Source: an uncultured Asticcacaulis sp. (GTDB lineage: Bacteria; Pseudomonadota; Alphaproteobacteria; Caulobacterales; Caulobacteraceae). From it: a stretch of DNA of 54,621 nucleotides. Both the position numbers and the translations under genes were made by a program. The stretch is taken from assembly GCA_936940865.1 (NCBI GenBank), contig CAKZJB010000037.1, positions 1 to 54,621 on the forward strand. The letters run 5' to 3'. How positions within the stretch are numbered: position 1 is the stretch's first letter; every line of letters begins with the position of its first letter. This document shows positions 1-54,621 of the stretch, piece by piece. A model generated the notes under the pieces. It was not told where the DNA came from and did no database searches. It was given only the letters and a program-made list of their open reading frames with translations.

Positions 1-1
1 G

Positions 2-25
2 GAGATGTGGTGGTGGGGTTTCTTG
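2..25 (+). repeat. fragment of the inverted-repeat element family
   Basis: These 24 bases are identical to positions 10132-10155, inside the long inverted-repeat element upstream of the 10274 aminotransferase. They share the core GAGATGTGGTGGTGGGG, which also occurs at 6862-6878. The element is cut by the window edge, so its left arm cannot be seen. Confidence 0.7.
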
Positions 26-122
26 TGGTTCCGCAAAATGTGTGAATCCGATAGCCCGTGGAACAGGGAGAAGGGACGTCTGCCAAACTCGCGTTGCGAG
101 GTTATCTCGGAGACGCGGCGGC

Positions 123-150
123 TTGCCAAACCCTTGGCCTGCGCTACATA
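123..150 (+). promoter_or_regulatory. candidate leaderless promoter of queF
   Basis: TTGCCA at 123-128 and TACATA at 145-150 are separated by 16 bases. The -10 box ends 6 bases before the queF ATG at 157, so transcription would begin at or next to the start codon. No Shine-Dalgarno sequence precedes this ATG. The layout resembles that upstream of dapF (TATATA at 50000-50005). This is an inference from spacing only. Confidence 0.4.
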
Positions 151-156
151 AGCGCA

Positions 157-618
157 ATGAGCCATTATACCGACAACCTGACGCAACTGGGCGGCGACGC
201 CCGTCCGGCAGACGATCCTGCCCACGCCACGCTGGAGCGCGTGCCCAATCCGCACCCCGACATCGACTATGTCGCGCGCTTCACGGCGCCGGAATTCACC
301 TCGCTGTGCCCGGTGACGGGACAGCCGGACTTCGCGCACCTGGTCATCGACTACGTGCCCGGCGACTGGCTGGTCGAATCGAAGTCGCTGAAACTGTTCC
401 TGACCAGCTTCCGCAACCATGGCGCCTTCCACGAGGACTGTACCATCCATATCGCCAAGCGGCTCAAGGACCTGCTCGATCCGCGCTGGCTGCGTATCGG
501 CGGCTTCTGGTACCCGCGCGGCGGCATTCCCATTGACGTCTTCTGGCAGACAAGCGAACCTCCGAAGGGCGTGCTGGTGCCGGACTTCGGCGTCCAGCCC
601 TACCGCGGACGGGGGTAA
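157..618 (+). CDS. queF: NADPH-dependent 7-cyano-7-deazaguanine reductase QueF
   Basis: The product (153 aa) reduces preQ0 to preQ1 in the cytoplasm, the nitrile-reducing step of queuosine tRNA modification. It has the length of the short single-domain QueF type. Visible signatures are the catalytic cysteine in [11 protein letters not shown] (about residue 50), the QueF-specific ESKSLKLF motif (about residues 70-77) that binds NADPH, and the acid residues in FHEDC. The ATG at 157 was chosen because the protein then starts where the family does; a GTG at 58 in frame would add 33 residues with no family character. A -10-like box lies just before the ATG, so the mRNA may be leaderless. The next gene follows after 4 bases. 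Confidence 0.93.
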
Positions 619-622
619 GCTG

Positions 623-1153
623 GTGATTGGGGGAACAACGGCCGACCGATCAGGCAAGACCCTGTGGAACCGGTGGTGGATACGCTTTCCGGCCTATCTG
701 GTCTGTGCGCCGGTCGTCATTGCCGTGGTCGATGTCCTGATGGCGGCCGCTTTCACCTTCTTCTCGGACGGCTATCTCGGTGACATGTCGGAAGTGTTGC
801 CGCCGCTGTCGTTCCTGAGCCTTTGGGCCGGCGGTCAGATGGTGCCGCTTCTTCTGCCGTTGGTCGTGATCGAACTTGGAAACCGTAAGCGGAAGTCGGC
901 CGTGCCGCCGGTTCTTTGCGCGCTTTTTGTCGCGGTCTTCACGGCGGCGTTGATGGCGTCGCTTATGACTGTCATGTTGATCTCCAGCCACATTCCGAAC
1001 GGCTATCTGTTTTCCAACTGGCAATTCGGCGTGCTCATCATTCTCGGTAGTTGCATCGCCGGAGGCGCTTGTGCAACGGCGCTGGTATCGCCTCTGGTCC
1101 GCCGCTGGGCTGAGCGCAATGCCTCGGCCAAGGATTTGGCCGAGCATTTTTAA
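623..1153 (+). CDS. four-helix integral membrane protein of unknown function
   Basis: The protein (176 aa) is not assigned to a family I recognise. It starts with a GTG at 623 preceded by a GGGGG stretch 8 to 12 bases upstream; the reading frame is open further upstream, but that part overlaps queF. Four hydrophobic segments are visible at roughly residues 21-46, 60-80, 90-115 and 128-155, joined by short polar loops, with a charged C-terminus (RRWAERNASAKDLAEHF). The spacing behind queF suggests translational coupling. It runs convergently into the nitroreductase gene and overlaps its end by 4 bases. Function unknown. Confidence 0.7.
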   Translation: MIGGTTADRSGKTLWNRWWIRFPAYLVCAPVVIAVVDVLMAAAFTFFSDGYLGDMSEVLPPLSFLSLWAGGQMVPLLLPLVVIELGNRKRKSAVPPVLCALFVAVFTAALMASLMTVMLISSHIPNGYLFSNWQFGVLIILGSCIAGGACATALVSPLVRRWAERNASAKDLAEHF

Positions 1154-1776
1154 GCCGGCTGCCACCAGCCGATGCGCGCGGCGTAATCCGGCCGGTCGCG
1201 TTCCAGCGGCGGCTCCGACGGCGTGCCGAGGAAGATCCAGCCGGCGACATTTTCATGCGGCTTGAGACCCAGCAACGCCCTGGCCTCGTCGTCGTAGCTA
1301 TACCAGTCGGTGATCCAGTTGGCGCCGTAGCCGAGCGCGCCCGCCGCGATGAGCATCGTTTGGCAGACGGCGGCGGCCGACAGCTGCTGTTCCCAAAGCG
1401 GAATCTTGTGCGGCTGGACGGGCGAGGACACGATCAGCAGGGCCTCCGGCGGGGTCGTCAGCTTGAGCAGGGCGACTTCGGCCTTCTTGGGTTCAGGCTG
1501 CGTGGCCGCCAGAACCATCAGCCGCTCCGCCAGTTGGGCCTTGGCCTCGGGCGTAAAGCGCACGACGCGCCAGGGACCGATCTTGCCATGGTCGGGGACG
1601 CGCAGGCCGATTTCGATCAGCAGGTCGACTTCCTCCGGCGACGGTCCGGGCGCGGTCAGGGTCGGCGCCGGCGCGCTGCGGCGGTGGAACAGCCGGTCCA
1701 GCACTTCGGCGGACCTTTCCTGCGGCAGGGGCTGGCCGAAGGCGATGGGCGTGCGGTCGAAATCGGGCAGGGGCAT
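1150..1776 (-). CDS. YdjA-type nitroreductase family protein
   Basis: The product (208 aa) is a flavin-dependent nitroreductase-fold oxidoreductase, expected to use FMN and NAD(P)H. The N-terminal RLFHRRSAP segment is the FMN phosphate-binding motif of the family, followed by VPDHGKIGPWRVVRF, typical of YdjA-like members. Near the C-terminus, a G-Y-G-ANWITDW segment and HENVAGWIFLGTP fit the same group. Physiological substrate is unknown in this subfamily. The ATG at 1776 is preferred; a longer frame to 1839 would overlap the start of the divergent Nudix gene and adds residues without family character. Confidence 0.88.
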   Translation of the reverse strand: MPLPDFDRTPIAFGQPLPQERSAEVLDRLFHRRSAPAPTLTAPGPSPEEVDLLIEIGLRVPDHGKIGPWRVVRFTPEAKAQLAERLMVLAATQPEPKKAEVALLKLTTPPEALLIVSSPVQPHKIPLWEQQLSAAAVCQTMLIAAGALGYGANWITDWYSYDDEARALLGLKPHENVAGWIFLGTPSEPPLERDRPDYAARIGWWQPA

Positions 1777-1837
1777 TAAGACACCGTGGGGCAAGGAATC
1801 GCTTTGACTATACCGCGCGTCCGTGCAAATCCACAGC

Positions 1838-2467
1838 ATGGATCAGACATTGCCGCCCTGGGACAGCCCTGCCGCCGCCGCCCGGCGTCCCGGCTGGAAA
1901 ACGCTCACCCTCGAGACGCAATTCGAAAACCCCTGGCTGCGGGTCGAAAAGAGCGATGTCATCGCGCCGACCGGCAATCCCGCCGGATACGGGGTGGTGC
2001 GCTTCAAGAACCGCGCGATCGCCGTCTTTGCCCTGCACGACGACGGCACGGTGCCGCTGGTCGGCCAGATGCGTTATCCGCTCGGCACCTACAGCTGGGA
2101 AATTCCCGAAGGCGGTGCGCCGCTCGATGAAGATCCCGCCGACGGCGCACGGCGCGAACTGCGTGAAGAAACGGGCCTGGTCGCCGGCACCCTCGTCGAA
2201 ATCCTTCAGATGGACCTGTCGAATTCCGTGACGGACGAGGTCGCCGTCTGCTTCCTGGCGACCGGCCTGTCGCAAGCGGAAATCGAGCCCGACGAGACGG
2301 AAAACTTCGAATATGCCCGGGTTCCCTTCCGGCAATTGTTGGAAGCTGTTATAAAAGGGCAGGTTCGCGATGGTTTAACCGTTGCCAGTGTACTGAGGGT
2401 GCACCATATGGCGGTAACGGGCGAATTGCCGCCGCACTTGTGCGAGGCCGTGCTGGCCCGCGATTGA
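1838..2467 (+). CDS. Nudix hydrolase, ADP-ribose pyrophosphatase-like
   Basis: The protein (209 aa) carries a perfect Nudix box: G at about residue 94, then x5-E-x7-REL-x-EE-x-GL (within GGAPLDEDPADGARRELREE and the TGL after it), which binds the divalent metals and cleaves the diphosphate. The flanking SWEIPEGG and VGQMRYPLGTYSWE strands are those of the ADP-sugar (NudF-like) branch, so ADP-ribose or ADP-sugars are the likely substrates. The ATG at 1838 is chosen over a GTG at 1823. cysE begins 15 bases after the stop, suggesting co-transcription. Confidence 0.88.
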   Translation: MDQTLPPWDSPAAAARRPGWKTLTLETQFENPWLRVEKSDVIAPTGNPAGYGVVRFKNRAIAVFALHDDGTVPLVGQMRYPLGTYSWEIPEGGAPLDEDPADGARRELREETGLVAGTLVEILQMDLSNSVTDEVAVCFLATGLSQAEIEPDETENFEYARVPFRQLLEAVIKGQVRDGLTVASVLRVHHMAVTGELPPHLCEAVLARD

Positions 2468-2482
2468 CGTAAGGAGTCCGGC

Positions 2483-3310
2483 ATGGCTCAGGTTTTCGAA
2501 GTCATTACCCCCGAAGACAAGCCGATCTGGCTGTGCCTGCGCCAGGAAGCGTCCGATGCGCTGGCGGCGGAACCGGGGCTGGCCTCGATGCTGCACTCGA
2601 CCATCCTGTCGCACGACGACCTGGCCTCGGCCCTGTCCTATCACATCGCGCGCAAGGTCGGAGACGACACATTGCGCGGCATGACCCTGCGTGAGCTGGC
2701 GCAAAAGGTGTATGCCACCGACCCGTCCCTGGTCGAGGCGGCCGAGGCCGACCTGCAGGCCGTTTATGAGCGCGATCCCGCCGCCAAGGGGTATCTCCAG
2801 GCCTTCATGTTCTTCAAGGGCTTCCTGGCGCTGCAGATTCACCGCGTCGGCCACCGCCTGTGGCAGGAGGGGCGCTATACCATGGCGCACTACCTGCAAA
2901 GCCGCGTCTCGGAACTCTTCCAGATCGACATCCATCCGGCCGCCAGGATCGGCAAGGGCATCTTCATCGACCATGGCACGGGCGTCGTCATCGGCGAAAC
3001 CGCCGTGGTCGACGACGAGGTCTCGATGCTGCACGGCGTGACCCTGGGCGGCACGGGCGCCGAGCGCGGCGACCGCCACCCCAAGATCGGGCGTGGCGTG
3101 CTGCTGGGCGCTGGCGCCAAGGTGCTGGGCAATATCACCATCGGCGAATACGCCAAGGTCGCGTCGGGCTCGGTGGTGCTGAAGCCCGTGCCGGCGCACT
3201 GCACCGCGGCCGGCGTGCCGGCGCGGCTGGTCAACTGCAAGACTTGCGAAGACCCGGCGCGCAAGATGGACCATACCCTGGCCGACGTCGACTATGACTA
3301 CGTCATTTAG
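2483..3310 (+). CDS. cysE: serine O-acetyltransferase CysE
   Basis: The enzyme (275 aa) transfers acetyl from acetyl-CoA to L-serine, making O-acetylserine for cysteine synthesis. The N-terminal alpha-helical domain is followed by a left-handed beta-helix of hexapeptide repeats (about residues 160-250). Catalytic histidines are visible in IDHGTGVVIGE and LHGVTLGGTG, and the acetyl-CoA region in GAGAKVLGNITIG. AAGVPARLV closes the repeat domain as in CysE proteins. An AAGGAG Shine-Dalgarno lies 8 bases before the ATG. It is linked to the Nudix gene upstream; the 150-base gap downstream shows no clear terminator. Confidence 0.95.
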   Translation: MAQVFEVITPEDKPIWLCLRQEASDALAAEPGLASMLHSTILSHDDLASALSYHIARKVGDDTLRGMTLRELAQKVYATDPSLVEAAEADLQAVYERDPAAKGYLQAFMFFKGFLALQIHRVGHRLWQEGRYTMAHYLQSRVSELFQIDIHPAARIGKGIFIDHGTGVVIGETAVVDDEVSMLHGVTLGGTGAERGDRHPKIGRGVLLGAGAKVLGNITIGEYAKVASGSVVLKPVPAHCTAAGVPARLVNCKTCEDPARKMDHTLADVDYDYVI

Positions 3311-3460
3311 GGGATAAGCGGCTTTTCCGTTTGCACTGCGGGATGGTGCGCCGTATGAGGCGACACGCAAATTTTATCCCCGTCCGGGAGGAACTGTGCT
3401 TTCATGAGATCATGGGGCGCATGACAGACCCCGGAATCAAACTGCATTCAGAGGCCGCCC

Positions 3461-3661
3461 ATGTCCCCGACGGAAATCAACAAGGTTCAGGATTATCTGT
3501 TCTCGATCTTCAAGACCAAGGGGCTTGAGGTCAAGGCGCGCAAACAGAAGGATTCCGCCGAGGTGTTCATCGGCGAGGAGTTCATCGGCGTCGTCTATGT
3601 CGACGAGGACGAGGAAGGCTCCTACCTCTTCGAAATGGCCATCCTGAAGGAAGACCTGTAA
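3461..3661 (+). CDS. DUF3126 family small protein
   Basis: This acidic 66-residue protein (EINKVQDYLFSIFKTKGLEV... followed by AEVFIGEEFIGVVYVDEDEE) matches my recollection of the DUF3126 family, found in alphaproteobacteria and of unknown function. No membrane segment or catalytic motif is visible. It is a single-gene unit closed by a strong rho-independent terminator that begins 7 bases after the stop codon. Confidence 0.85.
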   Translation: MSPTEINKVQDYLFSIFKTKGLEVKARKQKDSAEVFIGEEFIGVVYVDEDEEGSYLFEMAILKEDL

Positions 3662-3668
3662 AAATCAA

Positions 3669-3697
3669 AAAGGCCGCCTGCGAAAGGCGGCCTTTTT
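3669..3697. terminator. bidirectional rho-independent terminator
   Basis: The stem AAAGGCCGCCT / AGGCGGCCTTT with a short GCGA loop is flanked by an A-tract on the left and a T-tract on the right. It therefore fits both the rightward DUF3126 gene and the leftward membrane-protein gene ending at 3699. Confidence 0.9.
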
Positions 3698-3698
3698 C

Positions 3699-4256
3699 TC
3701 AATACATATCCGCCTTGGCCCGGTTGCGGCGCCGGGCGCGCGGCTCGACGTCGGGCGGCGGGGGCGTGGCGCCGCGGGCTTCCTCGGCCTTGCGCACCTT
3801 TTCCTCGGCCTTGTGGACGCGGCGGCGGTCGAGTTCGTCGCCGGCGGCCTGGACCAGTTCGGCGAACATCGACAGGAACTGCGGGAAACGCGAGGCCAAA
3901 AAGCCGCCGATGATGGCGACGGCGGCGGCGGCGAACGGCGAATGTTTCGACATGCTTTCGATCATGCGCGACAGGCTGCCGACCGAGGAGTTGGCGAAGG
4001 CCTCGTCGAACATGCGCTCTTTCTTGGAGCGCTTGTCCTTGCGGTGAACCGCCTTGACGATGCCGTAGATGGCGATCGGAATGAAAAGGACCAGGCCGCA
4101 GAGGGCGGGGCCGGCGATCGGGCCGAACTGCTGGGTCAGGTAATTATAAAGCGAGACGCTGAGCCAGATAATGCCCAGAATCGTACAGGCAAGCATCAGG
4201 ACAAAGCCGATCAGAGAGGTTTTGAACGACTCGATCTTGTGCGAAACATTGAACAT
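3699..4256 (-). CDS. hypothetical membrane protein, holin-like topology
   Basis: The 185-residue protein has two hydrophobic helices at about residues 13-35 and 48-66, a basic stretch (HRKDKRSKKER), a third weak hydrophobic segment (AAAAVAIIGGFLASRFPQF, about 109-127) and a highly charged C-terminal tail rich in Arg, Lys and Pro. The topology recalls small phage-holin-superfamily proteins of proteobacteria, but no diagnostic motif can be claimed. It stands alone and ends at the shared terminator. Confidence 0.65.
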   Translation of the reverse strand: MFNVSHKIESFKTSLIGFVLMLACTILGIIWLSVSLYNYLTQQFGPIAGPALCGLVLFIPIAIYGIVKAVHRKDKRSKKERMFDEAFANSSVGSLSRMIESMSKHSPFAAAAVAIIGGFLASRFPQFLSMFAELVQAAGDELDRRRVHKAEEKVRKAEEARGATPPPPDVEPRARRRNRAKADMY

Positions 4257-4365
4257 GGCGCCCTTCTTACCTCCGGTGTCCCGATACGTCCCTGATAGAC
4301 AGCATACAGGAATAAGAGAACAATATGTTTAAGTTTCCCGTGATTTTCCAAGGTAAGTCAAGCGC

Positions 4366-4644
4366 ATGATGCTGGTTCAGGGGGTGTGGCACGCACTCAG
4401 GGTGGTCAGCGCCGCCATGTTCTGGCTGATGACCATCGGGCTTGTCTGGGCGGGGCTGGCCATGATGGGCAGCGATTCGCACTGGGGCTGGGCCGACCTC
4501 GCCGTGGCGACGGGGATATTTGCCGCTCGCGGGCTGATTTCGCCGCGGTTCGTGCCGGTGGGCGCCAGCTATGTCATCGGTTTCGCGGCGCAGCTCATCT
4601 TTCTTATGATCGCGGCCTTGCTTACCGGTTACACGGTTTCCTGA
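4366..4644 (+). CDS. small three-helix membrane protein, unknown
   Basis: The 92-residue protein consists of three hydrophobic segments (about residues 10-34, 43-58 and 66-90) with few charged residues. It starts with ATG-ATG at 4366/4369 and ends 16 bases inside the 3' end of the convergent aminotransferase gene. No family was recognised. The hydrophobic pattern and a plausible start support a real gene, but the evidence is only moderate. Confidence 0.5.
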   Translation: MMLVQGVWHALRVVSAAMFWLMTIGLVWAGLAMMGSDSHWGWADLAVATGIFAARGLISPRFVPVGASYVIGFAAQLIFLMIAALLTGYTVS

Positions 4645-5936
4645 AGCGCCTCGCGGATCGTCGCGACCATGGTGTCGATCTCGGCTTTCTCGACGATCAG
4701 CGGCGGCGACAGGGCGATGATGTCGCCGGTTACGCGGATCAGCAGCCCCTTGTCGTAGCAGCGGTCGAATACCTCCAGCGCCCGGGCCGTCGCGGCCCCG
4801 GCACGCGGCTCCAGCTCGATGCCGCCGACAAGGCCCAGGTTGCGGATATCGACGACGTGGCGGGCATCGCGAAGGGAATGTACCGCCTCCTGCCAGTAAC
4901 CGGCCAGCGACGCGGCGCGGGCGAACAGGCCTTCGTCCTCGTAGATGCCGAGCGTGGCGATGCCGGCGGCGCAGGCCAGCGGATGGCCCGAATAGGTATA
5001 GCCGTGAAACAGCTCGATCGGCGTTTCGGAAGCCTGCATGAAGGTGTCGTAAATCCTGTTCGACACGGCGACCGCGCCCATGGGCACGGCGGCATTGGTG
5101 ATGCCTTTTGCCATGCAGATCATGTCGGGGCGCACGCCGAAATAGTCGGCGCCGAAAGCTGCGCCCAGCCGCCCGAATCCGGTGATGACCTCGTCGAAGA
5201 TCAGCAGGATATCGTGCTTGTCGCAGATCGCGCGCAGGCGCTGCAGATAGCCTTTTGGCGGCACCAGGACGCCGGTCGATCCGGCGACGGGTTCGACGAT
5301 GACGGCGGCGATCGTCGAGGCGTCGTGCAGGGCGACGATTCGCTCCAGCGCGTCGGCCAGATCGGTGCCGCCGTGTTCGGGTTCGCCTTTCGAGAACAGA
5401 TTGCCCGGCACGCCGTGCGTATGCGGCAGGTGGTCGACGCCCGTCAGCAGCGTCCCGAAGGTCATGCGGTTGCGCACGATACCGCCGACGCTGATCCCGC
5501 CGAAGCCGACACCGTGATAGGCGCGTTCGCGCCCGATCAACCGCGTCTTCGCCCCCTGGCCGCGCATGCGCTGGTAGCTGAGCGCGATCTTGAGCGCCGT
5601 ATCGGCGGCCTCGGAACCTGAATTGGTCAGGAAGATGCGCCTGAGGTCGAACGGCATGAAGCCTGCAAGCTTTTCGGTAAACGCGAAGGCGAGGGGATGG
5701 CCCATATTGAAGGTTGGCGCGAAGTCCATCACCGCCGCCTGCTTCTGGATCGCCTCGGTGATCTGGCGGCGGCCGTGGCCGGCATTGACGCACCACAGGC
5801 CCGACGTCGCGTCCAGGATCTGCCGGTTATCGTGCGAAGTGTAGTACATCCCCGAAGCGGCGGCGAGCAGCTTCGGTTTCGCCTTGAACGCGCGGTTGGG
5901 CGTAAAGGGCATCCAGAAGCTGTCGAGGTTGTCCAT
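4629..5936 (-). CDS. class III omega-amino acid:pyruvate aminotransferase
   Basis: The PLP enzyme (435 aa) closely resembles beta-alanine/omega-amino acid:pyruvate transaminases: FWMPFTPNRAFK at the N-terminus, SGLWCVNAGHG, LTNSGSEAADTALK, AYHGVGFGG, the PLP aspartate in LLIFDEVITGFGRLG (about residue 245) and the PLP lysine in MAKGITNA (about residue 285). It would transaminate omega-amines such as beta-alanine, GABA or propylamines with pyruvate in the cytoplasm. It is divergent from the GntR regulator gene, and the TGTGATCACA operator at 6002-6011 lies between them, so it is probably repressed by that protein. The exact amine substrate cannot be read from sequence. Confidence 0.9.
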   Translation of the reverse strand: MDNLDSFWMPFTPNRAFKAKPKLLAAASGMYYTSHDNRQILDATSGLWCVNAGHGRRQITEAIQKQAAVMDFAPTFNMGHPLAFAFTEKLAGFMPFDLRRIFLTNSGSEAADTALKIALSYQRMRGQGAKTRLIGRERAYHGVGFGGISVGGIVRNRMTFGTLLTGVDHLPHTHGVPGNLFSKGEPEHGGTDLADALERIVALHDASTIAAVIVEPVAGSTGVLVPPKGYLQRLRAICDKHDILLIFDEVITGFGRLGAAFGADYFGVRPDMICMAKGITNAAVPMGAVAVSNRIYDTFMQASETPIELFHGYTYSGHPLACAAGIATLGIYEDEGLFARAASLAGYWQEAVHSLRDARHVVDIRNLGLVGGIELEPRAGAATARALEVFDRCYDKGLLIRVTGDIIALSPPLIVEKAEIDTMVATIREALQETV

Positions 5937-6000
5937 GATCGGTCTCTTTTTGGGCTGGCAGTAGCGCGGAACGTGCTAAGGTGCCTGGAGTCGGCGCCTA

Positions 6001-6012
6001 TTGTGATCACAG
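6001..6012. promoter_or_regulatory. GntR operator candidate, copy 1
   Basis: TTGTGATCACAG contains the perfect 10-base palindrome TGTGATCACA (6002-6011). It lies between the divergent aminotransferase (start 5936) and gntR (start 6058), where one bound dimer could control both. The same palindrome occurs at 7040-7049, 13074-13083, 18304-18313 and 25906-25915. Confidence 0.75.
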
Positions 6013-6057
6013 CGACGACCGGCAGACAAGAGGTCTTCGCTGGAAGGGCGGGCAAGA

Positions 6058-6768
6058 ATGAAGGTGGTTTCCCTGAAACCGGCAACCAATGACAACGCCA
6101 GCGCCCATGCGCAGGTCTACGAAGCGCTCAGCGAGGACCTCATCCAGGGGCAGATTCCTCCGCTGAAGCCGTTGTCGCTGCGCGGGATCGCGCAACGCTA
6201 CGGCGTGTCGCCCATGCCGGTGCGCGAGGCCGTGCGCCGGCTGATCGCCGAAAAGGCGCTGGAGTTGCAGGCCGAAAACAAGCGCCTGCGCGTGCCGCAC
6301 CTGACCGAACACCGCCTGAAGCAACTGACGATGGCGCGCTGCTGGGTCGAGCCGGAACTGGCGGCCATGGCGGCGCCGCGGATGGCGCGCGACGACATCA
6401 AACGCCTGCGGGACGATGATGCGACGCTCATGCGGGCTTTGAAAAGCGGTGACGTCTCGGCCTACATGCAGGCCAATCATGACTTCCATTTCACAATCTA
6501 TCGCGCCGCCGACGCCGACCTGCTGTGCGGCATGGCGCGGAGTTTATGGCTGCAAAGCGGCCCCTTCATGCGGGTCGTCTTCGGCCGGCTGGGCACGGTG
6601 CAACTGCCCAAGGACCATCACCAGGACATGATCGCGGCGTTCGAAGCCGGCAATGCCGATGCGGCGCGCGCTTCGATGGCCGAGGACATCGGTGAAGGCA
6701 TGAACCTGATGCTGGACGCGATCGGCGACCACGACCTGCCGCAGCCCAAACGGCGGGGCAGGGGTTAG
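6058..6768 (+). CDS. GntR family (FadR/FCD) transcriptional regulator
   Basis: The 236-residue protein has an N-terminal winged helix (about residues 15-80; LSLRGIAQRYGVSPMPVREAVRRL is the recognition region) and a C-terminal all-helical FCD effector domain (about 95-220), with the FCD landmark ANHDFHFTIYRAA. This is the layout of FadR-type repressors that bind a carboxylate or amine-derived ligand. It is placed in the middle of amine catabolism genes, and the same palindrome TGTGATCACA precedes its own gene and four other units of the locus. I infer that it represses them and itself; the ligand may be a gamma-glutamylated amine or GABA-like intermediate. Confidence 0.92.
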   Translation: MKVVSLKPATNDNASAHAQVYEALSEDLIQGQIPPLKPLSLRGIAQRYGVSPMPVREAVRRLIAEKALELQAENKRLRVPHLTEHRLKQLTMARCWVEPELAAMAAPRMARDDIKRLRDDDATLMRALKSGDVSAYMQANHDFHFTIYRAADADLLCGMARSLWLQSGPFMRVVFGRLGTVQLPKDHHQDMIAAFEAGNADAARASMAEDIGEGMNLMLDAIGDHDLPQPKRRGRG

Positions 6769-6778
6769 CGGCAACTTT

Positions 6779-6987
6779 CTTATACCTTCCCGCTGGGCGG
6801 GGAGGGTGAGCGTAGCCGAGGTAGGGCCTCGGCAAGCGCAAGACGAGCGAGCGAAGCGAGTGAGATGTGGTGGTGGGGGCGGAGAAGACGCGCATACCCA
6901 GCCTGTAAGCTCTACGCCCCCCCACCGTCATCGCTGTCGCATGCGCTCGCGCGCTGCCACCTCCCCCGCCTGGCGGGGGAGTATAAG
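6779..6987. repeat. inverted-repeat element in the gntR-puuC gap
   Basis: The ends are imperfect inverted copies: CTTATAC at 6779-6785 pairs with GTATAAG at 6981-6987, each followed inward by a GC-rich hairpin (6786-6805 and 6959-6980). The interior holds GAGATGTGGTGGTGGGG (6862-6878), also present at 2-18 and 10132-10148. No reading frame of note is present; it fills most of the 301-base gap between gntR and puuC. Confidence 0.65.
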
Positions 6988-7009
6988 CTCAAGAGCATAA
7001 TCCGACATA

Positions 7010-7039
7010 TTGACTTCGCACGTTCTGGCGGTGTCTAAT
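7010..7039 (+). promoter_or_regulatory. puuC-gabD promoter
   Basis: TTGACT (7010-7015) and TCTAAT (7034-7039) are 18 bases apart. The operator palindrome at 7039-7050 begins on the last base of the -10 box, the position expected for a repressor that blocks RNA polymerase. The start codon of puuC follows at 7070. Confidence 0.6.
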
Positions 7040-7050
7040 TGTGATCACAA
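7039..7050. promoter_or_regulatory. GntR operator candidate, copy 2
   Basis: The perfect 12-base palindrome TTGTGATCACAA stands 19 bases before the puuC start codon and abuts the predicted -10 box. It belongs to the five-copy set of the locus. Confidence 0.78.
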
Positions 7051-7069
7051 AGCGCTTAAGCAGGTGCCC

Positions 7070-8590
7070 ATGCCGATCTCCCCGCCGCAACTTCCCGCAG
7101 ATACGCTCGACGGCGTCCTGGCGTCGATCGCGAAACTCGACCTGCCGAAACTGGCGCTGATCGACGGCCAGGAGGTCGCGGCCCACACCGGCCGGACCTT
7201 CGACAACTTTTCGTCGCGCGACGGCACGCTCGTCAATGCCATCGCGGCCTGCGACAGCGCCGATGTCGACCATGCCGTAAAGGTGGCGCGCACGGCCTTC
7301 GAAGACGGGCGCTGGAGCCGACAGTCTCCGCGCGCCCGCAAGAAGGTTCTGCACAAACTGGCCGACCTGATGCAGGCCCATGCTGAGAACCTGGCGTTGC
7401 TGGAAAGCCTCGACACCGGAAAGCCGATCCGCGACGCGCGGGGATTCGACGTTCCCGCTTCCATCAACACCGTCCGCTATTACGCCGAAGCGATCGACAA
7501 GATCTATGGCGAGGTCGCGCCGACGCCGCACGACCGCCTGTCCTATGTGGTGCATGAACCCCTGGGCGTCGTCGGCGCCATCGTGCCGTGGAACTTCCCG
7601 CTGCATATGGCGATGTGGAAGGTGGCGCCGGCGCTGGCCATGGGGAATTCGGTGGTCCTGAAGCCCGCCGAGCTGTCGTCGATGACCGCGCTCTATACGG
7701 CCATGCTGGCGCTCGAAGCCGGCCTGCCGGCGGGCGTATGGAATGTCGTGACGGGGCTTGGCGCCGAGGCGGGCAACGCCTTGTCCCGTCATATGGACGT
7801 CGACATGATCGCCTTTACGGGATCGGGCGTCGTCGGGCGCCAGCTGATGCGCGCCTCGGCCGACTCGAACCTCAAGCGCGTGTCGCTGGAACTCGGCGGC
7901 AAGAGCCCGCAGATCGTCTTTGCCGACGCAGACAATCTCGACGCGGCAGCGTCGGCCGCCGCCTGGGGCGTCTTCTATAACCAGGGCCAGGTGTGCACGG
8001 CATCGTCACGCCTGCTTGTGGAAGCGTCGATCAAGGACGCGTTTGTCGAAAAGGTGACCGCCGCCGCCAAGGCCATCACGGTCGGCGATCCGTTCGACCC
8101 CGCGACGCAGTTCGGCGCCATGGTATCGGAGCGCCAGATGAACACGGCGCTCGACTATATCGAAAAGGGGCAGTCCGGCGGCGGGCGCCTGCTCTTGGGC
8201 GGCGAACGCATTCGCGGCGACTGCGGCGGCTACTATGTCGCGCCGTCCGTGCTCGACAATATCACGCCCGACAACACGCTGGCTCAGGAAGAGGTCTTCG
8301 GGCCGGTCCTGTCGGTCATGACTTTCAAGGATGAGGCCGAGGCCTTCCGCATCGCCAACGGCACGGTCTACGGTCTGGCGGCCGGCGCGTGGACGTCGAA
8401 CGTCAGCCGCGCCATGCGCGCGGCCCATGCGCTTAAAGCCGGGCTGGTGTGGATCAATGGCTGGGACGCCTGCGACATCACATCGCCCTTCGGCGGCGTG
8501 AAACAGTCGGGTTTCGGTCGCGATCGCAGCCTGCACGCCCTATATAAGTATGCCGACCTTAAGGCCATTTCGATAAGCTTCGAGCCCTGA
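7070..8590 (+). CDS. puuC: aldehyde dehydrogenase, PuuC-like
   Basis: The 506-residue NAD(P)+-dependent aldehyde dehydrogenase has the family core: VVGAIVPWNFPL, the nucleotide-binding FTGSGVVGRQL, the general base in LELGGKSPQIVF (about residue 270) and the nucleophile cysteine in NQGQVCTASSRL (about residue 304). The N-terminus (LALIDGQEVAAHTGRTFDNFSSRDGTLV) and overall layout match gamma-glutamyl-gamma-aminobutyraldehyde dehydrogenases, the third step of the Puu putrescine pathway. The ATG at 7070 is preferred; a longer frame from 7010 would run across the promoter and operator. gabD begins 2 bases after the stop. Confidence 0.87.
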   Translation: MPISPPQLPADTLDGVLASIAKLDLPKLALIDGQEVAAHTGRTFDNFSSRDGTLVNAIAACDSADVDHAVKVARTAFEDGRWSRQSPRARKKVLHKLADLMQAHAENLALLESLDTGKPIRDARGFDVPASINTVRYYAEAIDKIYGEVAPTPHDRLSYVVHEPLGVVGAIVPWNFPLHMAMWKVAPALAMGNSVVLKPAELSSMTALYTAMLALEAGLPAGVWNVVTGLGAEAGNALSRHMDVDMIAFTGSGVVGRQLMRASADSNLKRVSLELGGKSPQIVFADADNLDAAASAAAWGVFYNQGQVCTASSRLLVEASIKDAFVEKVTAAAKAITVGDPFDPATQFGAMVSERQMNTALDYIEKGQSGGGRLLLGGERIRGDCGGYYVAPSVLDNITPDNTLAQEEVFGPVLSVMTFKDEAEAFRIANGTVYGLAAGAWTSNVSRAMRAAHALKAGLVWINGWDACDITSPFGGVKQSGFGRDRSLHALYKYADLKAISISFEP

Positions 8591-8592
8591 TC

Positions 8593-10035
8593 ATGAAACT
8601 CACTTCGGCACAGATCGCCCTGCTGGGCGAAACCATTTCGCTTACGCCGCGCGCCGGCTGGTTTCCCGTCTATAATCCGGCCGATGGCGGTGTCCTCGCC
8701 TATGTGGAGGACGGTACGGCCGACGACACGCGCGCGGCAATCGCCGCCGCCGACGCAGCCTTTCCAGCCTGGTCGGGAAGGACCGCCAAGGACCGCTCAA
8801 TCATTCTGAAAAAATGGAATGATCTGGTCCTGAAGCACCAGGAAGACATGGCGCTGCTCGTCACGCTGGAGCAGGGGCGGCCGATCAGGGAAACGCGCGG
8901 CGAAGTCGCCTATGGCGCCAGCTTCATCGAATGGTTCGCCGAGGAGGCCAAGCGCGCCTATGGCCGCACCATCCCGGCGACCCTGCCCGGCAAGCACCTG
9001 CAGACCATCAAGCAGGCGATCGGCGTCTGCGCGGCGATCACGCCGTGGAACTTTCCGATATCCATGATCACGCGCAAGGTGTCGCCGGCGCTCGCCGCCG
9101 GCTGCACAGTTGTCATCAAGCCGTCGGAGGAGACGCCGCTGTCGGCGCTGGTGCTCTTGCAACTGGCGAAGCAGGCCGGCCTGCCCGACGGCGTGATCAA
9201 CGTCGTCAATTCCACAAAAGCGGCAGAGATCGGCGGCGTCATGACCTCCGATCCGCGCGTCAAGAAGCTGAGTTTTACCGGTTCGACCCCGGTCGGCAAG
9301 TTGCTCTACGCGCAGTGCGCGCCGACCATGAAGAAGCTGTCGATGGAACTCGGCGGCAATGCGCCGTTTCTCGTTTTCGATGACGCCGAGATCGATGCCG
9401 CGGTCGAAGGCGCCCTGGCGTCGAAATACCGTAATACGGGCCAGACCTGCGTCTGTGCCAACCGCATCCTGGTGCAATCGGGCATTTATGACAGCTTCGC
9501 CGCGCGCCTGACCGAACGCGTCAGGGCGATGAAGCTGGAAGAAGGCTGGAAGGAGGACGCCATTCTCGGCCCGCTGATCAACCAGAAGGCCGTCGACAAG
9601 GTCAGGCACCTGGTCGAGGACGCGGTGAAAAAGGGGGCGCACGTCGAACTGGGGGGCTATGCCCATAACCTGTTCTATGAAGGCACCGTGCTGACCAATG
9701 TCAGCCGCGACATGGAGCTGTTCTCGACCGAAATCTTCGGTCCCGTTGCTCCGCTCTTCCGTTTCGAGACGGAAGAGGAAGGGATTGCCATGGCCAACGA
9801 CACGCCGTTCGGCCTGGCGGCCTATGCCTATACGCGCGACATCGGCCGCGCCATGCGCGTGGCGGCAAAGCTGCAATACGGCATGGTCGGCATGAATGAC
9901 GGGCTGATCTCGACCGAGGTCACGCCATTCGGCGGCGTCAAGGAATCGGGTCTGGGCCGTGAAGGCGCGGCCGAGGGCTTGGACGAGTATTTGAGCGTCA
10001 AGTATATCTCGTACGGCGGGCTGGGGGCGATTTGA
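8593..10035 (+). CDS. gabD: succinate-semialdehyde dehydrogenase, GabD-like
   Basis: The 480-residue protein is a second aldehyde dehydrogenase with GVCAAITPWNFPISMITRK, FTGSTPVGKLL, the general base in MELGGNAPFLVFDDAEIDAA (about residue 254) and the catalytic cysteine in NTGQTCVCANRIL (about residue 288). These match the NAD(P)+-dependent succinate-semialdehyde dehydrogenases (GabD), which convert the product of GABA transamination to succinate. It lies 2 bases after puuC and so shares the GntR-controlled promoter. Glutarate-semialdehyde dehydrogenase activity is an alternative that cannot be excluded. Confidence 0.88.
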   Translation: MKLTSAQIALLGETISLTPRAGWFPVYNPADGGVLAYVEDGTADDTRAAIAAADAAFPAWSGRTAKDRSIILKKWNDLVLKHQEDMALLVTLEQGRPIRETRGEVAYGASFIEWFAEEAKRAYGRTIPATLPGKHLQTIKQAIGVCAAITPWNFPISMITRKVSPALAAGCTVVIKPSEETPLSALVLLQLAKQAGLPDGVINVVNSTKAAEIGGVMTSDPRVKKLSFTGSTPVGKLLYAQCAPTMKKLSMELGGNAPFLVFDDAEIDAAVEGALASKYRNTGQTCVCANRILVQSGIYDSFAARLTERVRAMKLEEGWKEDAILGPLINQKAVDKVRHLVEDAVKKGAHVELGGYAHNLFYEGTVLTNVSRDMELFSTEIFGPVAPLFRFETEEEGIAMANDTPFGLAAYAYTRDIGRAMRVAAKLQYGMVGMNDGLISTEVTPFGGVKESGLGREGAAEGLDEYLSVKYISYGGLGAI

Positions 10036-10053
10036 GCGGGCGGGTCGTACAAT

Positions 10054-10273
10054 CTTGCACCTCCCCGTTATCCGGAGCTTTAGCGGAGGGGAATGGGGAG
10101 GGGGACCGCACGAGGCAGCGCCTGCGCTGGCGAGATGTGGTGGTGGGGTTTCTTGCTTTCCTTGATCCGCTGAGGGTTGGAAAGAAAGTAAGACACCCCA
10201 CCACCACATCTCGTCGCCTAACGGCGCCTCGTGCGGTCCCCCTCCCCATCGCTGCGCGACAGGGAGGTGCAAG
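10054..10273. repeat. 220-base inverted-repeat element that supplies an RBS
   Basis: Three nested perfect arms are seen: CTTGCACCTCCC (10054-10065) with GGGAGGTGCAAG (10262-10273); a 24-base arm at 10093-10116 with 10226-10249; and an 18-base arm at 10131-10148 with 10196-10213. The right end stops exactly one base before the ATG at 10274 and contains GGGAGG, the only Shine-Dalgarno for that gene. The transcript could form a very stable hairpin between gabD and the aminotransferase. It fills the whole gap between the genes. Confidence 0.85.
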
Positions 10274-11617
10274 ATGACAGTGGCGGACTTTATTTCTGAA
10301 CAACGCGAATTGTTCGCCGCCGCCAATCCGATATCCCGGTCGTTGTCCGCTAAGGCGTCGGCATGGCGGTCGGGCGTGCCCATGCACTGGATGCGCGACT
10401 GGGCGACGCCATTTCCTATTTACGTGAATAATGCGCGTGGTGCGACGCTGACCGATGTCGACGGCCATGCCTATGACGACTTCTGCCTGGGCGACACGCC
10501 GTCGATGTTCGGCCATGCGCGGCCCGAGCTGGCCGCCGCCATGGCCGAACAGGCCGGGCAGGGTGTGGGCTTCATGCTGCCGACCGAAACGGCCAACACC
10601 GTCGGCATGCTGCTGGCGCAGAGGTTCGGTCTCCCGCAATGGCAGGTGGCGACGACGGCTTCGGACGCCAATCGCGCCGCCATCCGCTGGGCGCGGGCGG
10701 TCACGGGACGCTCCAAAATCCTGGTTTTCGACGGCTGCTATCACGGCATGGTCGAGGACTGTTTCGTAGCGCTGTACGATGGCAAGCCGGCCAATAAAAA
10801 GGGCCTGATCGGCCAGGTCCGCGACCAGACCGAAACGACAACCGTCATCCCGTTCAACGACATTCCGGCGCTCGAAGCCGCGTTGCAAACCGGTGAGATC
10901 GCCGCTGTCCTGGCCGAGCCCGTCATGACCAATTGCGGCATGATCCTGCCGCAGCCGGGGTTTCACCGAACTTTGCATGAATTGACAGCGCGACACGGTA
11001 CGCTGCTGGTCCTCGACGAGACCCATACCCTGTCGTCGGGTCCAGCCGGTTACTCCGGCGAACACGGTTTGCAACCCGACATGCTGGTTATCGGCAAGGC
11101 TATTGCCGGCGGCGTGCCGGCCGCCGTCTGGGGCGTCACAAGCGATCTGGCCGCGCGGATGAACGTCGCCGAAGCGCTCGCGGGGCCGGGGTCGAGCGGC
11201 ATCGGCACGACCCTGTCGGGCAACGCGCTCGCCATGCGCGCCATGCATGTCATGCTGACCGAGGTCATGACGGATGACGCCTATGCCCGGATGCTGGAAG
11301 GCGCCGAGACGCTGGTGGCGGGTCTGCGCGACGTCATCGATACCCATGACCTGCCGTGGTCGGTCGTTCATGTCGGGGCGCGCGCCGAACTGATCTTCGC
11401 ACCTCAGCCGCCGCATGACGCCGCCGCCATGCGCAAGGTCCTGGACCATCACCTGCTCGAAGCCTTCCACCTCTTCCTCATCAACCGCGGCGTATTGATT
11501 GCGCCGTTCCACAATATGATGCTTATTTCCCCGCACACCGATTCAGCGGCCATCCAGCGGCTGGCCGCGGCGGTCGGGGAGTTCGCCATCGCGCAACAGA
11601 CATTCCAACCGGTCTGA
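10274..11617 (+). CDS. class III aminotransferase, glutamate-1-semialdehyde-aminomutase-like
   Basis: The 447-residue PLP enzyme has a fold-type I class III pattern: ATTASDANRAAIRWARAVTG, FDGCYHGMVED, the PLP aspartate in LLVLDETHTLSSG (about residue 249) and the PLP lysine in VIGKAIAGG (about residue 275). It resembles glutamate-1-semialdehyde aminomutase relatives rather than GabT, and the usual NSGSEA is replaced by TTASDA. Its place between gabD and a gamma-glutamyl ligase points to amine or amino-acid transamination; the substrate is unknown. It relies on GGGAGG inside the preceding repeat element for translation. The next gene begins 20 bases downstream. Confidence 0.82.
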   Translation: MTVADFISEQRELFAAANPISRSLSAKASAWRSGVPMHWMRDWATPFPIYVNNARGATLTDVDGHAYDDFCLGDTPSMFGHARPELAAAMAEQAGQGVGFMLPTETANTVGMLLAQRFGLPQWQVATTASDANRAAIRWARAVTGRSKILVFDGCYHGMVEDCFVALYDGKPANKKGLIGQVRDQTETTTVIPFNDIPALEAALQTGEIAAVLAEPVMTNCGMILPQPGFHRTLHELTARHGTLLVLDETHTLSSGPAGYSGEHGLQPDMLVIGKAIAGGVPAAVWGVTSDLAARMNVAEALAGPGSSGIGTTLSGNALAMRAMHVMLTEVMTDDAYARMLEGAETLVAGLRDVIDTHDLPWSVVHVGARAELIFAPQPPHDAAAMRKVLDHHLLEAFHLFLINRGVLIAPFHNMMLISPHTDSAAIQRLAAAVGEFAIAQQTFQPV

Positions 11618-11637
11618 AGCCGGAGCCGGAGACAGAT

Positions 11638-13032
11638 ATGAGCCTGCCGCCCCACCCGATGGTCGCCACGCCCGACGAAGCCCGCGCCTTCCTCGATGCG
11701 CATCCCCATATCCAGTATTTCGAGGTCTTCTTCACCTCCATGGCCGGTGTGCCGCGCGGCAAGCGCCTGCGCCGCCACGAGTTGCTCCCAATCTACGAAT
11801 ACGGCCGCTTCCTGCCGGGCTCGATCCTGGTGGTCGACACCCAGGGCGCCGATGTCGAGGAGACCGGCCTGGTGTGGGAAGACGGCGACGCCGACCGCGT
11901 CGCGCGCCCGGTCCCGGGGACGCTGGTGCCGGCGCCCTGGCTGGGCGACGACGTCGGCCAGGTCATGCTGTCGCTCTATGAGCTCGACGGCACGCCCAAC
12001 GATATCGATCCGCGCCATGTGCTGAAGCGTGTGCTCGACCGCTATGCAGCCGACGGCCTGACGCCGGTCGTGGCGTGCGAGCTGGAATACTACCTGGTCG
12101 ATATCGCGCGTGGCGTGAACGGCGAACTGGTGCCGGCATCAAGCTTCAACACCGCCGAGACGCCGCAGGGCATCCAGGTCTACGGTCTGCCCGAGATCGA
12201 AGCGCACGGCGCTTTTTTCCGCCAGTTGTGGGAGACGGCGGACGCGCAAGGCATCCCGCTGGAAGGGGCGATTTCGGAATTCGCGCCGGGCCAGGTCGAA
12301 CTGACGCTGAAGCACAAACCCGACGCCTTGCGGGCTGCCGACGACGCGGTGATGTACAAGCGCCTGGCCAAGGGCGTGGCGCTCAATCTCGGCATCGAGG
12401 CGACCTTCATGGCCAAGCCGTGGGCCGACCGCGCCGGATCGGGCTTCCACGTCCATATCTCGGTCGCCGACAAGGACGGAAAGAACCTTTGCGCCGCCGA
12501 CGATCCGTCGGGCTCGCCGCTGTTGCATCACATGATCGGGGGCATGAAGGACCACCTGGCCGACTGCATGGGAATTCTCGCGCCCGGCGCCAACAGCTTC
12601 AAGCGCTTCAAGGCCAATTCCTATGCGCCGGTCGGCCTGACCTGGGGCGTCAACAACCGCACGGTCTCCCTGCGCGTTACGGCGGGCCCGGCACACACGC
12701 GCCACGTCGAACACCGCGTGGCCGGCGCCGACGGCAATCCGTACCTGGTGCTGGCGGCGATCCTGGCCTCAGCGCACCACGGAATCACGCACAAGACAGA
12801 TCCCGGTCCGGCGGTCGTCGGCAACGGCTACGCGGCTGCGGCCGAGTCGGGCGCCGTCCTGCCGACCAACTGGTACGCGGCCGTGGATTATCTCGATAAA
12901 TCGCGAACCTTGCGGGACTATCTCGGCGACCGCTTCGTCGACATGTACGTTCGTGTCAAACGCACGGAACAGGCGCGTTTCTTCGAGGCCGTCGGCGAAC
13001 TGGATTACGAATGGTATCTCAGGAATGCGTGA
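11638..13032 (+). CDS. puuA: glutamine synthetase-type gamma-glutamyl-polyamine ligase (copy 1)
   Basis: The 464-residue protein is a class I glutamine-synthetase homologue of the PuuA/GlnA3 type, which ligates glutamate to an amine with ATP. Visible are the N-terminal FEVFFTSMAGVPRGKRLRR (GS beta-grasp), the metal-binding ELEYYLVD (about residue 145), EFAPGQVELTLKH, the ATP/metal histidines in GSGFHVHISV (about residue 270), and NRTVSLRVTAG and EHRVAGADGNPYL in the catalytic domain. Housekeeping GlnA features such as the adenylylation loop are not apparent. It follows the aminotransferase closely, without an operator of its own. A second paralogue is at 24350-25789. Confidence 0.87.
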   Translation: MSLPPHPMVATPDEARAFLDAHPHIQYFEVFFTSMAGVPRGKRLRRHELLPIYEYGRFLPGSILVVDTQGADVEETGLVWEDGDADRVARPVPGTLVPAPWLGDDVGQVMLSLYELDGTPNDIDPRHVLKRVLDRYAADGLTPVVACELEYYLVDIARGVNGELVPASSFNTAETPQGIQVYGLPEIEAHGAFFRQLWETADAQGIPLEGAISEFAPGQVELTLKHKPDALRAADDAVMYKRLAKGVALNLGIEATFMAKPWADRAGSGFHVHISVADKDGKNLCAADDPSGSPLLHHMIGGMKDHLADCMGILAPGANSFKRFKANSYAPVGLTWGVNNRTVSLRVTAGPAHTRHVEHRVAGADGNPYLVLAAILASAHHGITHKTDPGPAVVGNGYAAAAESGAVLPTNWYAAVDYLDKSRTLRDYLGDRFVDMYVRVKRTEQARFFEAVGELDYEWYLRNA

Positions 13033-13073
13033 ATTCAGGCCACTGTGCGTGGAAATCGAAAACTGTGTCTATC

Positions 13074-13083
13074 TGTGATCACA
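13074..13083. promoter_or_regulatory. GntR operator candidate, copy 3
   Basis: The palindrome TGTGATCACA lies 42 bases after the ligase stop codon and 102 bases before potF. A TTGACA (13092-13097) follows 8 bases later, but I find no convincing -10 box at the right spacing. The flanking bases are C and T, so the 12-base extension seen at copies 2, 4 and 5 is absent here. Confidence 0.7.
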
Positions 13084-13185
13084 TTTAGCGATTGACAAGG
13101 CCCGAAAGCCGTATTCCTCTTCGTTAACGATTTGTGTCGCGTGCCCCCCTTCGTCCAGCCACCCGGAACCAGCCAGGAGCCAGCC

Positions 13186-14307
13186 ATGAGTTCACGTACG
13201 TCCCGCCGTTCGCTTTTGACCGCCCTGGGCGCGGCCGCCGTCGGCATCAGCTTCGCCGGCCTCGAAGGCTGCACCAAGCCCGAAGGCCCCAAGGCCGGCG
13301 GCCCGGAAGAGCCCAAGCTCAACTTCTATAACTGGGACACCTATATCGGCGACACGACCCTGGCCGACTTCAAGAAGGCCTCGGGCATCGACGTCAAGAT
13401 GGACCTGTTTTCGACCAATGACGAGCTGTTCGCCAAGATGAAGGCGGGCAATGCCGGATACGATGTCATCGTGCCGTCGAACGACTTCGTGGCGCGGATG
13501 AGCCAGGCCGGGCTGCTGATGCCGCTGGATCACGCCAAGATCCCGAACATGAAGAACATCAACAAGGACTTCCTGAACCCGCCCTACGATCCGGGCCGCA
13601 AGTACTCGATGCCCTATACCTGGCTGTGCCTCGGCATCGGCTTCCGCAAGTCCAAGATGAAGGACATGGGCGGGACGATGACCCCGGATTCGTGGAAGTG
13701 GGTCTTCGATTCCGACCTCTATCACGGCAAGATCGCGCTGCTGTCGGAATCGGCCGACCTGATCCGCCTGTGCGCCAAGTATCTCGGTTACAGCCTCAAC
13801 AATATTCCGGATGAAGCCCTGCCCAAGATCGAGGCCATGCTGACCAAGCAGGTCAAGGCCGGCAACGTGCTCAAGTTCCATAACGACGACGGCCAGGACC
13901 TGCTGGCGCACAAGGAAGTCGATATCGTCATCGAGTACAATGGCGACATCGCCCAGAAGGCCAAGGACGATCCCGATCTCGACTTCGTCATCCCGAAGGA
14001 AGGCTCGGAACTGAATTCGGACACGCTGTGCATTCCGAACGGCGCGCCGCGTCCGGACAATGCGCACAAGTTCATCAACTTCATCCTGGACGGCCAGAAC
14101 GGCGCGGAAATCTCCAAGACCATCCTGTATCCGACGCCCAACGATGCCGCCCGGGCGCTGATGGACGACAGCTACAAGAACAACCACATGATCTTCCCGC
14201 CGGCGGAGGCCCTGGCCAAGTGCGAATACGGCCAGTTCCCAGGCGCCGAACGCGCGCAAAAGTACGAAGAGATCGTGACCCGCGTCAAAGCCGCCGCCGG
14301 CGCATAA
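13186..14307 (+). CDS. potF: polyamine ABC transporter substrate-binding lipoprotein, PotF/SpuD-like
   Basis: The 373-residue protein binds putrescine- or spermidine-type amines in the periplasm and delivers them to the PotHI permease. The N-terminus (SSRTSRRSLLTALGAAAVG) is a twin-arginine-type signal and is followed by LEGC at residues 24-27, a lipobox-like site, so a Tat-exported lipoprotein is likely. The mature part begins LNFYNWDTYIGDTTLADF, the hallmark of PotD/PotF proteins, with GYDVIVPSNDFVARM. The ATG at 13186 is chosen for its CAGGAG Shine-Dalgarno and because the signal peptide starts there. It heads a four-gene transporter operon behind operator copy 3. Confidence 0.92.
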   Translation: MSSRTSRRSLLTALGAAAVGISFAGLEGCTKPEGPKAGGPEEPKLNFYNWDTYIGDTTLADFKKASGIDVKMDLFSTNDELFAKMKAGNAGYDVIVPSNDFVARMSQAGLLMPLDHAKIPNMKNINKDFLNPPYDPGRKYSMPYTWLCLGIGFRKSKMKDMGGTMTPDSWKWVFDSDLYHGKIALLSESADLIRLCAKYLGYSLNNIPDEALPKIEAMLTKQVKAGNVLKFHNDDGQDLLAHKEVDIVIEYNGDIAQKAKDDPDLDFVIPKEGSELNSDTLCIPNGAPRPDNAHKFINFILDGQNGAEISKTILYPTPNDAARALMDDSYKNNHMIFPPAEALAKCEYGQFPGAERAQKYEEIVTRVKAAAGA

Positions 14308-14328
14308 TCAGTTCGCGAGGGGAAGGCG

Positions 14329-15252
14329 ATGGAGCAGAGTTGGCGTCAGGCCAGGAGTTTGTTTTTTTCGGTGCTTGGCGCGCCGCTGTTCTGGCTCGTC
14401 GCCTTCTTCATGGTGCCGCTGGGCGTGGTGTGGCTCTACAGTTTCGGTGAAAACCGCGGGCTGATCGACATCGCCTTCACCGGCACCTGGGCCAACTATG
14501 CCCACGCCTTTACGCCGCTTTACCTCGGCATCTTCTGGAAATCGATGTGGATAGCCGGCCTGACGACCTTTCTCTGCCTGGTCATCGGTTTCCCGGTGGC
14601 GCTGGCCATCACCTTCGCGCCGGAAAAGGCCAAGGCCTGGCTGCTGCTGCTGGTCATGCTGCCCTTCTGGACCAACCTGCTGGTCAGGACCTACGCGCTC
14701 ATGTCGATCATGGGGGCGCAGGGGCTGATCAACAATATCGCGGGTTTCGCCTGGAACGGGGCGAGCGGCCTCATGGCGCACATGGGCTTGCACGCCTTGC
14801 CCGATTTCCAGCCGATGCAGCTGATGTATAACAACAATGCCGTCGTGCTGGGCCTTGTGTTCGTCAACCTGCCCTTCATGATCCTGCCGCTCTATTCGAC
14901 GCTCGACCGCATGGACCGCTCGCTGCTGGAAGCCAGTCTCGATCTCGGCGCGGGCCACATCCAGACCCTGTTCAACGTCGTCGTGCCGATGGCGTCGGCT
15001 GGAATCGGTTCGGGTATCCTGATCACCTTCATCCCGGCGCTGGGGTCGTACCTGACACCCGACATGCTGGGGGGATCGGGGGCGCAGATGATCGCCAATG
15101 TCATCGAGAACCAGTTCAAGGGCGCCAACAACTGGCCGTTCGGCGCCGCCCTGTCCTTCATCCTGGTCTACATGACCTTTATCGGCGTGGCGCTGCAGGG
15201 CGTGCTGGAAGGCCAGGCACGCAAGCGCGAAGCGCAGGGGAGGGCGGCATGA
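14329..15252 (+). CDS. potH: polyamine ABC transporter permease, PotH/PotB-like
   Basis: The inner-membrane permease (307 aa) has about six hydrophobic helices (the first at residues 18-40) and the cytoplasmic EAA loop EASLDLGAGHIQTLFNVVVP (about residues 203-222) that couples to the ATPase. VMLPFWTNLLVRTYALM is typical of PotB/PotH. GAGGGGAAGG lies before the ATG. Its last four bases overlap the potI start, so translation is coupled. Confidence 0.92.
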   Translation: MEQSWRQARSLFFSVLGAPLFWLVAFFMVPLGVVWLYSFGENRGLIDIAFTGTWANYAHAFTPLYLGIFWKSMWIAGLTTFLCLVIGFPVALAITFAPEKAKAWLLLLVMLPFWTNLLVRTYALMSIMGAQGLINNIAGFAWNGASGLMAHMGLHALPDFQPMQLMYNNNAVVLGLVFVNLPFMILPLYSTLDRMDRSLLEASLDLGAGHIQTLFNVVVPMASAGIGSGILITFIPALGSYLTPDMLGGSGAQMIANVIENQFKGANNWPFGAALSFILVYMTFIGVALQGVLEGQARKREAQGRAA

Positions 15253-16121
15253 CCAAGGCTGTGACCCACAAGCACGTGCCGCCCGGTCCGCTCGAGTATC
15301 TGCGCCGCTGGCCGATCCAGGCCTGGCTGGTGGCCGTGACGCTTTTCCTCTATGTGCCGCTGCTGTCGATGATGGTCTTCAGCTTCAACGACATCAAGGA
15401 TACGGTCGTCTGGCACGGCTTCAGCCTGAAATACTACGACAAGGCCATCCACGACGACGACCTGATCCAGGCTTTCGGCAATTCGCTGACCATCGCGCTT
15501 CTGTCGACGATCATAAGCGTCGTCATCGGCGCCATGGCCGCCATCGTCCTGTGGCGCTTTCGCTTTCCGGGCAAGACGGCCTTCGACGGGGCGCTGTCGA
15601 TCCCGATCGTCGTGCCGGAAATCTGCATGGGCGTGGGCATGCTGGTCTTCTTTGCCAAGGTTCTGCCATGGCCGGGCAACCTGCCGTGGCCGCTCAGTCT
15701 CGGCAACATCATCATCGCCCACGTCTCGTTCTCCTTCCCGTTCGTGGCGGTGGTCGTCCGCGCGCGCCTGGCCTCGTTCAACCGCGAGCTGGAAGAAGCC
15801 GCCAAGGATCTCGGCGCCTCGGACTACCGCGCCATGATGGACGTGGTGGTGCCGCACATCGGGCCGTCCCTGGTCGCCGGCGCGCTTCTGGCGTTTACGC
15901 TCAGCCTCGACGACTTCGTCATCACCTTCTTCACGGCGGGGCCGGATACGGTGACCTTCCCGGTCAAGGTCTATTCGATGGTGCGCTTCTCGGTTACGCC
16001 GGAAGTCAACGCCGCGTCGACCATCCTGATCGCCATTACCGTTCTCATGACCTTCCTGGCCCTGCGCTTCCAGGGCAAGAGCGCGCTGACCGCCGGTCAC
16101 GGCGTGCCCGACCATACCTAG
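15249..16121 (+). CDS. potI: polyamine ABC transporter permease, PotI/PotC-like
   Basis: The second permease (290 aa) pairs with PotH. It has about six transmembrane segments, the PotC/PotI-type N-terminal helix (VTLFLYVPLLSMMVFSFND) and the EAA loop EEAAKDLGASDYRAMMDVVV (about residues 181-200). The downstream LSLDDFVITFFTAGP is conserved in PotC/PotI. The start codon overlaps the potH stop (ATGA). Confidence 0.92.
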   Translation: MTKAVTHKHVPPGPLEYLRRWPIQAWLVAVTLFLYVPLLSMMVFSFNDIKDTVVWHGFSLKYYDKAIHDDDLIQAFGNSLTIALLSTIISVVIGAMAAIVLWRFRFPGKTAFDGALSIPIVVPEICMGVGMLVFFAKVLPWPGNLPWPLSLGNIIIAHVSFSFPFVAVVVRARLASFNRELEEAAKDLGASDYRAMMDVVVPHIGPSLVAGALLAFTLSLDDFVITFFTAGPDTVTFPVKVYSMVRFSVTPEVNAASTILIAITVLMTFLALRFQGKSALTAGHGVPDHT

Positions 16122-16129
16122 GACCCACC

Positions 16130-17248
16130 ATGGCCGACGCGAAACCCATCATCCAGTTCGAAAACATCACCAAACGCTTCGGCAAGGTCGCGGCCGTCGA
16201 CAATGTCTCGCTCACCATCAACGAAGGCGAGTTCTTCTCGCTGTTGGGGCCTTCCGGCTGCGGCAAGACCACGCTTCTGCGCATGCTGGCCGGCTTTGAG
16301 ATGCCGACCGAGGGCCGTATCCTGATCGACGGCCAGGACGTGTCGCTGGTGCCGCCCAACAAGCGCCCGGTCAACATGGTCTTCCAGTCCTACGCCGTCT
16401 TCCCGCACATGAGCGTGCTCGACAACGTCGCCTATGGCCTGAAGATGGACGGGGTCGCGGCCACGGAACGCCGTGAGCGCGCCGAAGAGGCGCTGAACCT
16501 CGTGCAACTGGCCGGCTACGGCACGCGCAAGCCCGACCAGTTGTCCGGCGGCCAGCGTCAGCGTGTGGCGCTGGCGCGCGCCCTGGTTAAAAAGCCGCGC
16601 GTGCTCTTGCTCGATGAGCCCCTGTCGGCGCTCGACGCCAAGCTGCGCGACCAGATGCGCACCGAACTGGCCATCCTGCAGGACAAGGTCGGCATCACCT
16701 TCATCATGGTCACCCACGACCAGGACGAAGCGCTGGCGCTGGCGACGCGCTGCGCCGTCATGAACAAGGGCATCCTGCAACAGGTGGCGACGCCGTCGGA
16801 CCTCTACGAATTCCCCAATTCGCGCTTCGTCGCCGACTTCATCGGCAGCGTGAACCTGTTCGAAGGGACGCTCGACGTCGACGCCAAGGACCACGCCGTC
16901 ATCAATACGCGCGACATCGGGCCGATCTACCTCGACCATGGCGTCACCGGCCCGGAAAAGGGCACGGTGTGGGCGGCGGTCCGCCCGGAAAAGATCGAGC
17001 TGCACAAGCGCACCGACACGCCGCCCAAGGTGGACGACGCGCCGGAAGGCTATAACGTTATCGCCGGTGTCATCAAGCTGATGACGTATCTGGGGTCCGA
17101 GACCATCTACGAGGTCGAGATCAACGGCGGCCGCCTGATCAAGGTCGTGCGTCCGAACCTGACGCGCTGGGAACAGGAAGACTTTACCTGGGACGAAAAG
17201 GTGTGGCTGAGCTTCCACGCCTGTTCGCCGGCGGTTTTGTTAAGCTAA
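16130..17248 (+). CDS. potG: polyamine ABC transporter ATP-binding protein, PotG/PotA-like
   Basis: The 372-residue ATPase drives the PotHI permease. Walker A is GPSGCGKTT (about residues 42-50), the signature LSGGQRQR (about 139-146), Walker B LLLDEPLSALD and the switch histidine in MVTHDQDEAL. A C-terminal TOBE-type domain (about 290-372) contains WAAVRPEKIEL, as in PotA. The ATG at 16130 gives the expected N-terminus; the frame is open further upstream over potI without meaning. The gene order potF-potH-potI-potG differs from the enterobacterial potFGHI. Confidence 0.93.
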   Translation: MADAKPIIQFENITKRFGKVAAVDNVSLTINEGEFFSLLGPSGCGKTTLLRMLAGFEMPTEGRILIDGQDVSLVPPNKRPVNMVFQSYAVFPHMSVLDNVAYGLKMDGVAATERRERAEEALNLVQLAGYGTRKPDQLSGGQRQRVALARALVKKPRVLLLDEPLSALDAKLRDQMRTELAILQDKVGITFIMVTHDQDEALALATRCAVMNKGILQQVATPSDLYEFPNSRFVADFIGSVNLFEGTLDVDAKDHAVINTRDIGPIYLDHGVTGPEKGTVWAAVRPEKIELHKRTDTPPKVDDAPEGYNVIAGVIKLMTYLGSETIYEVEINGGRLIKVVRPNLTRWEQEDFTWDEKVWLSFHACSPAVLLS

Positions 17249-17262
17249 AGGAAGGGGATCTG

Positions 17263-17403
17263 CAGATTACACAGATTTTTCAGAGGGTTGTCGGTTCGCA
17301 TTGTGCCTGATGACCTGTTCTGAATGCGCTTCGCGCGATCGAATCTGAAGGCTCCGAACTCAACATTGGAGCTCGGAATAATCTGCGAAATCTGTGTAAT
17401 CTG
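17263..17403. repeat. 16-base inverted repeat flanking 109 bases
   Basis: CAGATTACACAGATTT (17263-17278) is the exact reverse complement of 17388-17403. It takes up part of the 283-base gap between potG and puuD. The interior shows no gene, and the stop-proximal position would allow a role in 3'-end formation of the pot transcript. Confidence 0.7.
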
Positions 17404-17531
17404 TGGACCTCCTTCTTGAGCGATTTCCGCGCCAGTAAAAGCGGCCATTTTCTTCTGTTCCCCCCATTTTTTGCTTTCAAATTCGCCTTTTTGGCGTAAC
17501 CTTCTCATTTTCCTGAAATGGGAGACGGCGT

Positions 17532-18308
17532 ATGGCGAGCAAAAAGCCCGTTGTCGGCATCATGGCCTGTAACCGCACGGTCGGGGTGGAAAACGCCCAC
17601 GCCGTGATGGAGCGTTATGTACGCGCTGCCGTGCTGTACGGTGATTGCCACGCGCTTTTGATCCCGCCCATGACCGAAGGCTTTTCATCTGTCGCGATCG
17701 CCGAGCGGCTCGACGGGCTGATGCTCACCGGATCGCCCTCCAACATCGGTGCGCGGCGCTACGGCCAGGACGGCGGCGAGGGACCGTTCGACGATGGCCG
17801 CGATACGGTGTCCCTGGCCATGATCGAATGCATGGTCACCATGGGCAAGCCGGTCTTCGGCATCTGTCGCGGCTTCCAGGAACTGAATGTCGTGCTGGGC
17901 GGGTCATTGCGCCGCGACGTCGGCCGGCGCATGGGAAGCGCCTTGTCGCACCACGCCCCCGACAGCGCCGGCTTCGACGCCATGTTCGACCATTATCACG
18001 ATGTCGATCTGGTCCCCGGCGGCATACTGGCCGGTGTTTACGGCCTGCCTCGCATCGCGGTCAATTCTGTCCATTACCAGGGAATCGACCAACTGGGCGA
18101 CGGGTTGACGATCGAGGCCACGGCGCCCGACGGCCTTGTCGAGGCGGTCAGCGCCAATATCGGCGGGTCACAGGTGCTGGCCGTGCAATGGCATCCGGAA
18201 TGGAAAACCGCGGATCATCCCGACAGCCAGGTCTTCTTCCGCCTCATGGGCCGGGCCCTGCGCGGACTGCCGCTGCAAAGCGTGCGGATGGAAGCTGCAA
18301 AATTGTGA
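17532..18308 (+). CDS. puuD: gamma-glutamyl-gamma-aminobutyrate hydrolase, PuuD-like
   Basis: The 258-residue protein belongs to peptidase family C26 (class I glutamine amidotransferase-like). The nucleophile cysteine is in FGICRGFQELNVVLGGSL (about residue 114), and the catalytic histidine and glutamate are in VQWHPEW (about residues 222-226). HYQGIDQLGDGL and the N-terminal PVVGIMACNR fit PuuD, which hydrolyses gamma-glutamyl-GABA to GABA and glutamate. A GGGAGACGGCGT stretch precedes the ATG. Its TGA stop codon lies inside operator copy 4, an unusual overlap. Confidence 0.9.
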   Translation: MASKKPVVGIMACNRTVGVENAHAVMERYVRAAVLYGDCHALLIPPMTEGFSSVAIAERLDGLMLTGSPSNIGARRYGQDGGEGPFDDGRDTVSLAMIECMVTMGKPVFGICRGFQELNVVLGGSLRRDVGRRMGSALSHHAPDSAGFDAMFDHYHDVDLVPGGILAGVYGLPRIAVNSVHYQGIDQLGDGLTIEATAPDGLVEAVSANIGGSQVLAVQWHPEWKTADHPDSQVFFRLMGRALRGLPLQSVRMEAAKL

Positions 18309-18314
18309 TCACAA
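18303..18314. promoter_or_regulatory. GntR operator candidate, copy 4
   Basis: TTGTGATCACAA overlaps the TGA stop codon of puuD (18306-18308). It is followed by TTGACT (18318-18323) and, 17 bases on, GACATT (18341-18346), a weak promoter for the spuC-like gene starting at 18478. Confidence 0.75.
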
Positions 18315-18360
18315 TATTTGACTTTCGGCCCGGTTTGGCCGACATTTGACGTAACAACTC

Positions 18361-18416
18361 TTACTCCCGCCCCGTTTACGGGGAGGGGGGACCGCGAAGC
18401 GGTGGGAGGGGGATAG
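18361..18416. repeat. GC-rich hairpin repeat of the same family
   Basis: Two hairpins, CCCCG-TTTA-CGGGG (18370-18383) and CCGC-GAA-GCGG (18392-18402), stand side by side. The GGGGAGGGGG-ACCGC part resembles 10095-10109 in the element at 10054-10273. It lies in the leader of the spuC-like gene. Confidence 0.55.
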
Positions 18417-18477
18417 TGGCCTTTGTCACGTCCTCCTCATGTATCTGCTGAGCGCACCCCGAACAGAGGCTTACGCC

Positions 18478-19884
18478 ATGACCATTCCCGTTCAAAAGCC
18501 GATCCGCAACTACGATGTCGACGCCCTGCGCCAGCTCGACATGGCGCACCACCTGCCGGCCCAGACCGACTACCAGCTCCAGCACAAGCTGGGCGGATCT
18601 CGCATCATCACGCGGGCCGAAGGCTGCACCATCACCGATGCGGATGGCGTAAGCCTGCTCGACGGCATGGCCGGGCTGTGGTGCGTCAATGTCGGCTACG
18701 GCCGCGAGGAACTGGCCCGCGTCGCCTATGAGCAGATGCTGGAACTGCCGTACTACAACACCTTCTTCAAGACGGCGACGCCGCCCCCGGTCAAGCTGGC
18801 GGCGAGGATCGCCGAGAAGATGCAGATCGGCAATCCCGACCTGACGCACGTTTTCTTCAACTCGTCGGGCTCGGAAGCCAACGACACCATCTTCCGTCTG
18901 GTGCGGACCTACTGGGATCTGGCCGGTCAGCCGAAGCGCAAAATCTTCATCAGCCGCAAGAACGCTTACCACGGCTCGACCGTGGCTGGGGCCAGCCTGG
19001 GCGGCATGAGCTTCATGCATGTCCAGGGCGACCTGCCGATCCCCGGCATCGAGCACGTCGATCAGCCCTACCTCTTCGGCGAGGCCTTTGGCGAGGATCC
19101 CGAAACCTTTGCGGACCGCATGGTCAAGTCGATCGAGGACCGTATCCTGAAGGTCGGACCGGAAAACGTCGCGGCCTTCATCGGCGAGCCGGTGCAAGGG
19201 GCGGGCGGCGTCATCATCCCGCCGGCGGGCTACTGGAAAAAGGTCGAGGCCGTGTGCCGCAAATACGGCATCCTGCTGATCTGCGATGAGGTCATCTGCG
19301 GTTTCGGGCGCCTGGGCGAATGGTTCGGCCACCAGCATTACGGCATAAAGCCGGATCTGATCGCGATGGCCAAGGGCCTGTCATCGGGCTACCTGCCGAT
19401 TTCGGCGGTCGGCGTGTCGAAGACCATCGTCGATACCCTGCTGGAAAAGGGCGGCGACTTCGTTCACGGCTACACCTATTCCGGCCACCCGACCTGTGCG
19501 GCCGTGGCGCTCGCCAATATCGAAATCATGGAAAACGAAGGCCTGATCGATCGTACGCGCGATGTCACCGGGCCATATCTGGCCAAGGCCCTGAAGCGGC
19601 TCGACACCCATCCGCTGGTCGGCGAGGCGCGCAGCCTGGGTCTGATCGGCGCCGTGGAGATCGTCGCCGAAAAGGGTACGAACAAGCGTTTTACGGGCAA
19701 GGAAGGCGTTGCCGGACCAACGGTTCGCGACATCTGCATCAAGAACGGGCTGATGGTGCGCGGCATCCGCGACAGCATCGTCATGTGTCCGCCGCTGATC
19801 ATCACCGAGGCCGAGATCGACCGGCTGGTCGACATCATCGAGCAGTCGCTGACCGAAGCCGAACCGGTGTTGCGCGCCTTGTAA
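18478..19884 (+). CDS. spuC: putrescine:pyruvate aminotransferase, SpuC-like
   Basis: The 468-residue class III aminotransferase shows DMAHHLPAQTDYQL near the N-terminus, MAGLWCVNVGYGREEL, FNSSGSEANDT, AYHGSTVAGASLGG, the PLP aspartate in LLICDEVICGFGRLG (about residue 266) and the PLP lysine in MAKGLSSGYLPISAV (about residue 299). These features are characteristic of the SpuC group that transaminates putrescine or related diamines with pyruvate, a route parallel to gamma-glutamylation. The ATG at 18478 is preferred over an upstream ATG at 18439 because the family N-terminus begins here. It lies behind operator copy 4. Confidence 0.9.
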   Translation: MTIPVQKPIRNYDVDALRQLDMAHHLPAQTDYQLQHKLGGSRIITRAEGCTITDADGVSLLDGMAGLWCVNVGYGREELARVAYEQMLELPYYNTFFKTATPPPVKLAARIAEKMQIGNPDLTHVFFNSSGSEANDTIFRLVRTYWDLAGQPKRKIFISRKNAYHGSTVAGASLGGMSFMHVQGDLPIPGIEHVDQPYLFGEAFGEDPETFADRMVKSIEDRILKVGPENVAAFIGEPVQGAGGVIIPPAGYWKKVEAVCRKYGILLICDEVICGFGRLGEWFGHQHYGIKPDLIAMAKGLSSGYLPISAVGVSKTIVDTLLEKGGDFVHGYTYSGHPTCAAVALANIEIMENEGLIDRTRDVTGPYLAKALKRLDTHPLVGEARSLGLIGAVEIVAEKGTNKRFTGKEGVAGPTVRDICIKNGLMVRGIRDSIVMCPPLIITEAEIDRLVDIIEQSLTEAEPVLRAL

Positions 19885-19903
19885 GCCACGGCCCGATCGC
19901 GCT

Positions 19904-20644
19904 ATGGCTGCGGTCATGAAAACCGAAGTCAGTTGGACCTTTCTCGGCCTTGTCGCCGTCTGGCTCGTCTCAGGCCTGGGGCTGGCGAGCTATCCCCATT
20001 ATGCCGGCGTCGAGACCTTCGTCTTCGTGCTGCTCGGCTGGATCATCAGCCTGTGCCTGCATGAATATGCCCACGCCGCCACCGCCTCGGCCTTCGGTGA
20101 CACGTCGATCGCCGGCAGCGGCTATCTGACGCTCGATCCGCGCCACTATGTCTCCGGGGCGCACAGCCTGATCCTGCCGGTCCTGGCAGTGATTTTCGGC
20201 GGCATCGCACTTCCCGGCGGCGCGGTGATGATCCGCAACGACCTGATCCGAAAGCGCTGGCAGCAATCGCTGGTGGCGCTTTCAGGGCCGTTCGCCACGC
20301 TTGTCTGCACGGCCGCCGCCTATGCCGGCGCCCAATATGTCGGCGAAGGCCTGCTCAGCGACGCCCTGATCCTGCTGACCTTTTTCGAACTGATGGCCTT
20401 CGTCCTTAATATCCTGCCGGTGCCGGGGCTCGACGGTTTCGCCGCCCTGCGTCCCTGGCTGCCGAAGGCGATCGGCAAGGCGATCCCGCCGCAGGTCGGG
20501 GGGCTGATCATGGTCGGCGGGCTGATCGCCGTCTTCTTCTACGGCTATCACATCATCGTCCCGATCATGCGCGTGATCGCGGACGCGACGGGGCTGGATC
20601 TTCACCCCGTCGGCCGCGCCATGGACCGGTTCCATTTCTGGTAA
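19904..20644 (+). CDS. site-2 protease-like M50 membrane metalloprotease
   Basis: The 246-residue protein has about six hydrophobic segments. The zinc motif HEYAH (HExxH) is in the second helix (about residues 50-54), and NILPVPGLDG (about 174-183) supplies the third zinc ligand as in S2P-type rhomboid-independent proteases (canonical NLLPxPPLDG). It belongs to the short S2P group without PDZ domain, whose substrates are mostly unknown. Starts at 19904 or 19916 (ATG both). It is 19 bases after the spuC-like gene and convergent with the next gene, so it may be read through from spuC, but a role in amine metabolism is not implied. Confidence 0.85.
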   Translation: MAAVMKTEVSWTFLGLVAVWLVSGLGLASYPHYAGVETFVFVLLGWIISLCLHEYAHAATASAFGDTSIAGSGYLTLDPRHYVSGAHSLILPVLAVIFGGIALPGGAVMIRNDLIRKRWQQSLVALSGPFATLVCTAAAYAGAQYVGEGLLSDALILLTFFELMAFVLNILPVPGLDGFAALRPWLPKAIGKAIPPQVGGLIMVGGLIAVFFYGYHIIVPIMRVIADATGLDLHPVGRAMDRFHFW

Positions 20645-20647
20645 TAT

Positions 20648-21676
20648 CTACTTCTGGATAATGACCCCGTACCAGCCGAGGCCCTGATAGGTTTCGTAGC
20701 CTGGCGTGCGGTGAAAGGCGATCAACTGTCCGGCGGCGTCGACATAGTGGCCCGATGCCGCGCCGCCGGTGATCAGGTGAATGCGCTCGGTCAGAATGCC
20801 CTTGCCGTCCGAGGCGGCGATAACCAGGCCCGTCGAGTCGACCAGCAGGGCGCGCGTCCGCAGTCTTTCGTCCTCGGACAGGCGCACCCCTTCGGTGATC
20901 GCCGCAGCCTGGGGCGCCCAGTCGAAATGGATGCCCAGCACGCCGATCAGTTCGCCGTCGGCCCGGCCGCCGCGCCGCACACCGGTCGCATAGGTCGCGA
21001 TCTGTGAATGGCGCAGCAGGGGCTCGGTGACGATATCGGCCACGGCGAATTCTGTACCGCTGCGCAAGGCTGCGGCGCGCTTGAACCAGGGCCGGTCGCC
21101 GACATTGGTGCCCATGACGCCGTAACGGTCCGGCCGGCCATTGGCGATGACCCGGCCTTCCAGGTCGCACAGCCACAGATCGAGATAGACGGTGTAGGAG
21201 TCGAGGATGACACCCAGGCGCTCGCAGGCATGCTGGCGGCGTTCGGGCGTGGGGGCATCGGCCTGGTCCACCACGGCGGCGTCGGTCGCCCACCAGCGCA
21301 CATCGCACGTCCGTTCATACAGGTTGCGGTCGATCAGTTCGACGGCGTTGAGCGCAAGGTCGGTAAAGCGCACGCCCTGCGACTGCGCCGCCATGTCCTG
21401 GGTCAGGCCATCGAGCTTGATGATCTCATGGCCCAGATCGCGCGCCAGATCCTCGACCTCGCCCGAGATCGAACGGACCTCATCGGCGACCACCGAAAAG
21501 CCCGCGCCCTTGTCGCCGGCATGCTTGGCTTCGATCAAGGCATTGAGGGCCAGGATGCGCAGCTTGCCCGTCACCGCGCGGATATCGCGGACCTTGGCGC
21601 TGGTTACGGTCTTGGCGCGAGTGGTCTGGGCGATGATGTCGGCCAGCGACACGGCCGTGCGTTCTGCGGATGGCAT
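20648..21676 (-). CDS. soluble MCP-hairpin/Cache sensor protein (paralogue A)
   Basis: The 342-residue protein has no transmembrane segment. Residues about 31-75 carry the conserved hairpin tip of methyl-accepting chemotaxis proteins (ILALNALIEAKHAGDKGAGF followed by VVADEVR). Residues about 105-342 look like a double-Cache/PDC sensor (YLDLWLCDLEGRVIANGRPD, IATYATGV, VLGIHFDW, LLVDSTGLVIAASDGKGIL). The order is reversed compared with ordinary chemoreceptors, and only a short piece of the signalling coiled coil is present. The ATG at 21676 was chosen; the frame extends to 21724 without family character. A close paralogue lies just upstream on the same strand. Function unknown; a cytoplasmic ligand-gated partner of chemoreceptors or of CheA/CheW is an inference. 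Confidence 0.82.
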   Translation of the reverse strand: MPSAERTAVSLADIIAQTTRAKTVTSAKVRDIRAVTGKLRILALNALIEAKHAGDKGAGFSVVADEVRSISGEVEDLARDLGHEIIKLDGLTQDMAAQSQGVRFTDLALNAVELIDRNLYERTCDVRWWATDAAVVDQADAPTPERRQHACERLGVILDSYTVYLDLWLCDLEGRVIANGRPDRYGVMGTNVGDRPWFKRAAALRSGTEFAVADIVTEPLLRHSQIATYATGVRRGGRADGELIGVLGIHFDWAPQAAAITEGVRLSEDERLRTRALLVDSTGLVIAASDGKGILTERIHLITGGAASGHYVDAAGQLIAFHRTPGYETYQGLGWYGVIIQK

Positions 21677-21896
21677 GATTTTACCCTTGCTGCGTTGCGG
21701 TATGGCGCGACCCTCGGGGGGCAAGGGTTAATGCAGGGTAAAATTTTCCGCGCTGCAAACCATTGCAATGCGAGCCGGGCGCAGCCTTCACAACCACTGT
21801 TACGCCTTTACCACGCTTGCTTATGCCGTGAAACGAATTTGGTTTCCATTGCAATTATATGCGGTGCGCAAAAAGGCCCGGGATCAGTCTGGACGA

Positions 21897-22922
21897 TCAG
21901 CCCTGGACGATCACCCCGTACCAGCCCAGACCTTGATAGGTTTCGTAGCCCGGCGTGCGGTGGAAAGCGACCAGTCGTCCCGACGCGTCGTGATAGCTGC
22001 CTGAGGCGCGGCCGCCGGTGCGTATCTGGATGCGTTCATTGAGGATGCCGTGGTCGTCGGATGCCGCGATGACGCGTCCCGCCGAATCGACCAGCAGGGC
22101 CCGTGTCGTTTCGCGCTCGGCGTCGGACAGGCGCAGGCCTTGCATGATGGCCATGGCCTGGGGCTGCCAGTCGAAATGGACGCCCAGCACGCCCAGAAGC
22201 CGGCCATTGGCGTCGCCGCCTTCGCGCACGCCCGTGGCGTAGGTCGCGACCTGCGCGTCCTTCAGCAGCGGCTCGGCGCGGATATCCGCCGCGGTGAAGT
22301 CGTCGCCCGTGGCCAGCGATCGCGCCTGCTGGAACCAGGCCTCAGACGCGACGCTCTTGCCGGCGGCGGCGTAGGCGTCCGGGCGGCCATTGGCGATGAT
22401 GCGGCCGTCCAGGTCGCACAGCCACAGATCGAGATAGACGGTGTAGGCGTTCAGGATCACGCCCAGGCGGCGCGAGGCATGGCTGCTGTGGCTTGAGGAG
22501 GGCGCGGCTGCCGCCTCGACCACGGCCGTGTCGGTCGCCCACCAGCGCACGTCGCAGGTGCGCTCATAAAGGTTGCGGTCGATCAGCTCGATGGCGTTGA
22601 GCGCCAGGTCGATCAGGCGCGCGCCCTGGCTTTGCGCCGCCATGTCGCGTGTCAGCTGCTCCAGGGCGGCGATTTCGGTGTTCAACTCGTCGGCCATCAG
22701 TTTGGAGATTTGCTCGACCTGCGTCGAGATCTGGCGGACCTCGTCGGCGACGACCGCGAAGCCCGCACCCATGTCGCCGGCGCGCTTGGCCTCGATCAGT
22801 GCGTTGAGCGCCAGGATGCGCAGCATGTTGGTGATGCCGGTGATGTCGCGCAGGCGGCCCGTGGTGACGGATTTCGCCTTCGCGGTGTGGGCCACGATAT
22901 CGCGGATGCTGACAGCCTGCAT
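21897..22922 (-). CDS. soluble MCP-hairpin/Cache sensor protein (paralogue B)
   Basis: The 341-residue protein has the same domain order as its neighbour: an MCP hairpin (ILALNALIEAKRAGDMGAGF then AVVADEVRQI, about residues 35-68) followed by a Cache-type sensor with the same landmark strings (IDRNLYERTCDVRWWATD, TVYLDLWLCDLDGRIIANGR, TPGYETYQGLGWYGVIVQ). The paralogues also share long near-identical DNA stretches, for example around 21169-21200 and 22418-22449, so the duplication is fairly recent or maintained by conversion. The 220-base gap before paralogue A has no other gene and may hold its promoter. Confidence 0.82.
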   Translation of the reverse strand: MQAVSIRDIVAHTAKAKSVTTGRLRDITGITNMLRILALNALIEAKRAGDMGAGFAVVADEVRQISTQVEQISKLMADELNTEIAALEQLTRDMAAQSQGARLIDLALNAIELIDRNLYERTCDVRWWATDTAVVEAAAAPSSSHSSHASRRLGVILNAYTVYLDLWLCDLDGRIIANGRPDAYAAAGKSVASEAWFQQARSLATGDDFTAADIRAEPLLKDAQVATYATGVREGGDANGRLLGVLGVHFDWQPQAMAIMQGLRLSDAERETTRALLVDSAGRVIAASDDHGILNERIQIRTGGRASGSYHDASGRLVAFHRTPGYETYQGLGWYGVIVQG

Positions 22923-23072
22923 TCATTCTCCCGGGGTTTTCCCGAACATTTTGTATACTTTATTGGCGGGAGAATGGTTAATCGAACCTGAATTGTGCGA
23001 TTATTGTCACGTAATGTTGCGCGTTGTTTCAGCTATATGATGACGTATGAAACTGCATAACGCGGTTCCGAA

Positions 23073-24353
23073 TCACAATCTGTCGCGCAAGGCATAGTAG
23101 CTGAGGCCCGCGACCATGGCCGGCCAGCGCAGCAGGCGGCCGCCGAAAAAGGCCGGGGCCGGCAGGCGCGACAAAAGCTCGATATCGCGATCGTCGCCGG
23201 TGATGGCGCGCTCTAGAAGCTTGCCGAAATAGGGCGCCAGCACCACGCCCTGGCCGCTATAGCCGGCGCTGACCACGACGTTGCGCGACAGGCGCCGCAC
23301 GAACGGGGCGCGGCTGAGCGTGATGGCCAGGGTTCCGCCCCAGGCGTGGGTGACGGCGACGTCCGACAGCTGCGGATAAATTTTCAGCATGTTGCGGCGG
23401 ACCATGCCGGCGATATCTTTCGGGAACCACGGCGTGTAGTTTTCGCCGCCGCCGAACAGCAGGCGATTGTCAGGCGTTTTTCGCCAGTAGTTCACCACGA
23501 AGCGTGAGTCGGCCGCCGCCACGTCGCGCGGCAGGATGGCCGGGTCGTTCAGCGGCTCGGTCACCAGGATGAAGTTGTTGATCGGCATGACGCAGGCGTC
23601 GACCGTGTCGTCCAGCCCTTCCATATAGCCGTTGCCGCAAAGCAGGACCGTATTGCACCGCAGACGGCCGTGCGCGGTGTGCAGGATCGGCCCTGATTCC
23701 GCCGCTTCGATGCGCGAAACGTTCGAATGCTCGAACAGGATTGCGCCGGCTGTTTCCGCCGCACGCGCCATGCCGAGCGCCAGTTTCAGCGGATGCAGAT
23801 GTCCGCCGCCTCGATCGAACAGCCCGCCGTGATAGACATCGGTGCCCAGCTCCGTGGCGACTTCGGCGGCGTCGAGGAGCGAAACCTTGTCATAGCCGTA
23901 CTGCCGGCGAACGAAGTCGGCATAGGCCTGGTCGTCGTCGGCGAACCGCGGCTTGTGCCAGGCGTGGATGAGGCCCGGCCTAAGGTCGCAGTCGATACCA
24001 TGCTGCGCGACAAGGCCGTGGAGATGCGTCTTGGCGTCTTCGGCCATGTCCCACAATTGCCGCGCGGCGTCGGCGCCCAGTTGCGTCGCCAGCGTTTCCG
24101 GATCGATGCGCTGGCCCGTATGGATCTGCCCGCCGTTGCGGCCCGACGCGCCCGAACCCATGTCGGCGCCTTCCAGCACGGCGACGCGGATGCCTTTTGC
24201 CGCCAGTTCCAGCGCGGCGCCGAGGCCCGTAAAGCCGCCGCCGACGATGCCGACCTCGACAGTTACGTCACCTTCAAGGCGCGGGCGAACGGGCGGCGTA
24301 TCGACCGTCGCCCGGTACCACGAGCCTGCGGGATGGCCGGTATTCTGCATCAC
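23073..24353 (-). CDS. puuB: FAD-dependent gamma-glutamylputrescine oxidase, PuuB-like
   Basis: The 426-residue flavoprotein of the DAO/GlpO family begins with the Tyr-rich PuuB-type N-terminus (GSWYRATVDTPPVRPRLEGD) and the Rossmann motif VEVGIVGGGFTGLGAALEL (about residues 31-49), then the GASGRNGGQIH segment that contacts FAD. PuuB oxidises gamma-glutamyl-putrescine to the aldehyde, releasing ammonia and H2O2. GYSGQGVVLAPYFGKLL near the C-terminus matches. The start at 24353 overlaps the stop of the upstream ligase gene, so the two enzymes of consecutive steps are translationally coupled. Confidence 0.9.
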   Translation of the reverse strand: MMQNTGHPAGSWYRATVDTPPVRPRLEGDVTVEVGIVGGGFTGLGAALELAAKGIRVAVLEGADMGSGASGRNGGQIHTGQRIDPETLATQLGADAARQLWDMAEDAKTHLHGLVAQHGIDCDLRPGLIHAWHKPRFADDDQAYADFVRRQYGYDKVSLLDAAEVATELGTDVYHGGLFDRGGGHLHPLKLALGMARAAETAGAILFEHSNVSRIEAAESGPILHTAHGRLRCNTVLLCGNGYMEGLDDTVDACVMPINNFILVTEPLNDPAILPRDVAAADSRFVVNYWRKTPDNRLLFGGGENYTPWFPKDIAGMVRRNMLKIYPQLSDVAVTHAWGGTLAITLSRAPFVRRLSRNVVVSAGYSGQGVVLAPYFGKLLERAITGDDRDIELLSRLPAPAFFGGRLLRWPAMVAGLSYYALRDRL

Positions 24354-25789
24354 ACATTAAGAAGCAAAAACTCGCGTTCCCACGGGCTGATGGTCTGCAT
24401 GAAGGTCTCGTATTCATAGAGCTTCACGCGCGTATAGGCCGTGCAGAACTGCGGGCCCATCATGTCGATGATCGGCTGGGCGCGTTCCAGCTTGATGATC
24501 GCCTGGACCAGCGAGTAGGGCAGGTCGCCCTGCGGCAGGGTCGAGGCGTCGCTGTCGACCGGATCGGACGGCTTCAGCTTGTCGATCATGCCGAGATAAC
24601 CGGAGGCCAGCACGGCGGCGATGGCCAGGTACGGATTGGCGTCGGACGACGGGATGCGGTTTTCCAGGCGCCGGTTGTCGCTGTCGGCCGGCGGCACGCG
24701 CAGGCCGGCCGTGCGGTTGTCGTAACCCCACTGCGTGTTGACCGGCGCGCCCGAACCCTTGGCCAGGCGGCGGTAGGAATTGACGTAGGGCGCCAGCAGC
24801 GACGTGATGGCCGGCATGTATTTCTGCTGGCCCGCGATGAAGGCGAAGAAGGCGTCGGTCGGCTGGCCGGTTTCGGGATCGGAAAAGATGTTGTGGCCCG
24901 TCTTGCGGTCGATGATCGACTGGTGGATGTGCATGGCCGAACCCGGCTCCTGCGCCATCGGCTTGGCCATGAAGGTGGCGTAGATGTCGTGCTCCAGCGC
25001 CGTTTCCTTGATGGTGCGCTTGAACATCATCACCTGGTCGGCCAGTTCCAGCGGGTTGCCGTGGCGCAGGTTGATTTCCATCTGCGCCACGCCGGATTCG
25101 TGGATCAGGGTGTCGATCTCCAGCCCCTGCGCCTCGCAGTATTCGTACATGTCCTCGAACAGGGCGTCGAACTCGTTGACCGCCGAGATCGAATAGCCCT
25201 GGCGGCCGGTTTCGGGGCGGCCCGAACGCCCGACAGGCGGCTTCAGCGGATAGTCGGGGTCGATATTCTTTTCGACGAGATAGAATTCGAGCTCAGGCGC
25301 GATCACCGGCTCCCAGCCCTTGGCTTCGTAGTAGCCGAGCACGCGGCGCAGCACCTGGCGCGGGCTTTCCTCCACGGGCCGTCCGTCGGGGTGGAAGGCG
25401 TCGTGGATGACCTGGGCGGTCGGATCGTGCGCCCACGGAACGACCGACAGGGTATTGAAATCGGGCCTGAGGAAGATGTCGGTGTCGGACTGAACCGTGC
25501 CGACCACGCCTTCCAGGTCGGGATAGTCCCCGGTGATGGTCTGGTAGAAGACGGCCAGCGGCAAATTCATATAGGGCGCGTTGAGGAATTTCTTGGCGGG
25601 CATGATCTTGCCGCGCGCCACGCCGGCCAGGTCCGGGATCAGGCACTCGATCTCCTCTATGCCCTGGCTCGACAGCCATTCGCGCGCATCGTCGAGCGAG
25701 GACACGCCGCGCTTGGAAAAGGCCTTTTTGCGCTTGGCCTTGACCTTCATCTGGGATTTCATCTGGGACTTCATGTTGTCGTGCGACAT
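24350..25789 (-). CDS. puuA: glutamine synthetase-type gamma-glutamylputrescine ligase (copy 2)
   Basis: The 479-residue protein is a PuuA-type ligase: IEEIECLIPDLAGVARGKIM at the N-terminal beta-grasp, ELEFYLVEKNIDPDYPLKPP, EINLRHGNPLELADQVMMFK, the catalytic histidines in GSAMHIHQSI (about residue 285), NTQWGYDNRTAGLRVP and ENRIPSSDANPYL. It is coupled to PuuB, which makes putrescine the likely substrate. The N-terminus carries a very basic leader (MKSQMKSQMKVKAKRKKAF) containing a 4-residue tandem repeat; a later ATG could be the real start. Operator copy 5 is 113 bases upstream. Confidence 0.9.
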   Translation of the reverse strand: MSHDNMKSQMKSQMKVKAKRKKAFSKRGVSSLDDAREWLSSQGIEEIECLIPDLAGVARGKIMPAKKFLNAPYMNLPLAVFYQTITGDYPDLEGVVGTVQSDTDIFLRPDFNTLSVVPWAHDPTAQVIHDAFHPDGRPVEESPRQVLRRVLGYYEAKGWEPVIAPELEFYLVEKNIDPDYPLKPPVGRSGRPETGRQGYSISAVNEFDALFEDMYEYCEAQGLEIDTLIHESGVAQMEINLRHGNPLELADQVMMFKRTIKETALEHDIYATFMAKPMAQEPGSAMHIHQSIIDRKTGHNIFSDPETGQPTDAFFAFIAGQQKYMPAITSLLAPYVNSYRRLAKGSGAPVNTQWGYDNRTAGLRVPPADSDNRRLENRIPSSDANPYLAIAAVLASGYLGMIDKLKPSDPVDSDASTLPQGDLPYSLVQAIIKLERAQPIIDMMGPQFCTAYTRVKLYEYETFMQTISPWEREFLLLNV

Positions 25790-25901
25790 GGGAATCGCCT
25801 GCCGGATTGGGTGTTCGACCGATCATGACACCGGCGGGAGCCCAATCCAAGGCTCCATCGTCAACGGCCAGCCCGGAAAGGGCACCGGAAGAGTGTCGTG
25901 A

Positions 25902-25919
25902 ATATTGTGATCACAATAT
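25902..25919. promoter_or_regulatory. GntR operator candidate, copy 5 (best palindrome)
   Basis: ATATTGTGATCACAATAT is an 18-base perfect palindrome, the longest of the five copies. It lies 113 bases before the copy-2 ligase on the minus strand and 91 bases before the divergent trmH-type gene, but control of the ligase-oxidase pair is the natural reading. Confidence 0.8.
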
Positions 25920-26009
25920 GCCTGAAGACGGCGTGGTGAGCAAGCCGGGCCGGCACGGTTCGCGATATTTTGTCGTGACGCCGGGAGGCGAGGGCAGTAT
26001 GCAGCCGTC

Positions 26010-26783
26010 ATGCCGATAATCGAAATCCTCGAAGCCGCCGATCCGCGCCTTGATCTTTACCGTGACGTAAAAGACCGCGACCTGACGGGGCGCGATGGCC
26101 TTTTCATGGCCGAGGGCAAGGTGGTGCTGGAACGGTTGTTCGTTTCGGAACATGCCGTTTGCATCAGTGTGCTAACGACGCATGAGCGGTTGAAAACGCT
26201 GGATGTTTCCGGGCTGGCGAGCGATGTGCCGGTCTATGTGGTGCCGCAGGGCATGATGGACACCGTGGCCGGATTTCCCATCCATCGTGGCTATCTGGCG
26301 CTGGGGCGGTACGCGCCGAAACAGAGTCTCACCGATGTTCTGACCGGCCCGCGTGTGAGGGTGCTGGCGTTGTCAGCCATCGCCAATACCGACAATATGG
26401 GCGGGTTGATGCGCAATGCCGCGGCCTTTGGCGTCGATGCGGTCATCCTCGATGCGGAATGCTGCGATCCGCTGTACCGCAAGGCCATTCGGGTCAGTGT
26501 CGGCGGCGTTTTGAAGGTGCCGCACTATCGTGTCGACGATATGGTTGCGACCTTCCGCGAATACGACCTGACGGCCTACGCGCTTAGCCCGTCAGGCAAG
26601 ACGGCTTTGGACGAGGTCCGTCCGGCGCCGCGTTCGGCCTTTCTGTTCGGCGCCGAAGGGCCGGGTTTGCGCCCGCAGTTGATGGCGGCATGCCAGACCG
26701 TGCGCATCGATATGCATGGTGGCTTCGACAGCCTCAATGTCGCCACGACCAGCGGCATCGTGCTCTATCATATGTGCAAATAA
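26010..26783 (+). CDS. SpoU/TrmH family RNA 2'-O-methyltransferase
   Basis: The 257-residue protein has the SPOUT knot motifs: motif 1 NTDNMGGLMRNAAAFG (about residues 128-143), motif 2 LFGAEGPGL (about 211-219) and motif 3 DSLNVATTSGIVLY (about 238-251). It would methylate a ribose in tRNA or rRNA with S-adenosylmethionine in the cytoplasm; the target base cannot be told. An N-terminal substrate-binding domain (EILEAADPRLDLYRDVKDRDL) is present as in TrmH/RlmB relatives. It is alone, and a hairpin terminator follows the stop. Confidence 0.88.
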   Translation: MPIIEILEAADPRLDLYRDVKDRDLTGRDGLFMAEGKVVLERLFVSEHAVCISVLTTHERLKTLDVSGLASDVPVYVVPQGMMDTVAGFPIHRGYLALGRYAPKQSLTDVLTGPRVRVLALSAIANTDNMGGLMRNAAAFGVDAVILDAECCDPLYRKAIRVSVGGVLKVPHYRVDDMVATFREYDLTAYALSPSGKTALDEVRPAPRSAFLFGAEGPGLRPQLMAACQTVRIDMHGGFDSLNVATTSGIVLYHMCK

Positions 26784-26811
26784 AAACCTCCTCCGTCGCC
26801 GGAGGAGGTTT
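26784..26811. terminator. hairpin terminator after the SpoU methyltransferase
   Basis: The stem AACCTCCTCCG / CGGAGGAGGTT-like arms (26785-26795 with 26800-26810) with a small loop follow the stop codon by one base. The T-tract is short (TTT) on the plus strand, and an A-tract (AAAAA) on the left gives it a T-tract in the other direction too, between two convergent genes. Confidence 0.7.
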
Positions 26812-26834
26812 CGCATGGCGAGGTTGCGGGGAAA

Positions 26835-28337
26835 TCAGATTTCCTGGTTATAGCTGCCGATTTCCGGATATTTGGCCAGGCGCGGCTTGACCTCGTTGCG
26901 GAAGAGGTCGCGCATGTCGTCCTCGGACCGCAGGGATTCGACCACGACCACCAGTTCAGGCTTGTTCGACGAGGCGCGCACCAGAACCCACGAGCCGTCG
27001 TCCAGATGGACGCGCGCGCCGTTGACGGTGATGACCTCGGTGATTTTGCGGCCGAGGATTTCGCCGCCGGCCTTGAACAGGTCTTCGTACTCCTTGACGA
27101 TGCGCTCGAGCACCTCGTACTTCACCAGGTCGCCGCAGTGGGGCGACATGGTCAGCGAGGTGTAGGCGACCGGCAGGGCGTCCTTCAGTTCCGACAGCTT
27201 CTTGCCCGGGTTGCGGTCGAGCATGGCCAGGATCCACGAGGCGGCGACGAGGCCGTCGTCGTAGCCGCGGCCGAGCGGGCTGTTGAAGAAGAAGTGGCCC
27301 GACTTCTCGAAGCCGGCCAGCGCCTTGAGCTCCGAGGTCTTGCGCTTGATGTAGGAGTGGCCGGTCTTCCAGTAGACGGTGGTGGCGCCGTTCTTCTTCA
27401 GCACCTCGTCGGTGGCGTAGAGGCCCGTCGATTTCACGTCGACGACGAAGGTGGCGTCCTTGTACTGTTCCGACAGGTCGCGGGCCAGCATCAGGCCGAT
27501 CTTGTCGGCGAAGATTTCCTGGCCGGTGTCGTCCACCACGCCGCAGCGGTCGCCGTCGCCGTCGAAGCCGAGCGCCAGGTCGGCGCCGGTTTCCTTCACT
27601 ACCTTGGCCATTTCCATCAGCATGTGATGGTCTTCGGGGTTCGGGTTGTACTTGGGGAAGGTGTTGTCGAGGTGGGTGTCCATCTCGATGACCTCGACGC
27701 CCATGGCGCGCAGGGTCTGCGGCGCGAAGGCGCCGGCCGTGCCGTTGCCGCAGGCGCAGACGACCTTAAGCGGACGCTTGACCTGAACCTTGGACGAAAT
27801 GTCGTCCATATAGCGCTGCTGCACGCCTTCGATCAGCTTGACCGAGCCGCCGGGGCGCTCGACGCCCTGGCCCGACAGCACGATTTCCTTCAGGCGGCCG
27901 ATTTCATCGGGACCGAAGGTCAGCGGCGCCTGGCAGCCCATCTTGACGCCGGTCCAGCCGTTTTCGTTGTGCGAGGCCGTGACCATGGCGACGCACGGCG
28001 CGTCGAGGTCGAACTGGCCGAAATAGGCGATCGGCGACAGGCAAAGACCGATATCGAGCACTTCGCAACCAGCCTGGATCAGGCCCAGGATCAGCGCGTT
28101 CTTGATGTTGATGGAGTAGGAGCGGAAATCGTGGCCGGTGACGACGCGCGGCTTGACGCCGCGTTCCTGGATGTACGTGCCGAGGCCGAGCCCCAGCGCC
28201 TGGACGCCGAGATAGTTCAGGTCGTCGCCGAACAGCCAGCGGGCATCGTATTCGCGGAAGCCGGTCGGCGCGACAACGGCGTTGGTTTCGTAATCATAGG
28301 AATTCGGCCTGGCGCCAACCTTGGGCAAAAGTGTCAT
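26835..28337 (-). CDS. phosphomannomutase/phosphoglucomutase
   Basis: The 500-residue alpha-D-phosphohexomutase interconverts 1- and 6-phosphates of mannose or glucose for nucleotide-sugar synthesis. The phosphoserine loop is MVTASHNENGWTGVKMG (about residue 140), the metal loop GFDGDGDR (about 262-269), the sugar-specificity loop GFEKSGHFFF (about 345) and the phosphate-binding domain ends with RASSNKPELVVVVESL. It lies 27 bases downstream of galU on the same strand, so the two form a unit that supplies glucose-1-P and UDP-glucose to the neighbouring polysaccharide cluster. Confidence 0.92.
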   Translation of the reverse strand: MTLLPKVGARPNSYDYETNAVVAPTGFREYDARWLFGDDLNYLGVQALGLGLGTYIQERGVKPRVVTGHDFRSYSINIKNALILGLIQAGCEVLDIGLCLSPIAYFGQFDLDAPCVAMVTASHNENGWTGVKMGCQAPLTFGPDEIGRLKEIVLSGQGVERPGGSVKLIEGVQQRYMDDISSKVQVKRPLKVVCACGNGTAGAFAPQTLRAMGVEVIEMDTHLDNTFPKYNPNPEDHHMLMEMAKVVKETGADLALGFDGDGDRCGVVDDTGQEIFADKIGLMLARDLSEQYKDATFVVDVKSTGLYATDEVLKKNGATTVYWKTGHSYIKRKTSELKALAGFEKSGHFFFNSPLGRGYDDGLVAASWILAMLDRNPGKKLSELKDALPVAYTSLTMSPHCGDLVKYEVLERIVKEYEDLFKAGGEILGRKITEVITVNGARVHLDDGSWVLVRASSNKPELVVVVESLRSEDDMRDLFRNEVKPRLAKYPEIGSYNQEI

Positions 28338-28364
28338 CTATCGTCCTTCGCTTACAAAAATGCG

Positions 28365-29240
28365 TTATTGAAAAAAGGGAGCGAGCGCGTCTTTGGCGGC
28401 GGCCCCCAGTTGGGGGTGTTTGAGCGCGAGCGCGACATTGGCGCGCAGGAGCCCGATCTTGTCGCCGCAGTCATAGGTGACGCCGTCATATTCCAGCGCG
28501 TGGAAGTCTTGCGTCTTCATCAGCCGCGCCATGGCGTCGGTCAGCTGGATCTCGCCGCCGGCGCCGCGCTCCTGGTTTGACAGAAGCTCGAAGATCTCGG
28601 GCTGAAGGATGTAGCGGCCCGACACGATCAGGTTCGAGGGCGCGGTGCCGCGGGCCGGCTTTTCGACCATGCCGGTCATCTTGTTGAGGCGGCCGGATTG
28701 GGTTTCCAGGGCCACGACGCCATACTGATGCGTCTGGTCGTGGGGAACGGGCTCGACGACGATGATATTGCCGCCGACGCTTTGTTGCGCGTCGATCGCC
28801 TGCTTGAGGGCGGGGACATCAGCGTCCATCACCATGTCGGGCAGCAGGACGGCGAACGGCTCGTCGCCGATGATGTCGCGCGCGCACCAGACGGCGTGAC
28901 CCAGGCCGTGCGGCTGCATCTGGCGCACGAAACTCATCTGGCCGGCCTCAGGCAGTTCGCTCATCAGCTCGTCCAGGATGGCCGTCTTGCCCTTGGCCGT
29001 CAGTTGCGATTCCAGCTCCAGCTGATGATCGAAATAATCCTCGATGGCGCCCTTGTTGCGGCCCGTGACGAACACGAAGTGCTCGATCCCCGCCGCCCTG
29101 GCCTCAGCCACCACATAGGACAGGATCGGACGGTCCACCACGTTCAGCAGTTCCTTAGGAACCACCTTCGTCCCCGGCAAAACCCGCGTTCCCAAACCCG
29201 CAACCGGCACTACCGCCTTGCGTACCCGCTTCAATGACAC
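28365..29240 (-). CDS. galU: UTP-glucose-1-phosphate uridylyltransferase GalU
   Basis: The 291-residue enzyme makes UDP-glucose from glucose-1-phosphate and UTP. The N-terminal KAVVPVAGLGTRVLPGTKVV carries the nucleotide-binding G-x-G-T-R, followed by VPKELLNVVDRPILSYVVAEA; VLLPDMVMD provides the metal-binding aspartates, and GMVEKPARGTAPSNL and the lysine-containing YDCGDKIGLL segments are typical GalU. It is divergent from galE with a 286-base gap between them. Confidence 0.93.
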   Translation of the reverse strand: MSLKRVRKAVVPVAGLGTRVLPGTKVVPKELLNVVDRPILSYVVAEARAAGIEHFVFVTGRNKGAIEDYFDHQLELESQLTAKGKTAILDELMSELPEAGQMSFVRQMQPHGLGHAVWCARDIIGDEPFAVLLPDMVMDADVPALKQAIDAQQSVGGNIIVVEPVPHDQTHQYGVVALETQSGRLNKMTGMVEKPARGTAPSNLIVSGRYILQPEIFELLSNQERGAGGEIQLTDAMARLMKTQDFHALEYDGVTYDCGDKIGLLRANVALALKHPQLGAAAKDALAPFFQ

Positions 29241-29526
29241 AATGAAACTCCTGGATCCAAATGGAAGTGAGAAAAAAAGCTACCGAGATCCAATACTGAT
29301 CCCGTACGCGTACGCTACTTTGTTGCGGCGCAAAATTCAATCGGAAACAGACCGGCGTTCTGCCGGCCGCTTGCCCACGGCAGGACGCACTGGCAAGAAA
29401 CGTGCCGATCGTACGTTTCGGAAAAATTAATGGAAAAATTCGGCCAACCCATTTTACATGGACCGGCGATCGTTGTTATGTGCAGTGCATCGTGGCGGGG
29501 CATCCCGGCAAAAACGGAGACGGGAA

Positions 29527-30504
29527 ATGACGGCGGTTCTGGTAGCGGGTGGTGCGGGGTATATCGGAGCGCAAACCTGCAAGGCATTGTCGCAGGCGGG
29601 CTATTTGCCCGTAACGCTCGACAACCTGGTGACCGGCTATGAAGCGGCGGTCAAATGGGGGCCGTTGATCAAGGCCGACCTTCGCGACCGCGAAACGATT
29701 CTCAAGGCCATCGAAGAACACAAGATTACCAGCGCCATCCACTTCGCCGCCTATAGCCTGGTCGGAGAAAGCACGAAGAACCCCGCCAAGTACTATGACA
29801 ACAATGTCGGCGCGGCGACCGCCTTCGCCTCAGCCCTGGTCGAGGGCGGCGTCGAGGCCATTGTCTTTTCATCGACCGCCGCGGCCTACGGGATTCCCAC
29901 GGTCACACCCATACCCGAAGATCATGTCCTGGCGCCGATCAACCCTTATGGCGGCAGCAAGATCGCCTTCGAACAGGTGCTGCACTGGATGAGCCAGGCC
30001 CATCCGCTGCGCTATACGATCCTGCGCTATTTCAATGCCGCCGGCGCCGATCCCGATGGCGACATCGGTGAAAGCCACGACCCGGAAACCCACCTGATTC
30101 CGCTGATCTGCCAGGCGGCGCTGGGCACCGGCAAGCCGCTGACCGTGTTCGGCACCGACTACGACACCAAGGATGGTACGGCCATCCGCGACTATATCCA
30201 CGTCGTCGATCTGGCGGCGGCCCACGTCGCGGCGGTCAAGCGCCTGCTCGACGGCGGTTCCAGCCGCATCTTCAACGTTGGTACGGGCGAAGGCGTGACC
30301 GTGCTCGAAATGCTCAATACCGCCGAAAAGGTGCTGGGACGCCCGGTGCCGCACAGCTTCGGCCCGCGCCGCGACGGCGATCCGCAGTCGCTGGTGGCCG
30401 ATGTCAAGCGCATCCGAGTCGAGCTCGAGTGGGAAGCGAAACATAGCGACCTCGAGACCCTGATCCGCACGGCTGCCGCCTGGCAGGCCAACAGGACGTA
30501 TTAA
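29527..30504 (+). CDS. galE: UDP-glucose 4-epimerase GalE
   Basis: The 325-residue SDR enzyme interconverts UDP-glucose and UDP-galactose. The NAD motif VAGGAGYIGAQTCKAL is at residues 6-21, catalytic Ser/Tyr/Lys appear in FSSTAAAYG and NPYGGSKIAFEQ (Y-x3-K), and RYFNAAGADPDGDIGE and GTAIRDYIHVVDLAAAH are classic GalE. The ATG at 29527 follows GGAGACGGGAA. It is convergent with the acyltransferase gene and overlaps its end by 4 bases. Confidence 0.93.
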   Translation: MTAVLVAGGAGYIGAQTCKALSQAGYLPVTLDNLVTGYEAAVKWGPLIKADLRDRETILKAIEEHKITSAIHFAAYSLVGESTKNPAKYYDNNVGAATAFASALVEGGVEAIVFSSTAAAYGIPTVTPIPEDHVLAPINPYGGSKIAFEQVLHWMSQAHPLRYTILRYFNAAGADPDGDIGESHDPETHLIPLICQAALGTGKPLTVFGTDYDTKDGTAIRDYIHVVDLAAAHVAAVKRLLDGGSSRIFNVGTGEGVTVLEMLNTAEKVLGRPVPHSFGPRRDGDPQSLVADVKRIRVELEWEAKHSDLETLIRTAAAWQANRTY

Positions 30505-31502
30505 ACGGCCGCCGGCTTCATCTGGGAGACCTGGTCCGACACGGACCTGATCCGGTTCCAGGTCTTCTCAAGGCCTTCCCAAAGGCTCCAGACGACGATG
30601 CTTAAGCCCACGCCGAACACCCACATGCCGATCCCGCCCTGTGGCGTCTTGAGGTGCGCCAGGCGTTCATAGATTTCGTAGAAGAAGCGGTGCCACAGGA
30701 AGATGTTGAAGCTGGCGGCCGCGACGATCGACACCGTCTTGTGCGCGATGGCGGGCAGGGAAATCCGCTTCACGAACAGGAACAGCAGGCTGCCGATGCT
30801 CAGCGTATAGGCCACCAGAACGTTCGGCCCGAAGATCGCGAAGATGCTGACCAGGGCCACAGCCGCCATGGCCAGCCGGGCGCGCAGGGGCGAGCCGGAC
30901 GGGTCACTGACGAAATAGAAGCACCAGCCCAGGCAGAAGTTCCAGAACTGCAGGTGCGGCAGGTGATGGAGCAGCGGGGCCGTATCGATATATTGTGGCA
31001 GGACCAGCCGGATGGCCGCGAAGACTGCAAACACGCCCAGCACCCAATAGGGCTGGAGGCGCCGGCCGATGGCGCCGAGGCCCGGGATGAACGACAGGGC
31101 ATAGATGATCAGCAGGATCTGCAGCATGACCTGCGGATACCAGGTCGGGTATTTCGACACCCGTTCCGCCGAGAAAAAGTTCTTGTAGAACAGCAGTTCC
31201 TGAAGATCGAAGCGGCGCAGCATCGCGAAAAAGAACAGCACCATCAGAAAACTGGGGATGATGAAGGACGCACCGTACCGGATCAGTTGCTGCCGCATCT
31301 GCGCCGTGGTCGGCGCGGTCAATACCAGCTTGGCGAAATAGTAGCCCGAGATCATCAGCAGCACGTTCATGCCGCCGTCGAGCGAGAAGCCGAGGAATTT
31401 CGGTGCGTCGGGATTGGCGTGATTGAACGCCACCAGGCAGATGGCGACAGCGCGCAGGACGACGGCTGTGTCGATGGCCTTGAGCTTAAACAGGTGTGTC
31501 AT
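30501..31502 (-). CDS. membrane acyltransferase, acyltransferase-3-like
   Basis: The 333-residue protein has about nine to ten hydrophobic helices. The N-terminal VLRAVAICLVAFNHA (about residues 15-29) carries the conserved R and H of acyltransferase-3 (OafA/NodX-like) proteins, which move acyl groups onto sugars at the inner membrane. It starts 17 bases inside the 3' end of the adenylation-carrier gene, so the two are translationally linked. I infer that it transfers the group loaded on that carrier to the polysaccharide. Confidence 0.8.
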   Translation of the reverse strand: MTHLFKLKAIDTAVVLRAVAICLVAFNHANPDAPKFLGFSLDGGMNVLLMISGYYFAKLVLTAPTTAQMRQQLIRYGASFIIPSFLMVLFFFAMLRRFDLQELLFYKNFFSAERVSKYPTWYPQVMLQILLIIYALSFIPGLGAIGRRLQPYWVLGVFAVFAAIRLVLPQYIDTAPLLHHLPHLQFWNFCLGWCFYFVSDPSGSPLRARLAMAAVALVSIFAIFGPNVLVAYTLSIGSLLFLFVKRISLPAIAHKTVSIVAAASFNIFLWHRFFYEIYERLAHLKTPQGGIGMWVFGVGLSIVVWSLWEGLEKTWNRIRSVSDQVSQMKPAAV

Positions 31503-33207
31503 ATTTCAGGCTTTCGAGTTCGGCGACGCTCAGTTGGTCCCAGTTGTCGGGCAGGAAACCGAGATATTCGCTGACGGCGAGGCTGGTCTGAACATAGGAC
31601 AGGGAATCGCCGGCGACCTGGGCATAGGCCGTCTGGTCGCCGATATCCTTGCTGCGCGATCCGCTGAGGAAAATGTCGCGTATGCTGGCAAAGCTTTCGT
31701 CCTGGATGCTGTAGACGTTTAGCCAGTTGCTGACGAATTCGCGCAGGAAAATGCCGGTCATGCCGACGGTGCGGCGGATCGGGCTCGGCTCCTGCTGAAG
31801 GCGAATAAGGTCATGTTCCAGCGGATCGGCGCCCTTGCGCTCGACCTTGTCCATGAAGGTCCTGAGCGTGGCGAAGTCGTACTTGCCATTCGACAGGCGC
31901 GGAATGGCGTCCGTGTGCACGACGGCGAAGGCGTGCGGCGGAATATGGAATTCGTCCTGCAATGCCTGTTCGACCGCAGCCTTGCGGTCTTCCGGCACGG
32001 TGGTGACGGCGACCAGGCAGGTGTCGTCGCCGGTGCAGACGACTTCCATCTCCCGGCTCTGGAAGTGCTGCTGAATCTGGTCGAGGCTGATGCGGTTGCC
32101 GAACAGCTTGAGGAAACGCGAGCGGCGGCCGGCTATGTAGTAGAGACCGTGTTCGTTGACCGCGCCGAGGTCTCCGGTGGCCAGTTCATTCGGCGTTTCG
32201 TTGCTCGCCAGGTCGGCCGGCTCAAGCGCATAGCCCATCATGACGTTCGGGCCGGCGTAGAAGATTTCGCCCTGGACGCCAGGCTCGGTAATTTCCCTGC
32301 CGTCCTCGTCGCGGATGATCAGGCGGCCGCCCGGCACGGGTACGCCGATGCAGGTCGGAAAGTCCGCGACCTTTTCAGGCGGCACGTAGGCGATGCGCGG
32401 CGCGGCCTCGGTCTGGCCGTACATGACGTAGAAGCGCTTGCCCAGCGCGTTGCAGGCGCCGGCCATGACCGCCACCTTGTCTTCAGCCAGCTTCCCGCCG
32501 GCCTGGGTCAGGTATTCCAGGCTGGGATAGTCCTTGAGATCGATGCGCTGGCTCAGGATCATCTCATAGGTATAGGGCACGCCCGAGAAGCTCTTGGCGC
32601 CGGTCCTGGCCAGCAGCGCCCAGAACTCGGAGTCCATCACCGAGCGGTCCGTCAGGATCAGCCTGGCGCCCGATACCAGGTAGGAATGGACGATCGACAG
32701 GCCATAGGAATAGCTGGGTTTCAGCGTGGTGATTTCGATGCTGTCGCCGGTGATCCGCAGATATTCGGCAATGCTTTCGGCATTTGAAATCAGGTTGGTC
32801 TGGCTGAGCTTGACGAACTTGGGCGTACCCGTCGAGCCCGAGGTCGACAGCAGAACCGCCAGGTCCGGATGCAGCGCAATCGGCGCCGCGTCGAAGATGT
32901 GCAGGCCATAGACGCCGTCTTCCGTGCGGCCGATCAGATTGGGGCGATAGATCTCGGCCAGCGCAAGGGCCTTGTCTGCGTCGGCAGGATTGTACGGAAA
33001 TACGACGTGGCCGGCGCTCAAGAGCGCGACATAGTGCGACAGCGACGCGATCGTATTGTCGACCTCGGCAAAGACAAGTTTCCGGCCGCTCCATGCTTCG
33101 CCGAGGCGGTTGGCCAGGGTCAGCACATCGCCATAGGTTGCGGTGTTTCCGGCCTCGTCCTGCCAGATCGTCCGTTCACGGAATTTTTCGAGAAAGGATT
33201 TGAACAT
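31486..33207 (-). CDS. adenylation domain-carrier domain fusion protein
   Basis: The 573-residue protein is an AMP-forming acyl/aminoacyl ligase joined to a carrier domain. Adenylation motifs in order: A3 LLSTSGSTGTPKFVKL (about residues 119-134), A5 YGQTEAAPRIAY (about 271), A7 ATGDLG (about 345), A8 GRRSRFLKLFGNRISLDQI (about 359-377) and the catalytic lysine in A10 LSNGKYDF (about 441). The C-terminus (about 485-573) looks like a peptidyl/acyl carrier with AGDSLSYVQ supplying the phosphopantetheine serine (about 540). The selected acid is unknown. It overlaps the membrane acyltransferase gene and follows the flippase gene by 15 bases, which points to decoration of the glycan, comparable in logic to DltA-DltC-DltB. 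Confidence 0.85.
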   Translation of the reverse strand: MFKSFLEKFRERTIWQDEAGNTATYGDVLTLANRLGEAWSGRKLVFAEVDNTIASLSHYVALLSAGHVVFPYNPADADKALALAEIYRPNLIGRTEDGVYGLHIFDAAPIALHPDLAVLLSTSGSTGTPKFVKLSQTNLISNAESIAEYLRITGDSIEITTLKPSYSYGLSIVHSYLVSGARLILTDRSVMDSEFWALLARTGAKSFSGVPYTYEMILSQRIDLKDYPSLEYLTQAGGKLAEDKVAVMAGACNALGKRFYVMYGQTEAAPRIAYVPPEKVADFPTCIGVPVPGGRLIIRDEDGREITEPGVQGEIFYAGPNVMMGYALEPADLASNETPNELATGDLGAVNEHGLYYIAGRRSRFLKLFGNRISLDQIQQHFQSREMEVVCTGDDTCLVAVTTVPEDRKAAVEQALQDEFHIPPHAFAVVHTDAIPRLSNGKYDFATLRTFMDKVERKGADPLEHDLIRLQQEPSPIRRTVGMTGIFLREFVSNWLNVYSIQDESFASIRDIFLSGSRSKDIGDQTAYAQVAGDSLSYVQTSLAVSEYLGFLPDNWDQLSVAELESLKYDTPV

Positions 33208-33222
33208 GGGCTTGCCTTTCCG

Positions 33223-34731
33223 TCAATCCGCGCCCTGGCGGCCGAACCTGCGCAGCAGCTTGTTGCGAATGCCCGCAGTCTTGGCGATGGCTTGGGCGCG
33301 CAGGTCGATCAGGGCCTCGCCCAGCAGGTTGCCCGGCAGGTAAAGGAAAAGAGCGATGGCCACGCCCAGACCGATGGCGCCGCCGACGATGTTGGCGACG
33401 AAGAAGGACAAGGGCAGGATACCGGCGGTCACGACACGATCGATCAGGAAGATGATGCCGGCCAGGATGGCGGCGCGGATATGGACCTCGATGACGCGCA
33501 GGAAGCTCAGGCCCACCAGGCGCATCGCATAGCCCAGCGACGACAGGTAGAAGATGGTGACGGCCGCGCTGGCCCCAACGGCGACCCAGACCGGTCCGTG
33601 CGGCGCGGCCAGGGCGGAAAAGCCGATCATGGCGGCGGCGTAGAGCCCCTGGCGCAGGGCGGCCGAGCCCGACCGCTGGAAGGCGACGGTGACGCTTTCC
33701 GACACCTTGTAACAGCAGCGCGGCACCAGGGCCAGGAACAGGATGCTCATGATCACCGCCGTATCGGCCCATTTCGGCCCGAGCGACACCCAGACGATGA
33801 ACTGGCTTTGCGCGATCGTCAGCGCCGCGATGGTGGCGAAGAAGGGCACGGCGACGGCCAGGGCGCGTTCCAACGCCTTGCGCGCGCGTTCCGGATCGTC
33901 CTGCATGCGGGCAAAGGCCGGGAACAGGACTTCCGACATCGGCTGTGCCGACACGGTGGTCACCAGGTCGAGCAGCTTCCAGCCGCGCGAATAGAGGCCG
34001 AGCTGCGTCGCGCCCAGCATGCGGCCGACGACGCTGTTCGAACCCGTCAGCGCCGCCCAGTTGAGGATTTGCGACACGGTCAAAAAGCCGCTGGTGGCGA
34101 AGACGTGGCCGATATGCTGGCGCTGGATGAAGCGGTGGTATGGCATCTTGGCCAGGACCAGGGCCGCGACCGAGGTCAGGACGGCCACGGCGACCTGGCC
34201 CACGGCCAGCGCCCATACGCCATAGCCCATGAGCGCCAGGCCGATCGATACCGGGCCATAGCCGATCAGCGAACAGCCGACCTGGTAGATGGCGATGGTG
34301 CGGAACTGGCCGCTGCGGCGCATCAGTGAGTAGGAAACGTTGCTGGCGGCGTTGAAGATGAGCGAGGTCGAGGTGAAGCGGATGATAGCCGCCAGGTGCG
34401 GCATGTGGAAGAACCCTTCCAGCCAGGGCGAAATCACCCAAAGCACGCCGACGAGGATGGCGCTCAGAATGACCGACAGCCAGAAGGTGGTGGCGATATA
34501 GCCTTCGTCGATATCCTTCTTGATGGTCACGCCCATGCCGAAGGCGCCTTCGAAGATGGCGTTCGACAGGGCGATGACCAGCAGCACGACGGCCATGACG
34601 CCGAAGTCGTACGGCGTCAGCAGGCGCGCCAGCACCGCGGTGGTGACGAAGGAAATGGCCATGGACACCAGCTTGCCGATGGCCAGCCAGCGCATCCCGC
34701 CCATTACGGCTTCGCCCTTGCCCTTGCTCAT
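33223..34731 (-). CDS. polysaccharide flippase, Wzx/MOP superfamily
   Basis: The 502-residue protein has about 12 to 14 hydrophobic helices and the N-terminal AIGKLVSMAISFVTTAVLARLLTPYDFGVMA signature region of oligosaccharide flippases (polysaccharide biosynthesis C-type), with the conserved LLTPYDFG (residues 33-40). It would carry the lipid-linked repeat unit across the inner membrane. It starts 1 base after the stop of the GT4 gene and is followed 15 bases later by the adenylation-carrier gene. Confidence 0.88.
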   Translation of the reverse strand: MSKGKGEAVMGGMRWLAIGKLVSMAISFVTTAVLARLLTPYDFGVMAVVLLVIALSNAIFEGAFGMGVTIKKDIDEGYIATTFWLSVILSAILVGVLWVISPWLEGFFHMPHLAAIIRFTSTSLIFNAASNVSYSLMRRSGQFRTIAIYQVGCSLIGYGPVSIGLALMGYGVWALAVGQVAVAVLTSVAALVLAKMPYHRFIQRQHIGHVFATSGFLTVSQILNWAALTGSNSVVGRMLGATQLGLYSRGWKLLDLVTTVSAQPMSEVLFPAFARMQDDPERARKALERALAVAVPFFATIAALTIAQSQFIVWVSLGPKWADTAVIMSILFLALVPRCCYKVSESVTVAFQRSGSAALRQGLYAAAMIGFSALAAPHGPVWVAVGASAAVTIFYLSSLGYAMRLVGLSFLRVIEVHIRAAILAGIIFLIDRVVTAGILPLSFFVANIVGGAIGLGVAIALFLYLPGNLLGEALIDLRAQAIAKTAGIRNKLLRRFGRQGAD

Positions 34732-34732
34732 C

Positions 34733-35938
34733 TCAGACTGCCTTTGCCATCAAGGGGTTATCCAATGTGTCGACCTGTCCGAGACGCGATTGGTAAAGCT
34801 CGATATAGGCCCGCGCGACCTCGTCGATGCTGAAGCGCGCCAGGATGGTGTCGCGGGTTGCCGTGCTCATGGCCTGCCATTGTTCGGCCGACTGGCTAAG
34901 CGCCGTTTCGATGGCGGCTTCAAGCGTGTCCGGCTGGTTGTCGGCGACGATAAAGCCCGACCGCCCCGTATCGACCAGATCGGCGGCGCCGCTGACCGGC
35001 GTGATGATCGGCACGACGCCGTGCGCCATGGCTTCCAGCAGGGCATTGGACATGCCTTCGGAGTCCGAAGGCAGCAGGAACCAGGCATTACCGCCGAAGA
35101 TTTTGGCTTTGTCGCTTTCGACGCCACGCAGGCGGATGATGTCGCTCAAGCCCGCTGCCGCGACACGGTCCTTCAGCATGTCCTTGAGCGGGCCGCCACC
35201 GAAGATGTTGAGGCGGGCGTCGGGATGGCGTTTGGAAACGCGCTCGAAGGCTTCAACCAGCTTGACGATGCCTTTTTCGTGCTCCAGGCGGCCGGCGAAG
35301 GTGAAATCGCGCGTGCCGTCCGGTCCGGTGAAAGCCGCCATGGAGGCTGACGGACATTCGACGCCATTGGGCAGGCGAACGATATTGCCGGCCCTGGCGC
35401 CTTCCCTGACAAGGTCGTCGACGATGTCGGCGCTGTTGGCGATATAGAGCATGTCCGAGGCGCGAATGGTGTCGGCCAGCCATTTGCCCATGGGCAGCTT
35501 CTTGCCGCGCAGGAGCTTAAGGTCGAAATGCTCGCCGCCGCGGCCGAGCTTGCCGGAAACGATCTTGCCGAACGCCCTGGCGAAACGCACGCCTGGAATG
35601 CTGTGCAGACGCAGATGCTGGATGGCGATGACGTCGATCTCATCACGACGCTCGAGCAGATAATGATAGACGGCGCGCCACCAGTGGATCAGCGACGGCA
35701 GCCGTTTCCCACCGAGGAAGGGCGGATGTTTGGTGGCGATGCGCACGACCTTGACACCGTCCTCGATGGTTTCGCCGGCGGCGCCCGGTGTTTGTGTGGG
35801 AGCGATCAGCGTTGCCGTATGGCCGAGCTTCTGAAAGGCGATGGCCAGGATGCGCGTGTGCTGCTCCGCGCCCCCCACCGTGTCGGGGAAATACGAGGGC
35901 AGCAACAGGACGATGTTCAGGGGGCGGGGCTGGGTCAT
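34733..35938 (-). CDS. glycosyltransferase family 4
   Basis: The 401-residue protein is a GT-B fold retaining transferase. The N-terminal NIVLLLPSYFPDTVGGAEQHT loop (about residues 8-28) and C-terminal donor site FTFAGRLEHEKGIVKLVEAF, LNIFGGGPLKDML and FLLPSDSEGMSNALLEAMAHG (E-x7-E, about residues 300-307) are typical. The ATG at 35938 overlaps the stop of the acyltransferase gene by 4 bases; the frame is open further upstream without motif. Donor sugar unknown. Confidence 0.9.
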   Translation of the reverse strand: MTQPRPLNIVLLLPSYFPDTVGGAEQHTRILAIAFQKLGHTATLIAPTQTPGAAGETIEDGVKVVRIATKHPPFLGGKRLPSLIHWWRAVYHYLLERRDEIDVIAIQHLRLHSIPGVRFARAFGKIVSGKLGRGGEHFDLKLLRGKKLPMGKWLADTIRASDMLYIANSADIVDDLVREGARAGNIVRLPNGVECPSASMAAFTGPDGTRDFTFAGRLEHEKGIVKLVEAFERVSKRHPDARLNIFGGGPLKDMLKDRVAAAGLSDIIRLRGVESDKAKIFGGNAWFLLPSDSEGMSNALLEAMAHGVVPIITPVSGAADLVDTGRSGFIVADNQPDTLEAAIETALSQSAEQWQAMSTATRDTILARFSIDEVARAYIELYQSRLGQVDTLDNPLMAKAV

Positions 35939-37113
35939 GGCTGTGGTTTGGAAACAAAGCCGAATAAGGACTTTCGAACGCGCACAGTCCAAGAAAGAAT
36001 CGGCGTTTCAATATAGCGGAAAACAAGGTAGCCCGCCGCCAGGCTGGCCATAATGCACAGGCTAAGAACCGGATAGGCGCCGATCCTGTCAATAAAGTGA
36101 AGCTTTTTGACAATCAGTATTACGGCGTTGATCGCGAAGATATGGAACAGATAAAGACTGAACGAAGCGTCGCCGCCAGTCGTGAGTACCCGGGATACAA
36201 GCGTCCGGCTATCATTGATACGGATGAAAGCGGCAGCAGCGACCATGGCGATCGCCAACGGGAACTCCTCCTGTATGGGACCGTCTAGAGGTACGAAGGC
36301 CTGCTTTATACCAACCAACATCGCGATAATCGCTACGAAAGCCCAACTGGGCAGGTTCAGGCGTTGCGATATGACTTGGTGCAGATAGGAAATGAGAGCG
36401 CCGGCTAGAAACAGTAGAATGATCGGCTTCGACAGATAGTTTAGGGCAGTGACCTGTGGTGTGAAGCCATGTAGGGCGGCGATCAACACGAACGCTGCCG
36501 TGCAGGCCAAGGTGATCGAGCGCGTATTCAGGAAAATGCAGGCACCGAAAAGCACGTAGAAGAACATCTCGTAGTTCAGACTCCAGCCCAGCGCCAGCAC
36601 TGGGCTCATTTCCTGGTCGCCCGGACGTGGGTAGGGCACGAAACCATAGGAGGCCAGAACGTGCAGTGGGTTTATAGTGGCATGGTTAACCTGAGACGAG
36701 AACAGGACGGCCGCGCATAAGAACAGGGTCGTTGCCAGCCAGTACATAGGAGCGACACGCAGAAAGCGTTCGACCAGGAATTTCCACCAGTAACCGGGGG
36801 TTTTCAGCCGTGGCTTGGCCAGCGCGTGCATTATGAAACCGCTGATGACGAAGAATACCTTAACACCGAAGACGCCATCTACGGTCAGGTTGGTTGTGCC
36901 GAAATGACCCGTGGCAGCGATCTGATTGACCTCATGTACGCCGTGCTGGAACACGACCATCAATGCTGCGGCAATGCGAAGGTACTGAATGCTGTAAATC
37001 TTGTCCGCGGTGCTATTGGACGGCGTGCCGGGCTGCATGCACGCGGCTCCCGGCGTCGTCTCTTGCCGCGCGGATTCGTCGGTGGCGGGGAGCGTTTCTG
37101 CCGCGTCCCTCAT
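35935..37113 (-). CDS. membrane acyltransferase, acyltransferase-3 family (second copy)
   Basis: The 392-residue protein carries SIQYLRIAAALMVVFQHGVHEV (R and H of the family, about residues 41-62), FFVISGFIMHALAKP and about ten hydrophobic helices, matching OafA/NolL-type O-acetyltransferases. A second ATG at about 37038 would give a more usual N-terminus. Base composition here looks lower in GC than in neighbouring genes, as in the next gene. It probably acylates a sugar of the surface polysaccharide. Confidence 0.85.
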   Translation of the reverse strand: MRDAAETLPATDESARQETTPGAACMQPGTPSNSTADKIYSIQYLRIAAALMVVFQHGVHEVNQIAATGHFGTTNLTVDGVFGVKVFFVISGFIMHALAKPRLKTPGYWWKFLVERFLRVAPMYWLATTLFLCAAVLFSSQVNHATINPLHVLASYGFVPYPRPGDQEMSPVLALGWSLNYEMFFYVLFGACIFLNTRSITLACTAAFVLIAALHGFTPQVTALNYLSKPIILLFLAGALISYLHQVISQRLNLPSWAFVAIIAMLVGIKQAFVPLDGPIQEEFPLAIAMVAAAAFIRINDSRTLVSRVLTTGGDASFSLYLFHIFAINAVILIVKKLHFIDRIGAYPVLSLCIMASLAAGYLVFRYIETPILSWTVRVRKSLFGFVSKPQP

Positions 37114-37219
37114 CCGCGCACCTGCACAGCTATAATTTGATTATGGAAGCCACTCATGGAAAGTCGTTGTAAAACAATAAGAAATTAGTCGCGACGCCGG
37201 CGTATAACCGCCAAATTTG

Positions 37220-38542
37220 TTACGGTCTCCGCCCAGTTAGCCCCGCAGGCGCCTGTCCGGACGGGGGAGTGGACAGCCGTCGCATTACATCCCTGATCCT
37301 GACCCGCTTGATATTGCGACCGAAAAATTCCGGTAGAAGCGCGATGATGATGAAGGCGACGAAAGCGCGCTGACCGCCGCCTTCGTAATAGTTAGAAATG
37401 AAGACCACGATCATTACCATAAGATAGGCCACGGCGCCCCTGTGCGAGAGGTTGCGGCGGTTCAAAAGCAGCCACAAGAGACTGCGAAACCACGGAATGC
37501 AGTAGATGAACAGGCCGACGAAGCCGTTTTCCACCAAGGTTCGCTGGAACTCACCATGAATGCCCAGGCGCATATATTCCGGCAGATAGGGGCCCCAGGC
37601 GTCGCTCAGGTAAGGCAGAAAGCCGTCCGTACCGACGCCGAACAGAGGATGTTGCTTCACCAGCGGCACGGATAGACGGTTGACGAATTCGCGCTGCAGA
37701 TCGCTCGGCGAATTGCCTTCCTCATTCATGACAAGTTGGGCAAGCGTCATGTTCTTGACGCCGCTGCCTTCGGTTAGCGAAGTGAATTGTCGTATCAGGT
37801 AGGGGTTGGCAATGATTGCGGCCGAAAGTGCGATGGCCATCATGGCTCCACCTGCCGCAGCCACCAGTACATTGAGGTAGCCCCCGTAGATGGCGAGGCC
37901 GACGCAGATCAAATAGGCGATTTGCGCCTTGCGCTCGCCGCTGAAGATCAGGATGACGCCCAGAACCGCAATGCCGGCATATTCCAGAATCGTCGCCTGG
38001 CGTTTGGCGAAGATCATATATCCGAAGATAATCGGTAGGCCGAAATTGAACATCGTCTTGGAAGCTTCAAGTTCCTTCCAGCCGGTAAGATAGCCATGCG
38101 AAATATGCCAAATCACCACGTAGGCGATCATGCCGATAGCATAGAGAAAAAAGTACAACTTGACGGCGTTCCAGTTGAACCGGGGGGCTGCTAGGGACAT
38201 CGCCCAAGCAAAGACGACCATTTCAACACCTTGAAGGCCTTCGCGGACGAAGGTTTGCTTGCCTAACTTCAGCCCCCCAAAAGCCAGAATCGCAAAAAAT
38301 GCGCTGATGACCAAAAGGTTGAAGCTGAAGCGAAGACGGCGCGCAAAGACCGAATAGACGATATAAGCCAGCGCAGCAGGGAAGCCGATAATGTCGAACA
38401 GACGAATCTTACCGCCAATATGAAGCTGGAATTCGATGAACAGCGAAGCCAAAGCAATGCACAGCAGCGCCACCAGGCCGTCTTCGATCGACCATGTCGC
38501 TCGAATGGGTTTGCGGAAAGTGGGGATGTCGGCCGTCAGCAT
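37220..38542 (-). CDS. O-antigen polymerase/ligase, Wzy_C family
   Basis: The 440-residue protein has about 11 hydrophobic segments and the Wzy_C loop PLVKQHPLFGVGTDGF (about 285-300) followed by GIHGEFQRTLVENGFVGLFI, including the H and ENG-x-GL of WaaL/Wzy proteins. It polymerises or ligates lipid-linked O-units in the periplasm. The start at 38542 is preferred since a longer frame to 38623 would overlap the neighbour by 68 bases. A 106-base gap follows before the acyltransferase; it might hold a promoter. Confidence 0.85.
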   Translation of the reverse strand: MLTADIPTFRKPIRATWSIEDGLVALLCIALASLFIEFQLHIGGKIRLFDIIGFPAALAYIVYSVFARRLRFSFNLLVISAFFAILAFGGLKLGKQTFVREGLQGVEMVVFAWAMSLAAPRFNWNAVKLYFFLYAIGMIAYVVIWHISHGYLTGWKELEASKTMFNFGLPIIFGYMIFAKRQATILEYAGIAVLGVILIFSGERKAQIAYLICVGLAIYGGYLNVLVAAAGGAMMAIALSAAIIANPYLIRQFTSLTEGSGVKNMTLAQLVMNEEGNSPSDLQREFVNRLSVPLVKQHPLFGVGTDGFLPYLSDAWGPYLPEYMRLGIHGEFQRTLVENGFVGLFIYCIPWFRSLLWLLLNRRNLSHRGAVAYLMVMIVVFISNYYEGGGQRAFVAFIIIALLPEFFGRNIKRVRIRDVMRRLSTPPSGQAPAGLTGRRP

Positions 38543-38555
38543 ATTCGAAACTCTT

Positions 38556-39731
38556 TCAATCCAGTCGCGCCAAGGCGTCGGAGGAAGCCCGTCTGACGAT
38601 GCCAGGGGTCTCCGCGACACCACAGAGACGCTTGCTTACCGATAGCAACCGCTCACGCATGGCCGTCTGCGAATACAGGCGCGCCATATCCGCAGCGGCC
38701 GCTGTGCCAAGCCGCTCCCGCAGGGCGTCGTCTTGCAACAGTCTTGCCAGTCCATTTTCCAGGCCGTCAAGGTCGCCGCGCGCCATGGCCAGCCCGTTCC
38801 GCTCCGGCTCAAGATAGTCCTTCAATCCGCCGACGAGCGTACAGACCGACGGCAGGCCCGTCATCAACGCCTCGGCGGCCACGATGCAGAAACCCTCCTC
38901 GTCGCTGGGGTTGACGAAGATATCGTGGTCGGCGGCGATACTCCACCAGTCCTTGACAAACCCCCTGAAAGCCACGCGATCACTGATGCCAAGTTCGGTG
39001 GCAAGCCGCTCGAGATGCGCCTGTTCGGGGCCTTCGCCGAAGATCGAGAGCGTAAGGTCGCGTCCCTTCTCGATCAGGCGTGCCATCGCTTCGAGCACCA
39101 GGTCGTAGCGCTTGCGGGCGATCAACCGCCCTACGGCCATGAGCCGCACCGGCGATCCCAGGACATAATCGGCTTTTGTCCGAGCGGCCGCGGGGCGGAT
39201 GAACAGGGGAATGACGGTCTCGATGCGGCCGGCCTTCGGCGTATAATAAGCGCGCGTTTCGACCAGGGTCGATTCACAGTCGGCCCACACTTCGTCGACG
39301 CGTCCCGACAGGCGCTTCAGCAGTCCCTCGTACACACGCTTGAGCTTGCCGGCCTCGAGCTGGGCGATGTGTTCGAAGCCTACGCACCAGATTCCGGGAA
39401 AGAACAGCAGGACGAAGCGGCCGGCGATGTTGGCCTGCTTCAGCGACAGGATGGCCACCTTGGGCCGCCAGGCCAATACCATCCCGAACAGGCGAAGCGT
39501 TCCGATGAGCAGGCTGGGGAGGGTCAGCTTCGGCGCATCGGAAACGATCGTGACGCGATCGCTGCCGATCCGCTGGCACAACGCATCGTAAAGCGCACCG
39601 TTGCCCTTCATGAAGGCAAAGACGCGGAAATCGGCGTCCTTCATGAAGCCATTGTCGAGAATGGTCAGCAACCCCTGCTCGGCGCCGCCGCGCATGAAGC
39701 CGTTGATGACGTAAAGAACCTTACTGGCCAT
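38556..39731 (-). CDS. glycosyltransferase family 4 (GT-B)
   Basis: The 391-residue protein starts VLYVINGFMRGGAEQGLLTI (GGAE loop, residues 4-23) and has the C-terminal donor-binding features RLMAVGRLIARKRYDLVLEA, LSIFGEGPEQAHL and NPSDEEGFCIVAAEALMTGLPSV (EGF-x7-E, about residue 283). Retaining sugar transferase; donor and acceptor unknown. It overlaps the GT2 gene upstream by 11 bases. Confidence 0.9.
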   Translation of the reverse strand: MASKVLYVINGFMRGGAEQGLLTILDNGFMKDADFRVFAFMKGNGALYDALCQRIGSDRVTIVSDAPKLTLPSLLIGTLRLFGMVLAWRPKVAILSLKQANIAGRFVLLFFPGIWCVGFEHIAQLEAGKLKRVYEGLLKRLSGRVDEVWADCESTLVETRAYYTPKAGRIETVIPLFIRPAAARTKADYVLGSPVRLMAVGRLIARKRYDLVLEAMARLIEKGRDLTLSIFGEGPEQAHLERLATELGISDRVAFRGFVKDWWSIAADHDIFVNPSDEEGFCIVAAEALMTGLPSVCTLVGGLKDYLEPERNGLAMARGDLDGLENGLARLLQDDALRERLGTAAAADMARLYSQTAMRERLLSVSKRLCGVAETPGIVRRASSDALARLD

Positions 39732-40785
39732 GGGCGACCTGGCCTTCGCGGCGCGCGGCCGCCTTCTTCTTCATGGCGCCAAGCGGAACGCCCAGGCGGT
39801 GGGCCCAGAAGCTGAGTTGCGCACGCCACGAAAGCGGGGACAGTTGCACGGCCAGGCGGTAAAAGCGGCCAGCCTCGGCGTTGCTGCCCAGTTCGACGGC
39901 CGTATTGCCGAGCTTGCGCGCGCGTTCGGACAGGCGGCGCGGCACCAGGGGATAGAGGCGCGGGAAACGCGCCGCCAGATGGAAGGCCACAAAGGCATGG
40001 TGCGCCATCATCTCCTGGCGTTTCGCCGTAATCGAATTGGCATGCACGCGCTTGAGCAGCAAAGGCTTGTCGACGCAGCAGAACGCGCAGACATCGGCCA
40101 TGCGGCCGTAGAATTCCGTGTCCTCGAACACCTTGATCTTCGCATCGAAGCGGCCGACCTGCTCGAACAGGTCGCGGCGCACGAGGATGGTTGAGGGGAT
40201 GATCGGCCCCTCCTTCAGGAAATAGTCGCGCAGAAGGTCGGACGCGCCGCCCAGGTCGTTGACGTGGGCCACGATCCGGTTGTCGGGGTTTTCGTTGTCG
40301 AACTGCAGGTAACCGGTGTAAACCAGACCCGCGCGCGGATTTGCGGCGATGGCCGCGATCTGTTGCTCCAGCTTGTCCTCGGCCCAGATATCGTCACCAT
40401 CCAGGATGGCGATCCACTCGGACGTGCAATGATCGGCCGCCAGGTTGCGCGCCTTGGGCAGGCCGTTGCCGCCGGAATAGATGACCGTGAGCCGCGAACA
40501 GCGCGCCTCAAGACCTTTCAGAACCTCGATCGTGTCCGGCCGGGATCCGTCGTCGACGACGACGATACGCTCGACCACGTCGTAGCGGCTCTGGTTGATG
40601 ATGCTGTCGATGGCCGCGGTAATATACGGACCTTCGTTGTAGCACGTCATGATAACGTCGATCGTCGGTCCCGCGGCGGCGCGGGGCGCGGTCGTTACCG
40701 ATGTGTCTGCAGCCGTGTCCATGGAATCGTGCAATCGGGGCTCGAACTGATCCCAGATCGGAATGACTTTGGACGGGGTCGTCAT
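39721..40785 (-). CDS. glycosyltransferase family 2 (GT-A)
   Basis: The 354-residue protein has a GT-A core: TIDVIMTCYNEGPYITAAID (about residues 41-60), RIVVVDDGSRPDT, LPKARNLAADHCTSEWIAIL and the metal/nucleotide motif DGDDIWAED (about 128-136). A preceding roughly 40-residue polar leader is unusual but not exceptional. It adds a sugar with inversion to the growing lipid-linked unit. The upstream gene is the epimerase, 107 bases away. Confidence 0.88.
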   Translation of the reverse strand: MTTPSKVIPIWDQFEPRLHDSMDTAADTSVTTAPRAAAGPTIDVIMTCYNEGPYITAAIDSIINQSRYDVVERIVVVDDGSRPDTIEVLKGLEARCSRLTVIYSGGNGLPKARNLAADHCTSEWIAILDGDDIWAEDKLEQQIAAIAANPRAGLVYTGYLQFDNENPDNRIVAHVNDLGGASDLLRDYFLKEGPIIPSTILVRRDLFEQVGRFDAKIKVFEDTEFYGRMADVCAFCCVDKPLLLKRVHANSITAKRQEMMAHHAFVAFHLAARFPRLYPLVPRRLSERARKLGNTAVELGSNAEAGRFYRLAVQLSPLSWRAQLSFWAHRLGVPLGAMKKKAAARREGQVAHGQ

Positions 40786-40892
40786 TCCGCTCCAGGTTTT
40801 TGTTTTGTCGCGATGTTTATGCCGAAACCGCTGGCGCTTTCCGGCACATCGCTCCGGCGAAAGAATTGGAGGCGTGGCAGGTCAGGAACCGG

Positions 40893-41900
40893 TCACGCAT
40901 AGGTCTTCTTGAACCAGGTGCAGAACGAGGCGACACCTTCGCGGACTTCGATGCCCGGCTTGAAGCCTGTCAGCGACTCCAGAAGCTTGGGGCTGGCGAA
41001 GGTGCGCGGAACATCGCCTTTCTGCATGGGCAGCATGTTGCGCGTCAGCGGTACGCCCAGCGATTCCTCCACCGTATCGATGAAGGGCAACAGGCCCACG
41101 GGCGCCCCCCCGCCGAGATTGACGACGCGGTAGGGCGCCTGGGGCGACAGGGTATCATTGACGCCATCGGCCTTGACGCGATTGTCCTCGCCCGGCGCCA
41201 CATCCATCAGGCGGACGATGCATTCGACCAGGTCGTCGATATAGGTGAAATCGCGCTGCTGCTGGCCCTCGCCATAGACGTCGATCGGCTCGCCCTTCAG
41301 TCCCGCCTTGGCGAACTTGAACAGCGCCATGTCGGGGCGGCCGTAGGGGCCGTAGACCGTGAAGAAGCGGAACGCGGTCGTCGGCAGCTTCCACAGGTGC
41401 GAATAGGAGTGGGCCATGACCTCCATCGACTTCTTCGTCGCGGCATATAGGGTCATGGGTTCGTCGGTCTTGTCGCTTTCCTCGAACGGAATCTTCTCGT
41501 TTGCTCCGTATACGGACGAGGTGGAGGCCAGCATCAGGTGGCGCGGCTTGAACATTCGCGCGATCTCGAGGACGTTGAACGACCCGACGAGATTGGAATC
41601 GACATAGGCCCGCGGATTTTCGATGGAATAGCGTACGCCGGCCTGTGCGGCGAGGTGGATGACGATTTCCGGCTGGCAGGTTTCGGCGGCCGCGGTCAGC
41701 GCCGGCATGTCCTCCAGCATGGCTTCGGTATGCGCATAGGCCGGATAGGCTTTCAGGATGTCGCGACGGCTGTGCTTGAGCGACAGGTCGTAATATTGCG
41801 TCATTCCGTCATAGCCGTGGACGGTATGTCCGTCGTCGAGGAGGCGCTTGGCCAGATGGAATCCGATAAAACCGGCCGTACCCGTAATGAAAATCCGCAT
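40893..41900 (-). CDS. NAD-dependent UDP-sugar epimerase, UDP-glucuronate 4-epimerase-like
   Basis: The 335-residue SDR enzyme begins [20 protein letters not shown] (NAD motif, residues 2-21). [20 protein letters not shown] and catalytic STSSVYG and [15 protein letters not shown] (Y-x3-K, about residues 150-154) match the UDP-glucuronate epimerase group (WbpP/LspL/RfbB relatives); [19 protein letters not shown] is distinctive for UDP-GlcA 4-epimerases. It would supply UDP-galacturonate to the polysaccharide. It heads the leftward cluster. Confidence 0.88.
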
Positions 41901-42208
41901 GCTTCCAGTGCTCTTAATCTATGACAAACACAAAATCGTCGGACGCAGCGTAAATGAACAAAAAATCTTAATAACCGGCCACTTGCTTAAAAATCCAAGC
42001 TCCGGCCAAGCTGCGGGGCGAGACATACGTCAACGTCAGCGCCCCCGCTTGCGTCCTTCCGATTTCCTACCATAATTTTGCTGCAAAGCAAAAAAAATTT
42101 GCCGCTTTTTGCGGACGGCGGTAAGATCGCTCAAAAGGTCAGGTGCTTATTTTGCACGGACGGCGGCCTTTTTTCATTTTGAATTGTCCATTTGTTTGGG
42201 GGTTTCGA
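41901..42208. other. 308-base intergenic region between divergent epimerase and GT4 genes
   Basis: The segment is clearly richer in A and T than its surroundings. It holds a small inverted repeat TTTTGCT-GCAA-AGCAAAA (42076-42093) not placed like a terminator, and no gene with convincing features. It presumably contains the promoters for both directions, but no -35/-10 pair stood out. A GTG at 42143 is an alternative, longer start for the right-hand gene. Confidence 0.5.
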
Positions 42209-43369
42209 TTGTCGCGGACCTGGAAGATTGCCCATGTCATTACCCGCTGGCTCAAGGCGGGATCGGAAGAGAACACGCTGGCCACGTGCCTTTATCAGAT
42301 CAGGGAAGGTCACGACGTCACGCTGATCTACGGCGAGGAATACGACCCCGTCTTTCTCGACAGCCTTCCGAAGGAACTCAAGCGTCTCCAGGTCAGGAGC
42401 ATGGTGCACAAGATCGATCCGGTGAAGGATCTGCAATGCACGATGGACCTGCGGAAGATCTATCGCCGCCACGGCTTCGACGTCGTCCATACCCACCAGA
42501 GCAAGGCCGGCATCGTCGGCCGTTTCGCCGCGGCCGGATTGAAAAAGCCCGTGGTCGTGCACACCGTCCATATTGCGCCGTTCCTGAGCGTCTCTGGGCC
42601 AACGAAGGCTGTCTACCTCGTCACCGAACAGCTGGGCGCGAAGCTCAGCGACCGGATCATCAATGTCAGCGAAGGCATGAAGACGGCCTGCCTCGACCAC
42701 GGTGTCGGCACACCCGATCAGCATGTCGTCATCCATTCCGGCATGCCGATCGAAAAGTTCCAGGATGCCGAACCGCCGGCCGACTGGCGCGCCCGTATCG
42801 GCGGCTGGCCGGAAGGTCCCAAGCCGAAGACGATCCTGATGCTTGCCGCCTTCGAGCCGCGCAAGCGCCAGAAGCAACTGATCGAAGCCATTGCGCCCAT
42901 GCTGAAGGACCGTGAGGATGTCTGCCTCCTGTTCGGCGGCCAGGGGACGATGTTCGACGAATGCAAGGCGCTGGTCTCGTCGCTGGGCGCGGACGACAAA
43001 ATCCGGTTCCTGGGCTACGACGCCAATCCGCAGAGCCTGGTCGCCATGGCCGATGTCTGCGTGCTGACGTCGGAACGCGAAGGCCTGCCGCGTGTCGTGG
43101 TACAGTATCTGGCCGGCGGAAAGCCCGCCGTGGTCATGGACCTGGCCGGCATCGACGAGATCGTCAGCGACGGTGTCAACGGCCTGGTCCTGCCGGCCGA
43201 CGACTTTCCAGGTTTCGGCCGGACCCTGCTTGGCTTGCTTGACGATGGCGCCAGACTCGGCCAACTGGCCGAAGGTGCGCGCCGCACAAACGTGTCGAAA
43301 TGGGCCGTCGAGGAAATGGGTAAGCGAATCAGCGAAGCTTACGATCACGCTATACGGTTGCGCGCCTGA
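42209..43369 (+). CDS. glycosyltransferase family 4, probable TTG start
   Basis: The 386-residue GT-B protein begins (M)SRTWKIAHVITRWLKAGSEE and continues TCLYQIREGHDVTLIYGEEY. HTHQSKAGIVGRFAA and TVHIAPF precede the C-terminal half, which has LMLAAFEPRKRQKQLIEAIA, CLLFGGQGTMFDECKAL and TSEREGLPRVVVQYLAGGKP (E-x7-E type, about residues 289-307). TTG at 42209 is chosen because a GGGGG stretch lies 8 to 12 bases upstream and the protein then starts as family members do; GTG at 42143 is the alternative. It is divergent from the epimerase gene, so it belongs to the same cluster but a separate transcript. Its end overlaps a GC hairpin. Confidence 0.85.
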   Translation: MSRTWKIAHVITRWLKAGSEENTLATCLYQIREGHDVTLIYGEEYDPVFLDSLPKELKRLQVRSMVHKIDPVKDLQCTMDLRKIYRRHGFDVVHTHQSKAGIVGRFAAAGLKKPVVVHTVHIAPFLSVSGPTKAVYLVTEQLGAKLSDRIINVSEGMKTACLDHGVGTPDQHVVIHSGMPIEKFQDAEPPADWRARIGGWPEGPKPKTILMLAAFEPRKRQKQLIEAIAPMLKDREDVCLLFGGQGTMFDECKALVSSLGADDKIRFLGYDANPQSLVAMADVCVLTSEREGLPRVVVQYLAGGKPAVVMDLAGIDEIVSDGVNGLVLPADDFPGFGRTLLGLLDDGARLGQLAEGARRTNVSKWAVEEMGKRISEAYDHAIRLRA

Positions 43370-43380
43370 GAAGGGCGCGC
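43360..43380 (+). terminator. GC-rich hairpin over the stop codon
   Basis: GCGCGCC (43360-43366) pairs with GGCGCGC (43374-43380); the TGA stop of the glycosyltransferase (43367-43369) lies in the loop. The following T-run is too short to call a strong terminator, so rho-independent termination is uncertain. Confidence 0.4.
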
Positions 43381-43725
43381 TTCAGTAAGGCAAGCGCGGC
43401 GCCCTGCGCCCGAAGGGCCGGTGTTAATTCTTTATTAACCTTGTGAAATGCTGCAGATAACAGCCTGCCGGGGGATTTCATGCCCGTGAATAACTTTGCC
43501 GCGCGTGTGCGTTTATTTTGTATATTTGACATTTGGCAAGGTTCACGATGTGGGATTTTGCGTATTCCGGCCGGCAATACGCGTACAAATCTGTATATTT
43601 CAATTTTTACACTTCATTTTTGGCGTTTTGTGATGCATCCGTGCGGCCGGTTGTGATATCGGCAGGCCGGTATCGTCTTGGTATTGTGGCGCCGCCGGGA
43701 AGCGGAAAGCCTCATTGAGGTCTGC
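43381..43725. other. 345-base intergenic region upstream of the SGNH lipoprotein gene
   Basis: The region is AT-rich and holds a CtrA-type box at 43424-43439 and a TTGACA at 43526-43531 with no matching -10 box. A 61-codon frame at 43533-43718 lacks a good start or recognisable sequence and is not annotated. Confidence 0.5.
43424..43439. promoter_or_regulatory. CtrA binding site candidate
   Basis: TTAATTCTTTATTAAC matches the full CtrA consensus TTAA-N7-TTAAC with both half sites intact. CtrA is the cell-cycle response regulator of Caulobacterales and relatives. The site is about 290 bases before the SGNH lipoprotein start codon and 55 bases after the glycosyltransferase stop. A match of this quality to a 9-defined-base motif occurs by chance at low rate in a GC-rich genome. 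Confidence 0.65.
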
Positions 43726-45363
43726 ATGTCGTCCGACAGGAATATCTTTGAAAAAATCAACCTTTCAGCGTCGTTTTTGAGCCGTCGGCAGACGCTCCTC
43801 GGGCTGACCGGGTTGGCCGGTGGTGCGGTATTTTTGTCGGCTTGCGGGGGCGGCGGGTCGGGCGGGTCTTCGCCTCAGCCGTCGAGCGGCCAGTCTTCCA
43901 GTTCTTCTTCATCGTCGAGTACGTCATCGGCGACGCCGTCGCCGCAATACCTTTCCGACCTGTCGACGGCGCCGGCCGCGGCCTACGCCACGCGTAAAAT
44001 CGTGGCCGCCTATGCCGGGCCGGCGCTGCAGGTCTATATTGGGGCAACCCTGACCGATCTGAATTTCAACGGCGACGATCTCGACGTGTCCGCCCTGACC
44101 GACGGCAGCTACGAAGTCCAGAAGTGGTACGATCAGTCGGGCAACGGCCAGCATCTAAAGGGCGGTACGTCGCAACGTCCGCGCCTGTTCGTCCGCACCG
44201 GTCACCGGCCGTGCGTGATCTTCGCCGACAACCAGTTCCTCGACATCCCGGCGGCGGTCAAGATCAACCGCGGCAATATGGCGGCTTTCTTCGCCGCGCG
44301 CTTCATCTGGCAGTCCGAGACGCCGACCCGCAATTTCCATGTCGGCGACATAGCCACGGCGGTGCTCAAGGTCGGGACCTGGCTCGACCGCACAAAGCCC
44401 GAAACCCTGCACCTGGTGACGGAAAGCGCCACGGTCATGCCGTCGTCGCCGTCGTTGCTGCCGACCTGCACGCCGTGTCTGCTCGGCATCAACAGCGGCG
44501 GCTCAGGCCTGACCCTGCGCCGCGACGTAGCGACCGAAACCCTGTCGGCCCTGCCGTCGCTTACGCTTGCCGGCGGTCAGGTGGGCAACCAGAGCCCGAC
44601 CGCGCCGGAGACGACGCGCCAGGACGTATTCGGTTTCGTGCTGTATAATACCGCCCTGTCGAATGCGGTCGAACTGGGGGCGGCGGAGGTGCTGACGCAA
44701 AAGCTGAACCTCAACAGCTGGACGCCGACGCACAATATCCTGGTCATCGGCGCCAGCACGGTCAAGGCGCTGGGGTCCGTGAACAATATCGGCCTGACAC
44801 GCGTCATCCACGACAATTTCGGCAACAGCCCGAACATCTGGATTCGCAACATCGTGTCCCACGACGGCGTGTCCGCCGACAACGGCACCATCCTGGCCGT
44901 CTACAAGCGCTACTGGAACCAGACCGCCCCCTACCTGAACGTCGAGCCGGCGGCCACCCACAACATCCTCTATTGCTGGCTGGGCGGCAACGACATCCGA
45001 TGGCTCAAAGACACGCCGGCTCACGTCGAGAGCCTCCTCGACCAGTTCTTCAATATCCCGCCGGGCAACGGTCCCGGTCTTGCGGCGCAAGGATGGACGG
45101 GCACGGTCTGGTCGACGGTCCTGCCGCGCGTGCCGCTGGTTGCCGCCTTCGACACCGGCCGTCGCCAGCTCAATGCCGACATGAAGACGATGGCAGGCAT
45201 TACCACCATCTGCGACGGCGATGCCCAGACGGTGACGGGCGGCGCCCTCCAGGGCTTCCCCTCCGATTCCACCTTGAGTTATGACGGCACCCATCTCACC
45301 GAAAAGGCTTACATCCTTCTCGGCCCGACCGTTAAGGCCTCAATCGATCGCGCCTCGGCTTAG
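43726..45363 (+). CDS. Tat lipoprotein: arabinofuranosidase-like domain plus SGNH hydrolase
   Basis: The 545-residue protein is made of a twin-arginine signal (LSRRQTLLGL, R20-R21), a lipobox LSAC with cysteine at 40, a Gly/Ser-rich linker (about 41-75), a middle domain whose start (APAAAYATRKIVAAYAGPAL) matches the AbfB-type arabinofuranosidase catalytic fold, including SYEVQKWYDQSGNGQHL, and a C-terminal SGNH hydrolase domain. Block I GASTVKALG gives the nucleophile serine (about 344), block III GGND (about 419-422) and block V DGTHL the Asp-His pair (about 519-522). The classical GDS of block I is GAS. Exported and probably outer-membrane or periplasmic, it may deacylate or trim the neighbouring polysaccharide. 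The ATG at 43726 is used; the frame continues upstream to 43678. Confidence 0.8.
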   Translation: MSSDRNIFEKINLSASFLSRRQTLLGLTGLAGGAVFLSACGGGGSGGSSPQPSSGQSSSSSSSSSTSSATPSPQYLSDLSTAPAAAYATRKIVAAYAGPALQVYIGATLTDLNFNGDDLDVSALTDGSYEVQKWYDQSGNGQHLKGGTSQRPRLFVRTGHRPCVIFADNQFLDIPAAVKINRGNMAAFFAARFIWQSETPTRNFHVGDIATAVLKVGTWLDRTKPETLHLVTESATVMPSSPSLLPTCTPCLLGINSGGSGLTLRRDVATETLSALPSLTLAGGQVGNQSPTAPETTRQDVFGFVLYNTALSNAVELGAAEVLTQKLNLNSWTPTHNILVIGASTVKALGSVNNIGLTRVIHDNFGNSPNIWIRNIVSHDGVSADNGTILAVYKRYWNQTAPYLNVEPAATHNILYCWLGGNDIRWLKDTPAHVESLLDQFFNIPPGNGPGLAAQGWTGTVWSTVLPRVPLVAAFDTGRRQLNADMKTMAGITTICDGDAQTVTGGALQGFPSDSTLSYDGTHLTEKAYILLGPTVKASIDRASA

Positions 45364-45408
45364 AGCGCTTTCCGAAAGGCGTGACGCACTTTTCGGATTA
45401 AAAAGCGC
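45361..45408. repeat. TAGAGC palindromic element/hairpin after the SGNH gene
   Basis: TAGAGC (45361-45366) supplies the stop codon of the SGNH gene. GCGCTTT (45365-45371) pairs with AAAAGCGC (45401-45408), and inside it CCGAAA pairs with TTTCGG, giving a long hairpin at the 3' end. The same GCTTAGAGC context appears at the ends of murI and the marR-type gene. Confidence 0.6.
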
Positions 45409-45425
45409 GTAAAGGCAATAAATTG

Positions 45426-45560
45426 TACCAACGGCGATTGGCTTTGACTCGATCGCCGTTGGCAAGGGCGACCGCCCGCCGCCGCCAATGCGGCGAGCCA
45501 TGCGGCGTTTGAGCTGAAAAAAACGAATACCGACGGTCATTCTTTATGGCCGTTGGTATT
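45426..45560. repeat. nested inverted-repeat module
   Basis: TACCAACGGC (45426-45435) is inverted at 45549-45558; inside, CCAACGGCGAT (45428-45438) pairs with ATCGCCGTTGG (45452-45462) as a hairpin, and AATACC-ACGG (45527-45536) with CCGT-GGTATT (45550-45560) as another. Together with the flanking TAGAGC elements it takes up nearly the whole 234-base gap between convergent genes. Confidence 0.6.
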
Positions 45561-45600
45561 AGAGCGCCGATCCGATACAGTCCGATCGGAAAATGCTCTA
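45560..45600. repeat. TAGAGC palindromic element at the murI 3' end
   Basis: TAGAGC (45560-45565) and GCTCTA (45595-45600) bracket an imperfect palindrome rich in GATCCGA/TCCGATC. The murI stop codon (TAG on the minus strand, 45600-45598) is the outer edge of the element. Confidence 0.6.
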
Positions 45601-46476
45601 AGCGGTCAAGGACCTGGGCGTGCCGCTTACCGCTTCGAAGGTCAGGGGCGCACCCCAGAAGGCCTCGATCAGTGTCGATTGCGATTTCGGGGCGCCAGTG
45701 GTGAAGAAGGCGCGGCGGCCGCCGGTGCCGATATCGTATTCCGCGTGGCGCGCGACATAATCGCCCAGCGCCTGGGCGACCGATGGCGGCTGGTGAATGA
45801 TCGGCGTGCCTTCGGGCAGGGCGGCGCGGAACAGGTCGGCCACCAGCTCATAATGCGTGCAGCCCAGGATGGCGCGGTCGGGAAAGCGGCCGATGCGCAG
45901 GCGCAACGCGTTGACGTGACTGTCGATCTTGGCCTTCAGCGCTTCGCGGTCCGCGCCCTGTTCGATCATGTCGGCCAGGCCCGGGCAGGGTTCCGTGAAG
46001 ACGGCAAGGTCCTGACGGCGCTTGTCGATTTCGATCTCATAGACGCGGCTGTTCGCCGTGGCCCGGGTTGCGAAGATACCGATGACGTCGAGTTTCTCTA
46101 TCTTGGGACCGCGGCGCTCGGCCTCGTGTTCCCACGGCAGGCCGGTTGCGGCCTCGATGGTCGGCACGATGATGCCCAGCACATTGACCGGACGGCCATA
46201 GGTCTTGCGGAACTGCGAGAGCCAGGTCGATTGCAGGCGGCGCAGCGCCACCGCCGAGGCCGTATTGCACGCCAGCACGACCAGGGAGGCGCCGGCATCG
46301 AACAGGGTTTCGCAGCCCTGGCGCGTCAGCTCGACGATCTGCTCGCCCGTCTTGTCGCCGTAAGGGGTATGGGCCTGGTCGGCAAGGTAGATGAAGTCGG
46401 CCTGCGGCAGGCGGTTGACGAGCGCGTGGTGGATGCTCAATCCGCCCACGCCGGAATCGAAGACGCCGATGGCCAT
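45598..46476 (-). CDS. murI: glutamate racemase MurI
   Basis: The 292-residue enzyme makes D-glutamate for peptidoglycan. The N-terminal MAIGVFDSGVGGLSIHHALV (residues 1-20) and the two catalytic cysteines in VVLACNTASAVAL (about residue 74) and LGCTHYELV (about 201-209) identify it; YLADQAHTPYGDK is also conserved. The ATG at 46476 is the family start; an open frame to 46620 is ignored. The final codons read GCT-TAG-AGC. Confidence 0.92.
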   Translation of the reverse strand: MAIGVFDSGVGGLSIHHALVNRLPQADFIYLADQAHTPYGDKTGEQIVELTRQGCETLFDAGASLVVLACNTASAVALRRLQSTWLSQFRKTYGRPVNVLGIIVPTIEAATGLPWEHEAERRGPKIEKLDVIGIFATRATANSRVYEIEIDKRRQDLAVFTEPCPGLADMIEQGADREALKAKIDSHVNALRLRIGRFPDRAILGCTHYELVADLFRAALPEGTPIIHQPPSVAQALGDYVARHAEYDIGTGGRRAFFTTGAPKSQSTLIEAFWGAPLTFEAVSGTPRSLTA

Positions 46477-46631
46477 GAGTTGCGGTCCGGAATTAAAGAA
46501 TCTTAACTTTTCGGGCGTTTTCGGGCGCCTGATCTCACCCCTAACGGTTTTGAGGCTTGCCGTAAACCGCCCTTCTGGTAACGATCGCAACAAATCGGGC
46601 GTGTCCGACGCCCTTTGCAAAAGGCCTGCTC

Positions 46632-48749
46632 ATGTCTCTCCACCGCCGCCATCTCCTCTCCGCCGCGGGCGCTGCCGCCTTAAGCCCGTCGCTTGGCTTT
46701 GCCGCGACGAAAACGCCCGCTGCGTCCGGCAATTATCTGACCAGGCCCTGGACCGGCGCTTACGGCGGCGTGCCGCCGTTCGACAAGGTGAAGATCGCCG
46801 ATTTCGCACCGGCCTACGCGGCGGCCATGGCGGAAAAGCGCGCCGAACTGCGCGCCATTACCGTGGTCCGTTCCGCGCCGACCTTCGCCAATACCATAGA
46901 GGCCTTCGAGCGCGCGGGCCAGGCCTATGACCGCCTCGGCAATATCTACAGCATCTGGGATTCCAACCTTTCGACGCCGGAATTCCAGGCGGTGTCGGAA
47001 AAGCTGTCCCCGGTCAAGGCGGCCTTCGAGGACGAGATCAACCAGAACCAACCGCTGTTCCAGCGCATCAGCCAGGTTTACGACCAGCGTGAGCACCTCG
47101 ACCTAAACCCGCAGCAGCAGCGTCTGTTGTGGAAGAAGTATACTAAATTCGTGCGCAACGGCGCCAGGCTGTCGAAGGAGGACAAGGCCACGGTTGCCGA
47201 AATCAACAAGCAGTTGGCCAGCCTGTTCGACACCTTTTCGAAGAACCTGAAGCACGACGAGGCCCAGGCGACCTTCATCACGAAAGACGACCTCGACGGT
47301 CTGCCGGAGACCTTCGTGGCCAGCGCGGCTGCCAAGGCAAGATCCATGGGCAAGGATGGCCTGTACGCCATTCAGAACACGCGCTCGGCCATGGAGCCGT
47401 TCCTCACCTTCTCGACGCGCCGCGACCTGCGCCAGAAGATCTGGCAGGCCTATGTGATGCGCGGTGACAATAACGACCAATGGGACAACAAAAAGGTCGG
47501 CAGTCAGATCCTGCGTCTGCGGGCACGGCGTGCCAAGCTGCTGGGCTATCCGACCCATGCCCATTGGCGGCTGGAAATCGCCATGGCCAAGACTCCGGAA
47601 AACGCCGTGGCGCTGATGGAAGCCGTGTGGGGCCCGGCGGTCAAGCGCGTCCACGAAGAGGTCGCCGACATGCAGGCGATCGCCGACGCCGAGGGCACGG
47701 GCGTCAGGATCGAGCCGTGGGACTATCGCTACTACGCCGAAAAAGTCCGCAAGGCCCGCTACGACCTCGATGAAGGCGCGCTGAAACCTTACCTGCAGCT
47801 CGGCAAGATCCAGGAGGCCATGTTCTACTGCGCGAACCGCATGTACGGCTTCTCGTTCGAGCCCGTCCATGACGTGCCGGTCTTCCATCCCGACGTCACC
47901 ACCTACAAAGTCCTGCGCGACGGCAAGCAGGTCGGTGTGTGGTACTATGATCCCTATGCCCGCGAAGGCAAGTCGTCCGGCGCCTGGGAAATGGAATACC
48001 AGTCGCAGTCGGGTATGCTGAACAAGATCTGCATCTGCTCGAACAACTGCAATTTCCTGAAAGCGGAGGCCGGCAAGCCGATTCTGATTTCGTGGGATGA
48101 CGCCACGACCATGTTCCACGAATTCGGCCATGCCTTGCACGCCCTGTCGTCGGACGTCTACTATCCGTCGCAGGCCGGCACTAATACCGCCACCGACTTT
48201 GTCGAATTCCCGTCGCAACTCAACGAGCACTGGCTGCCGATCCCCGAGGTGCTGGAAAAGTTCTGCGTCCATTACGAGACCGGCCAGCCCATGCCGACAG
48301 AGCTTCAGGACAAGCTGGCCAGGTCCGCCAAGTTCAACAAGGGCTTCGACACGGTCGAATACCTGGCCGACGCCATGATCGATATGGCCTACCACCTGGC
48401 GGGCGACGTCGAGGTCGATATCGGCCAGTTCGAAAAGGACTACCTGACCAGGATCGGCATGCCGAAGGAAATCGTGCTGCGCCACCGCCCGACGCAGTTC
48501 GCGCATATCTTCTCCAGCGACGACTATTCGGCGGGCTACTATTCCTACCTGTGGTCGGACGCGCTGGTGGCCGACGTCTACGAAAAGTTCATGGCGGCCG
48601 GCGGCCCCTTCTCCGGCACGACGGCCAAGGATTATTTCACGCATATCCTCAGCGTCGGCGACACCATCCCGCAGGACGAGGCCTTCCGCAACCTGATGGG
48701 CCGCGACGTCAATCGCGATGCGCTGATGAGACTTCGAGGCTTTGCATAG
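46632..48749 (+). CDS. M3 family metallopeptidase (peptidyl-dipeptidase Dcp-like), Tat-exported
   Basis: The 705-residue protein begins MSLHRRHLLSAAGAAAL, a twin-arginine signal (residues 5-6) with a hydrophobic core and a probable cleavage after GFAATK-type residues (about 25), so it should be periplasmic. The zinc site is TMFHEFGHALHAL (HExxH at about residues 495-499), with the third glutamate in DFVEFPSQLNEHW (about 521-533). The length and domain layout match Dcp/oligopeptidase A. It is not linked to an operon and would degrade oligopeptides in the periplasm. Confidence 0.9.
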   Translation: MSLHRRHLLSAAGAAALSPSLGFAATKTPAASGNYLTRPWTGAYGGVPPFDKVKIADFAPAYAAAMAEKRAELRAITVVRSAPTFANTIEAFERAGQAYDRLGNIYSIWDSNLSTPEFQAVSEKLSPVKAAFEDEINQNQPLFQRISQVYDQREHLDLNPQQQRLLWKKYTKFVRNGARLSKEDKATVAEINKQLASLFDTFSKNLKHDEAQATFITKDDLDGLPETFVASAAAKARSMGKDGLYAIQNTRSAMEPFLTFSTRRDLRQKIWQAYVMRGDNNDQWDNKKVGSQILRLRARRAKLLGYPTHAHWRLEIAMAKTPENAVALMEAVWGPAVKRVHEEVADMQAIADAEGTGVRIEPWDYRYYAEKVRKARYDLDEGALKPYLQLGKIQEAMFYCANRMYGFSFEPVHDVPVFHPDVTTYKVLRDGKQVGVWYYDPYAREGKSSGAWEMEYQSQSGMLNKICICSNNCNFLKAEAGKPILISWDDATTMFHEFGHALHALSSDVYYPSQAGTNTATDFVEFPSQLNEHWLPIPEVLEKFCVHYETGQPMPTELQDKLARSAKFNKGFDTVEYLADAMIDMAYHLAGDVEVDIGQFEKDYLTRIGMPKEIVLRHRPTQFAHIFSSDDYSAGYYSYLWSDALVADVYEKFMAAGGPFSGTTAKDYFTHILSVGDTIPQDEAFRNLMGRDVNRDALMRLRGFA

Positions 48750-48778
48750 GGCTGGAGACCTTGGGAGGCGACGGATTG

Positions 48779-48944
48779 CCCCTTCCGTCAACCGCTGCTT
48801 GGGCAGCGGCGTCTGCCACCTTCCCCCGCTCCGCAGGGAAGGAATTGGGCAAGTGATACCATATAGTTCCTTCCCCGTTTTGGCTGCCGCCGAGGCCGGG
48901 GAAGGTGGCTCCCCGAAACCTTGGCGAAGGGGAGACGGAAGGGG
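48779..48944. repeat. 166-base inverted-repeat element
   Basis: CCCCTTCCGTC (48779-48789) pairs with GACGGAAGGGG (48934-48944), and GCCACCTTCCCC (48815-48826) with GGGGAAGGTGGC (48898-48909), all perfect. It fills most of the 222-base gap between the M3 peptidase and the potassium channel remnants. The build (nested GC-rich arms) resembles the elements at 6779-6987 and 10054-10273. Confidence 0.75.
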
Positions 48945-48971
48945 GGAAATGTCAGCCGTGAAACGCCTGGT

Positions 48972-49912
48972 CTATTCCTTCAGCTTATGAATCCGGTCGT
49001 AATGCACTTCCAGGGTATTGTCCGCCTTGCGGTGCAGGATGCCTTCGAAGCTGCGGTCGAAGTGGATTTCCTCGGACATGTAGGAAAAGCGCGTCTGGAT
49101 GCTGGACGAAAGGCTCTCATCCAGACCCGAAATCGACACGATGATCTCGATATTCTTGTCATGGATGCTTTGGGGCGTTTCACCGTACAGAGGGCTCTGC
49201 TCGTCGATCCTGTGCATCAGGCTCCAGGACAGCTGCATGATCGGCACTTTCGACCGCACGAGCGGCAGGTCGTAGTAGCGGCGCATGATCGTGCCGTCAG
49301 GCAGGACATCGTCGCGCATCATGAACAGCGCCGCTTCGGCGTCGACGATGCGGTTGCCACGGTCGTTGACCAGCCGCAGGATCAGATGCCGGTCGCCGAT
49401 ATCGTTGTTGACGACGGCATGCTCTGAAAAGGTCACGCGCGCGGTGGGACGTGAGAACTTGGTAAAGATCAGCCCCGTCATGAGCGCGTAAAAGGTAAAG
49501 CCCGTAACGGCTTCAAGCGTGACCAGGACGTTGGCGACGATGCCCTCGGGGCTCATGCCGCCGTAGCCGATGGTGGCGAGCGTCTGCACCGAAAAGAAGA
49601 AGTAGTCGAGGAAGACCCCCGGCGCGCATGGGTGATGCCTTCGCCCGGCCACAGGTCGGCCAGGCCGAAATAGCAGATGGCAAAGGCCGTGTTTATCACG
49701 GCGAAGGTCGAGATGAAGACCCAGATAAGTTGCGGCCAGCTGGCGTCCATCAGTTCGGCATAGAGGTCGCCGAAGAAATGCTTGCGGCGGCCGTGGATGA
49801 TGACGCGAGGCGCCGGCTTGCCGGGACGCGGCACCAGCCGGGGGCGGAAGCGCGACACTGGTTCGGCCGTGATGGGGTCGGGAGCTTTTTCCGCGGTGGT
49901 TTGCTGGGTCAT
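48972..49912 (-). pseudogene. KirBac-type inward-rectifier K+ channel, frameshifted
   Basis: Two overlapping frames together encode one KirBac channel. Frame 1 (49912 down to about 49616) gives the cytoplasmic N-terminus and first membrane helix (PQLIWVFISTFAVINTAFAI, then FGLADLWPGEG). Frame 2 (about 49622 down to 48972) gives the pore helix and selectivity filter LATIGYGGMSP, the second helix and the Ig-like cytoplasmic domain (RVTFSEHAVV onward). The break is near 49616-49625, at a CCCCCGG run: one missing base relative to the expected HARPG-FLDYFFF reading. It may be a true recent null mutation, a sequencing error in a homopolymer, or less likely programmed frameshifting. The rest of both parts is intact, so decay is recent. 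Confidence 0.8.
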
Positions 49913-49999
49913 CGGTTCATATGTGCCTGAATCCCCCGCATTAAGGCCGTCGCACCATGACTTTTCAACAAAACTCTACATTTGTCGGCGCTTTGGCCC

Positions 50000-50005
50000 T
50001 ATATA
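50000..50005 (+). promoter_or_regulatory. -10 box of dapF, leaderless candidate
   Basis: TATATA ends 7 bases before the dapF ATG (50013), and no Shine-Dalgarno is seen in between, so the transcript would start at or beside the start codon. The -35 region is weak. The context TATATAGCGCGCAATG resembles TACATAAGCGCAATG in front of queF. Confidence 0.4.
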
Positions 50006-50012
50006 GCGCGCA

Positions 50013-50849
50013 ATGACACGTCCGTTTCTCAAGATGAACGGTCTCGGCAACGATTTCGTCGTCGTCGATGCCCGCCAGACCCCTTTCGCACCGGCGCCTG
50101 CCCAGGTCCGTGCCTGGGGCGACCGTGCGTCCGGCATCGGCTTCGACCAGTTGATCAGCATCGAGGGTTCGCCTGACGGCGACGCGTTCATGCGCGTATG
50201 GAATTCCGACGGCAGCATCGTGGAAACCTGCGGCAATGCCCTGCGCTGCGTAGCGTGGTTTCTCAATTCCGACGCGGACGACAGGACGCTGAAGATCGAT
50301 ACGCTGGGCGGCCTGACGAGGGCGCGCGTGCTGCGCGCCGACACCAAGAGCGGCACAGCCAGCGTCGATATGGGCCGGCCGCGCCTCGACTGGCGCGAGA
50401 TTCCGTTGTCGGAAGACATGGATACGCTCAGGCTCGAGTTGAAGGTCGGGCCGTACGACGCGCCGCTCTATCACACGCCCTGCGCCGTCTCGATGGGCAA
50501 TCCGCACTGCGTGTTCTTCGTCGATGACGTGTCGAAGGTCGACGTCGCCGCGACCGGCAGTCTGATCGAAAACCACCCGCTCTTCCCCGAAGGCGTCAAT
50601 GTCGAATTCGTCCAGGTGATCGACCGCGACACGCTTCGCATGCGCGTCTGGGAACGCGGCGCCGGCATTACCCAGGCCTGCGGCACGGGTGCGTGCGCCA
50701 CGCTTGTGGCGGCCGCCCGTCGCGGCCTTTCGAACCGCGCGGCGACCGTGATCATGGACGGTGGCCCGCTGCATATCGCGTGGGCGGAAAATGATCATGT
50801 CATCATGACCGGCCCGGTCGAGGTCGAATTTTCCGGAGAGCTGTCGTGA
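50013..50849 (+). CDS. dapF: diaminopimelate epimerase DapF
   Basis: The 278-residue cofactor-independent racemase converts LL- to meso-diaminopimelate for lysine and peptidoglycan. The two catalytic cysteines are in ETCGNALRCVAWFL (about residue 72) and GITQACGTGACATLVAA (about residue 221). FLKMNGLGNDFVVVDAR at residues 4-20 is the DapF start. A TATATA box lies just before the start codon. The stop overlaps the mtaB start (GTGA), giving an operon of four genes. Confidence 0.95.
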   Translation: MTRPFLKMNGLGNDFVVVDARQTPFAPAPAQVRAWGDRASGIGFDQLISIEGSPDGDAFMRVWNSDGSIVETCGNALRCVAWFLNSDADDRTLKIDTLGGLTRARVLRADTKSGTASVDMGRPRLDWREIPLSEDMDTLRLELKVGPYDAPLYHTPCAVSMGNPHCVFFVDDVSKVDVAATGSLIENHPLFPEGVNVEFVQVIDRDTLRMRVWERGAGITQACGTGACATLVAAARRGLSNRAATVIMDGGPLHIAWAENDHVIMTGPVEVEFSGELS

Positions 50850-52117
50850 GCGCCGACGACTCCGGTATGCGTCCCTCGGTCGACGTCGTCACCTTCGGGT
50901 GCCGGCTGAACGCCTATGAAAGCGAGGCCATCCGCAAGACGGCGGCCGACGACGGGCTTTCCAACGCCATCATCTTCAACACCTGCGCCGTGACGGGCGA
51001 GGCCGTGCGCCAGGCGCGCCAGGCCATCCGCCGCGCCCGCAAGGAAAACCCCGAGGCGCGCCTGATCGTCACGGGCTGTGCCGCCCAGACCGATCCCGAC
51101 ATGTTCGCCAATATGGCTGAGGTCGACTTCGTCATCGGCAACGGCGACAAGGCGAAGGCCGGCAGCTACGCCCTGACGCCCGACACGACGCGCGTGCGCG
51201 TCAACGACGTCTTTTCGGTGCGCGAAACCGCCGGCCACCTCATCGACGGCCTGAAGGACCGCGCCCGCGCCTTCGTCGAGGTGCAGAACGGCTGCGATCA
51301 CCGCTGCACCTTCTGCATCATTCCGTACGGCCGGGGAAATTCACGGTCGGCTGCCGCGGGCGACATCGTCGCCCAGACCCAGCGCCTGGTGGCCGAAGGC
51401 TATAACGAGATCGTGCTCACCGGTGTCGACCTGACGTCGTGGGGCGCCGATCTTCCGGGCACGCCGCAACTGGGTCACCTGGTCGTTCGTATCCTGCGCA
51501 ACGTGCCGGAACTGAAGCGCCTGCGCCTGTCGTCGATCGACGCCGCCGAAATCGACGACACCTTGCTGCGCGCCTTTGCCGAGGAAGAGCGTCTGGCGCC
51601 GTACCTGCACCTCAGCCTGCAACACGGCGACGACCTGATTCTCAAGCGCATGAAGCGCCGCCACCTGCGCGCCGATTCGATCCGCCTGGTCGAAAGCGTC
51701 CGCCGCATCCGCCAGGACATCGCCTTCGGCGCCGACATGATCGCCGGATTCCCGACCGAGAGCGAAGAGCATTTTGCCAACGCGATGTCGCTGGTCGACG
51801 ATTGCGACTTGAGCTTCCTGCACGTCTTCCCCTATTCGCCGCGCCCGCAGACGCCGGCGGCAAAGATGCCGCAATTGCCGCGCCCGCTCATCAAGGAGCG
51901 CGCGGAACGCCTGCGCGCAAAGGGCGTCCAGGCGCTGACGCGTCATCTCGACCGTCAGGTCGGGCGCACACTGAATTGCGTCGTCGAAAAGCCGGGCTTT
52001 GCCCGAGCCGCCGATTTCACCGAGGTGGTGTTCGAGGGAACGTCCGTGCCCGGACAGCTGGCGAATATCGCCATTCACGGCCACGACGGCAAGCACGCGC
52101 TGGGTAAAACCCTCTAG
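50846..52117 (+). CDS. mtaB: tRNA t6A37 methylthiotransferase MtaB
   Basis: The 423-residue radical SAM enzyme converts t6A37 to ms2t6A37 in tRNA. N-terminal UPF0004 domain: TFGCRLNAYESEAI, NTCAVTGEAV and VTGCAAQTDP supply three cysteines for one [4Fe-4S] cluster. The radical SAM cluster motif is NGCDHRCTFCIIPYGRG (C-x3-C-x2-C, about residues 150-166). The C-terminal part reads like a TRAM domain (about 370-423). The start is GTG at 50846. It lies between dapF and ftsY in one operon. Confidence 0.93.
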   Translation: MSADDSGMRPSVDVVTFGCRLNAYESEAIRKTAADDGLSNAIIFNTCAVTGEAVRQARQAIRRARKENPEARLIVTGCAAQTDPDMFANMAEVDFVIGNGDKAKAGSYALTPDTTRVRVNDVFSVRETAGHLIDGLKDRARAFVEVQNGCDHRCTFCIIPYGRGNSRSAAAGDIVAQTQRLVAEGYNEIVLTGVDLTSWGADLPGTPQLGHLVVRILRNVPELKRLRLSSIDAAEIDDTLLRAFAEEERLAPYLHLSLQHGDDLILKRMKRRHLRADSIRLVESVRRIRQDIAFGADMIAGFPTESEEHFANAMSLVDDCDLSFLHVFPYSPRPQTPAAKMPQLPRPLIKERAERLRAKGVQALTRHLDRQVGRTLNCVVEKPGFARAADFTEVVFEGTSVPGQLANIAIHGHDGKHALGKTL

Positions 52118-52124
52118 AGGCAAC

Positions 52125-53069
52125 ATGGCGGAAGAGAAGAAAAAAGGCTGGTTCCAGCGGCTTACGGAAGGTTTGTCGCGCACGTCGCAAAACCTGACCG
52201 AACAGGTCGCCCAGGTCTTCACGCAAAAGGAAGGCCTGGACGCGGCCGCGCTCGAGGAGCTTGAGGACCTGCTGATCGAAAGCGATCTGGGCCCCGATGT
52301 TTCGGCGACGATCGCGCGCAAGATGGCTGAGGCGCGCTTCGCTTCGGCCAACGATTCTAACGCCGTACGCGCTGTTCTGGCCGATGCCCTGGCCGACGAG
52401 TTGGTCGGCCACGAAGGCACCTTCGATCCGCTGTCCGGCCCGCGCCCCTATATCGTCCTGTTTGTCGGCGTGAACGGTTCGGGCAAGACGACGACCCTCG
52501 GCAAGATCGCAGCGTCGTTGACGGCAAAGGGCGCCAAGGTGCTGGTCGTCGCCGGCGACACCTTCCGTGCGGCCGCTGTCGAGCAGCTGAAGGTGTGGGC
52601 TGAGCGCGCCAAGGCGGACTTCATGGGCCGCAAGACCGGCGCCGACGCGGCGGGTCTGGCCTTCGATTCCGTCACCAAGGCGAAGGAAGAAGGCTACGAT
52701 GTCGTGCTGATCGACACGGCCGGGCGCCTGCAGAACAAGCAGCAGTTGATGGACGAGCTGCTCAAAATCGTCCGGGTCATCAAGCGCATCGATCCGGAGG
52801 CGCCGCACGAGACGCTTCTGGTGCTCGACGCCACAGTCGGGCGCAACGCCCTGTCGCAGGAACAGATCTTCGGCCGCCAGGCCTTCGTGTCGGGCCTGGT
52901 CATGACCAAGCTCGACGGCACGGCGCGCGGCGGGATTCTTATCCCCATCGCCAAGGCCTCGGACGCGCCCATCAAGCTGATTGGCGTCGGTGAAGACATC
53001 GAAGACCTGCACGCCTTCAAGGCGCGTGATTTTGCCCGCTCCATGGTCGGGCTGGAGCCCGAAGCATGA
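52125..53069 (+). CDS. ftsY: signal recognition particle receptor FtsY
   Basis: The 314-residue GTPase receives ribosome-nascent-chain-SRP complexes at the membrane. The short charged N-terminus (AEEKKKGWFQRLTEGLSRTS) is a membrane-targeting segment, followed by the N domain (about 20-90) and G domain: G1 GVNGSGKTTTLGKIA (about residues 113-127), G3 DTAGRLQNK, G4 TKLDGTARGG and the KLIGVGEDIEDL closing loop. The ATG at 52125 is used; the frame is open upstream over mtaB. It overlaps ispZ by 4 bases. Confidence 0.95.
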   Translation: MAEEKKKGWFQRLTEGLSRTSQNLTEQVAQVFTQKEGLDAAALEELEDLLIESDLGPDVSATIARKMAEARFASANDSNAVRAVLADALADELVGHEGTFDPLSGPRPYIVLFVGVNGSGKTTTLGKIAASLTAKGAKVLVVAGDTFRAAAVEQLKVWAERAKADFMGRKTGADAAGLAFDSVTKAKEEGYDVVLIDTAGRLQNKQQLMDELLKIVRVIKRIDPEAPHETLLVLDATVGRNALSQEQIFGRQAFVSGLVMTKLDGTARGGILIPIAKASDAPIKLIGVGEDIEDLHAFKARDFARSMVGLEPEA

Positions 53070-53740
53070 GCGACAAAAAGCCCGACCTGCCCGAAACGGT
53101 GATGGAAGCAAATCCGGACGTCGCGGCGAAAGCCGGCGAACCGCAGCAGAACTATGTCAAGATGGCGGTCGACTACGGCCCGGTCATCCTGTTCGGCCTG
53201 ACTTTCTTTGCTTGTTCGGTCTTCAAGCTGGTGCCCAGGACCGACGCGCTGATCTGGGCCAGCGGCGTCCTGGCCGGGGCGTCGGTGGTGGCCGTGGCGG
53301 CAGGCCTTGTTCTGGAAAAGCGTATCGCCTGGATCGGCCTGACCACGGCGCTTCTGGCCGTTCCCTTCGCCGTGCTGACCGTCGTGTTCAGGAACGGCAT
53401 CTTCATCAAGATCAAGATGACGATCATCGACGTCCTGATCGGCACGGTCCTCCTGGGCGCGCTGGCCATGAAGAAGCAGCCGCTAAAGGCCCTGCTCGGC
53501 GAGGGCCTGAAGCTCAAGGACGAGGCGTGGCCCAGGCTGACCGTCTATTATGCCCTGTTCTACTACGCCATGGCGGCGATCAATGAGGTGGTCTGGCGGA
53601 CGCAGACCGAAGGTGTCTGGGTCACCTGGAAGATGGCGTCCATGGTCGGCGGGCCGATCGTGCTTGCCATCTGCCTGCTGCCCTTCTTCATGAAGTATAT
53701 GATCGTGCCGGAAGGCACCGACGACAAACGAGGGGCTTGA
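53066..53740 (+). CDS. ispZ: inner membrane septation protein A (IspZ/YciB family)
   Basis: The 224-residue protein has a polar N-terminal 35 residues and about five to six transmembrane segments. VDYGPVILFGLTFFACSVFK and RNGIFIKIKMTIIDVLIGTVLL fit the intracellular septation protein A family, with WPRLTVYYALFYYAMAAINEVVWR conserved. The family is implicated in cell envelope and septation; the mechanism is not known. It is coupled to ftsY (ATGA). Confidence 0.9.
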   Translation: MSDKKPDLPETVMEANPDVAAKAGEPQQNYVKMAVDYGPVILFGLTFFACSVFKLVPRTDALIWASGVLAGASVVAVAAGLVLEKRIAWIGLTTALLAVPFAVLTVVFRNGIFIKIKMTIIDVLIGTVLLGALAMKKQPLKALLGEGLKLKDEAWPRLTVYYALFYYAMAAINEVVWRTQTEGVWVTWKMASMVGGPIVLAICLLPFFMKYMIVPEGTDDKRGA

Positions 53741-53743
53741 CAG

Positions 53744-53771
53744 GTTTCATCATCCGTGTGCGGATGGAAAC
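53744..53771. promoter_or_regulatory. inverted repeat ahead of the marR-type gene
   Basis: GTTTC (53744-53748) and ATCCG (53752-53756) pair with CGGAT (53761-53765) and GAAAC (53767-53771). It could be the 3' hairpin of the ftsY-ispZ operon, or an operator of the regulator that begins at 53857. There is no T-tract on the plus strand, so a terminator role is doubtful. Confidence 0.35.
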
Positions 53772-53856
53772 GTCTTAAAAATGTAGTATTGTCATGGCAT
53801 TGTCCGGCTCCACGAATCGAAACGTACCGGCCGAACCCCTGGAACAAGGGCTGACC

Positions 53857-54531
53857 ATGAAGAAATCACGCCAAGCCGACGGAAGCGCGCCGCGCACGGT
53901 GCTTGAGGATTCCCCGTCGCATCTTCTGCACCGCGTGCTGCAGATCGCGCTCGATATCTACAATGCCGAAACCGGCGAAGGGGCGCTGACCCAGCGCCAG
54001 TACGCCGTGCTCAAGGCGCTTCACGGCACGGACGGCCTGTCGCAGACCGATCTGGTGCGATTGACGGGCATCGACCGCTCGACCCTGGCCGACCTGGTGG
54101 CGCGCATGCTGACCAGGAATTTGCTGAAGCGTGAACGCTCGACGACCGATGCCCGCGCCAATCTGGTGCAGATCGCCGAGGCCGGACAGACGGCTTTGGA
54201 TGAGATGGAGCCCCGCGTCATGGCGGCGGATGAAAAGATCCTGTCGCTGCTGTCGCCGCCCAAGCGCGACAGCTTCGTCAAGCTGCTGCGCAAGATCACC
54301 TCGGCGCGTGAGGAAGGGGCTTTGGCGCCGGAAGACCGCGCCACGCTCAAGGCCGAGAAGGCCGCCCAGAAAGCCGAAAAGAAGGCGCGCAAGAAAGCCC
54401 ACAAAAAGGACGACACCAGGAAGCTGGCCAAAAAGCTGCGCAAGCTGCCGATGCCGGCTCTGTCGGAAGGTGTTGTCGGTGAGGATGTCGCCGCTGAGCC
54501 GGTGGTCGCGCCGGTCGCCGTAAAGGCTTAG
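53857..54531 (+). CDS. MarR family regulator with Lys/Ala-rich C-terminal tail
   Basis: The 224-residue protein has a MarR winged helix: LTQRQYAVLKALHGTDGLSQ and LTGIDRSTLADLVARMLTRN followed by the wing KRERSTTDARANLVQIAEAG, and a dimerising C-terminal helix up to about residue 150. The tail (about 165-224) is made of repeated K-A-E-K/AQKAEKKARKKAHKK stretches followed by Ala/Val/Pro-rich residues, unusual in MarR proteins; it recalls the histone-like tails of some bacterial DNA-binding proteins. ATG at 53857 preceded by AAGGG is chosen. Its stop codon lies in a TAGAGC element. Target genes unknown. Confidence 0.85.
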   Translation: MKKSRQADGSAPRTVLEDSPSHLLHRVLQIALDIYNAETGEGALTQRQYAVLKALHGTDGLSQTDLVRLTGIDRSTLADLVARMLTRNLLKRERSTTDARANLVQIAEAGQTALDEMEPRVMAADEKILSLLSPPKRDSFVKLLRKITSAREEGALAPEDRATLKAEKAAQKAEKKARKKAHKKDDTRKLAKKLRKLPMPALSEGVVGEDVAAEPVVAPVAVKA

Positions 54532-54570
54532 AGCGTGGTGATTTTAGCTTCGCTCAAATCCATGCTCTAG
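54529..54570. repeat. TAGAGC palindromic element
   Basis: TAGAGC (54529-54534) and GCTCTA (54565-54570) bound an imperfect hairpin (GTGATTTTAGC with GCTCAAATCC). It forms the 3' end of the marR-type gene, whose stop codon is part of it. Confidence 0.55.
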
Positions 54571-54621
54571 AGCATCGGGCGATTAGTTTGCAACGCATTG
54601 TGTGGCTTTGAAGTAGTTCCA

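Follow-up and report, generated by a model that had tools for sequence, protein, structure and literature searches.

In Escherichia coli the Puu pathway is under the control of PuuR, a regulator of the XRE-cupin type. The locus considered here, which lies in a window of 54,621 nucleotides (the whole stretch of DNA that was analysed) from an uncultured Asticcacaulis sp., resembles that pathway by homology in its succession of gamma-glutamylation, oxidation, aldehyde dehydrogenase, hydrolase, GABA transaminase and succinate-semialdehyde dehydrogenase. The regulator that we propose for it is, however, a GntR/FCD protein, and no XRE-cupin (PuuR) domain was found among the window proteins scanned. 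It differs further in the addition of AptA and, in some species, of a methylmalonate-semialdehyde-type dehydrogenase, alanine dehydrogenase and TonB receptors. A GntR/FCD catabolic regulon is a familiar type of system; for this regulator and gene set we found no description in the literature. Among the papers listed by our searches none showed a polyamine-catabolism regulator of this kind for Asticcacaulis or its family, a search by locus names gave no match, and, for the string TGTGATCACA, no listed paper was about a bacterial operator by title and one dealt with bacterial degradation of bisphenol F. Operators of the FadR subfamily, as the main text of PMC4494728 has them, typically show a GT-AC spacing of 3 nt, or of 2 nt in some groups; the words polyamine, putrescine and GABA are absent from that main text.

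The cluster begins on the reverse strand with aptA (4629..5936), an omega-aminotransferase of the AptA type (NF052567, 745 bits; cut-off 500), and continues on the forward strand with gntR (6058..6768), the proposed operator reader. Behind it on that strand lie a puuC-type aldehyde dehydrogenase (7070..8590; PF00171, with PuuC the best NCBIfam model at 572 bits, under its cut-off of 850), whose start is likely the ATG at 7070, a gabD-type succinate-semialdehyde dehydrogenase (8593..10035; TIGR01780, 638.8 bits against a cut-off of 646.35), a class-III transaminase of the PRK07046 subfamily (10274..11617; NF005453, 680.6 bits; cut-off 425) and GS1 (11638..13032), a glutamine-synthetase-like candidate for a gamma-glutamylpolyamine synthetase (PF00120; GGputSyn 197.5 bits, under the cut-off of 650). 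These are followed, still on the forward strand, by a potF-type polyamine-binding protein (13132..14307; SBP families, with the PotF and PotD models under cut-off), potH-type (14329..15252) and potI-type (15249..16121) permeases, both matching PF00528, a potG-type ATPase (16148..17248; PF00005 and PF08402, the start being picked within ORF 15551-17248), a puuD-type candidate gamma-glutamyl-GABA hydrolase (17532..18308; PF07722) and a spuC-type aminotransferase (18439..19884; NF005682, 695 bits; cut-off 510). On the reverse strand are a puuB-type FAD oxidoreductase (23073..24353; PF01266, best NCBIfam model under cut-off) and GS2 (24350..25789), a puuA-type glutamine synthetase homologue (PF00120; GGputSyn 206 bits, under cut-off). 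The gene list of a preliminary description of this DNA lacked the class-III transaminase, GS1 and the puuD-like gene, each of which was found by family models.

That description also held that a 10-base palindrome occurs five times in the window and nowhere else in it, and an exact string count agrees: TGTGATCACA stands at 6002, 7040, 13074, 18304 and 25906, where 0.03 copies would be expected by chance on average and none of 100 shuffles reaches five. Twenty-nine other 10-bp palindromes of its composition have no copy in the window, and the GC-rich palindrome GGCGGCCGCC likewise occurs five times. From the first site to the fifth the perfect palindrome measures 10, 12, 10, 14 and 18 bp, consistent with the 12-mer previously reported at three sites and the 18-mer at 25902-25919. 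Operator 1 (6001..6012, TTGTGATCACAG) lies between the divergent aptA and gntR; operator 2 (7039..7050, TTGTGATCACAA) sits on the -10/+1 region of the predicted puuC promoter (7010..7039, forward strand; TTGACT at 7010-7015 and TCTAAT at 7034-7039), which it adjoins; and operator 3 (13073..13084, CTGTGATCACAT) is upstream of potF, with a TTGACA beginning 8 bp past the 10-mer. Operator 4 (18302..18315), a 14-bp palindrome, is upstream of spuC, with TTGACT 4 bp past the 10-mer, and operator 5 (25902..25919), of 18 bp, lies between the puuA-like gene on the reverse strand and a SpoU-type methylase gene on the forward strand, its counterparts in relatives being upstream of the GS2 gene. Four of the sites are intergenic and the fourth operator overlaps the puuD-like stop codon, just as had been described; gntR, on the other hand, had been placed in the middle of the set and is in fact at its left end, between sites 1 and 2.

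Could such copies be due to chance, to repetition of an element or to a CRP-type site in contracted form? The half-sites TGTGA/TCACA presumably resemble those of a CRP site, and no labelled gene follows five of the 79 Asticcacaulis 12-mers examined, one of which falls within a reading frame (four 12-mers in as many genomes are listed as unexplained, that one included). In a CRP site, however, 6 bp separate the half-sites, compared with 0 here, and the distribution of the motif speaks against these origins. The exact 12-mer occurs in 25 of 25 Asticcacaulis genomes (83 copies) and in just 11 of 224 other genomes of the family (12 copies), counts which are not independent, as the genomes are related; the reversed-pattern control in this search was weak because it contains CTAG. 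Of those 79 (4 of the 83 stood outside the tally), 70 stand ahead of catabolic genes for polyamines, GABA or alanine: spuC 23, puuC 20, GS2 14, gabT 9, aptA and gntR 3, and ald 1. In this tally the queries for puuC, spuC, GS2, aptA and gntR came from the window, those for gabT, TonB, asparaginase and ald were added after these genes had been sighted beside sites, so that their share is partly circular, and SpoU-gene matches beside GS2 were left out by choice. Flanks more than 10 bp out are poorly alike between species (5' flanks 0.29-0.39 identical, 3' flanks 0.30-0.36 save for 0.69 at potF); the comparison chose sequences with an exact palindrome, and only its flank figures are informative. 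On the shuffles, the 29 other palindromes, the enrichment of the 12-mer in the genus and its placement before catabolic genes we rejected a chance or repeat origin, and we regard this group of explanations as a whole as very improbable.

The 10-mer is less specific than the 12-mer, with 4-16 copies per Asticcacaulis genome, several of them beside genes for which we found no pathway link; of four 10-mer-only sites scanned for such a link, none showed one (three showed no family or an unrelated one, the fourth a weak TonB_C match), and a further six lay outside the family scan. It stands ahead of puuC in 25 of 25 Asticcacaulis genomes, and in the aptA-gntR gap of the 24 other loci of the genus TGTGATCACA is exact in 21 and has one mismatch in two, aptA not being found in the stretch in the last. 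The potF site is absent in nine genomes of the genus. For other genera we used 16 loci, picked from the better gntR matches, and within 260 bp upstream there was no site at potF (10/10), spuC (10/10) or, with one exception, GS2 (10/11). Six loci on the same contigs as in six genomes of the genus were counted once.

What ties the palindrome to the GntR protein is its association with gntR across the family. A gntR orthologue is present in all 25 Asticcacaulis genomes, the other 24 being 62-74% identical to that of the window, and in 35 of 41 loci across the family, five distant loci (43-48% identity) included, the 250 bp ahead of gntR contain the motif TGnGATCnCA, compared with 0 of 41 for each of 11 permuted-palindrome controls; it was not found in those 250 bp in the other six. 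Moreover, aptA-gntR lies apart from the catabolic cluster in four genomes, in three of which the puuC cluster and GS2-puuB are 1.1-1.3 Mb away (G005, G018 and G021) and in one on other contigs (G014). In these genomes aptA-gntR keeps its site, and sites stand ahead of puuC, GS1, potF and GS2 in 4/4 and of spuC in 3/4. Some other transcription factor might read the operators, with gntR merely one of its targets, and G005 offers candidates: an HxlR-type gene near the relocated cluster, another FCD gene near GS2, and a 10-mer that separates alanine dehydrogenase from a divergent AsnC-type regulator gene. The family-wide motif upstream of gntR and the retention of the site at the relocated aptA-gntR count against such a reader, as does the absence of any transcription factor by Pfam among 13 window-flank proteins scanned (part of the ORFs), and we consider it improbable. 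Together with the enrichment of the 12-mer in the genus, these comparisons strongly support the GntR/FCD protein, the evident regulator in the preliminary description, as the putative reader of the operator. They likewise support its polyamine regulon, the extent of which, however, looks wider than first stated.

The genome count that the preliminary description had proposed gave, for the source genome (5.07 Mb), eight copies of TGTGATCACA, five exact copies of TTGTGATCACAA and four one-mismatch 12-mers. The exact TTGTGATCACAA copies are upstream of puuC, spuC, the puuA-like gene, gabT and a TonB receptor, and the three 10-mers beyond the window precede gabT, the TonB receptor and a semialdehyde-type dehydrogenase. 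By sequence, the regulon appears to extend to gabT, which has its site 35 bp upstream (TIGR00700, 565.6 bits; cut-off 506.65). The TonB receptor, with its site 114 bp ahead of the ATG (C6), is a candidate member; no counterpart of it above 34% identity was found beside a site in the relatives searched, and a pair of TonB receptor and S51-peptidase/asparaginase carries the 12-mer in four genomes. The last site (C127) falls within the terminal part of a coding gene, 136 bp ahead of the dehydrogenase (TIGR01722). We set aside the idea that it is a chance match within that gene, given the dehydrogenase behind it and a 10-mer near the same gene in five relatives (G004, G005, G018, G019 and G023). 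A scripted upstream check found the site in three of six loci (the source genome, G004 and G023); it probably overlooked the other three, where the estimated gene start coincides with the site. We regard this dehydrogenase as a likely, though unproven, member. The regulon probably also takes in the beta-alanine arm and outer-membrane receptors.

The protein itself carries an N-terminal GntR winged helix (PF00392, 53.7 bits; cut-off 27) and an all-helical C-terminal FCD domain (PF07729, 80.4 bits; cut-off 24.3), both above the gathering score, as in the FCD (FadR-type) branch of the GntR superfamily. Its structure model (pLDDT 88.4) has a helical C-terminal part, and the best structural matches are GntR/FCD proteins. 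All 31 orthologues carry N140, H144, H188 and D210, and the latter three align with residues of 3c7j (Ps5454). In the part of PMC7674646 available to us, the metal ligands of Ps5454 are H148, H192 and H214, the three-residue offset being our own mapping; H144 and H188 align with metal ligands, whereas the third position, H214 there, is the invariant D210 here, an Asp and not a His.

Two operator positions recur relative to predicted promoters. Counting exact-palindrome sites only and identical copies once, all 32 distinct puuC sites and 2/5 gabT sites have a TTGAC 26-31 bp before the palindrome, which puts the operator on -10/+1, whereas at potF the TTGAC begins exactly 8 bp past the 10-mer (15/15 distinct palindrome-bearing sites) and at spuC 3-4 bp past the palindrome (10/17), which puts the operator just upstream of a -35-like box. 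The scanned stretches hold no TTGAC at the other 7 of 17 spuC sites, nor at any aptA, GS2 or GS1 site counted. A site upstream of the -35-like box at potF and spuC is a poor fit to simple promoter occlusion, and the two geometries would suit a dual regulator that represses at puuC and some gabT genes and activates at potF and spuC; CitO, in the portion of its description available to us, provides a precedent for an FCD activator. However, these promoters are predicted, the second geometry is missing from the sites without TTGAC, and repressors can also act from about -45. Dual control is therefore a tentative proposal, and one that we would not favour.

Our preferred reading, which we hold with considerable confidence though it derives from sequence comparison, is that the palindrome is the operator of the dimeric GntR/FCD regulator (6058-6768), which would control polyamine uptake and breakdown to succinate through the GABA arm and probably to acetyl-CoA through the beta-alanine arm. 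Without inducer, the dimer would sit on TTGTGATCACAA, covering -10/+1 of puuC and some gabT genes, and also between its own gene and aptA, an arrangement which suggests autoregulation. The inducer would be a carboxylate-bearing pathway intermediate, such as gamma-glutamylputrescine, GABA or beta-alanine, binding in the FCD pocket, perhaps via a metal ion, whereupon the dimer would release the DNA and the genes would be expressed; at potF and spuC the protein may repress or activate. In this scheme we infer the metal, the ligand, binding, the promoters and the sign of control. A bolder version, which we think rather unlikely, has the altered H/H/D pocket sensing the omega-amino acid of both arms (GABA or beta-alanine) in a protein that reads an unusual GATC-centred operator, represses puuC, gabT and itself, and activates potF and spuC. 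Were it true, polyamine use across Caulobacteraceae would be under one coordinated control that begins with the outer-membrane TonB receptor and ends with succinate and acetyl-CoA.

For the family of Asticcacaulis, the analysis yields a regulator, an operator and a list of targets in polyamine catabolism that can be put to the test. It also directs attention to a beta-alanine branch and to candidate outer-membrane receptors as components of polyamine use, and the two recurring operator positions make it possible to ask cleanly whether a single FCD protein acts as both repressor and activator. Set against the FadR-subfamily operators as given in the main text of PMC4494728, TTGTGATCACAA has a GT-AC spacing of 4 nt rather than 3 or 2, and the wider-family core is TGnGATCnCA. 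The predicted fold of the protein is McbR-like, but its match to PRK11414, which we take to be the McbR family, is 84.7 bits, far under the cut-off of 225 and outside that equivalog, and E. coli McbR/YncC (4p9f) has Arg, Tyr and Ile where H144, H188 and D210 align. In the Asp-His-His set of DgoR, in the part of its description available, D146 stands four residues ahead of H150; N140 and H144 have the same spacing here, with Asn in place of the Asp.

Exactly five copies of the 10-mer palindrome TGTGATCACA stand in the 54,621-base window, at 6002, 7040, 13074, 18304 and 25906, a number that agrees with the preliminary description; four are intergenic and one crosses the puuD stop codon. Shuffling gave a mean of 0.03 matches, none of 100 shuffles reaching five; 29 other palindromes of equal composition had no copy in the window, and one GC-rich palindrome likewise reached five. 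The perfect palindromes at the five sites are, in order, 10, 12, 10, 14 and 18 bp long.

The genes behind these sites are a predicted set for polyamine uptake and degradation: an AptA-type omega-aminotransferase (745 bits, cut-off 500), a GntR/FCD regulator, a PuuC-type dehydrogenase, a GabD-type dehydrogenase (638.8 bits, just under its cut-off of 646.35), a PRK07046 transaminase, two glutamine-synthetase homologues (GS1 and GS2), a PotFHIG-type transporter, a PuuD-type hydrolase, a SpuC-type aminotransferase and a PuuB-type oxidase. The names PuuC, PotF and PuuB, and the specific names of both glutamine-synthetase homologues, come from homology, with scores under curated cut-offs. An M50-type peptidase gene (19904-20644) lies 3' of spuC and stays beside it in several relatives. 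Between this pair and puuB, two adjoining minus-strand genes (20648-22922) give weak MCP-signal and dCache matches; since dCache homologues are kept as neighbours of puuB in many relatives, the two may be amine sensors. Right of the regulon lies a polysaccharide-type gene group (26835-38623: phosphomannomutase, nucleotidyltransferase, epimerase, acyltransferase, flippase and Wzy-type ligase).

A genome-wide count, which the preliminary description had proposed, showed the 10-mer eight times in the whole genome (5,073,473 bases, 245 contigs) and the exact 12-mer TTGTGATCACAA five times. The three 10-mer sites outside the window lie 35 bp upstream of a 4-aminobutyrate transaminase gene (contig C221; TIGR00700 565.6 bits, cut-off 506.65), 114 bp ahead of the ATG of a TonB-dependent receptor (C6), and 136 bp ahead of a CoA-acylating methylmalonate-semialdehyde-type dehydrogenase gene, within the end of the preceding gene (C127).

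All 25 Asticcacaulis genomes carry the 12-mer (83 copies, 1 to 5 per genome), as do 11 of 224 other family genomes (12 copies). Gene context was tallied for 79 of the 83: 23 lie upstream of spuC, 20 of puuC, 14 of GS2 homologues, nine of gabT and one of alanine dehydrogenase, three between aptA and gntR, four within a pair of TonB receptor and asparaginase-type genes, and five ahead of no query gene, the TonB site of our own genome among them. Specificity is lower for the 10-mer, of which each genus genome has 4-16 copies; scans of neighbouring genes gave no pathway link for several of these. The 10-mer stands upstream of puuC in 25/25 genus genomes. The site is absent from potF in nine genus genomes and, among loci of other genera, from potF in 10/10, spuC in 10/10 and GS2 in 10/11.

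A gntR orthologue is present in every genus genome. Of the 24 other genus loci, 21 have the 10-mer in the aptA-gntR gap and two have a one-mismatch form there; in the remaining one (L092), aptA was not found within the fetched stretch. In 35/41 loci (genus 22/25, other 13/16) the 250 bp ahead of gntR contain the wider core TGnGATCnCA, against 0/41 for each of eleven permuted palindromes, and five distant loci with GntR identity of 43-48% have variants such as TGGGATCGCA. In four genomes (G005, G014, G018, G021) the aptA-gntR pair stands by itself, a natural test in trans: a puuC-gabD-transaminase-GS1-pot-puuD-spuC cluster and the GS2-puuB pair lie 1.1-1.3 Mb away, or on other contigs in G014, and the sites persist at puuC, GS1, potF and GS2 in 4/4 each and at spuC in 3/4. 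Another regulator may nonetheless read the motif, since the family-wide upstream comparison was confined to gntR loci. A local GntR/FCD catabolic regulon, as predicted from sequence, is well supported by comparison; the polyamine set of the preliminary description is borne out, but the target set appears wider than was seen there.

The position of the palindrome relative to predicted promoters differs between targets. At all 32 distinct puuC sites the palindrome is preceded by a TTGAC box that begins 26-31 bp before it, which would place the putative operator on or beside the predicted -10/+1, and two of five gabT sites share this layout; such placement fits repression by occlusion. At potF, TTGAC begins exactly 8 bp after the palindrome (15/15 distinct sites), and at spuC 3-4 bp after it (10/17), an arrangement that could serve either repression or activation. 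The aptA, GS2 and GS1 sites have no TTGAC within the scanned stretches.

Further genes lie near the motif in relatives. At loci from four related genomes (L142, 1977-6839; L169; L173; L198) a TonB receptor gene and an S51-peptidase/asparaginase-2 gene flank the 12-mer, the Pfam matches being from L142, and this pairing suggests isoaspartyl- or cyanophycin-type peptides as a linked nutrient. Locus L109, from a distant genus (g7), has four TGTGATCACA copies in 20 kb (4373, 6949, 11314, 18562), near a TonB receptor gene, SnoaL-type and BBP2-porin genes, puuD-spuC and an unknown gene, alongside a 44% identical gntR. In some genus genomes an alanine dehydrogenase gene sits beside the palindrome (L145, 4777; L033, 1501; L165, 3436; perhaps also L150, 4377, judged from gene sizes), possibly recycling alanine from pyruvate-dependent transaminases.

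For Caulobacter, Asticcacaulis and Alphaproteobacteria, the papers listed by literature searches included none on a polyamine GntR regulon, and passages from PMC4494728 and PMC5343134 yielded none of that kind; regulon databases such as RegPrecise may hold an earlier prediction. FadR-subfamily sites, as described in PMC4494728, typically have a GT-AC spacing of 3, in some groups 2, whereas the putative operator here is GT-N4-AC. GntR/FCD catabolic regulons are already known as a type, and we rate the predicted local polyamine regulon as a new member of it.
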